Part shown: positions 1 to 48,280 of the stretch, piece after piece
How the letters are laid out: each line of letters starts with the position of its first letter
Position numbering within the stretch: the stretch's first letter is position 1
Position numbers and translations under genes: made by a program
The notes under the pieces: generated by a model
Database searches by the model: none
The model's input: only the letters and a program-made list of their open reading frames with translations
Told to the model about the DNA's origin: nothing
NCBI RefSeq assembly: GCF_000264995.1
Contig: NW_006767448.1
Span: 557,856 to 606,135 of the forward strand
Source: Punctularia strigosozonata HHB-11173 SS5
Taxonomy: Eukaryota; Basidiomycota; Agaricomycetes; Corticiales; Punctulariaceae
DNA: 48,280 bases
Direction: 5' to 3'

Positions 1-628
1 TGTTGAACTTTGTATATCGTATATATATGGAAATATCACACGCTCGTTACCTATTATGTACATATTCTCTCACATGTTCTATTCTTGTGTTCTTCTTTGC
101 GATCTTCTATCTTTCCTGATTGATATTACCGCTTTAGGCACATTCTTTTGTTCCCTTTATGGAAATGCTTCCCTCGAGCTCCCTCACATATACCAGGAGC
201 TCTCCCTCCGCATCTCCTCAGTCTTTTATACTTGACTGAGGAGTGAGTCTGCCATGTCCCTTCATGTCCCTTATGTCCTAACGTACTTATGATGCCTCTG
301 TAGTCATATATTAGGTACTACATGCGTAACTCAGTCTTTTCCCTTATACTTGACTGAGGATCATATATTAGGGAATTATCGCTCTTGCCTTCAGATCCAG
401 AAGTTCATCACCATGTTAGATGGAATTAGTGACAGGCAAATTCCACCCAATATAGTCACTCCAAGTGGGTGACTGAGGTGGCCTTGCAATTGGTGGCGCG
501 CTAGAGCCGCGAGATTCTACCAACACGGGCGCTATGTCCTGCGAAATTCATGCAACTTTCTACACGCTGTCTCTTTCAGAGACCATTGTTCCCTGAGGCT
601 TGGCTACTGAACCTGATCTCACCGAGTG
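1..628. other. Left-edge noncoding region upstream of A1
   Basis: I see no convincing gene. The AT-rich first 420 bases hold an imperfect direct repeat (218-243 and 331-360, both built around 'cagtcttt..atacttgactgagga'), each with a nearby 'tcatatatta' word, which suggests a small local duplication. The last part is presumably the promoter and 5' UTR of the gene starting at 629. Confidence 0.5.
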
Positions 629-3600
629 ATGCAGACGATGGCAGCGTCGAGAGGGACGTTCGTGGTCGGCATCACGTACACCCCTGCCCGGTTCCGACAT
701 CTCCGGACACTAGACGCGTGGGTGCAGCACAACGCGATATGTGAGGACCTTGATGCGTTGGGCGGAATCCCGCACCCGCCTACGATGTCCGTCCGTCTCA
801 GCGAGGTCGGCGATGCGGGTGCGGCTTTGTTTTCGTGGTCGCTATCCGAGGTGCGTCTTGCTTCGCCCACTCCCACTATTCGACGACTTCTTAGCCCGTT
901 CTTCCTTTCTTCTTCAGACCATCGTGACGTCTGTCTGCCCGAAGATAGTCGGAGCAAGTAAGAACGTGATGTTGCAACGATCGATGTGAGTATATATAGC
1001 GCGTGCATGGCTTGAACGGCCCTCTATAACCCCTTTTTTCTGTGAAGAACCCGCATTCTATACCGGTGCGCCTCCGGATCACCCACCGTATTTACCAAGT
1101 GGGCTGACCAACACGCTTGCAGCATAGTGTCAAGTACGACCGACGTATTCTCGAGTCCTTACGGAACCACTGGGCATTCGATCAACGCTCACGTCTCCAA
1201 CATTCCCCCACCCCTCACATCGAAGGGAACGCGAGACGTCACTCAGACGAACTTCAACTCGTCCCACGGCACCCTGGAAACGTCCAGTGAGACTTCCACC
1301 CCCGGGCCTCAAGCGCCCAGGACCAGTGCAACCCCGGCCGAATGGGGAGCGCCGAACCACACGAAAACCTATGCTCCGTGCCAGGAAAGGCCCGATACTC
1401 AGTCCCCCGCGGATGGGCCGCGATCTCAGCGTGTCGCCGCTTTGTCACCTCCCATCCCGGTCACGACATCAAATCTTGCTCCAGCTTCGCCCTATTCGAC
1501 AGTGTCAGAAAGGTCGCCAGCGCTACCTGATCCAGTATCACGTTTGGAGCTGGTCGTAAGACAACCGCCGGCGGCATCCCTTTCGTCGCCTACTCCTGCT
1601 CCCTCGTCTTCTATTCCCACATCGCTTTCTATTCAAGATCGATCTTCAATATCCAAGACTTCGCCTGTGACGATTCACACGATCACAGCGCCGCATCTGA
1701 TCTGTGGTCCCTCGGAGCACGCGTTAAAGCCTCTGCCGCTGCGTCCCGCTCCTGTGGCTCCATGCGCCTCGGCCAAGCTAGGCATTACCACAAAGCCGGA
1801 GCCAGGGTTGTTGCTCTCTGAGGCGCAACCGTCCTCGAAGAGGGCCTCGCACGCACCCTCCATCCCTTGTTCTCCCCCAATCGCTTCGGCATCAACCGAC
1901 GAGTCATCGATCGGGCCCCATGAAGAATCGGGCAAAGGTTCCAAACCTGACGAGGGGATAGATGCGCCAGACCTTCAGCCGGTTGTGTCTACTGCAGAGG
2001 CTGGAACGGGGCTGCTTTCCAGATCCACCGCGACATCAAAAAAGGAGCGAGGACCGAACACGGCTTCGTACCCACTCGTCGATTTCTCGATGGCCATTCC
2101 AGACGATTCCCCGACAGCCCGAGTGCTGTCTCAGGCCTTATCAGGGGAAGTGGTAGACGACGCCACGGCATTTTCTGCCACCCCAGCGCACGCGTCGTCG
2201 CAACGGCCCGTTCTCGCCTTGGGTGTTACTTCCACTTCTTCGGACGATGTCACGTCAATTTCATCTATCCCCCCCTCTGATCCGCGGTCCGAAGCCAATT
2301 TGACGGGACATCTGATTATACCAGTCAGTCATGACGCTGCGACATCATCACTTACTTCTGCCCCATCATGCAATACGGGTGCTTTTACCAGCGAACCGGC
2401 GTCAGGACTTGATACCTGCACATCGACGATTGCTGCCCACGTTCCCACCACGGATCTCCGAGTCACTCAAGGTCCGTCCAGCAGTAGCAGCAGCAGGATT
2501 ATATCTTCTGCAACCCCGTTGTCGCTAGGGACTCCCATCACTCCAGCAAATGCTCACAGAACTTTGTCATCTCAGCACGACACATGTTCGGTTTTGCCGT
2601 TTGCCGCGGTTGCTCCCGCTGAGCCATCCCCTGAGCTCGTCGCCAGTCCCGCCGCGCCAAGCTCGACTGGTGCACATCGAGCATCGACTGATGCGACACC
2701 GGAACCCACAGCGCCTCTTCCTCGTAGCGATCATCGAATCGTAACTCACAGGCCGTCATCACTCCTAGGATGGGCAGAAGCCCGTTCCCACTCATCGTCC
2801 CCGCACCTTACAGCCGCGTCCCATTCTGTCGCGACACCCCATTCGGTCTCAGGCGCAGAGTCAGGGTCGACGCATTGCAGTGCGGCTGCAACCCCAGCCC
2901 CCACCCCCCCTACCCCGCTACCGCCCGCGGAGGGACCAAATGTGGGAACGGATCATGACGTGTCTAATAAGGAATCATCGTACGTGCCGGCCATGGACTC
3001 TTCGCCTGGTTCTCCTCCGGAAACTTCCCCGCCGACCCCATCAGATGGTATAGTGAACCAACGTTATGCTCCTGTCGAGAGTTTGCTGTTGCCCGCGAGG
3101 TTCGGAGACACCCCATCAATCACGTCGACGCTACCGGGACCCTTTCCCCTGCACGAATGTGGGACCGATTCTGGCACAACCTCACCACTTGTTCCCCGGG
3201 AACCTCCTGAGAAGCCTGGTTTCTCGAAACGCCCCTCTTCTGAGATCGGTGAGTTCGCTGTACATGAGTACCGGGCTATGGCGCTAATATCGAGGACGAT
3301 CTGTCATCAGCCGGCCCTTCCCCCTTTGAGGAAGGAGGAACCTCATCGGAGAGAGTGAACAAGCGCCGAAAGCTATCGCCATGCCCTGCCATCGACTTTC
3401 GGAAGCTTTTGCCTTCCCGAGCTGGGCGTGCGTCTATGCGTCTTCGGCGGGCGGGCAAGCCCCGAGTCCTTCTCAGAGGTGGAGCTGCATCGCGTTCCAC
3501 TCCATTCGATTCATCCGAAGATGGGAGTACTGCGATATCCGCTACTTCGGGGAAGCAAGCCAATGGAGAAATGATGGCACGACGTGGGGGTGCGCCGAAC

Positions 3601-4569
3601 GTTCATATGGACGTGGATGCAGGCGCGATACGTCACGTATTCGGACCTGATAATGTGGAGAGCGGCGATCGCGTTCAGGCGCTGATGGAGGAACACCGAG
3701 AACTGGTGCGCCGATGCGACGCGCTCCAGTCGGAAGTCATGACACACGAGACGCGTATGAAACAAGATCGGGAGAAGCTCGTACGCTCCGTGGCACTTTG
3801 CAAGTCCGTTACCTCGCAGCTCGGCTGCTCTCTCGCGCTTTGCGAGGACGTCTCCATCGGCCTCAAACGAGCCATGGTTGCCCTCGACCGAGAGGAACGA
3901 GAGCATGCGCGTACACGTGCGATACTCGCGCAAGCTGAGGAGCGGGCAGAACGCAAGCTAGCGCTCCAGGCCGAGGAACATCAGGCGCGCCACCAAGCAT
4001 GTGCAGCCGAACGTGTCTCAATCCTCAGCGTTGCCATGGAGGCGGTCGAAAACGCACGGTCTCTCCTGCCTGGGATCCTAGATGATACTCAGAAGCCATC
4101 ATCACTCGTGCTCGCGACGTCTGACATGTTTGGAGATGACGCGCTCGTCCTTGCGTCCAACTGTTTGAAGAACCAGATTCTGCGTGTCACAGACAATGAG
4201 ACGCGACAGCGTCAGACAATCGCAGATTTGCAGCAATCGTTACGGACCTCAGAGGCTGCAATGCTTGCCGAACAATCTGCTAAGGACGCTGCCCTGTCCG
4301 CCTCTCGAGAAGCCACGGTCCGCGCGGACGATGTCTCCGCAAGATGCGATGCTCTTGAGCGTGCTTTGCAGCACGAGATTCAGCGCCGTCGAGAAATCGA
4401 ACAAGCGCTGGAGAGAGAGAGTTGCATGCGGTTGCATTTGGAATCGAGCATGAACGACGTGACATCGGAGTGTTCCACGCCGTTCATCGTGCCTGCGCTA
4501 ATGCAGGCGTTTCTTGAGGTGTCAAAGATGACGAATGAAGCAACGCACGCAGGCTCCACAGAAACCTGA
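629..4569 (+). CDS. Family A member A1: N-terminal module, Ser/Pro/Thr-rich linker, coiled coil
   Basis: I do not recognise this protein. The model joins exons 629-850, 918-985, 1123-3248 and 3311-4569 (introns in phases 0, 2, 1) to give 1224 residues with no internal stop; the last intron has a GCTAAT branch point and a TCATCAG acceptor. Residues 1-97 form a module shared with A2-A4, with the patterns CEDLDALGGIPHP, LFSWSLSE and VCPKIVGASK. Residues 98-805 are low-complexity Ser/Pro/Thr/Ala and probably disordered. A basic NKRRKL motif follows at about 822-826, like a nuclear localisation signal. From about 920 to 1190 the sequence is heptad-like, rich in Glu, Arg, Ala and Leu, hence a likely coiled coil, and it ends in the tail STPFIVPALMQAF. 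A nuclear scaffold or regulator is possible, but that is inference. The start could also be the Met at 638. Confidence 0.82.
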
Positions 4570-4619
4570 CTGATCTAATTTTTATGACATATCTGTACTG
4601 CTCGCGCTGTTTGCTCTCT

Positions 4620-6020
4620 AATAACGAAGGAGATCAGGGTGCTCCCGTGCACGCATTTCGGCCTGTCAGAACAACGTCGCACCCCTCGTATACGCAAGGC
4701 GAGGTGACCTCCTCCTGGTGTACGACGCAGTCCCAAATGTCGGGCGGAGCGCCAACGGAGGAACGGGCTGCGAGGAAGCACGGACACAGTTGTGAGCCTC
4801 GCGCTCGTCGAACAGCTGCGCGGGAGGCGTCTCATGCGAGGAGGAAGCAAGGCTGGATAATTCAAAAGCTACATCATCAACCTGATGAGACAGACCAAGG
4901 TAAACTCCCTCGGGATCGGCCGATTCGGGGGCGGCGTCGGCGATCTGGTGGAGTTGATCATGGTGTCATACCCTGGAGGGTGGATGAGTCGAAAGCAACA
5001 GATGGGCCGGCTCAGAATCATCTCCTTCGGAGTCCGATGACCAGGGCGTTTCGCTGACAGCATACGAGCTTGCGTAGCCATAAGATAGGAACAGGTCTTC
5101 GAGAGAGCCCACTACGGGCGGCGCAGACGGGGATGGCAGAGGATAAACATAGTTGAATGCATATGAATCTGTCTGATCTCAAGGGAGCGAGAGATGGGAA
5201 GAATCCGGATACGAGGTGAGCAAGTTCGCATCGGAACGCGATGACTGTAAGACAAGTTCAACGTTTGCGCGCGGCTCTCGGGCACCAGCCAGGAAAGTAT
5301 CGTTGCTAGACGCCACCTGACGGTTCGCAAAAGACGATATGTCGTGGAAATCCGGAATTCATGTGCCCTTAGACAGCTGCAACTGGCCTTCAGCCGAGTC
5401 ATTCTGCAGTGCTGCATGAGATCTATCCACGGGCAGCAATACGTGGTTATTCGGACCCGGATCATGAGTAGGCCCTTGAGTCGCCCGAACGGTAATTGGT
5501 TTGGATGGGTTAATGGACGGTGAGGGGCTGGCATGGGAACGAACAGCGTGGCTTGAGCAAATCGAAGACGACTCCGGCATGTCCGGATCATATACAGCCA
5601 TTACGCGCTCCAGCCTTTGTAGATATCCCTCATCACGAGACCGCAAGCGAGGCAACTGTGATAAGTGCTTCAGGATGCTTGCGGCGGCGACAGCCTCTTC
5701 GTTCGCAGTAGGAGGAACGGCGGGCAACCCTCCACGAGATTGAGGCGGTGCGGAAGGCGACGAGAACTGGTTATCAGCCGTTGACCCCGGCACTAGTACT
5801 GTGTTCGCGGTCGTTGCAGGAGCGTTGTACGAGTGCTGTTCGGCGCCTCGAACGCCGAAGGCCTCCGCAGAACGACCAGTGCGGGTCAATTCAATCACGG
5901 AGCTGGCAGGCTGGGAACGCGGCCTGAAAGAGAGCATGGTCATAAACCAATAGCTGTAGAGAGAGACACGATTGCGCACCCGAAATCACCAGCCTCGAAC
6001 TTGTCATGGGTTACTTCCCC
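4620..6020 (-). pseudogene. Z1: decayed zinc-finger paralog of Z2
   Basis: The minus strand carries a recognisable but broken copy of Z2. The segment with EGYLQRLERVMAVYDPDM matches EAYIQRLQDIVDAYERSL of Z2, and LSFRPRSQPASSV matches FSFRFYAQQPTAS just after the same splice acceptor. The same frame then meets stops at 5359-5361, 5179-5181 and 4966-4968. A frameshift follows before the zinc-finger relic CVYEGCDVVLTG (about 4655-4700), which matches CIYAGCTVVVTG of Z2. After that the copy ends; the second and third fingers are missing. Upstream, the position of the Z2 donor 'cgag|gtgagt' reads 'cgag|gctggt' here. The copy sits tail to tail with A1, about 50 bp from its stop. Several stops plus a frameshift make a functional spliced gene unlikely. 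Confidence 0.75.
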
Positions 6021-6435
6021 TTCCACTTGAAGACGATGACGATTCAGAGACAAGCTGAAAGAAAACACGTCGAAACACTTTCTATGGAAACTCTGACGTG
6101 TTTCATTACCTCGATATGAAGTCCGACGGCCTATCATTCTTTGTCCCAACGCCTGAAAAAGTGTCACCATTGAGTGTGGCGCGAGGAACCGAAGACGGGG
6201 GAAGTTGCCGCCCCGCATGTTTTTGAGGAGATCCTTGCTATGTACGATCTCTGCGGATGACCGTGATAAGGGAATAGAAACATAGGGAAGAATACAATGG
6301 TTACCCGTGTCCGATGATTGCGAAGACACGAGATTATGAGTCTGCGAGTGTGTAGGTAGATAATCACAATTTCTTGCTTGGAGGAGGATGTATAGCTTGA
6401 GAGGGTGATTAATTGGAAAAAATATAGACGCGCTC

Positions 6436-6700
6436 AGGACTGGTGAAAGTTGTAGGTAAACGAGAGGTGAAGTGAGCGAAAGGCATGGCACGAGGGCCAA
6501 CCACGCTTTCCAACTGCGATGGTCTTGAATTAGAAACCGTTCTTGCTCGAAATCGACCGTGCTTGGGTGTTGTACGTAGGGAAAGACTTGAGGACGGCAG
6601 TCGGACGATGTGAACGAGGAGGAAGCGACGAATAAGTACGGTCGGAAGACGGGCTATCGCTGTTCTCGTAGCTGCCGTCGGTGATTGCCGATACTTGATG
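6436..6700 (-). repeat. Duplicated upstream flank (copy next to Z1)
   Basis: This segment aligns with 10688-10975 in the same orientation. Shared words include 'gttgtaggtaaacgagaggtga' against 'gttgcaggttaacaagaggtga', the 'ctcgaaatcgacc / ctcgagatcgacc' pair, and 'ggtgattgccgataattga' against 'ggtgattgccgatacttga'. It is the upstream part of the tandem duplication that produced Z1 and Z2. Confidence 0.65.
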
Positions 6701-6763
6701 CACGGTTATGTACTTACGCCCCAAGTTTGCAAGGAATTTCGCAAGCACGCCCAGGTGGTCGGC

Positions 6764-6784
6764 TTATATATATATATATATAAA
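6764..6784. repeat. (TA)n microsatellite
   Basis: An uninterrupted run of about nine TA units, ending in TAAA. Confidence 0.9.
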
Positions 6785-6817
6785 CAGGCCAAGTACTGCC
6801 CAACTTGTTGTAGAACC

Positions 6818-7303
6818 TCATCGACAGTGGATACCGTCGTCGACGGGCGCTTGCGCCTCGCACCGGCGTGCGGCGTGCATCGGCCGAGGCCAAGGGGCGC
6901 AGCGACGGCCTGTGACGCGGTCACGTCTCATCCACGTGACCGCGTATTCCATCCGACGAGGCGGGGGAACTTCTGGGGGAATCTCAACTTCGGCGAAACT
7001 GGGAGACGACTCGACGAGGGGGAAAACATACTGAATAGGGGCATTCGCTATGTTCATGAAGTTGCCTGTGGCGTCCTCGACCGTCGGTCCATTTGCACGT
7101 GGGGTACCGTTAAAGGATATTGACGAATCATGAGGGTCTGAGAATGCACCGGGGTTCGGCGAGAGTGCACAGCGAGAACAGAGCGTTAGGAATGGCGGTT
7201 GAATTTTATCTGTGCGGATATTGCGGGTGCATGAGCCTCTGACGCTGAGGGTCAACTTAGGCTCGGCAACGAGCGTCAGCGAGACAACGAACTGGACAAT
7301 CAT
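6818..7303 (-). CDS. Hypothetical 161-residue ORF
   Basis: An ATG-started frame of 161 codons on the minus strand, upstream of the Z1 relic. It resembles no family I know. It holds a single C-x2-C (LCSRCAL) and Pro-rich patches such as EIPPEVPPPRR. There are no clear introns, no paralog in this window and no independent support, so it may be a chance frame or a piece of the lost 5' part of a decayed gene. Confidence 0.22.
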   Translation of the reverse strand: MIVQFVVSLTLVAEPKLTLSVRGSCTRNIRTDKIQPPFLTLCSRCALSPNPGAFSDPHDSSISFNGTPRANGPTVEDATGNFMNIANAPIQYVFPLVESSPSFAEVEIPPEVPPPRRMEYAVTWMRRDRVTGRRCAPWPRPMHAARRCEAQAPVDDGIHCR

Positions 7304-7732
7304 TATCTGACGTGTGTGTTGAGTAAGACATGGATGTATCCATCAGAGCAAAATCCAGTAGTTTTGATCATTGGTAAGAATGTCGGAACCCAAGGGGAAG
7401 CGCGCGAACGGAGCGAGAGCGAAAGATTGAGATGATCGGGTGACAGAAATCACAATACAGCGAGAGCATTGTTCATCCCGGGAAGGGCCACACCAATGCA
7501 CGTCTACGCCAATGGCCATTGAGAATTTTATGTCCTGCTCCATTATCTGTGAGTACGGGGCACGAAAGGGGCAATGGATGGCTTAAACGGCGGCTCCCGA
7601 GAGGAAAGGAGAAGACCAAGTCGACGCAGTCGTGAGAAATGCGTCCAGTTTTGACATCCCGTGGATGGTGAGCTAGGACCAAAGTTACATATCAGACATA
7701 AGGATATATCTGGACCATACTCTAGCGACGCG

Positions 7733-7778
7733 ACTGAATATGCAATGAGCGCCAGCCTAGCGCTTTTGCATATTCAGT
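7733..7778. repeat. Nested inverted repeat (hairpin)
   Basis: A perfect 13-bp inverted repeat (ACTGAATATGCAA at 7733-7745 and its reverse complement at 7766-7778) encloses a second small palindrome, AGCGC...GCGCT. It lies about 205-250 bp past the Z2 stop. It could be an RNA hairpin in the 3' UTR or the remnant of a tiny inverted-repeat element. Confidence 0.7.
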
Positions 7779-7830
7779 AGCGCACGGCCATCAGTCATCG
7801 TGTTGGCTTGAACTGTATATCGTGTTATCG

Positions 7831-7872
7831 TTGTCTACATACATTACTGCCTTGTCTACATACATTACTACC
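7831..7872. repeat. 21-bp tandem duplication
   Basis: Two adjacent copies of 'ttgtctacatacattact(g/a)cc', 7831-7851 and 7852-7872, differing at one base. Confidence 0.9.
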
Positions 7873-7984
7873 TACGACACGTCTTACACACAATACGCGA
7901 GCTACATTGATTGAGTATTAATGACTGAGGTACGACCACGGTCTCAAAATTAGCGGATTAGTACACCACGAGCCGCGGGCGCGG

Positions 7985-10567
7985 TCATTTACGTGCTTTC
8001 TTGTCTGTTTTCTGGTGCTTCTTCTGGTGGTGAGTGTAGACCGCGTCCTCGTTGTGAAAGTACCTGCCACAGGTCTTGCACTGCGGCACAATACACATAT
8101 GCTGCAAACCGATGATATGACTGATCATGTGCGAGGTGTTCGAGGCTACGTAATCGCAAAAATCGCATTCAAGCTCCTTAGGCATCTTGTTGGCCGCGAA
8201 CTTCTTGTCGCCCTTCGCGCCGTACTTCTCGAGCACATGTTCTCGGATGTGATTCCTACTTTCCGTCCAGCCGGTGACGACGACCGTGCATCCCGCGTAG
8301 ATGCACTCGGCGCTGATGTCTTTACTGGGTCTGACGCAGTTCTGCATATCAAGTAAGATATCCGTCGCCGAGCTCGGCCATCCGGGCACGGACGGCGTAG
8401 ACGCGGTGCTTGACGAAGCCTCGCGTCCACTGGACGACTGAGAAGATTGATGCTGCTCAGACGGAACAGTTCTTGAAGATGAAGCGGATCGCGCGGGGCC
8501 GGACAATGCAGAGGAAGGCGTGCTCGCCGAATCCTCGCGCCTGTCGGGTAACCGGTGACGGGTCTGCTGCTTAGACGGGAAAGCTAACGATGAACCGCGA
8601 GAAGCGCGATCCGTCACGTTCGGCGCGCTGATCACCTCGAAACCATCGATATGAAAGACTCCGGGCTGCGGCTCCGGCGGGGAAGAACCGAAGAGTGAAG
8701 CGTGAGCATCATAGTCCGCCCCGATGGGAGAGTCCACCTCCATATCGCCGCCCAGATCGAGAGCCGCATACGGTTGCTCAGACAAGGAAGTGTCAAGACC
8801 ATGGCCCACCCCAATCGGGGCAATCACTTCAAAGGCATCGAAATTGAAGACTGCACCCTGCGGGGCAGACGAAGAAGAACCTGAAGATGGAGCATCAAGA
8901 CCCTGAGACGTCCCGTAGGACAAGTCAATTGAGAAACGATCGAAATCGGAAACCGAAGGTTGAAGATCAGGGACATCCGGGAAGATGTCCCGCCCGTGTT
9001 CCGCTTCCCAACCGTTGGGCAGATAAAAATTGGCAGGGGAAGACATGGACGACAAGTCCAAATCAGGGAACGAGGCGGCAAACGGATTGAGCGAGGCTTG
9101 TAAAGACGGCTCCGCACCTATTTGAGCGGCAGCGGTGGAGAAGAGATCTTCCTTCGAATCTCTTCCTATTTCCTCGAGTAGAGATCCTAAGGTCTCCTCC
9201 GACGCCGCTGTATCTGCAGAGTACCAAGGCTGTGCATTAAGCCATGAGAAGAGATCCGTGTACGGGTCGGCATCGTTTCCCTCTATAGGCCGCGTCCCTC
9301 CAGGTATCATCCCCGCAGTATTGGGAGATGAAGCCCCCTGAGGCGTCCGCGCCGTATCCTGTCCCTGCCAATCCTCATCAGCAAGGAACGAGAATGGATC
9401 CTCGTCTCGAATGGCAACAGGAACATCGGCAAGGGGTCCTGCGAGGGGCTGGGGCGCGGGTTGAACATCTAGAGACCGCTCGTACGCGTCGACTATGTCC
9501 TGCAAGCGTTGGATGTAGGCTTCGTCGACTGGTGCCGCGGGAGGCCACATCCTCAGACCGCGAATCGTTATCGCGGCGATAAGTGCAGCGCTCTCTGTCG
9601 GAGGAGAGGACGTGGATGGATCGGATGTCTGCTGCCTATGGCAGTGTTCAAGCAAATTTTGAAGCCATTGGATCGTATTGAACTGGTTCCCGGTCGACGG
9701 GTCAGTGAGGACCGTACGATCACCGATGGAGTGCCCGACCTGTGGCCCCGGAAGAGCCGAATGGTCAAGGGGATGTTCGTGCAAATCTGACGGCATATGA
9801 ATGTGATCGGAGTTCTGCGGATACGACGGAGTGCTGAGCACGGATAGCTCCGATGCACGGCTCTCATCAGCATGCACGAGCCCACTCGACGATGGGGCCA
9901 TTTCTATTCTATCCGTTGAATACGATGGAAGATACGAAACGGCCCGGCGTTCGTGCAGCCATCCCCCGACGGCGGACCCCGCGAGAGGCTTCATGGCCTG
10001 ATCTTCGGCGTTCGATACAAGCCACGGATGGTTAGAAGTATTCGAAAGGTCGATGAAGGGGTCGCGTAAGCCATCAGCATGGATGTCAGCAACGCCTCCG
10101 TTAGCCGCAGGCAGTGCAGGCATCCGGCTGCCGAAGTCTGGGTCAAGGCTCGCGGTTGGCTGCTGAGCGTAAAATCTGAAAGAAAATATGTCTGGAACAG
10201 ATCGTAGAGATAAGCCATCATCATCGCGCACCCGTGAAGACCACTATCGCCGAGCTCTTCATGAGTCTGCGACCCTCCGAGGCGAGCTTGAGGATAGAGA
10301 GACGAACTGCGAAACGCGTCACGACGCGTTCGCGCGACGATAAAAGACAAGTTTACTCACCTCGACCCTATATCTAGGAGCTGCGACCCAACATCCGCAC
10401 CCGTAGATCCAATAACCGTGGATGTGCTAGATATCGAGGCCGGGGGTGGCTGTCGCCAAGGTTGATTACGAGGGGATATTTGGGATGTACAGTTTCTAGG
10501 AATGATATTAGAAGAGCGGGAGAGGGGGGTAAGGAGAGTAAAAAGATTCGTACTCTTGTCCGATCAT
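7985..10567 (-). CDS. Z2: C2H2-like zinc-finger protein, probable transcription factor
   Basis: Minus-strand exons 10567-10554, 10495-10361 and 10175-7985 join in phase (2, 2) to encode 779 residues. The first exon is only 14 nt (MIGQE), followed by a 58-bp intron with a TTCTAAT branch point. Most of the protein is acidic and rich in Ser, Pro and Asp, as in activation-domain-like or disordered regions. About residues 675-770 hold three finger-like motifs: CIYAGC...HIREH (C-x4-C), CDFCDY...HIIGLQH and CKTCGRYF...HHQKKH. The C-terminus is Lys-rich. The spacing departs from textbook C2H2, so DNA binding is likely but not certain. Z2 is the largest and probably intact member of family Z; Z1 is its decayed copy. 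The short first exon is the least certain part of the model. Confidence 0.75.
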
Positions 10568-10687
10568 GTCAAAGCAAACGCAAGTGTGGCGAGTGATAGT
10601 TAGTGATAGATAGAGTTTGTTATCGTCGCGTATAGTTGAGTGATAGATCTCTTAAAGGCGCGTCAAAGGCTCGAAAGAAGTTGTTTG

Positions 10688-10975
10688 AGTTGGAGGCTAG
10701 TGGAGGTTGCAGGTTAACAAGAGGTGAAAGCAAGTCGAAGGAGCGGCGCGCCAGGCGTACCTCGGTGGCCCGACCACGTTTTTCCGTTGCGACGGCCTTG
10801 CTAGCGACCATTCCTGCTCGAGATCGACCATCCTCGCAGAGATATACGACTTTCAGGGCAGTAGGAGATATTCCTGACGGCGTGGACGAACAGACAGAGG
10901 GAAGAAAGCACAACGCCGAGGGATCGCCGCCCCCACAGGCTCGAGAATGTTGCCGGTGATTGCCGATAATTGATA
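10688..10975 (-). repeat. Duplicated upstream flank (copy next to Z2)
   Basis: The partner of 6436-6700, lying just upstream of the Z2 start. It probably contains promoter and 5' UTR sequence. Minus-strand DNA between here and the ATG is pyrimidine-rich, as in many fungal 5' leaders. Confidence 0.6.
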
Positions 10976-11262
10976 TTGAGCGAGCCGAGGTGAGCGGCTC
11001 GCCGCACCTGTTCACAAAGGATTCAGACAGCTTAGTCAAGTCTAGCAATCTGTACGGTATCATTGTAGTGTATACGAGGGCTGCATACTATCGTAACCCC
11101 CGTTGGCCCTGGACTGCTGCCAGGCCGGAATGCGAAGGTCGCGTCGGTGACACGTGAGAGCTTTGTATATGCACGTGATGGCGACGCGTCAGCTTGGGCA
11201 AGAAGTTCAAGGGTCTATGGAGCCCCTTCGACGTACTGGATACAACATCCAGTCCATAACAC

Positions 11263-11599
11263 GTAAGGTAGGGCTCATGCAAACTGTAGGAGATCACATG
11301 CTCAAATCTGTGGCGTCCTGAGGGGGGTTGGCGCATCCCAGACAGCAACGCGACCAATCACAGCGCTGGATTTCATTGAGTTCCCACGATAAGGGGTGAC
11401 TACACACTTCATTACACATTTCTTAGCACCTTGGCCATGATTCGGTCAGCATAGAGTTCTAGGAAAACAGCCGGGCAAGATTCCCATGCATTTGGATTCC
11501 TGCAAAAATGTGTTATGTAGCCGGAATGAGACTGAGACGGCCGTATCCCCGCAAAAGTGGCCACGTGATCTCCCACAGTTTGCATGAGCCCTACCTTAC
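11263..11599. repeat. 38-bp inverted repeat pair, possible MITE remnant
   Basis: Arms at 11263-11300 and 11562-11599 are reverse complements with 36 of 38 bases matching; the core is 'gtaaggtagggctcatgcaa'. The roughly 260-bp interior has no coding capacity. I could not define a target-site duplication, so this may be a decayed nonautonomous DNA transposon or a simple inverted duplication. Confidence 0.65.
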
Positions 11600-13140
11600 T
11601 GGATTTGATCCATCCCCAGAAATATGTCTGTCAATATCGATGAGTCGGGTTATGTCGATACGGCAGTTTTTGCAGGTAGCAGGTCACTTGATAATCATCA
11701 TATGGGCTCATCAGTGAGAGCGTGTGCGATGTGGAAGAGCACATAAGAAAAGCCACCGGAACAACGACATCAGGCATGCTCCAACGAGTGACGAAGAAGG
11801 AACACGCACCATCGCCATTTCAGACGTTGATAGTCTCGCCCCGTAACATCTGTAGCACTCCGACCAGCTAAAGACACAAGCAAAAGGGTCGACTTGCAGG
11901 TCCATAAGGTATAGATATCTCGAAAGAGGATACCCAGGCTTGTCAGATCTCCCATGGCAATGTCAAAGTGGATGGGATAGCAAGCGGAGCGTAGTGATTG
12001 GACAAGACGGACTGCGAGAAATTATGTCCCAAAGGAGCTCAATCCAGCGGGAAGAAGCATAACGTCGAGCAGGACACTTTAATGAAGGTTCCAGCTGCCC
12101 GCTCCGTTACTCCAGTATGGGAAAACCGTAAGGGACAGAGGCGCCCGTACAGCGAGAGGGGGGGGGGAGAAAGGGTTGAAAAGAACTGTGTGAATGAAGT
12201 CGCGATGCCTCACGCCCTCAGGCCACACCGCTCGCAGGTTCCTATGAACCGCGTGAAAGGGCCACACGAAATAATATGTGGAGACATGAAATGGGACAGA
12301 GATATGATCGACTGACAAGGCGGGTTTTCAGCGTCGATATGCTGGCGAACCTGCTCGGAGCCAGAGTTTCGGAAGCACATCCGGCGGAGATGAAGAGACG
12401 AAGGCACCATAAGCAGGTGTAGTCGAGTTTGTACGAGATACTCGGCAAGCAATGAGCGTCCCAACTGGAAGAATGCAGGTTAGAATTTGTACGATGGTGC
12501 GGCGAGGTGGAGGAAGTCGACCATCGCTATAGCGCGACGCGTCTAGTTCAAGTCAAGAGAGTCTGAGACACCGTGAAGGATGAAGCGAGGATTCATCCAG
12601 CAAGTCATAGCTCCCGAACGCGGACCGCGATCGTGAGTGAGACAGGTGGACTCGGAGGCGGCATTTGGTCCCGACTGTCTCGTCTCAGTAAGTGACTGTA
12701 AGTCTCCTTACAGGTATATCGTCAATCCCGGGGGTGTTGGCGCCCAGCCGCCGTCAGCATATGGATGCACCATAGCACAACGTTTGTACGCCATGGAGAT
12801 GCACAGTTTATCTTCCGTGGGCCCGTGGACCGTGGCTATTTGGGCTCTTGTCGTCGTCGTCCGAAGAGAAAAAACTCCGGCGATCTCTCGTCCGCACCGC
12901 TTACTACATAATCCTCAGTACTAAATTTAGCTCTGGCTGTGCGCTCCTGCGGGTAAAATTTGCGTTCGATTGCTGAAGTTTGAGGTATTACAGACACAAC
13001 AGCGAGAAGATTGCTGCAGTGAAATGTACAGGGGGAAGATAAGGTACATGATTTGAGTACATTCATTAGCAGGAATAAGAGAAAGATAGATAAGGACCGA
13101 CGACAGGAAGCAAATACCCAAGACCGTGGCTGAGGGCATA

Positions 13141-13497
13141 CTATATGACACCTTCACTTCGTCAACCCCGTCGAATCGTCAGTCACAGGCCGGTCACATT
13201 GATAGCCGACTTCGTTATCAAGCACTTTGGTGCTTCGAATCTGACTGGCCTTACAACACCCGTTGATCAATGAATACCTTCTTTAAACTCCGCTCGGCTA
13301 ACCATCACGCAGCGTTACAATGCACACAGTCCTCCTCCTCGTTATTGGAGACTTTCTGGTGAATAAAAACCTGTGCAATACACTTGGATACATTCATAAA
13401 TGACTCAGTCAAATTCTGAGACCAAACCGTGCAGCGGTTACTGAGATGTAGCAAAGTGACGATTCGACGGGGTTGACGAAGTGAAGGTGTCATATAG
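13141..13497. mobile_element. MITE-like element with perfect 41-bp terminal inverted repeats
   Basis: The arms 13141-13181 and 13457-13497 are perfect reverse complements over 41 bases, starting CTATATGACACC. The element is 357 bp long and is flanked on both sides by TA (13139-13140 and 13498-13499), which fits a Tc1/mariner-type TA target duplication. It has no ORF of its own. The perfect arms suggest recent insertion or homogenisation. Confidence 0.82.
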
Positions 13498-13742
13498 TAA
13501 CGCAACATGTAGGCACGAGCGTTGCGATGAGCGGTCGAGAGGTGTTGTACGAAGAAAATGGTCCAGAAAAGGAGCGTGCGGATGGTGGATAATTTAAGGA
13601 GCGACGAGGACGGGCAAGATATGCATAAGCGCCGTCGAGCACGGTCAGTAGATAGTGGTCAAGTGATATCCTGTATGTTAATGATTGAAATTTGAACGTG
13701 GGCGCAGCGCGCTTAGCGCCGTGTATTCACCTGAACGGTTGT

Positions 13743-15159
13743 TCAGTGAGCGAAATGCTGCTCCAAAGAGCCGTCCCTCTTCTTGATCTGGGACAAATGA
13801 TGCAACATCGTGGCCGGACGCGCGAACTGCAGACCGCATCCGGGGCAGGCGACCTTCGCTCCGAAGTGGACGTCGGACAGGAAATGCTGGGCGATATGCA
13901 CGGGTTGGAACGAGCGGTACTCGCACGACGGATAGATGCACGAGTAGGGCTTGTCCTTGGCGCAGGCGGCTTCGGAATGCCCGGCGACGTGCGAGGTCGC
14001 GTCGTAGAAGTTGACGAAGACTTGCTCGCAGCACCGGTACGGGTTAACGAGGTCGCACGGTACGCCGAGCGCCAATAGCTGCTCCTCCGTCGGCCTAGCT
14101 CGACTGATCTGAGAGCGCGCATTCGACAGCGCAACTTGCGGCTCGATCGCGATCGGTGGCGAAGCGGGCACCTTGATATCCGGGACCGGAGGTGGACCGA
14201 TCATTGAGGTGAGGCGGGGTACACACGTCCATTGCTCGTTGCAGAGCCTGCAGGCATACCCGGGCGGCGGAGACGCCTCAGACGCGGTCCTGCGTCTATG
14301 AGCTGCATGTTTCCCGCCGTTCGCGACACGGGACCGGGGGCGCTCTGAAGAGACCGGAAAAACCAAGGGAAACAGCGGAGGTGCCTCGTCCTGCGTTCCA
14401 CTTCCAGAGATCATGCCGGATGGCTCAGCAGGGAATACAGAGGAGGACGCCGATGCAACTCCGTTGAGGATGTCAAGAAGACTACCTCTTTTGACCGAAC
14501 TTGGGCGCGAGACGGGCGGCATCTGGAAACTGCCGTAAAGATTAGCAGTTGCGCGTGTAGGAGCGAAACGGGTACGCGTACCTGGACGGGAGACTAGGAC
14601 CTTCTCCTTCGCCCGGCATCGAGAGGCCACGGAGGGGAGACGTCCTCGATCTGCCAGAGATCGACCCTTTGGCGTCATTGGGCCATTCGGATTCCCGCCG
14701 ACGATGCTTTTCGACCAGGCTGCTTGGTGACAGTAGACGTCGGCGGGTTGTAATGGGCGGGATACCGGCGTAATGGGCTTACCCTGAGTCGTATTCATCG
14801 GAAGAACGCGCTTGCTTGCCTTCGTCTTTGTTGCGCGAGGATTCCGTGGTAGGGACTCGTGCCTCCCGTATGAAACGACCAGGAGCCAACATTTGTTCGA
14901 CGACTGGAAATCTGCACAATACTCATGAGAACGATAGCTCTTCCATTGTAGATGCGCGGGGGTTGAAGGGGGGAGGAGGATCAAGAGGAGTAACGCACGT
15001 AGAACTATGTTCCTCCTGCTCGTCGTTGATACGCGAGGATCCATGGATGGGCTCATCGTCAGAGGACGCAAACTGGTCCACTTCTTGCATCATGTCAATG
15101 GTGTCGATTCTGAGAGAGGTATCAGCGGGACCGTCAAAATCTCGTCGAATGAAGTGCAT
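13743..15159 (-). CDS. Z3: C2H2-like zinc-finger protein
   Basis: Four minus-strand exons, 15159-14999, 14911-14783, 14719-14582 and 14529-13743, join with every intron in phase 2 to give 404 residues; the third intron has a TGCTAAT branch point. The N-terminus is acidic (DQFASSDDEP) and a motif GSLLDILNG follows mid-protein. The C-terminal half carries Cys/His clusters: CRLCNEQWTC, CCEQVF...HVAGH, CIYPSC...HFLSDVH and CPGCGLQFARPATMLHHL. The last two match the order and spacing of Z6 (CPREGC...HLMRADH, CPGCDAAYARPDALTRHL), showing common descent. The protein is probably a nuclear nucleic-acid-binding regulator. Z4 is a truncated copy. A TATA box lies 195 bp upstream of the start. Confidence 0.8.
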
Positions 15160-15353
15160 ACATCAAGGAGCTCGAAGCGTCCGCGTCGCAGACATCCTTC
15201 GACGCGTCGTGGCAGATGTTTGAGGTCATGTCTACTTTCGAAGGCGAGGACAGGGTGTAGTGAGTCGGTTCGAAGAGGAAACTGGAGCGTGCTCGATGGA
15301 GCTAAGAAAGGTGAGGTTAAGTGGTGAGGGTACGACGCCCAGCGAAGGGCAGG

Positions 15354-15360
15354 TTATATA
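15354..15360 (-). promoter_or_regulatory. TATA box of Z3
   Basis: On the minus strand this reads GCTATATAAC, 195 bp upstream of the Z3 ATG. The same box, with the flanking words 'gccctTCGC' and 'gtgctatataac', stands upstream of Z4, so the element was copied with the gene. Confidence 0.6.
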
Positions 15361-15410
15361 GCACGCAATGAGCTTTGTGGCCATCCATCGCATTCGGGAT
15401 CGTGCAAAGC

Positions 15411-17197
15411 CGTCAAAGAAGGGTACTGGCAATCCTTTGGCATTGTAAAGGCGGAATCAAGCTCGGTTCGGCCTTGACTTGCGTTGTGGAGAACCGCGCA
15501 AAGGCGCACGGGCGATGGAGGGTAGTATATCGTGCCAAGCTGGATAACCTCGTTCAATCACCGGTGATTCATTTCAAGCATACGCTGCGATGTTGACCGT
15601 GTCTGGTCGTTGGTGCTGCAGTCGTTGATGCTGCCGTCGTTGCAGCGTCGACGGGGTCGGGTGAAGGCTCGGAGCATGCGCGCGCCTCGAGGCGTTCAAG
15701 ATATAGATCTGGACTCCGCTAGCCGGCTGCACACGTGTGAGCGCATTGTATCTCCAGCGCCATGCGACGCACAACCGTGGCCTGAAGCGAGGATAGGTTA
15801 TCAGCCTAAGACAAGAATGAAAATGGCAGAAAATGGGGGCTCACGAGGTACAAGCAATGCCCAAGGTCATCAAGGACGAATTTGCGTGACACCCGGGAGG
15901 GCTCAATGAGTCAAGGCGCCACGAACGATGGCGACGACAGTGCTTGTTCGTTTTCTGGATGGACGAGCGAGACCGGGAGAGGCCGAGGAAGACGACGCGA
16001 TCACGTGGTCTTTGCACGGATAGGCAAGGTTGAAGTTTCCGGTGAGCCGCCAGCCAGCCTGTAGCTCCCAGCGTCTGTACCCTTTTGAAAATCTAATGAG
16101 CCATACTGAAGGCAAAATTGCATGAAGGTGCAAATTCTGTATGTTCAAGGTAGCTGATTCGTCAGAGCGTCGCACCATTGAAATCTCATAAGATTTTACG
16201 ACGCATGATACTTCAGCCAAATGAGTAGGCAAGTAGTGCGCTCTGGATGCCCGGTAGTGAGCGACATAACAGCTTGATTGAACAAGGTCCTTACTACTCG
16301 AAAGTATGTGTTGTCGAGTGCGCCTGTGCTAATTGTGCCGTAAGCCCACGCAGACACCGTCGGCATCCAAAAGTAGTCGGAATGTTGTTTTCGTTCCACG
16401 TCTACGCGGGATTAGTCCCTTCATTTCATGCGCGGAATGAGTGGAATATAAATGATTAAGACATAACTCACAAGATTGCGAGTCCCCAGCAATCAAGGCC
16501 TGCATCCTTCGGTAAGCGAGCATCGAGCAACTATATGTCGCGCCATTCAACGCAGGTAAAGCTGTCCTAGAAGGGCCAGAAGATTTCTCGTATGAGACCA
16601 CGGAGATGTAGTGAAAAGCAAGCAGAATGACGCCGCAACGGAGCTGGCGGGTGCTCGACGTTGGCGAGACCCGTGACGATGATGTCTCAGTATGTTTTAC
16701 TCCGAGATCGGAACGTTACAACCTGCTATTGATTGCCCAGGGCTAGACAACGCATATACAACAGAGGAAGCGTGAGTAAATGAAGTCCAATATACGATAA
16801 GCTATGGGGAGCTGTGTGCATTTATGCGGTTGAATGAGGCTCGTATGGATGCGAAGAAGTGGCACAAGGGGAAAATGTTCCAGAAAGACCGAAGAGTGTG
16901 GTAGTGATGGCATCGTGAAAACGTGATATGACGGAATGGATGTAGCAGACAATGATCACTAGATGATGTCCAGGTGAGTCGACGTTGAGTAGATGACACC
17001 CGACGGAAGGTATGTATAACGGTGGCCGAATACTGAACGAGTTCACAGTGTACCAGCGCCGGACCTTCGCGTTGATTCCGGCTGCTCAGCGCGCAGAATG
17101 CAGCTATAATGAACCGCATTTCTTCTCGTACATGTACAGATGCCATGTCAACGCGGGCGCAGCGCGCTTAGCGCCATGTATTCACCTGAACGGTTGT
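15411..17197. other. Noncoding region between Z3 and Z4
   Basis: No supported gene. There is a short imperfect repeat of 'gctgc(a/c)gtcgttg' near 15616-15650. The final part, about 17148-17197, is the 3' flank of Z4 and is almost identical to the 3' flank of Z3. Confidence 0.45.
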
Positions 17198-17914
17198 TCA
17201 GTGGGCGAAATGCCGCTCCAAACAGCCGTCCCTCTCCTTGATCTGGAACAAATGATAAAACAGCGTGTCCGCTCGCGCGAACTGCACGTGGCATCCGGGG
17301 CAGGTGATCATCGCCCCAACGTGGCTGCTGGATAGAATGTGCTCGAGCTCGCAATTCTCGCAAGGCGGATAGATGGATGAGTAGGGCATGTTCGTGCCAG
17401 GCTTGTAGGTTCCGTCGACATGCCCGATAAGGTGAGAGAGAGCGCCGGCATAGTTGACGGGGACTTGTCCACAGCATGCAAACGGGATAGTCAGATCGCA
17501 TGACACGCCGTGTTCCCTAAGCTGAGCCTCCAAGGCCGGCCACGAGTAGAATCGCCTAGCTCGGGGGCTCTGTTCGTGCGTCTTCAAGGGTCAATTCGAT
17601 GATTCTGTTGCGGCTGGCGTTGACGCGGGTTTTCCTATATCCGGGACCGTAGGAGGGACGGTTGTGGAGGTGAGGCGGGGTAGACACGTCCATTCATTGT
17701 TGCAGAGCCTGCAGGAGTATCCAGGGGGAGGAGGCAGTTCAGAAGCAGTTCTGCGTCTATGGGCCGCATGTTTCCCGTGGTTGGCGATGCGGGACCGGGG
17801 GCGACTTGAAGAAGTCGGATATATCAGGGGAAGCAAGGGAGGTGCCGCGGACGCGTTAGGATAAAGGATCACGGGCATGGCTCCGTTATGACTCGCAGAT
17901 AGAGTAAGCGGCAT
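17198..17914 (-). pseudogene. Z4: truncated zinc-finger copy of Z3 with a nonsense codon
   Basis: The frame from the ATG at 17914 matches the C-terminal half of Z3 closely: RPRSRIANHGKHAAHRRR against RPRSRVANGGKHAAHRRR, and ITCPGCHVQFARADTL against VACPGCGLQFARPATM. An in-frame TGA at 17591-17593 splits it, and the same frame continues to the natural stop at 17198. The finger that reads YSCIYPSC in Z3 reads YSSIYPPC here, losing a Cys, and its His spacing is shortened. The acidic N-terminal exons of Z3 are absent: the Z3-like promoter lies only about 115 bp upstream. An intron removing the TGA is conceivable but I see no good donor. Confidence 0.75.
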
Positions 17915-18028
17915 AGCCGAAGTGAAGGTTGTTGTGATCGCGAGCGGCCTGCTTCAGGGGAAGTTGTTCTCGAGTTGAGAGTGTTGATATAGCGTGCAGT
18001 GAGGTTACGTCGGCCCGCGAAGGGCGCG

Positions 18029-18035
18029 TTATATA
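18029..18035 (-). promoter_or_regulatory. TATA box upstream of Z4, copied from Z3
   Basis: Reads TATATAA on the minus strand, 115 bp from the Z4 ATG. The segment around it (about 17960-18080) aligns with the Z3 upstream region (about 15290-15410), including the downstream word 'gcccttcgcgggc / gcccttcgctggg'. Confidence 0.55.
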
Positions 18036-18079
18036 GCACAGAACGAGACTAGTGGCCAACCGTCGCATTCAATTTCGCA

Positions 18080-19155
18080 CAAAGCCGTTCAGATGTCTTG
18101 TGGTCCTTTCGCATCCCGAAAGCGGAGGAGTCAGCGCTGCGGTGGCCTTGACTATCGTAGTAGCCCCGGCCGCGTCCAAATCGTATCCGCGGTTGAAGCG
18201 TAGAAATATCGTGGAACCTGAATCATCGTTAGTTCTCGATAGGATGTCGATTGAGTTGAGTCGGAGACTCTGGAGTCGTTGCAGTGAGAACAGGAAAGAA
18301 GTCTTCTCGTGGACGTCGCTAAGTTCGGTACCACGTGGCTGGATTCCTCCAGCTGGTGGACCACGCTTTAACCAAGGCGCTTTGTATTCGCGTCTAGGAC
18401 CACCGCACCGCATGATTGTGGTTTGCAGCGATATCAAGGCTGCCAGCAAAAGACGAGAGTCACCAATAAGGTCATGACATGCAGAAAACAAGCAACCCCG
18501 CTTTGTCAAAGAACATTTATAGCAGGGTTAAGTGGCACTAGGATAGCTTAGAAACCTGCGTCGCTGGTCCAGCGTGTGATCCGCAATGAACACGACCGCG
18601 GAAGCGTAGCGATGTACAGATGGCAAGAGTTGAGAGGGTACATTATGGTAGGATGTTTAGTGGCTAAAGCAAGATAAGATTGAATGCAAAGGAACTACAT
18701 AAGTGATTCTTGCCTAGCATGTACATCGGCGAACGTGATGGTAGCGTCGGAGAGAAAGACACAAAGGAATGTGGGTAATAATCAGATAGCGGAGAGAGGC
18801 GTGGGTGGGTGAACGACGTAAGAATGGAATCAAAGGAATGTGGTCAGTAGTCGGATAGCGGATAGCGGCGTGAATGACGTCAGAATGGTCGTTGAATGAC
18901 GCGGAGCGAAACGAGGTAAAACCATTCCGAGGAAATGAGCGTGGCGAGGAGGGGGTTGTAGGGAGCGACAAGGATAAACCAAAAATAAACTAGCGTAGTC
19001 GAGAATGTTAAGACGATGAAAGAGAGAGACAGTCCATATCGAGATGCGGAAGTAATACCTGGATGAAGGAAGCGCAAAAGGAAAGGCAAGAGCGGGGTCT
19101 ATTCGCGCTGAGATGTTTCCAAACTGTGACCTGGCCGCGCCTTGGTCAAACAGCT
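18080..19155. other. Noncoding region between Z4 and Z5
   Basis: No gene I can support. It contains the imperfect tandem repeat 18762-18889 and, at its right end, the 3' flank of Z5. A 141-codon frame at 18052-18477 has no recognisable features. Confidence 0.45.
18762..18889. repeat. Imperfect tandem repeat, two units of about 60-69 bp
   Basis: Both units begin 'caaaggaatgtgg', contain 'gatagcgga' and end near 'gacgt(a/c)agaatgg'. They lie at 18762-18830 and 18831-18889. Confidence 0.8.
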
Positions 19156-20792
19156 TCAGTTCCTTTTGGACTCCAGCTTGAAGTGAGGCTTGAATTTCAG
19201 GTGCCGAACCAGGGCATACTTCTTGGAGTAGATTTTCTCGCATATCGCGCACATCCAGGGTGCTTTCATTCCCACGATGTGGAATTTGAGATGCTGCACG
19301 CCCTCCTGATAGTCGACCACGTAGCGTTCGCAGCCGGGCCAGCAGCACGAATACAGGGCCTCTAAGGGAGGCGCCGGGCTAAATGCAGCGGCATGTCTTT
19401 CGCGAGCACGCAGCGGGAAGTGCGAAGCACTCGACCGGGGACGCGCCGAATGAGTCGAGGGCTCGCCACGCGGCAACCAGTCCTCGGGGAAGGGCGCCGA
19501 CGATTCTCCGTCGAGGATATGGGAGAGATTGCCCTTCTCAACAACGCCTGCGGGCACATCGCCTACGTTTCTGGAGCCGGCAGAGGGATCAAAGGCTGCT
19601 TGTAAGAGGAAGCAGAAAGCAAGCTTACGTGATTGGGAAGCTGGGTGCTTTTCGTTCACCGTGCGTGGGCATGTCTCGGGGACGATTCTCAGAAGGCCAC
19701 CTGATACACCACGGATCAGTGAACCAGCCGTGAACGTGAAGTACCGTCTGTGCCCACCTGATGCTGTCATTCGTCCCACTGTTCTTGTCAGCGGACGGTA
19801 TGGCCTCGCAGTGACGATGCTTGCGAGGTACGCTAGAGGATCACAAGCATCAGATTATGAAATGATGACGAAGTCGACGCGGCGTGCCTACCCCATAGCA
19901 CTATCCCCAGGTGACCTTGCCCGTTTTCGCCCGTCTTGAAAGCACGTACGCTCAGGAGCGCGCTCTTCGTGATGGTACACAAACGGAGCGCCGCCGTTCT
20001 GGGGAGTGTCGTAGTAGAGCACATCTCCGTAAGAGGGCACGGGTAAATATGGCTGGATATATTGACCCGGCTGCATGAGGACAGGTATTCTGGATGATGT
20101 TGGTTAGCAGGGATATCGACTGAATGAATGAACACTCCCGAGAATGACGGAGAGGACATGACGGAGAACAAGGTCGTTTTCTTTACCTATATGAATACGT
20201 GAAGCCTCCCGTCCCAACAGGCATGGATCCAGTGACCGGCGACTGCTGAGTGAGAGAAAGAGCCGGAGGAGGCGCAAGTTCGAAAGGCAGAATCCTGCAC
20301 AAGGTTGGGGCACACGTATGATCAGAGCAGGACCAATGAAGGTGAGGGAAGCGTGCTTTACCTCGAAGGACATCCGTTCTGCTCGCTGCAGTGACACATG
20401 GATCCGCGGGAGGCCGGCTGCTGTTCACCAGGAACAATCGGCCCCAGCGCCAGTGCGAGGTCCAGACTCCTGTAGTTTTGATTAGCGCTGAGTAAGCCAT
20501 GCGCGCAAAGAGGCGCGGCTGGAGACAAGAGCGAGAACATATGCTTTACCTCGAAAGGTGTGCATCCACCGCAGCCTGAACGAGCGTGGACATGTCGGCC
20601 GTTCCGGGGGACGCATGCGCGACTTCTTGACGCGGAGGCCGACCCATCGACCTGTCGGTGTTTGCGTTTCTGCGCACATCGTCAGCGATGCGATCATGTA
20701 AACTTCTCGGTAGAGACGTACATCGCTAAGCCCCAAGCGTCCGGTTTGCGAGGGCCGGCTCTGGACGATTTTGCGGGCACGTTCGGGGTCAT
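19156..20792 (-). CDS. Z5: C2H2-like zinc-finger protein with a duplicated exon
   Basis: Six minus-strand exons, 20792-20722, 20669-20550, 20469-20362, 20294-20187, 20089-19892 and 19819-19156, join in phase to give about 422 residues. A further 30-bp intron may exist at 19610-19640 but is not needed. The N-terminal half is Pro/Gln/Ser-rich (MTPNVPAKSSRAG, then GSMCHCSEQNG and GSMPVGTGG), followed by a basic DGRKRARSPGD. The C-terminus has two fingers: CCWPGC...HLKFH and CAICEKIYSKKYALVRHLKFKPH. The CCWPGC finger is shared with Z6, and ILDGESSAPF recalls ILNGVASASS of Z3. The protein is probably a nuclear regulator. Exons 3 and 4 are both 108 nt and resemble each other. Confidence 0.75.
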
Positions 20793-21907
20793 GTCTTCGC
20801 TCTACTGTATAGGATACGAAGGTTTTGGGATGTATGTTTGAGATGTGAGTGGGGGGATGAGAGTGGATTGGGAGAGAAGCTGAAACAAAGATGATACCGA
20901 GCGGTGAGCATACGACAACCGGGAGAGCGTGCAATTTATACCAGATGGAACGCCATAACTCGCAAGTGTCTTTCGCTATCGCACGAAGACAAAAGACAGA
21001 AATCTCTTTGACGTTGCAAAGCAAAGGCAAAGATGGGTGCATTGTAGCTGTGACCACATCGCCTACACCGTGTCAAAGATCCGAGGCGAACGTCCGGGCA
21101 TAGAGCCATGTTGGAAGGCGAACGTCCTTCGTGGATCGACGAATACATGACGAAGGTTGGAACGCGATGATTGTTATTTGAGAGACGGGCAACCCTATAG
21201 CTCCAGTCCTGTACGGGGAAACGTTCAAGTCGATGGCGAGTCGTGCAGAGCCCGGGTGACCATGAGCCTCGAGGCATGCTAGCATGCGGAGTCAAAACTC
21301 CGCTAGCCGACCTTCCGTGCCGTCACTCAAAGAGGCGCCTTGTATTTGCGGCCATGACCAGCACCACGAGGTGCTCAGCCTCCGTGGCCAGAAGAACACT
21401 GATAACCAACCGTCAGCCAGAGGAACATGATTCCCTGGAATGGCGACGTACATGCATATCTGGAGCAAAAAACGCCCGTTTTCTCGTAGAAAAGCATGCA
21501 GTTATGCCTGACACGGTCGATGAGCCAACGTCCATGAGTACGACGACGACCTTGTTCGCTTTCTGGACGAAATCAGCGCAGAGCGGAAGAGTCCGAGGAA
21601 GACGCACGGGGGAGCCGGCCGAAAAGATCTCAATCACGTGCAACTCGCATGGCAAAGTAGTCGAGAGGGGGGCTCAGGCAAGGGGTAGCATCATGATCGT
21701 CATTTAGGTGTTTGACATACACTTTACCTATGGCAAATGAGCGAAAACGACCAGCCATAGACATTAGGCAGGCCTTCTAGCATAACCGACGCATAGTGTC
21801 CAAGGGAAAAAGAGCGTGTGCACGTCGAAGGTGAGTCATGTCCGTTGCATATTGTCCGTCGTCCGTCTACCCGAATCCGAATCCGAATCCGAGTCCTAGT
21901 GAACGCT
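20793..21907. other. Noncoding region between Z5 and Z6
   Basis: No supported gene. A small hairpin lies near 21278-21310 ('gcggagtcaaaactccgc' with GCTAGC on both sides). A (CCGAAT)n run at 21871-21893 is followed by the 3' flank of Z6. A 154-codon plus-strand frame (21243-21707) has no recognisable features. Confidence 0.45.
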
Positions 21908-23444
21908 TCATGTTCGATTAGCAAGATGATCTTCCAGATTTCCTTGCTTTTCAAGCGAATTCAGATGCCTAGTCAGTGCGTCCGGCCTCGCGTATGCCGC
22001 ATCGCATCCGGGACACACGATCTTCACGCCCATGTGGTCTGCGCGCATGAGATGGCGCATCAGGCTCTTCTTCGACGTGCCCTTGTACATGCACCCCTCG
22101 CGAGGACACAATAAGGGCGTCGTCTCCTGGTCTTCTCCCTCTTCCTCTTTGACCTTCGGTTGATGTTCTTCCTTCGCCAAGTCCGTGTCCATGGCCATCT
22201 CCCGATCTGGGCAGCTCTCCTTCTCTTCGTCCGATACGACTATGGGACGCGTCACGACCTTACCAGCAAGCAGGCTCTCCAAATGAATGTCCGTCTGTCT
22301 CCTGTTTGCCTCCCGTATCCTCGCGGCGCGCAACGTCTCCCGAGCTACGATGTGCTCCTCCAGATGCGCGCTCGCACTATCGTAGTCAGTGACGACGTGC
22401 GCGCAGCCCGGCCAACAGCACGGGTACACGCCCTTCTTCTGGATGTCTTGCGATCGCCAGTACTTTCCACCACGACTGGGAGTCTTATACGGATGACCCG
22501 CCTGGTGCCTCCGCGCCCGGCGCCTCGCCGCGACATCCGACTGTCGCGCGGAAAAGTTTGTGTCTACGGATGCAGCGTCGTCAAGCTCGTCAAGCTCGGA
22601 CTCTCCGTCGTCGTCTACATTAGGACGCGTAGGCTCCAGAGGATAAGGCAGCATTTTGATGGGCTTGCGCGACCGGGGCACGATATCTCGTGTATTGGGG
22701 AGGCTCTCTTCATGAAGCTGGAACGGTCGCATTGGTATATTTCGGTGAGATGATGATCCGCAGTCGCATACTCTGGTAATAGCAGACAGGGAAGGTGCAC
22801 TGAACGATCAGTGTCATTCGAATATACACCGACGGTCAGGAAGGGCGAACACATACTGGAATCTCTGGCCTTCATTCGCAACCGTACTAGGTTCTGTGAC
22901 AGGCTCGGGCGTGGATGCTGTCGACATCGAAGAGATTGACGATGATCGAGGTCGGGGATTAGAGACATCGGAGTCGGTGGTCGATCCAGACTGCATTATT
23001 GTTGACGACCGGGAGAGCGTCGACGACGATCGCGCTCTTACATCAGGTCTAGGCAGTGTAATCCTTGCAGACGGTCCTTGGACGGGAATGGGACCAGGCG
23101 GCTCGTACGGAACCAATGCATTCGGTTGCGGTTGCACCCCGAGAAGCGGCTTCACGCGTACTAACGTCTGTACCTCACATAGATGAGTGCCGCCGAGAAC
23201 GTGTCTCGCGAAACAGACGGTATTATTGTTTAACGCCTGCTCGCCCACATGGACAGGTCCGTGCGTGAACCTTCATAGGTGCGTGAGTAAGAAAAGAGGA
23301 TAGATTCCGCACTACGACGCACATTGGCTCAATTGTTCCTCTGGCAGGATCGCACATCATCTGCATATAGGTACCCTGTGCTTGGTGTGGACACATGCTT
23401 TGAGCATGATGCTGGTGTTGGTATTGATTTCGGGTGTTCGACAT
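21908..23444 (-). CDS. Z6: C2H2-like zinc-finger protein
   Basis: The minus-strand model has exons 23444-23323, 23204-22857 and 22772-21908, about 444 residues, with introns in phase 2. The second junction (TTCCA|gtatgt to ttaccag|A) is clear; the first is a best guess among several sites. The N-terminus is His/Gln/Met-rich, then comes a Ser/Pro-rich stretch (SSISSMSTASTPEP), an acidic patch ESELDELDD and a basic AARRRARR. Fingers: CCWPGCAHVV...HLEEH, CPREGCMYKG...HLMRADH and CPGCDAAYARPDALTRHL. The last two match those of Z3 and the first matches that of Z5, so Z6 links the whole group. A basic/acidic linker (KVKEEEGEDQE) lies between the fingers. It is a probable DNA- or RNA-binding nuclear protein. 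Confidence 0.75.
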
Positions 23445-23531
23445 GACGGTCATAAGTTATCGAAAGCCTCGATATATACAGTTAAGTTAGGTCGCGCGTG
23501 ATCGCGCGTAGGAAGAAGAGATGAGCTTACC

Positions 23532-23981
23532 TTACCCTCTGAGTGTATTCCTGGGTTTATATACACCACGCAAGGCCACCTGAAGTTTGAGACACCTACG
23601 CCAGTGAAACAAAGATTGAGGCCACAGCACGGGGGCTCTCACAACAGTGTCTACGCGCTGAAGAAGCCACGGAATTAAGTGCCACTTAGTTTGATATCCA
23701 GAATTGCAGTCAGATATCCCACAACGAGTCGTGCTGGTGGCCTTGTTCGACACAAGTAATAGGGTTCTATTGGCTAGACGATTGTTCACGTGGGGCAATT
23801 CGGCCGATTGCTCGACCAGGGCCTGTTCCACTTTCGATGACGATAGGTGCATAATGAATGACCTCTGATAGAGACACAGCTGTACCCCAATGGTTGAATA
23901 TGGCTGATCATATTCTATGTCTTTAGCGCAGATGTCGAGGTTTGCGATATCAATTTCAACAGCAAACGAATGCCGTGTCAT
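23532..23981 (-). CDS. Hypothetical 149-residue ORF
   Basis: An ATG-started, uninterrupted frame upstream of Z6 on the same strand. I do not recognise it. It has scattered Cys and His residues (TTRCGISDCNSG) but no clear domain, signal peptide or paralog in the window. It may be a real small gene or a chance frame in otherwise empty DNA. Confidence 0.25.
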   Translation of the reverse strand: MTRHSFAVEIDIANLDICAKDIEYDQPYSTIGVQLCLYQRSFIMHLSSSKVEQALVEQSAELPHVNNRLANRTLLLVSNKATSTTRCGISDCNSGYQTKWHLIPWLLQRVDTVVRAPVLWPQSLFHWRRCLKLQVALRGVYKPRNTLRG

Positions 23982-24399
23982 GTTCGGTCACTGGAGAGAC
24001 ACAGTAACCAAGCAACCAAAATCCCTACCGACTTGATCGACGCCAACCCTCGTAGCTTTCCACAAGAGGAAGAAGAAGACGGGACGACAGGAGCCGGATA
24101 GCGTCAGCCTGACCACCTTCATGCATCGTGATAGTTGCTTTGATCTTCGTTCCGTGAGTAGCTGACCGTTGATTATGTACCTTTCTCTTCGTTTCGAGTA
24201 CTTACGAGTATTTCTGAGTCGACAATGATGAACCCACCGCGGGTACGCGTCACGGCCTACCCTAAACCTGAGTCGTCGCACGTCGGCGCGTCGGCTACTG
24301 TTGTCAGGCACCCGTCATTTATGACATTGTCGCAATGACCAAAAAACGGGCCCAGAGCGGCGCCCTCCTCTGCGTTGACCACGTCCCACTATTGCCTAC
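23982..24399. other. Noncoding region upstream of A2
   Basis: About 420 bp with no supported gene, presumably holding divergent promoters for A2 (rightwards) and the minus-strand genes. Confidence 0.45.
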
Positions 24400-25426
24400 A
24401 TGGAATGCCCTATGAATCTTGGCCTTCTCACCGTCAACGTTGCATACTCGCTCGAAAGATTTCAGGTGCTCAAGACTCTCGACGCCAAGGCGCGTCATGC
24501 CGCGGTCGTTTCGGACCTCAATGCCCTCGGACGGCTACCCAACCCCAAGGTTAAGTCCCTTCGTCTCTTCGAAGACAGGCACGGAGATGGAGGACAAGTG
24601 GTCTTCTACTGGCCTTTCTCGGAAGTGCGTGAATCCCGACAGTTCAAAGACGCTACGTCCAGCTTGACACCGTCGTACCTCAGGACCTGGCTCGTAACGT
24701 GTGCCCCAAAATTGTTGCAACAAGGAAGGAGGACCTGCAGAGCCGCTCGATGTACGTGCGCTCATTCAGCCTGCTTTGAACACTTTTTACCGGGTTCCGC
24801 ACCTGTTCAGAATATGCATAGCTTATAGGTACGTATGACGCACTGCTCGCCTATCCAAGCCATCAACTATCCCGCAGCATCGTGGATAGAACGGCCAACG
24901 CCCCTCCTACTCGATACGGATATTGTGGTCAATCTATCGATCTAAGGGGCTCAACCAGCTTCGTGCCTTTAGCCACGTCAGGCGCTAATCCGATACTCAT
25001 AGCCAATGTCAAACCAAAACCACCGGCTCCAGCCGCACAAACTCAAACGAGTGCACAGAAACCCGTGACCAACGTCAGAGCGAAGCCAGCAGCCCCGATC
25101 GTTCGTGCTCAACCAGGTGTACAAGCATCTAAGCCTGCGAATGTGGCGATCACGTCCAATGGTAGCGTTCATTCCTGTTGTTCCGATTTTGAATGCAGCG
25201 GGAGCTGAAATGTCCGCAAGTCGTTCGCCCAGGAGTCCGCCCTCGAAAAGATAACGATGGTGAATCGGACAGGCCTCTAAAGCGTCCCCGGATCCTTCGC
25301 CCGCCCACCGTTGACCCGCGCTGGCCCTTCGCTGTGGTCATGGCGGGTTTGGAAGTGACCGGCATGGTGGTGACGGGCGGCGACTTCCCGTCGAAGGAGA
25401 TCATAGAATCAGACGACGAAGATTGA
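24400..25426 (+). CDS. Family A member A2: short form without the coiled coil
   Basis: Exons 24400-24624, 24684-24751, 24878-25161 and 25221-25426 join with the same intron phases (0, 2, 1) as A1 and A4, giving 260 residues. Exon 2 is exactly 68 nt, as in A1 and A4. The module reads VSDLNALGRLPNPKVKSLRL, VFYWPFSE and NVCPKIVATRK, and exon 3 opens with IIVDRTANAPPTRYGYCGQS, comparable to FSSPYGTTGHS in A1. The linker is short and Ala/Lys/Pro-rich. After intron 3 comes the basic RPLKRPRIL, aligned with RPTKRRRIF of A4. The protein then ends in an acidic tail, EIIESDDED, with no coiled coil or FIVPAL tail. It may be a truncated paralog or a short natural form. The start could also be the Met at 24412. 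Confidence 0.75.
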
Positions 25427-25911
25427 CCATTCAGGGCATGCGTATCATCCCCTTCGTCACTGGAAGGTTGAATTTCGTATAGTACTCATCCGCTTCAAAT
25501 TGCCTCGTAGCACGTTGTTCGTAGTAAATAGCATAGGTACGCACTTCTTGGTTCGCTCGTCATTGCGATCAGCTGTCAGAAGAAGCCTGCCCTACACTCC
25601 CCGCGCTTCGGCTGAGACCCCGCCTAAGTACGGTTCATGATTTCATCTGATGCATATGCCACCTTGTCTGTTCAAAATCTTCTGGTCTGTGTGGCACCGA
25701 CAAGACGAAGCTCGATATACATAGGCTGGGATGGAGAGCTGTCTCAAGATCGTGGTGACATGTATGTCTCTTCGAAATGATAACGTACGTAGCATCGTGA
25801 ACATGAACCGGCCTCCTAGATCATGACGACCTGCGCCCCAAATCTTACCCTCTTCTCGTCGTTCTGGCCATCTACACAAGTCGGGCCGCAGAATATTACG
25901 ATGAAATAACC
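25427..25911. other. Noncoding region between A2 and A3
   Basis: No gene and no trace of a lost coiled-coil exon of A2 that I can see. Confidence 0.45.
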
Positions 25912-28584
25912 ATGGACCTGTTACGGATCAACTACGCCCCTTCACCCCAGGAGCTCCCAAGCGCTCGACCCAAATCGCTCCACGGCACGATCTGCGCCGA
26001 TCTCGAAGCGCTCTGGCATATCTCGTACCTCGCAGCACGCGCGCTGCAACTTCGCCAACAGCATCCCATGGGCGGCGATGTCGTCTTCCCGTGGCTCGTT
26101 GAACATTCTCAACTATGGAGGTTCGCCAACCCAACGGCACCCTCACTCCACGCTTACACTGTTACAGGAAGCCTTTTCTCCACAACGTGTGCCCGCATGT
26201 CGCCGGTGCCGGCTCCTCCATGCTATCTCGGAGTTACATGTGAGATTCCAACTCCACCGGAAACTCACAGTTTCTCTCGAAAACGAGACCGAAAACGATT
26301 CGATTCCGCCTTGCGTTGACATGGATAAAGTAACCTCGTCATTCCTCACCGGTCAGTACGCCCCCATTCTTTGCTCCGTTCAACAGCGCATGAGAAAAGA
26401 GGAACAATGAAACGGGCAGCTGACGAACTTTTGCAACACCGACAGGATCTTTCCGAGCTCCCCCATCGACTTGCCGCCCCAGTTCGCCCTCTTTACCCCC
26501 AGCTCTCCCGACCGCATTCCTATCGTCGTTTGTTGGCACACATTCGGATAGGAGGCACACCGTGACGCGTCCGATGATGACCAAGGTCACGGCAGCTCTC
26601 GCGTCGACGGCGAAGACGGTGGCATTGACACCAACGTGGGAGATGTAGACACCGCCGACCACTGCAACGGGTGAGCGTGTACAAGGCGCGAGTTTTGCAT
26701 CAGGTGCAGTGACCAAGCCGGGCGGTGCTGCGAAGACTGCCAGGCCGTCGATGGTCGAGGAGGCGGCGAGGACGAGGACCCCGGGGTTAGAGGCAAGGAC
26801 AAGAGCCGCGGGGCACGTGAAGGCGACGACGCCTGAAGCAGCGCATCGATAATGGTTACGACGGGTGTTGATCCTGTACCGCAATCGGCAGCGGAAGCTA
26901 GAGTCAGCGTCCTGCTCCGTTCCACTTTGGTAGTTCTCGGGGTACCTCGCGCCTGATGGGTTGAAGAGCACCTTACGCATCTTCTGGGGCCGCACCATGA
27001 ACACCTTCATCAAGCGCAACCCCCCCCCCCCCCCCCCCCCNNNNNNNNNNNNNNNNNNNNNNNNNNNNNNNNNNNNNNNNNNNNNNNNNNNNNNNNNNNN
27101 NNNNNNNNNNNNNNNNNNNNNNNNNNNNNNNNNNNNNNNNNNNNNNNNNNNNNNNNNNNNNNNNNNNNNNNNNNNNNNNNNNNNNNNNNNNNNNNNNNNN
27201 NNNNNNNNNNNNNNNNNNNNNNNNNNNNNNNNNNNNNNNNNNNNNNNNNNNNNNNNNNNNNNNNNNNNNNNNNNNNNNNNNNNNNNNNNNNNNNNNNNNN
27301 NNNNNNNNNNNNNNNNNNNNNNNNNNNNNNNNNNNNNNNNNNNNNNNNNNNNNNNNNNNNNNNNNNNNNNNNNNNNNNNNNNNNNNNNNNNNNNNNNNNN
27401 NNNNNNNNNNNNNNNNNNNNNNNNNNNNNNNNNNNNNNNNNNNNNNNNNNNNNNNNNNNNNNNNNNNNNNNNNNNNNNNNNNNNNNNNNNNNNNNNNNNN
27501 NNNNNNNNNNNNNNNNNNNNNNNNNNNNNNNNNNNNNNACCCCCCCCCCCCCCCCCCCCCCCCTAATGGCACATTTGACGCTCTCTGCATCCTCAGCAAC
27601 TCGGGCGCTCTTGAGCGCACGTTAAGCGGCTTCGCCCTGTACTGCAGCCCAAAGCATCCTTGACGGTCCGAAGATTTTGATCCCTTACAGCTGCCGACAT
27701 AGCGCGAAAAACTGTTCGAAGGTCGTCCACCGGAAGAGCGCAGCCGACTCGGATCCGGACGCGGCGCAACAGCGACGACTGGGACCGGACATGGTCGATT
27801 CCGGGCCAGCCGAGAACAAGACACGCGCCCGAGACCAGGTTGAGGAGCAGCAGGCGCGCTCGGGGCACTTTCACCGGGAACTTGAGTGCGAACGTGCGGC
27901 TCACGCGCGGACGAGCGAGCGCACGGCCGCGCTCGGGCAAGCATCGAGCACAACTGTTCCGTCGCTATCGTCATCGTGAACGAGATCGGGCGCGTGCGGG
28001 AGGCGCTGCCGGCAACAGATCCTGATGCTGCTTCTGAGACGCCGTCAGATGAGCAGGCGCGGATTCGATCAAAAAGTCATCACCAGTCAACTCGATAGAG
28101 CCATCGCTGGTGGCTGATTCGAAGGAGCCGACGCCGAAGTAGGAGAGCGCCCAATCTAGCGAGAGCAGCACCGCTGGTCAAGCGGCTCGGCCCGATAGAG
28201 GTACACGCAGAGGCATGTTAGCGGGAGATGTTTGCCGAGCGGCGACGTGCAAAGGATGAGGCGGTACCGGAGCGGTCCGCGAAGGAAACTGAGATATCAA
28301 AAGTGCGTGGACGTTGGGTAGAAGTGGAAGATGCGCTGAGGGTCGAGCGTGAGATGTGGGCGGTGGAGGAGGCTCGGCGAATGAATGTAAAGCGCCGTTT
28401 TTGGTTCTGGCGATGCCGGGGACATTTCTTCAGCCTTCGAAGAGAACTTGAGAAGGCGATGAAAGCTGATGATGGCGTTGGCGCTGGTGCTCTATCATCG
28501 AACGACCGCTTTTTGGCGATTTATGAAACCGGAGAAGGAGATGGTTGCACTTTGACCGCTACTGCCATGGTCGACAATGGATGA
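25912..28584 (+). pseudogene. Family A member A3: degenerate copy interrupted by the assembly gap
   Basis: The first two exons look sound: 25912-26120, then 26168-26239, joined in phase 2. They keep the module signatures TICADLEALW, VVFPWL and NVCPHVAGAG. Exon 3 cannot be followed; the plus-strand frame meets stops, although Ala/Thr/Lys-rich sequence like the A2 linker is visible around 26580-26860. Past the gap, coiled-coil sequence returns: EQQARSGHFHRELECERAAH (about 27846-27905), then after a frame change IVNEIGRVREALPATDPD, which matches AVENARSLLPGILDD of A1. A further heptad-like segment, 28228-28380, starts FAERRRAKDEA. No FIVPAL tail is found. Frame changes and stops favour a pseudogene, but the 498-base gap and flanking low-quality sequence could hide errors, so this call is provisional. 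Confidence 0.6.
27020..27563. other. Assembly gap (498 N) with poly-C flanks
   Basis: N bases fill 27041-27538. A C homopolymer of about 21 bases precedes the gap and one of 24 follows it. Frames that cross it as poly-Pro or poly-Gly are artefacts. The gap falls inside A3. Confidence 0.97.
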
Positions 28585-29443
28585 TCTAAACTGTTGCCTA
28601 TACCGAAGCTCCCCTCGCTTACATCACTTTCGACTCTTTGACGTATCCGAGAGCCCTGAGCTTTCTCTTTAGCGCGCTCATGCCGCCGCCGTGTTCAAGC
28701 ATGCGCTGCCGCCCAATCGCGAGGGAAAGCTACCAGAAACCTTACTCCTTGAAGCATCTGTGTCCCGGTTTCGCAATGACCCGTCCGCGCACCGCCCCTG
28801 CCGCCCCGTCTTCGTTCTACCGATCACTATTCAATTCAAATATTGCCTTTGAGCTTCATCCAAAGGTGGATTGGAGTAAAACCTTGCTATAGCGGGGACT
28901 TCTCCTCTACCGCGGATCTACGTTCTTGCGAGTCGCGTCGAAGGAGACTTGTTTCCCGCAAACGACCATAGATGGGGGACAGGCCCGAATTTGGTGAGGA
29001 TGGAATTGCTTACCGAGCCCGGGGGAGTAGCAGGTACCAAGTGTCGTCCATGTAGAGACACGCTAGCAAGAGGTGGTCTCTAGACTGTGGCGGACTGAGC
29101 ACCAAGACCGTGACGAAATAGTGCGCGAAGAATATCAAGATATATCAGTAGAGCGCTCGCGCCGGTTGTAGGCGGAAGATGCGCTGGCAGACGAGGGCAT
29201 GCAAGATGCGGGCGCCGGTGCAAATGTGTAGCCCGGCGGAAGGGGAAGGCGCTGTTTCTGACTTCGGAAAAGCTGGAAAGTGTCTCTCCGAGTCGGTGGA
29301 CGAGGATGATACTTGAGGCGATGAGTTTTCATCAAACAACGCTGGCGCAATTCAATCTTGTCTGATCATTGATGGAATCGAACTATTAGCGGAACGGCGT
29401 AACAGTTTAAAAGAACACGCAAGTCCCACTCTGAACATCCACG
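28585..29443. other. Noncoding region between A3 and the CHAT gene
   Basis: No supported gene. An 84-codon frame at 28638-28892 has no recognisable features. The right end is presumably the promoter of the CHAT-TPR gene. Confidence 0.45.
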
Positions 29444-32400
29444 ATGGTGGAAGGTGAAGAACAGTGTCTCCCGCAGCAATGTGAGGCTATTCGTCCTCTC
29501 GTGCTGTCCTCCTGAACTTCTTAACCCTGTATGCGCGTAGTGGCCTCGGGAGAACCGATGTTGCAAGAATTACCTCTGCAAACACCGGTCAATCTGTCGA
29601 GACTGATTACCTCGCGCGCATGCGAGTGTGCTACAGGTAGCACCACCTCCATTCGAGAGTGTACATTCACTAATTAGCGCTATCACGACAGATCCTCCTC
29701 CAGAACCCACGGGTCCCTTTGCAGAAGCTTTCCAGCTTCACGAACGTTTCCGTCAAAGCAGCGACCTGGAAGCAGCAAATCGATCAATCGAGATTTATCA
29801 GACCATTGCCACGCAATGTGCTACACAGCAGGGCTGCTCCGTTCATGATCAATGTCAAGGCGATCCTATTCCAGACATGGTGCATTTTCGCTGTAGAAGG
29901 TTCCACGTTCTCGCCCAGCTAGCCGGTGTCCTTCAAGATAAATTCCGGTACACCAACGATGACGATGATTTGAGCTCCGCTATAAAGAATGTTCAGGACG
30001 CCCTGGCTCAGTGTCTTGCAGAGGACGTTGCATGCCCCACGGTTCTTATGTTCTACGCAAATATTCTCGATTCACAGTCTTCCCGCACATTAAACCCTGA
30101 ATCCAGGGAGGTTGCAATATCTGTTTGTCGACATGCTGCCCTCGTGTCTACCCCGGATAATCCGTTGAGAACAAACATCATCGGCCTCCTTGGGTGGATA
30201 ACCCTGATGCGGTTTCGTGATGCTGGCAATCAGGTCTATTTAGAGGAGGCTCTGGATCTACAGCGATCGGCGGTGTCCATGGTTCTCCCATCGCAAGAAA
30301 ATGATAGGCACAAGTACCTGCGCTACTTGGGCTACACTCTGCTCCTTAGGTATCAGGCCACCAGAAATCCTGAAGATCTAGAACAATCCGTCTCAGCATC
30401 TGCGGAAGCATTCGAGCTCTGCCCAATTACCCACATTGAGCGGAGTGTTGTTGTCCGTCAAATGATGGACTCACTGCGCTTAAGGTGCTACAACTCTGGT
30501 AACATTGATGATATCAATCGAGCGATAGATATTGGACGAGATGCTCTCAAAGCTGCGTCCACAAACAGCAACATCGGAGATATACTCAGGGAAGCATTAG
30601 GTGGTATGCTCATTTTACGCCATCAAATCACTCTATCAGGGGGGGATGACATTGAAGAGGCCGTCCAACTTCTGAGGGTTACCTTCATGCGTTCTCTTTC
30701 CGGTTCGATGGATCAAGTAGCTCGGTCTGTACATCTCGCCATCTCTCTGCGTCTGCTCTTCCTTTGGGACGGTGACTTAGGCCACCTTGAGGAAGCCCTT
30801 GAGCTGAACCGTCAGGCGGCAGGCGTCTTACCTTACTCAGATATGAGGTGGTTTATCACAGCTCAAGAGTTAGCAGATTCATTGTCAGCGCGCTTCTCAG
30901 AGGTCGGAGATGCTTCAGATCTCGTGGAGGCACTCGAATGGGATCACCGTGCCATCGCAGCCATATCACCATCACATGCCAGTTACAGCAGTGTTGTCTT
31001 GAACACAATATCTCACCTATGCCTTCGATACGAAATCCATCACCGTCTGGAGGATCTGGAAGAGGCTGTGGTACTATCACAGGAACTGCTGGAAGTTTTG
31101 CCGGACGGTCACATCGATAAATTCGACACCGCGCGCCGACTAGCGAAGGCGCTCTTGCTGCGTGGACAACACAACAGCGATGCCTTGGACATCGAAAGAG
31201 CCGTCCATGAACTAGTATCATGGAGATACGAGCTCTCACAAACATCCGCCGCCCAAGACTGTCTTCGTATTATCACCACCTGCCATCTGATCAAATATCG
31301 TGGATCGAGAGATCCGAGCGAGATGGACCGAGCAATGGAAATGATGAAGGATGCTTCAAACATAACTCAACGTAGCCAGCGTGAGCGCTATCAAGGGATC
31401 ATCACTGCCGCGATGTTGCACATCGAACGAGGAACACGCTACCAGGATCTTTGCCTTGCCTTGAGTTATGTTCAGGATGCATTGGAGAATAACCATATTG
31501 ATGTGCGATCTCGACTCAAAGAATCTATCGCCATTCTGGATACCATCCGCGCGCAACATGGTGACATAATTGCCTCCGAACATCCGGTACCCACCCAGCT
31601 CCTTGCCATATATCGACAGACCATCAGCCTGCTGCCACGCACTGCGTTCCTGGGTCTCCACTTTCGATCCCGCTTGCAGTCTTTGCGATCAGCTCAGAGT
31701 GTAGCTCTTCATGGTGCATGCTACGCACTCAAGATGTCTCTTCCAGAGACAGCGATAGAGATTATTGAGCAAGGCCGTGCGGTGTTTTGGACGCATCTCT
31801 CGCGGTTGCGATCTCCTTTCGACCCAGTTCCAGAGGGATTGCGTGACCGACTATCCTCACTAGCTAGACAACTGGAACGAGCAGAGAACAGTTCTCATAC
31901 CGACGACGCACTGGGTAGACGAGCCGCAGAAGCAGAGAGCGCACAGCGAAGGCGGCAGTGCGAAGAGTTCAACTCGCTTCTAGAGGAGATTCGTGGTATG
32001 TCGGGCCTTGAGCGTTTTCTCCTGCCGGATGAATACGCCGCGCTGGCAAGGGCCGCATACAAAGGACCTGTGATCGTTCTGATATCAAGCTCGCTTGGAT
32101 GCTATGCTGTGGTCATACGATCGCCCGGTAGTCCCATCAGCATCCCCCTCAGAAAAGTCGAAGATTCCTGGCTCGTGGAGTCAAGTTTCACGTGGCGTGT
32201 AGCGGTAGAAGATGTGAGGTCGATCTTGAGAGATCGTCTGAAGATCTCGAAAGTAGCTTCCCAGCGTCCAGTACCAGTTCGCGTGAACATCGTCGATATT
32301 CTGCGGAGCTTGTGGGAAAAGGTAGTCATCCCGGTCCTGACGGCCATAGGACTCAGGGTAATAATCATGCTCCATCACGTTGAAGGCAATGCTGACCGTA

Positions 32401-33331
32401 TAATATTCTAGCCGGCTACCGGCCGAAGGCGGCCCCGCGTATGGTGGTGCCCCACCGGGAATTTCTCGTGCCTTCCCATTCATGCTGCTGGCGCTGACGG
32501 AGCGAGGTGCTCCGACTATGTGGTCTCATCATATACACCCACTCTCGGAGTCCTCATTTCTGCCAGAGAAGCGGCCATGCCGAAGAAGCAGGAAATGCGT
32601 GCGCTCGTAGCCGCAGTACCGCGTTCGGATGCATCCCAGTGCAAAGACCTTCTATCAACACGTGACGAAGTCAGCTATATCCGAGACGCACTTCCGAAAG
32701 AGAGTCTCATACCTCTTCTGCCGGAAGACGATGCCTTGGTCGGGGATGGTGGCGGAATGAGTGCGAAGGGACTACTCGATAAGTTACCCAAAGCAACTAT
32801 CCTACACCTTGCGTGTCATGGCCAACAGAATTCGGATGATCCCCTGAAGAGCGGTTTCGTGATGCGCGATGAGATGTTGACGATTGAAAGGCTGGTGCCG
32901 GAGCCGCTCCCGAACGCGTTCTTAGGTTTCCTGAGCGCCTGCGAGACTGCAAAGGGGGATGAGGTGAGTGACAGACTCATCGGCTCGAATCGAAGTCTGA
33001 CCCTGCTCAGGAACAACCCGACCAGACGATTCATCTCGCAGCAACGTTGTTGTTCGCCGGCTTCAAAAGTGTAATTGCTACACTCTGGTGAGCGGTCGCT
33101 CGACTTGGCAACGAATAGAATACCACGCTTACTCCGTGTACACGCAGGTCCATGGAGGATATCGACGGACCACAGATCGCCAAGTCGGTATATCGTGACA
33201 TATTCAGTGGAGACTCGGAGTATATTGATCCGGACGATATCGCATATGCGCTTGATGGAGCGGTCCAAGAGCTGCGCGAGATTCATCCGGATCCGAGCCG
33301 ATGGGCTCCGTACATACATCTTGGGATATGA
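29444..33331 (+). CDS. TPR-CHAT protein (caspase-fold protease-like)
   Basis: Six exons, 29444-29480, 29541-29636, 29692-32357, 32412-32963, 33026-33087 and 33148-33331, join in phase to give 1198 residues. Most of the protein is tandem helical TPR-like repeats with the recurring pattern 'RYxxTRNPEDLEQSV' (RNPEDLEQ, GDASDLVEALE, HRLEDLEEAV). The C-terminal third is a CHAT domain: RPRVWWCPTG, the catalytic-type His in HLACHG (His1069), Cys in LSACETAKGDE (Cys1110), then LLFAGFKSVIATLW and a closing WAPYIHLGI. Both dyad residues are present. CHAT belongs to the caspase/separase clan; TPR-CHAT proteins are abundant in Agaricomycetes and are suspected of roles in cell death or immunity, but their substrates are mostly unknown. 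It lies between family A copies A3 and A4. The first two small exons are the least certain. Confidence 0.9.
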
Positions 33332-33647
33332 GCAGTTCTCGTGGTTTTCGTTTTCGTCCTTGTCTATCTGATAGTTTTAGGTATATGTATACGGTCCATG
33401 AAAACGTTGGTGTGTATGCTTGAGCGCCGCAAGAACTGACCTGCCCTAAACTCATTTAACGGCGCCAGCGTGAACGCACATCGGCTGCGAACATTGCCAC
33501 GATGTCCGTGATGTCCATCAGGCCCTGGCTCTTACGGTTCAGAAGGGACTCCATCGTCCACAGCTCGTCTGATACGACCTTGATTGTTCACCATCTCTAC
33601 GTCTAGTCTGCGCAGCGTCGACGCGAAGAGGAACGATACCATCTCTG
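33332..33647. other. Short noncoding region upstream of A4
   Basis: Presumed 3' flank of the CHAT gene and promoter of A4; nothing else recognised. Confidence 0.45.
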
Positions 33648-36106
33648 ATGAAGGGCAGCATCAAGCTGGTGGTAGCCATCGCGTACGCGCCTCCTCGGGC
33701 GCAGGTGCTCACGGCGCTGCACAAGGACGGCAAGCAGAGAAACTTGCATCAAGCATTGCGCTCAGACTTTCGGGCACTGGGAGGGATCCCACTTCCCAAG
33801 GCGAAGTCGATCGCGTTTGGGTTGCGCGACGAAATCGGGTTCATCACATGTTCTTGGGCGTATAGCAAAGTTAGTGATGCTCGCGCTGTCCGCGAGTAAA
33901 AACTTATTGATGCCATGACTCCAGCAAACGGCGGACAATATCTGTTTCAAGATCGTCGAGGCCAAACAGGACGTGATGGTTGATCTGTGCATGTACGTCC
34001 ATCTCACGGTTCGGGCAAGAACGGCTAAAAACCGTTCATCTCCAGAGTGACTATCGCTTATCGGTACGTCCTCGTTTGTATTTCGTTCATTATGCCACCA
34101 ACACGTTACAGCCTAGTGGTCAGCGGCAAGGTGGAGATGCCTGAAAGCGCGTTCGGCACTCATGGCCAAACGATCAATTCCCGCCTCCCTTACCGCGTCG
34201 ACCTCACAGGTCTGACAGAAATGATGGAGATTGCGCCGCCAGCTGTCACTTATACCATCACCACGCGTTCGCCCACCACTAGTCGTTCTAAGGTCGAAAT
34301 CCAAGCCCCAACGCCCACGAAATCGGCGTTCTCTGCGGAACGCACGAGCCTCCCTACAGCACCTTCAACGGCAGCAACGGTTGCAGAGTCGGAATATCGT
34401 GAACCCCTAGGAACGCTCAGAGAACGACCCATCATCGTAGAGGACGAAACTCCAACATTTACCACACGGTATACGCCCCTCGCGACACTCTCGTCTAGCA
34501 AAGTCGCAACAGGAGCTAACTCAATCCTACCGAACAAGGGCAATGTCAAAGGGCACCGGAGCGAGCCCGTACCTTCAGTCCATCCATTACCACCGAAACC
34601 GATGCCGAGGAGTGATAGCCCTTTACCCGACATCGCGACGGGAGATCTCGTCAACATATTCCATCACGTCCCTCCGCGACATGCCTCATGCGTTGGACGG
34701 CCCCAAGCGCAGGCAATCCCGGCTTCTGTTAATGGCGAGCCAAACGGCACTAGAGCTCACGACGCTCGTGAGTTTTTCTCCCGCTTCAGTCTACTTAAGT
34801 TCATACCGCTTTTGCAGTTATCCCTGGTAGTCATCATGTGACTACGCGTTCTCCGGACGATTCCGACCCATCCGGACGCCCGACGAAGCGGCGCCGGATC
34901 TTTACCGATGACCCTCCCCGGGCAGATCCATCCGACGGAACCAGGGATTTCGCCATGGTTCCTCCATTGACAAAGAAGCAAAAGCGGCGCCAGCAGAAGC
35001 AACTTCTGACGCAGCTGAACGCCCATCCCGTTATCTCGGTTGAGAAAGGTGATGGCAAAGGAGCGTCAGCCTCGTCGATCGAGAACCCAGATGTGACAAC
35101 ATACGTGGAGGAGCCGATGGCGGAGCCTGTTTCGGAGAAGGGATCGCGGGCCTCCTCGAACGAGGTGGATCGTATGGTTCTAGACGCTAGCCCCGCGCCG
35201 CCGGATCGCGATGAACCTTCGGAATGTGGTGGCGACGGCGATGGCGCACTTCGTGCCGAGCTAATGCGCCTCCAGGCTCAACTCGCCGCGCTCGAGGATC
35301 GCTGTACCGACCTCGAGGCTGAGTGCGCCGTGCTCGACACGGAGGCGCACGAGAAAGGAGAGCTCGCGGATCGCGGACAGGAGACGAAGCTGGATCAGGA
35401 TCACGCCCAGGAAGTCGCAGAAGATTTGAAGGCGGAGAAGCGGGCGCATGCGGAAACGCAGGACTTACTCGATCAGGCGGCACAATCCCAAGAGGCACTC
35501 GACGACGACATGGGTGAGATGGCAATGGCACTGCAGGAGCTCGGGAATGAGAACAACGCTCTCGTCCGCGTCCTCGAAGGCGCCGTCGAGCGGGCTCGTC
35601 GAATGGTTCCCGGTCAACCTGACGATTCGTCCCTGGAGAATCCGACAGGCGAGCAGAGTTCCCCGCGTTGGTGGTCGGGCCTCGTTTCTCGGTCCTTTGA
35701 CAGCCTGCAGGACCACCTACGAGACGTCAAAGACGCGCTAGCGCAGCGGGCTCGGGAGAACGAGGACCTGCTGCGGAGGCTGCGCGAGGCGGAGGCTGCT
35801 TTTGACGACGAGCTTCGCGCGAAGGAGACGGCGAGGACGGACGCTGAAGAGTCGGCGGGACATGCCAAAGAGAGCCTTTGGCGAATGGAGACGGCGGAAC
35901 GTGCACTGCAGCTCGAAAGCGTACGTCGCTTGGAAGCAGAAGCGGCGCTGCAGAAGGAGAGGGAGCGACGACTGCTGGCGGAGTCCAGCTTGGGCGACGT
36001 GATTGCCGAGTCTGCCTCCCCCTTCATTGTCCCCGCGTTGTTGGACGCTTTTCTGGACTTGACGCGGATGACCTCACAGGCGATGACCCAAGCCGGCGGA
36101 GGATGA
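33648..36106 (+). CDS. Family A member A4: N-terminal module, linker, nuclear-type basic motif, coiled coil
   Basis: Exons 33648-33869, 33925-33992, 34112-34767 and 34818-36106 join in phases 0, 2, 1 to give 744 residues. Exons 1 and 2 are 222 and 68 nt, the same lengths as in A1. The module reads RSDFRALGGIPLPKAKSIAF, CSWAYSK and NICFKIVEAKQDVM; exon 3 starts ILVVSGKVEMPESAFGTHGQ. The linker is about 210 residues, much shorter than in A1. After intron 3 comes GRPTKRRRIF (about 335-344), a likely nuclear signal. Residues about 457-707 are a Glu/Ala/Leu/Arg heptad-like coiled coil, broken in the middle by AVERARRMVPGQPDDSS, which matches AVENARSLLPGILDDTQ in A1. The C-terminus is SASPFIVPALLDAFLDLTRM. 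This is the cleanest full-length member of the family. Function unknown. Confidence 0.85.
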
Positions 36107-36766
36107 TACGTACGAAATCCGATTACCATTTCGTCTTCACGTGCCTGTACTCGTGAATACGTGCGTTACTCATACTAGCATCGAGTGGAATCGAGCGACC
36201 CACGGAAACATAAAGGGGTTTCGACCGCCCAGCGAAGGATTAGGGCATGTCCACCATCACCTGCGACGTCTTTTCGATGTCGGCCGCATGTGGTCTGTTG
36301 TGACTGCGGTAGTTCAAGCATTTCTGGGCTAATTCCCAAATGGGTTTTGGCATGTCCCGAGCGGAGCCTTCTGCCACGAGACGGGGTCCCCAGCGGTGAT
36401 GTTCAGGGTGGGGAGCGCATGCCGCCGAATCCATGTTTAACGTGGGACGAAGCAGAAGCGAGACTGTGGATGGAGGAAAGCAATGCAAATCGAGATTGCA
36501 CACTCGCCACGAGCGCCTACGCGGCGAAGTAGCCACCGTGACCGACCACAGTAGCCACATATTGAAGTTATTGTCGCATGTCTCAGCTCGCGACAGCTTC
36601 GACCTCCTGCATTGCTGGTAATCGACAGCCGGAGTGGCTGGAAAGGCCACGATCCTGAATATAAAAGGAGCAGACCCGGTGCGGTCATGATCACCGTACT
36701 GTCAGATTTGCGCACTCGCCACGCCGGCTTGTAGCCCCTATCTTCGGCCATTCGATACGAGCGACG
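36107..36766. other. Region between A4 and the kinase gene, holding an inverted kinase relic
   Basis: No intact gene. It contains the minus-strand relic 36240-36392 and the promoter side of the kinase gene. Confidence 0.5.
36240..36392 (-). pseudogene. Relic of a kinase C-terminal lobe
   Basis: The minus strand reads RDMPKPIWELAQKCLNYRSH...RPHAADIEKTSQVMV, which matches RDMPGALWDLVQKCWVRDPGARP of the intact kinase at 36767-38318. Only the last subdomain (XI-like) is recognisable; no VAxK, HGD or DFG-like region precedes it. It is in inverted orientation to the intact gene, so it is a decayed paralog fragment left by an inverted duplication or an older neighbour gene. Confidence 0.65.
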
Positions 36767-38318
36767 ATGGACTCCTTTACATCTTCACTGCTGCTCCGTG
36801 CGCGCGAGAAGAATGCAGCGTTAGGGAGGCAGCTTGCGAAGGCCCTCGAATCGCTGCGAGAAAAGGACTTACAGACCTTCATTGATAACATGCACGAAGT
36901 GAGTATTTACTCGTCTCAAGGAACGTCGCTGCGGCGTCTCTGACCACACGTCCTCTGGGACAGGTCACCTCACAATGGCGCAACGAGGATCCCGCTGATT
37001 CGTACGCGCTCCTACCCTCACCCATCGCGCCGCTACCTTCGAAACTGACAAAAGCTCGTCCTCAGGAGCTTCTCCCGCCTCCTCGCGCAGTTATGCCAAG
37101 AGACGCAAAGCTTGCCCGCTGCTCTCCTCTTCACGGACATCGCCCCGTCCAGCGCCCCCGAACCCACCCGCCTCGGCAGCTCCTCAGACGTTTTCAAGGG
37201 CACGCTAACCACGTCGCGCACGGACCGGAAGCCCACGACTCGGGCTCAACATGTCGCGCTCAAGCGCCTTCGCATCTTTCCCTACCCCGTCGCCGCGCCG
37301 CCGCCGCGATACTACGTACGTCCCGGCACGCCCCCCCTCGTGTTTCCGTTATATTTCGCGCGGTCTGAGCATGCGTCATGTCGAAGGGCGATTTTGTGCG
37401 CTGGAACCTGCTGCGACACCCGCACGTGCTCCCTTTCCTGGGATTGACGCAGCAGCGCCAGCAGGAGCTGGGGGCCGGGTGCTGCATCGTCACGCCCTGG
37501 CAGAAGCACGGCAACGTTCGCGCGTTTTTGCGCGACCACCCCGATCCAACCGAGATCAGTCGTCTTGTGCGTTGTGTCTCTGCACCTTTCCCCCGCCCTG
37601 AGAGCGCTCCGTTGATATGATCGGTGGGGTTATTTATTCCAGCTGCTCGAAGTCGCACGCGGTTTGGAGTACCTACACAGCGAGGGTCTCGTCCACGGCG
37701 ATCTGCGCGGGGTAAGCATCCAAGACCCCTCGCGTCCTCATTTAAAAAATTCCATTTTTTTTTTCTGACCGAGTAACGTTGGATCTGGCAGGCCAACGTG
37801 CTCGTCCACGACGATGGACGCGCGCAGATCGCCGACTACGGCCTGCGCAGGTGGCTCGACGACGCGGCGATGGAGGAGTTGGCCGGCGAGGGCGGCATTA
37901 AAAACGCGCGATGGGAGCCGCCTGAGTATATGGCACCATCATCCAGCGCCGACGGGGAAGGCGGCGAGGTCTGGACGCCCGCCGGGGACGTGTACTCTTT
38001 CGGTCTCCTGTGCTGGGAGGTGAGTCACGAAAAACCGCAGGATCCCCGCTCGCGGATTCAGCGTTGGATTATTCGATTCTGATCTATATGGACCCAAAGC
38101 TTTGGGCGGGCAAGTGCCCGTTTTGGGAGACGAAGCGGAGCGCGGCGGTGATCCTGGCGGTGATCAAGGGCAAGAGGCCTGATCGGCCGTCCGTTCAGGC
38201 GGGGTACGTTAGGGATATGCCCGGTGCGCTTTGGGATTTGGTGCAGAAGTGCTGGGTACGCGATCCGGGGGCGAGGCCGACAATGAACGAGGTTGTGCGA
38301 ACCATGTCAGCTTGGTGA
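36767..38318 (+). CDS. TKL-like protein kinase with an HGD catalytic loop
   Basis: Seven exons, 36767-36898, 36964-37001, 37066-37315, 37387-37566, 37643-37711, 37792-38019 and 38100-38318, join in phase to give 371 residues. A helical N-terminus of about 80 residues precedes the kinase domain. Visible motifs: a degenerate glycine loop LGSSSDVFKG (93-102), the lysine in VALK (Lys123), HPHVLPFLG, the catalytic loop HGDLRGANV with Asp220 and Asn225, DYG instead of DFG (Asp238), a PPEYMAP activation segment, DVYSFGLLCWE and the final RDPGARPTM. HGD in place of HRD is common in fungal TKL-type kinases, so activity is plausible. The acidic partner of the lysine (helix C Glu) is not clear around the exon 3/4 junction, so a pseudokinase cannot be excluded. 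Substrate unknown. Confidence 0.85.
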
Positions 38319-38858
38319 GCTTGAGTCTCGACGAGAAAGAAGTATGAAGTACTTATAGGATGAAGCTTGGATTATTTGTATGTACTGTACTTTTACGACC
38401 GTAAGTTCGGCCAGGTCGGAGGGGGACAGGGGACACGACCCAAGTTCGCGGCCGTGGGAAGTTCATCCGCAGCCTGCCCGGGGGACACGTGCTTACGAGG
38501 TCAGATTTTCTTGATCACACGGTCAGATTTGAGACTCTCACGGTCAGATATAATGTGTCCCGGAGGTTCGGAGTGCCAGGGGGACAGGGGACAATAAGTT
38601 CGGTTCGGGTGCCCCGGGGACGCGGGACGAACTTACGGTCGTAAAAGTACAGTATGTTGTTGACGCATCGTGACCCACCTATGCAGTGTTGCCTTTGTAT
38701 ACCAATTTCCAACATGAAATTGACACTCATCGTCTTCCACGAATCCGCCAACAACTTCTATCCTTTCGAAGTCCGCGGGTCATGTGCCTGAACTGAGATG
38801 ACATCATCAGGCAGTTGCTCGATGGCCGCTGCTTACGGTCGTGTTTCGGTCTCAGCCC
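38319..38858. other. Noncoding region containing a MITE
   Basis: Holds the element at 38385-38652 directly behind the kinase gene, about 65 bp after its stop; nothing else recognised. Confidence 0.5.
38385..38652. mobile_element. MITE-like element with 25-bp terminal inverted repeats
   Basis: The ends 38385-38409 and 38628-38652 are perfect reverse complements (CTGTACTTTTACGACCGTAA...). TA flanks both ends (38383-38384, 38653-38654), fitting a Tc1/mariner-type target site. The 268-bp element is noncoding and contains repeated words 'cacggtcagat' (two copies near 38519-38545) and 'gggggacaggggaca' (two copies). Its arms differ from those of the element at 13141-13497, so it is a separate MITE family. 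Confidence 0.82.
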
Positions 38859-39083
38859 ATGGTTTCACGCTCATCACTTCGTCTCCGGACTCCGCTTCTG
38901 GTGTTGCTACTCAGTATTCTCGACGGTGCTGCGATGTATCCATACAGAGATTCGTCTGGGGAGACGCCCGTGACAAATCCGTATACAGCTGAAGCACATG
39001 GTGCCAAGCGGCATCGTCGCTCAAGAAGACGTCCATTTAACCATCTTTTCCCATTGCCCACTCGGCTCACCACGACTGTCTAG
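38859..39083 (+). CDS. Candidate small secreted protein
   Basis: An ATG-started frame of 74 codons. The N-terminus MVSRSSLRLRTPLLVLLLSI looks like a signal peptide: basic start, hydrophobic core PLLVLLLSIL, small residues DGAA after it. The mature part would be about 50 residues with a strongly basic, dibasic-rich patch (AKRHRRSRRR) of the kind cleaved by KEX2-type proteases, ending in Thr-rich sequence. There are no cysteines. It has no paralog here and no supporting introns, so it may be a chance frame. Confidence 0.3.
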   Translation: MVSRSSLRLRTPLLVLLLSILDGAAMYPYRDSSGETPVTNPYTAEAHGAKRHRRSRRRPFNHLFPLPTRLTTTV

Positions 39084-39436
39084 GATGGTATCACCAGATG
39101 ACCTTCCCTCTACACCTCCGCCGGCCCATCGCCGGTTACCTGCTGCCCCGGAGCAATTCATCTGACACACGTTCATCACCCCGCCCGTGGCATCCCTGCC
39201 GTGGTCTTAGCGCCCCGCTCCGAAACCGCCGCGTCCTATGAGACCCGTCCACTCTGACACACGAGGCCCGTCCACGTCCACGCTATCCGCGAACCCTTCT
39301 TCCCTCGAACAGTGCGTCCGTGATGCCATGCCCGCCCGAAGCCAGGAAGTTCGACGACCCGGGCTTATAAGGGTTCCCCAACCCACCCCGGCCGACGGTT
39401 CGACGCGCGACCGCCCTCGGACATCCCGCCGCGCCG

Positions 39437-40680
39437 ATGCTCTCCGCGCTGATGCTCCGCACGCTCGTGCTCGTCGCCGCATCAGTCGGCCAGCTGGCCG
39501 CTGGCGCCGCCCTCCCCGCCAGCGCGAGCACCAGCAAGCACGACGTGACGCCGCTCCCGGACTACGTCCTCACCTTCGCCCCGCTCTCCTACCTCTACTC
39601 GGGCGAATCCTGGTGGCCCGCGGACATCGCCGACTTCGTGACGCACGTCACCCCCCAGGTCAACTTTGACGCCATCCCGCCCTCACCCGTCACGCTCGAG
39701 AACGTGGCGACGCTGAACTCGTCCGTGTTCCTGACGAGCAACGACTTTGTGGAGGACGACGGCGGGCACGATTGGCTCACGAACGCGGCCAACATCCCGG
39801 ACGAGACCGGGTATACGCCGGCGCCGGCGACGATCGTCGCCGTCGAGAAGCCGGGCGGCATCCTCGACGCGTTCTATTTTTACTTCTACGCGTTCGACCA
39901 CGCCGCGTGCGTACCCCCCGCCCTCTCTTTCCGTTTCAGGAAACGTCGTTGCTAAACGCGGGGATTGGGATTTTCAGGTTCCTCGACATCCCGTTCGGCA
40001 ACCACGTCGGAGACTGGGAGCACTCTATGGTCCGATTGTACGTCCGCCCGCCCACCTAGCCCCTCCCCGCTTCGTTCCCTCCTAAAACCATCGTCCACCA
40101 CAGCATCAACGGCACGCCGACCGACATCTACCTCTCCGCGCACAGCGGCGGCGCGGCATACACCTACCCCGCCCTCGTCGCCCACAACTCGTCCGGCCGC
40201 GCGCAGACCTTCATCGCCGTCGGCTCGCACGCGAACTACGCCACCTCGGGGGCGCAGCTCTACCCGCTCCCCGTCATCGGCCCGCTCGCGGACCACACCA
40301 ACTTTGGCCCCCTCTGGGACGTGGCGAAGAACTACCGCGGGTTCTGGTTCGATAACAGCACGCAGACGTTTAGCGTCGCGGGAGGCGTGGATATCGGCGG
40401 GCAGGAGTTGGAGGGGGAGGGCGCGGGCTGGTTGGAGTTCCTCGGGAAGTGGGGGGACGAGCAGTATCCGATCGGGTTGGAGCACGATCAGTATTGCGTG
40501 AGCGACGACGAGTGTCATTTCGTCAGCGGCCCTACCGGTGCGTATATACCTTTTCACTGCCACTACCTCATACAGCCTCTGACCGTGTTATCCTTCTCAT
40601 CAGGACCGATCGCGAAGAACTTGGGACGGACGGCGGTATGCCAGGACGAGAGCGGTTGCACGATCAAGACTTCGAGGTAG
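39437..40680 (+). CDS. Secreted VPS62-like protein
   Basis: Four exons, 39437-39906, 39978-40037, 40104-40537 and 40604-40680, join in phase (2, 2, 1) to give 346 residues. The N-terminus (MLSALMLRTLVLVAASVGQL, then AAGAALPAS) looks like a cleaved signal peptide. The body matches the fungal VPS62-like family as I know it: FAPLSYLYSGESWWPADI near the start, YFYFYAFDHA, GNHVGDWEHSMVRF across the exon 2 junctions, then SAHSGGAAYTY, VGSHANYAT and a final disulfide-type tail. The family is named after yeast Vps62, linked to vacuolar protein sorting, but many fungal members carry signal peptides and have no proven role. Its GC content is higher than that of the family A and Z genes, which may reflect codon preference. 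Confidence 0.82.
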
Positions 40681-41583
40681 ATTGCATGGAATGTTTCTAC
40701 GACCACTTTTCACGACAGCTTTCATCGCACGACGGACGGGTCATTATCTGGCGCTACCCTACCCAACTTCAACTGTGTATCCATACAACGTCATTATGAT
40801 AAGTTATCCTCAACGAGTTGCAGTGTACCAGTCCCTGCGTTTCAAAACCTTGGCCGGCAGCTGCGCGTCTCTGCTCATCTCCGCTCAGAAGATGAACGAC
40901 TCGGGCTCGATTGATCCTCACGGCCTGTTTGTGACGGTTTAGGGACCAGTGGATGTCGACAATTCGCCATCCGCATCCAGGCGCGCTACGGAAAGGACAG
41001 TATGCGGAACCTCGAGAGATACCACTGCGTCACGTTCAAGTTGGAGAGTGATGCGTTGGTGGCCGTAAGGCGTATCTGATCGACGCCTATGTCGGCAACG
41101 TTCACGGTCAATACTCTGCTGAAGAACCCTGCTAGTCTCTTCCCAGGTACATCGAAGCGCATCGTAGGATCAGTGCCCGGTTGAAGGTGACCAATGCATG
41201 TAACCGTTTTCGTCCCTACAGCTGGTACTGACCGGGATTCTGTGTACACCCCGGGCATATTACGGCCAATGTCCATTCGTTCTCCTGACGTTTCAACCCT
41301 CCTCCTCTTTTCCAGGATCGCTGCCGCGCTCGAGCATCTCAACGGAACTGGATTCTTCTCTTTTTCTTGTGCCCGTCCAAGGGGCTCGGGTCCGCTGTCC
41401 CTGGTCCATTCTTTCTTGTATAAAAAATGGATGCGACATGCAGATCGTTACGCATTCATGACTCGCATCCCCAAGGAGCATCATGGATCATAGGAATTTT
41501 CGCGACAAAGAACCCCCATGCAAAAGAATGTTTCGGAGGTACAGCACGCGCTCCAGTTACGTTACATTCGCCAATTGTTCTCT
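40681..41583. other. Noncoding region between convergent genes
   Basis: No supported gene. Frames of 80-118 codons on both strands (for example 40986-41342 minus) show no domain or splice pattern. It is the shared 3' side of the VPS62-like and hydrolase genes. Confidence 0.45.
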
Positions 41584-43876
41584 TTACAATCTCTGCTCGT
41601 CCTGTTGCACCCTCACCAACCCCGCCCATGCTTCCATCAAATCGGCAGCAGGACCGGTACTTGCACTGTTGTCAGCCCCGGCAACTGGGAGCGCGAAAGA
41701 CTGATTCCACGGCTCGAACGGCCGCTGGTCAACTCGGCAGATCGTGTGATTATCGGACGGCGGGACGCCGTTGACGAAGTAGTCCCGGACCTTCTGTGCG
41801 GTACAGAACGAGGTCTGGGAGGTCGTGCAGTGGCCCCAGCCGTCGGCCTGCTGCACCAGTCGCGCGTTGTTGCCCAGCCGAGCGTTTGCCGCCCGCGCGC
41901 TCGCGAGGGAGGTGACGGGATCGTAGGTGTTCCTGGTGAGTTGCGTTGTCCCGTCAGCGATTGGGAAGGGCAGGTTGCGTGAGGTGTGCGTACGAGAGAA
42001 TCAGGATGGGCGTGTCGAGCGTATCGTCCTCCATGTCGAAGGTGCCGTTGTACCGGCTCCGGCGCGGGGCGACGCCGGCCGCGTCCCAGTGGTGACAGAA
42101 GGCGAGCTTGAAGAAGCCGTCGCCGTTGCGGCGCGAGTAGCGCTCGAGCGTGCCAAGAGTGAGATCGACGATTTCCGCGTCAGACGGCGCCGCGCGGTGC
42201 TCGTCGTACGCTTTGGTATCCGCGCACTATACGATCCGGGCTTTCGTTTCAGAAAACTGGGGAGCGAGCGCGAGGACGGAGAAGGATCGAAACTCACCCA
42301 GATGGGGTACGTCACGAACCGGGAATCGTCCGGTTGACTGCCACCTTCACGATCGACCTTGGGCATGGTCACGTTCACGAGCCCGGTGAAGTTGCCCTGG
42401 AACGCCTCGCTGAGGTGCACGGCGAGGTCCGGCCAGGACGTGATGCTGTACACGGATCGGAAGACGATGTCGCGCACGTTCTGGGCGGTGGCGATCGCGG
42501 GCTGGCCGAGGCCGAATACCGGGCGCGGCTTGAGATATAGGTCGTCGATGAGCGCGTCCGTGGCGGAGACGATCTCGGTGGGCGCGAGATGCGAGAGCGC
42601 GCAGGCATCGCCAGCACCGGAGCAGGAGCGTGCGAAGGAGGCGAAGACGTTGTCTACGTCGTCGAGGCCCTCTGTACGCGGGGTCACTCATGGAGCCATA
42701 GGATGAGGTATTATGATAATCACCATGGAAGGCCAGGGCAGGGTAGTCAGACCAGACGACGGGGTTCACGACGCCGTCAATGATGACGCGGCCGATACGC
42801 GAGGGTGGCAGAATCTTGACGAGGTATTGGCCGATAACCGTTCCGTAAGAGAAGCCCCAGACTGAGAGGGGGATGGAACGGTGTTAACGAGAGTTAGAAG
42901 CGGGACCGAACTGGGATGTGCTCACAGTTGACGCGTTTTTCCTCGCCCTCGATGATGCGCGATAGGTAGTCGATGTCCCGTACGACCGCCTCCGTACCTA
43001 GCGACAGAACCGGTCACAAAGCTAGCATTTGACAAGACATACAGGACGCGCGTACCGAGATAGGGGATGTACTCGCCCGTCCTCTCCGCGCACCTCTGCG
43101 CCAGAGATGCGGTCGCAGCGCTGAATCGCGCGACCTGTTTGGAGAGATCCTCATTCGCATCCGCGAGTAACGTCTGGTTGATGGGAAGGTTGAGGTTCCT
43201 GTCGTATACGGCGGAGTAGACATCCGCGTCGAGCTTGGTTTCGAAGCAGGACAGGTAGGGACGCGTTTGGTTGATTCCCCTGGGGTCGAATCCGATGATG
43301 TCGTACTGACCTAGTGTCCTGTCAGCGATCGACGCATGAAAGTCTGTTGGGCACGTACCTTTGAGGATCTTGTTGAAGTATGGCCCACGCCTGTAGGTCA
43401 TGGAGGTCCCGGAACCGCCTGTGATCCATCAGCGTGTGCCTCCGACGGCGACTGGCTACGCACCGGGACCTCCGGGGTTGATGAATATCGCGCCTTGTCT
43501 ACGACGTTGCTTAGCACGGGTCAATCCTGGAGCCATTTCAAGTCTATTCACACCTATTCTCCGAGTCGGTGGCAAGGTGCTGCGTCACGGCTATTGACAT
43601 GGTCCTTGGGTCGCTCCCATTGTGATAGTCCAGAGGCACAGAGATGTTGGCACATTGAAATCCGTCGCCACAGGAGACCCATATGACGCCCCTGTCGGGT
43701 GTCCTACGCCCACCATGAACGCACTTGAGGGTGTCGGCGATCAAATCCCGAGTTGTTGTCCAGAACAAGAGCAAGAGCGCGAGCAGGCAAGCGAGGATCT
43801 TCCGGTGCGGTTGCACAGCACTTTGACGAGTCGTTGAGCCGGCTGATGCAGGCAGCAATTCATCGAGCTTGCCCAT
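41584..43876 (-). CDS. S33/TAP-type alpha/beta hydrolase (proline/tripeptidyl aminopeptidase-like)
   Basis: Nine minus-strand exons, 43876-43552, 43493-43464, 43418-43359, 43310-43056, 42997-42926, 42861-42724, 42671-42298, 42226-41994 and 41932-41584, join in phase to give 611 residues. A hydrophobic segment ILACLLALLLLFWTTT near residues 27-42 is a signal anchor or signal peptide. The alpha/beta hydrolase core shows FINPGGPGGSG (oxyanion side), YDIIGFDPRGINQTRP, the nucleophile elbow GFSYG (Ser252), then the C-terminal TAP domain with NTYDPVT (Asp500) and ADGWGHC (His530), so a full Ser-Asp-His triad is present. Family members cut short peptides, often at the N-terminus or next to proline, outside the cell or in the secretory route. 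The substrate here is unknown. Splicing of the 30-nt second exon is the least certain point. Confidence 0.88.
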
Positions 43877-44793
43877 ATTGTAGACAGGTTAGACCCAGGT
43901 ATACCACTGAGCGCGTACAGTGGCAGATCTAGATGGTCCGAGGGACGAACCCTACTCTCGGGTTCACGCGCATTGCGGTCCTGCAGTCTCGCGCAGAGAG
44001 CACGCAGAGAGGTCCACCGTGAGGTGTGGGTGAAGCGTCTCAGCTTGGGCGCAGGCCGGGTGCGAGCGCGACGGCTCGCCCCCGGCCTACTCGGTCGGAT
44101 CTCTCTCAGTGTGTTCAGTGTGCTTCGGGAGTGTTGTACTCTACTCTCTATTGTAATCCCGGTTGTGAATCTAAACACTGTGCTCCTAAAAACCACGGAA
44201 AGTATGTCTATGATGACAGGGAGTGGAGGGCGGGACGAAAAAAACGACGAAGGAGCTCGACCCCCTCGTCGCCCTCGAAAGCGGAAGCAAGGGAGCCAGC
44301 GAGGCGACCTCCTCCGCCCAAGAACTGGCACCGCCACTCGTGGCCTCCGCTCCGGTGCGCCCCCTCCATCTTGTCCCTGCTTTCCATGTATTGCTGCCAA
44401 TCCTCTTGACCACGGGCGCTCAGTAATGAGATGGATCCTGCACTTCCGATGGCACCCCAGCTCGGACTAAAAGATGGATTTGGCGGGGCGATGGTCGGTG
44501 CCGCGATTCTTGGCTATGGACGTCCTTTGTGCAGGTAGCTCATGAAGCAGTCCCACTGGCATTACACTTTTTCGGGAAAGCACTATGAGAGCGCCTATCT
44601 CATTGCGTATCCCTCATAGGTGATTCTATACCATTGGTAACAGGTGTCAAGTAAAGCAGTGACGGGACTGAAAAAATGATGTGGCGCGAACGGAACAATC
44701 AACAATCCAGCATGGCGTGCCACACGGGGAAGGAAACTTATTTAAGGCCCAAGGGACGATACCATCTCCACCTGCCTCTCTTTTACCATCACG
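43877..44793. other. Noncoding region between divergent genes
   Basis: No supported gene. It holds the divergent promoters of the hydrolase and the first F-box-like gene. Overlapping frames of 120-220 codons at 43741-44470 are Arg/Pro-rich translations of GC-rich DNA, with no domain. Confidence 0.45.
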
Positions 44794-46095
44794 ATGTCGA
44801 TGTACACACCATGTCTCCCCCAGGAGATGTGGGACTACATCATCGACCTCGTTCCGGAGTCCCTCGACAACAGGTCAAGTCAAGTCACGCTCCTCGCCCT
44901 TTGTCTCACCTGCAGGGCGTTCAAGACCCGCAGCCAGCAGAATCTCTATCGAGCCCCCTGTGTCTTCACCCCTGCCGTTTGCGCCTGGCTCGGAGGAACC
45001 TTCGGCACCTTTCCGACACTTTCTAGGTGTCTTACGAACCTGGCCATTGATGGGCGCCGATGGCCGACAAGCACCGTCGATGATATATTCGGCAAAATCT
45101 CTCTCAACTTGCCTCATGTTATGAAGACCTGCCGGAATATCCAACGACTCACGATCCACAACTTCTCCATCAAACAAAGCTGTGGCTATGATCTCTTCCC
45201 CTACCCAATAGATTGTGAACCGTGCCCATCGCTTCAAGAGCTCATAGTCCAGAACTGTGACTTTGGGGACTACTATGACCTCGTGGCCTTGTTCTGTGCG
45301 GCGCCCTCGCTCCATTCTTTGACCATGACAGATGTGCGTGTAGCCACATGCAGCAGATTCGCGCCCATGAAGCTTAACGGCGCGGAGATGGGCATCTACG
45401 ACGTTTATCTATCCGACAGCATCACTTCATTCATATACCACAACCCCTCGCCCTCAAATCACCCTTGCCTCGACCGACATATAATCCTTTCGAGCGCTCC
45501 TTGTGCGCACCGCCTCACGGCCTCTGTGATTTCTGTCGAAGACCGTCAATTCCTTGAGGACCTCGCATATTTCGGATATACTGAGGATATCACTCTCTCA
45601 GTGAGCCGCAGGCTCCAGGGCTATTGTGAGTATCATCTTCTCATCATCTAACGCTCTCTGACCGTAGCCCTGCGCGCCGCCTACGGTCTGTCTTCTTCAG
45701 ACAATTTCAAGTCACCTCTTCGTATAGGATCGCTACTATCGCTCGCCTTGAAAGAGCTCCCGTTCGATGTTCCATTCCAAGGTCCTTTAGGAGCGAAGTG
45801 CGCGAGTGAAGTCATCCTTCATCTCAGCTCTCGAGTGCTGCGAAGCATCACGCTGTGCGTCCCCGACGAACCGGGTACTAACACCGGAGATCTTTGGCCC
45901 GGGTTCAACTGGACTGCGGTGGACAGGGTGCTGGCTTCCAAACACTTTCCGGAGCTGATGGAAGTTGTGGTACGCCGGGGAAGCAACATCGTGACCCTCA
46001 GCGTGGTTCGTTCCGGCATCAGGAAGGACGACGAAGAATTGGTGACAGAAGTCCAACGACGGTTGCCCAAGTTATCTCAGAGGTTTGGGCAATGA
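44794..46095 (+). CDS. F-box-like protein 1
   Basis: Two exons, 44794-45625 and 45668-46095, joined in phase 1, encode 419 residues. The N-terminus CLPQEMWDYIIDLVPESLDN followed by LLALCLTCRAFKTRSQQNLY is the F-box-like pattern widespread in Agaricomycetes. F-box proteins usually bring targets to SCF ubiquitin ligases through Skp1. The rest resembles the degenerate leucine-rich substrate-binding part seen in these families (NIQRLTIHNFSI, SLQELIVQNCDF, SLHSLTMTDVRV). The second exon adds a further 142 residues, including VLRSITLCVP and HFPELMEVVVRRG. Gene 46741-47679 is a tandem paralog. The 42-bp intron is short but has good donor and acceptor. Confidence 0.82.
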
Positions 46096-46740
46096 TCTCG
46101 TCTTGTTCTTCTGACTGGGCAATGCATGTTATACTGTCACGAATATTATATACGCACATTTTCCTCGTCATGGCTGCACGTTATTCAGAGACAGCGACCC
46201 TTTTTCGGGGTTCGCGGGTTTACGTAACTGTGAATCTGCTCTCCGCCCTTGCCAGCGATGACTGCGCATCATTTCAAGCTTTCAATATTAGTGTACGAAA
46301 TAAATCGCTTTCAGCCACTGCCGTATCGAGTTGCATGTCCAGCCGGATCTTCTCTGCAGCATTTGGGCGCTCGACTGCTTGTTGAACATGCAAATGAGAT
46401 GACACGCATAGTGCAACTTCCTTCGGGCTGCGTCGGAGGCAGGGATAACTTCTCCACATCCATACGAGAACATAAGTGAGCACGATCATTTTCAGCTATA
46501 TGCCCTCATCACTGATGTGGATCTGCTAGTGGTGGACGCGATGTGGCTCTCTGTGAAAATTGCAGTTGCTTTAGGCCACACCTGCACACCGGTGGCTTGG
46601 TTTGGGGGCCACCCCAGCGGACCTTGCTGTTCGAGCACAGTTCCCAAATTGTGCTCACACGAAACGAGTACAAATAAGCCAACGCCCGGTCGGATAATCG
46701 CCACTGTTCTCGTCCTTGCGCATCTTCCGGGACTGAGACC
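46096..46740. other. Noncoding region between the F-box-like genes
   Basis: No supported gene; 3' flank of the first and promoter of the second. Confidence 0.45.
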
Positions 46741-47679
46741 ATGTTGCGACGCTCGCCTCGACTTCCCCCGGAGATGATGGATCACGTTATCGACTTCGTA
46801 CCGGAGTACCCGGACAATCAATCCAGTCAAGCTACGCTGCTCGCTCTCTGTCTCAGTTGCAAGGCTACCAAGCCACGCAGCGAGAGGAACCTCTTTAGGG
46901 CTCCCTACATCTCTTCTTCTACCGCCTGCTACTATTTTCAGAAGAAACTCACCGAGATCCCTGCCCGTCGCGAACGTGTTGAAAGCCTCGTAGTCAATGG
47001 GCGAACCTGGCTGGCTGCTTTACATATATCTGTGTCGGAGCCTCGTGGAAACACGAACTTCCACGTGCTACCAGACGTATTGCGCGCATGCCCAAACCTC
47101 AAGCACCTCACGATCTCCAATTTCTCCGATGGGCACGGATATAGCCTGCTGGAGTTTGCACGAACACAAAGAGAACACTCGGCGTTGCGATCGCTGACGG
47201 TCGAGAACTGCGAATTTCAAGAGTACAAAGACATCGAAGCCCTGTTGTGTCGCGTTCCCTCGCTCCGCTCCTTGACCATGAAGGACATAACGGTCTGTCA
47301 GCCTGTGGAAGCAGGTCTCCGCGCGGCCCAATCTCTCATCAAAGCACCTTTGATTCTACACGACCTGACCTTTCACGAAACGCGGGTCGCAGAACACTCC
47401 GATCGCTCCGTCTACGACCCCCGTTGTCACCCCCTTCACCGCTGGCTTATGGTACTCACCGCCGCTCACGCGGAACAAGTCGACGTATCGGTCATGTTCC
47501 TCGATGATCACATCTTCCTCGGCATCCTCCCTCCGTACGAAGACATGAAGGCGCTTTCTCTTTCATTCGGGCACAGGCTCCGCTGTCCCGCACCCTTTTT
47601 GCAAAAGGTGCAGAAACATGTTGTTGCACACGTGCCTGACTTCAGCTTTGGAATTTCCCACGAGACAAGACATGCGTGA
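46741..47679 (+). CDS. F-box-like protein 2, shortened tandem paralog
   Basis: A single open frame of 312 residues. RLPPEMMDHVIDFVPEYPDN and LLALCLSCKATKPRSERNLF align with the F-box-like start of the gene at 44794, and ENCEFQEYKDIEALLCRVPS aligns with QNCDFGDYYDLVALFCAAPS. The pair is therefore a tandem duplication. After ALSLSFGHRL (ITLSVSRRL in the paralog) this copy reads on into about 30 unrelated residues and stops, without the second exon of its neighbour. Loss of the 3' exon, or read-through of a lost splice site, is likely. It may still be functional, since the F-box and leucine-rich part are kept. Confidence 0.75.
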   Translation: MLRRSPRLPPEMMDHVIDFVPEYPDNQSSQATLLALCLSCKATKPRSERNLFRAPYISSSTACYYFQKKLTEIPARRERVESLVVNGRTWLAALHISVSEPRGNTNFHVLPDVLRACPNLKHLTISNFSDGHGYSLLEFARTQREHSALRSLTVENCEFQEYKDIEALLCRVPSLRSLTMKDITVCQPVEAGLRAAQSLIKAPLILHDLTFHETRVAEHSDRSVYDPRCHPLHRWLMVLTAAHAEQVDVSVMFLDDHIFLGILPPYEDMKALSLSFGHRLRCPAPFLQKVQKHVVAHVPDFSFGISHETRHA

Positions 47680-47736
47680 GAGCTGCGCTGAGGGAAGCGC
47701 AAAGTCAGAAAAATTATTCGTTCAACCTGCACCACC

Positions 47737-48280
47737 ATGTTCGGATATCTCATCGCAGCTGCTCGCCACGTCGTCAACGCTCTTTACCCTGCCTATGTGC
47801 AGGAGGATGAGAATCACGTTCGTCACTCCCTGCCACTCGCCATCAAGTATACACGCGAGACCGTGACCACTGTCCAGGTTCGCGGTAGCGAACACGTTGA
47901 ATACACTATGCGTCAATTCGAGCCGCCTGCCTATGATGGCCACATCTTCGACACCGATTCCCTTCGCATCCCTCCAAACGAGGAGACCTGTCTGTTTTGG
48001 ATGACAGAACATCCGCTTCCGCACGCACACTTCAAGCTTGGGGACATCTTTCAGTTACAGCTATACGACGGGCCCAACCAGATCACAGCAGACGTGCATT
48101 TCCAGCGAGCCATCTACAACAATGTCGACGATGTGATTGTCATCCTTGCTACTCTAGCTCCTCCCGCTTCACTCCGCCGAGGTCACACCAAGCTTTTCCG
48201 ATACTTCGCCTACGAGCACTACGCCATGCTCTCTATGGTTCTCAAGAGTGAAGGTCTCCCACTCGCCGAAGATCCATGGC
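47737..48280 (+). CDS. Unknown protein, 5' part only, runs off the window
   Basis: From the ATG at 47737 (context accaccATG) the frame stays open for 181 codons to the edge of the window. The sequence starts MFGYLIAAARHVVNALYPAY, with FQRAIYNNVDDVIVILATLA later. It has the composition of a globular protein with no signal peptide beyond a mildly hydrophobic start. I do not recognise the family. It lies about 60 bp after the stop of F-box-like protein 2, on the same strand. Confidence 0.65.
   Translation, partial: MFGYLIAAARHVVNALYPAYVQEDENHVRHSLPLAIKYTRETVTTVQVRGSEHVEYTMRQFEPPAYDGHIFDTDSLRIPPNEETCLFWMTEHPLPHAHFKLGDIFQLQLYDGPNQITADVHFQRAIYNNVDDVIVILATLAPPASLRRGHTKLFRYFAYEHYAMLSMVLKSEGLPLAEDPW

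What the first reader, a model, noticed from the sequence alone, without database searches (positions are those of the whole stretch)
629..36106. An apparently undescribed multi-copy gene family (A1-A4) defined by a two-exon N-terminal module
Four loci share a roughly 97-residue N-terminal module that I cannot assign to any known domain. Conserved elements are (D)L-x-ALG-x-(L/I)P-x-P-(K), (V/L)F-x-W-x-x-S(E/K), and N/S-V/I-C-P/F-K-I-V. Exon 1 is 222 nt in A1 and A4 and 225 in A2; exon 2 is 68 nt in A1, A2 and A4; intron phases are 0, 2, 1 in all three. A3 keeps the module but its exons are 209 and 72 nt with a phase-2 first intron. Protein sequence has diverged strongly while gene structure is fixed, as expected for an old but fast-evolving family.
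Basis: partly seen in the sequence, partly recalled or inferred. Interest (0 to 1): 0.85.

Follow-up and report, generated by a model that had tools for sequence, protein, structure and literature searches.

The report
Clustered orphan fungal coiled-coil gene family
A wood-rotting fungus carries a small cluster of fast-changing genes of unknown function whose proteins share an unnamed folded head, a tiny easily missed exon and, in several copies, a coiled-coil tail; the family is real and apparently undescribed, but what it does is still inference.

Summary
Leave-one-out profile scores are 38-100 bits; shuffles reach at most 8.3. No Pfam family over cut-off, no PDB sequence under E 1 and no clear PDB fold was found. 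Four things change the picture. (1) At least seven loci: A5 about 28 kb upstream, distant A7 about 23 kb beyond the window, broken relic A6 on another contig. (2) More than the N-terminal module is shared: A1, A4 and A7 share a coiled-coil-like tail ending PF[IV]VPAL..AFL, A3 keeps a remnant; A1, A2 and A4 have a basic motif. (3) Reader and NCBI model missed an 18-nt, frame-neutral microexon (A1, A2, A4, A5, A7); with it A1, A2 and A4 share phases 0,2,2,1. (4) AlphaFold predicts a small beta-alpha-alpha-beta-beta-alpha module (last helix less sure); the microexon, absent from the models, looks strand-like. Best guess: nuclear oligomeric regulators with an N-terminal binding module. "Old" is unproven: other fungi could be searched only weakly.

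The parts
629..850 (+). A1 exon 1 (222 nt), module N-terminal part
   Evidence: NCBI protein P0001 starts at its fourth codon
918..985 (+). A1 exon 2 (68 nt), last helix of the module
   Evidence: joined to exon 1 in P0001
1048..1065 (+). A1 microexon (18 nt, phase 2/2, peptide ITRILYR), skipped in the NCBI model
   Evidence: weak acceptor (GTGAAG)
1123..3248 (+). A1 exon 4, Ser/Pro-rich low-complexity linker (NCBI model removes a further intron inside it)
3311..4569 (+). A1 exon 5: basic motif NKRRK, coiled coil, C-terminal STPFIVPALMQAFLEVSKMT
24400..24624 (+). A2 exon 1 (225 nt)
24684..24751 (+). A2 exon 2 (68 nt)
24811..24828 (+). A2 microexon (18 nt, IICIAYS)
24878..25161 (+). A2 exon 4
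25221..25425 (+). A2 exon 5, basic motif LKRPRI and WPFAVVMAGLEVTG tail shared with relic A6 (no coiled coil); acceptor chosen by me to keep the frame
   Evidence: 58% over 48 aa to A6, 63.9 bits
25912..26120 (+). A3 exon 1 (209 nt, phase 2)
   Evidence: E 0.08 from the A2 query, 1.6e-6 from the A5 query; not listed for the A1 and A4 queries
26168..26239 (+). A3 exon 2 (72 nt)
27041..27538 (.). Run of N downstream of the A3 module
28380..28457 (+). A3 C-terminal remnant NECKAPFLVLAMPGTFLQPSKRT, then stop
   Evidence: 46% over 26 aa to A1, E 0.07 in 3.7 kb; weak row of the C-terminal profile in the same place (E 0.09)
33648..33869 (+). A4 exon 1 (222 nt)
33925..33992 (+). A4 exon 2 (68 nt)
34046..34063 (+). 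A4 microexon (18 nt, IVTIAYR); the following 48-nt intron is in frame without stop
34112..34767 (+). A4 exon 4, low-complexity linker
34818..36106 (+). A4 exon 5: basic motif TKRRRI, coiled-coil-like stretch, C-terminal ASPFIVPALLDAFLDLTRMT

Best explanation
A1-A7 are one lineage-restricted (or very fast-evolving) gene family of the white-rot fungus Punctularia strigosozonata, spread mainly by local duplication on contig C16, with one copy decayed elsewhere. Shown: shared N-terminal module, shared exon structure including an 18-nt microexon, and a shared C-terminal tail in A1, A4 and A7. Inferred mechanism: these are nuclear regulatory proteins. The N-terminal module is a small alpha/beta binding domain; a long disordered linker with a basic nuclear-import-like motif follows; the coiled coil and its PF[IV]VPAL..AFL helix pair copies as homo- or hetero-oligomers. 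A2, which has module and basic motif but no coiled coil, would be a natural competitor of the longer copies. The microexon, which can be skipped without changing frame, adds a strand-like peptide (I..[IML].Y[RS]) at the end of the module and so may complete or alter its binding face.
For: Paralogy: profile scores far above shuffles and genome searches. Microexon: intact splice sites in 5 of 7 loci with Tyr at the same place; chance of such an exon with Tyr 0.04-0.32% per gene in 5000 Markov sequences each, 2.3-8.3% if Tyr is not asked for; in the window 3 of 8 donors of the form AT|GT[AG]NGT have it, and these are A1, A2 and A4. Tail: (E 5e-9 for A1, 1.3e-8 for A7). Fold: P0001 module blocks of ten at mean pLDDT 71-91 for residues 1-70 and 56 for 71-80, helices 749-1046; exon 1 alone pLDDT 83.4, pTM 0.66. 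Basic motifs NKRRK, LKRPRI, TKRRRI in A1, A2, A4.
Against: No expression, localisation or interaction data. A7 has no basic motif of the tested pattern. Basic motifs in disordered regions are common. The strand reading of the microexon is by sequence pattern only; the models lack it. The Tyr criterion was chosen after seeing A2, A4, A5 and A7; the A1 acceptor is weak and was admitted only after loosening the pattern. NCBI's A1 model leaves the microexon out. A3 has no 18-nt exon. A2, A4, A5 and A7 gene models are mine alone.
Confidence: 0.35

Rival explanations
1. The family is an ordinary, widespread Agaricomycete family that fast evolution hides from the searches used here; A7 would be the conserved parental gene and the cluster its local offspring.
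For: A7 keeps exon phases 0,2,2 and the C-terminal motif while its module scores only 17 bits with the profile of the others. The homologue searches did not return this genome's A2, A4, A5 or A7, so misses elsewhere are to be expected.
Against: 1 of 295, 0 of 133 and 0 of 111 candidates reached E 10, the one being A1 itself; no Pfam family over cut-off.
Confidence: 0.4
2. The module is a degenerate type I KH domain that binds nucleic acid.
For: Predicted order beta-alpha-alpha-beta-beta-alpha equals the KH type I order (KH order recalled); several KH domains (hnRNP K, PCBP2, Nova, FMRP, MEX-3C) appear among the 50 rows shown for the exon-1 model.
Confidence: 0.12
3. The module is a ferredoxin-like plait (beta-alpha-beta-beta-alpha-beta) whose last strand is the microexon.
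For: Rows of the full-length search include several ferredoxin-like or plait proteins (HMG-CoA reductase small domain, MupZ, acetohydroxyacid synthase regulatory subunit, permuted S6; fold names partly recalled).
Confidence: 0.25
4. The cluster is a self/non-self recognition or mating-type-like locus under diversifying selection.
For: Clustered, strongly diverged copies with runs of N on both sides of the window, next to a gene with a CHAT domain and weak TPR match.
Against: No homeodomain motif in the window or in L015-L019 (L018 and L019 are all N, L015 mostly); the homeodomain pair lies on contig C1. No allele data.
Confidence: 0.07
5. Chance resemblance or gene-model artefact.
For: Short module, 21-41% identity between the six readable copies.
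Against: and the NCBI protein.
Confidence: 0.01

Closest known systems
Uncharacterised lineage-specific (orphan) multigene families of fungi
   Same: Local cluster, strong sequence divergence, a decayed copy, no named domain
   Different: Unusually well kept exon pattern with an 18-nt frame-neutral microexon, and conserved parts at both ends of the protein
Microexon switch of Xlr2 in Trichoderma virens (PMC11121469, passages seen) and microexons of Phanerochaete P450 genes (PMC1184071, passages seen)
   Same: A very short exon missed by gene prediction; in Xlr2 it decides whether a domain is made
   Different: Xlr2's is 20 nt (so not frame-neutral by length), in a zinc-cluster factor; here 18 nt and frame-neutral in an unnamed module; use here is not tested
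Type I KH domain
   Same: Order of predicted helices and strands
   Different: No GxxG loop; structural scores no better than unrelated folds
Basidiomycete homeodomain mating-type proteins
   Same: Fast-evolving nuclear-type proteins in clusters (recalled)
   Different: No homeodomain motif; this genome's divergent pair is on another contig

Membership tests
Type I KH domain | beta-alpha-alpha-beta-beta-alpha order with KH sheet arrangement | tested here: inconclusive
Type I KH domain | GxxG loop between helices 1 and 2 | tested here: not met
   No GxxG near that loop in A1, A2, A4, A5, A7; the only ones in the first 100 residues lie at 61 (A1), 62 (A2) and 88 (A7)
Ferredoxin-like plait | beta-alpha-beta-beta-alpha-beta with a four-stranded sheet | tested here: inconclusive
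   Weak matches only; the strand-like microexon was not in any model
Homeodomain mating-type proteins | Homeodomain with WFxNxR-like helix | tested here: not met
   No such motif in six frames of the window, L016, L017 or the readable part of L015; Homeobox_KN matches at E 0.001 only on C1 (two), C2 and C11
Any Pfam-A family | Module or full protein above a curated cut-off | tested here: not met
   Modules A1-A5, P0001, A7, two A1 frames and two A4 frames: none over cut-off; weak rows for coiled-coil parts of A4 and A7 only; the A2 tail was not scanned
Lineage-restricted multigene family | Several paralogues, mostly clustered | tested here: met
   Six loci on C16:529.6-630.6 kb and one on C17
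Lineage-restricted multigene family | No homologue outside the lineage | tested here: inconclusive
   Three word-based searches found only A1 itself but did not return the other copies either
Nuclear oligomeric regulator (works like) | Nuclear import and coiled-coil association | not testable with these tools
   Only sequence hints

The most novel reading that the evidence does not exclude
A fungal protein family in which a frame-neutral 18-nt microexon, kept through deep divergence of the copies, supplies a sheet strand of the N-terminal module, so that splicing switches each family member between two module states; module, coiled coil and cluster together form an undescribed nuclear regulatory system.
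Probability: 0.12. Interest if true: 0.7.

Novelty: new member of a known kind. Interest (0 to 1): 0.4.

Why it matters
If the module is new, it is a small domain with a confident predicted core that profile libraries lack, with a built-in splicing choice. The finding also suggests that automatic gene models can miss a conserved exon in a family (shown for one NCBI model), and it gives concrete gene models (A1, A2, A4, A7 and the start of A5) for testing. As an orphan family in one wood-rotting fungus with unknown function, its wider weight depends on whether other fungi have it.

Tried and rejected
Profile search of the own genome with an alignment and a back-translated search of prokaryote contigs were not possible. 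The C5:1753.8 kb match (E 0.037) was dropped: by eye its surroundings show no other family feature and its locus L028 gave no row with either profile at E 5. Weak Pfam rows for coiled-coil parts (Herpes_BLRF2 E 0.009, baeRF_family8 E 0.011 and others, all under cut-off) were taken as coiled-coil noise. PDB sequence rows at E 1 and 1.1 were rejected; P0001 gave none at E 1. Foldseek against PDB gave no E under 0.001 for either model; in the second look at the whole protein most top rows are long helices; the viral library gave nothing at E under 0.001, best 0.037. Mating-type reading rejected. A first A2 model with another last acceptor had stops and was replaced. Papers: seven searches; listings and starts of abstracts seen, passages read in PMC11121469 and PMC1184071 only. 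'PUNSTDRAFT' occurs in 1 paper, on another topic by its title. So 'apparently undescribed' rests on these open-licence searches only; none searched for the module by motif or by a family name.
Full report
What the window is. The only database match to A1 is itself: P0001, NCBI hypothetical protein PUNSTDRAFT_138401 of Punctularia strigosozonata HHB-11173 SS5, 1055 aa. The window is contig C16:557856-606135 of a 33.57 Mb genome in 32 contigs. It begins directly after a run of N (read as N at C16:530162-535900, 535900-555700 and 556984-557855; 555701-556983 was not fetched) and is followed by another (606136-611959). No Rfam family reaches its gathering score.

The observation. The exon sizes given for A1, A2, A4 and A3 are right. 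Five modules (A1-A5) score 37.8-100.1 bits against profiles of the other four, with a best shuffle of 8.3 among 1000 each. Pairwise identities of the six readable modules are 21-41%.

More copies. Genome searches with the A1, A2, A5 and A4 modules gave A5 at C16:529.65 kb (E 3.6e-11 from A1, 4.9e-9 from A2, 1.8e-4 from A4) and a match on C17:290.5 kb (E 6e-5 to 6e-4 from A2, A5 and A1; not listed for A4). A5 runs into the N gap after its third exon. The C17 copy, A6, has an in-frame TAG and its reading frame changes between pieces; its tail is 58% identical over 48 aa to A2's, so it is a relic of an A2-like gene. The A4 C-terminus found A1 and a third gene, A7, at C16:629.1 kb on the minus strand. 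Upstream of it lies a diverged module with the same exon plan (204, 71, 18 nt; phases 0, 2, 2); it scores 17.0 bits with the five-module profile, with 0 of 2000 shuffles reaching it (1606 were reported, best 6.4). An A7 module search finds only itself. Profiles of exon 1 (six members) and of the C-terminus (three members) run over 3043 open frames of the window and seven fetched loci, not the whole genome, gave seven modules (A6, not a profile member, at E 3e-12) and three strong C-termini (A1, A4, A7); the next rows are E 0.41 for the module and, for the C-terminus, E 0.09 at the A3 remnant.

The microexon. After exon 2 in A2, A4, A5 and A7 there is an 18-nt exon with AG and GT flanks, encoding I..[IM].Y[RS]. 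Looking again in A1, with a looser acceptor, showed the same (1048-1065, ITRILYR). With it A1, A2 and A4 have five exons and phases 0,2,2,1; A7 has 0,2,2,0; A5 is cut after 0,2. Random sequences drawn from the same dinucleotide steps give such an exon with Tyr at that place in 0.04-0.32% of 5000 trials per gene, and without asking for Tyr in 2.3-8.3%. The rule was set after seeing four copies, so these numbers are a guide only. In the window, 3 of 8 donors of the form AT|GT[AG]NGT are followed by one: A1, A2, A4. A6 has an 18-nt stretch with Tyr in place (ICRIAY; 1 of 8 AG-led stretches listed) but no donor, and A3 has no 18-nt one, only a 21-nt candidate with His instead of Tyr.

The rest of the protein. 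A1 and A4 align over A4 residues 7-128 (63.2 bits) and over 225 residues of the C-terminal coiled coil (85.9 bits; coiled coils inflate such scores). The end, [STE]PF[IV]VPAL..AFL, is shared with A7. A3 has a decayed version at 28380-28457 (E 0.07, weak on its own). A2 and A6 lack the coiled coil as far as read. A basic motif (NKRRK, LKRPRI, TKRRRI) sits about 20 residues into the last exon of A1, A2 and A4; A7 has none of that pattern.

Reading. A real, apparently undescribed, locally duplicated family. Its function is inferred: basic motif, disorder and coiled coil point to a nuclear oligomeric regulator; the module is probably a binding domain; the microexon may add a strand. The claim 'old family' is not shown. 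The three homologue searches returned only A1 (1 of 295, 0 of 133, 0 of 111 candidates), and they did not return the other copies of this very genome, so they cannot exclude relatives in other fungi. Microexons as such are known in white-rot P450 genes and as a functional switch in Trichoderma (PMC1184071 and PMC11121469, passages).

Noticed in passing
window 7985-22732 (minus strand): A second clustered family: several genes ending in C2H2-like zinc fingers (for example 7985-10231, 13743-15071, 19156-19779, 21908-22732); Pfam hits are mostly under cut-off, the last passes zf-C2H2. By eye 13743-15071 and 17148-17914 look like close duplicates.
   Followed up: partly
window 29628-33330 (plus strand): A long frame with a weak TPR match (E 0.018, under cut-off) followed by a CHAT domain (E 6e-14), perhaps one TPR-CHAT gene.
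   Followed up: partly
C16:530162-557855 and C16:606136-611959: The window is framed by runs of N; the A-family cluster straddles both, and A5 is cut by the first (555701-556983 not read).
   Followed up: partly
window 37093-38320, 44794-45651, 46741-47679: A protein kinase-like gene (PK_Tyr_Ser-Thr 9e-9 on one frame) and two F-box/LRR-like genes (hits under cut-off).
   Followed up: no
C1:2496349-2497720: Likely homeodomain mating-type pair of this genome, two divergent Homeobox_KN matches.
   Followed up: no
window 26331-26351 (A3): A 21-nt candidate microexon with His in place of Tyr (INLVIPH), acceptor weak; unresolved.
   Followed up: partly
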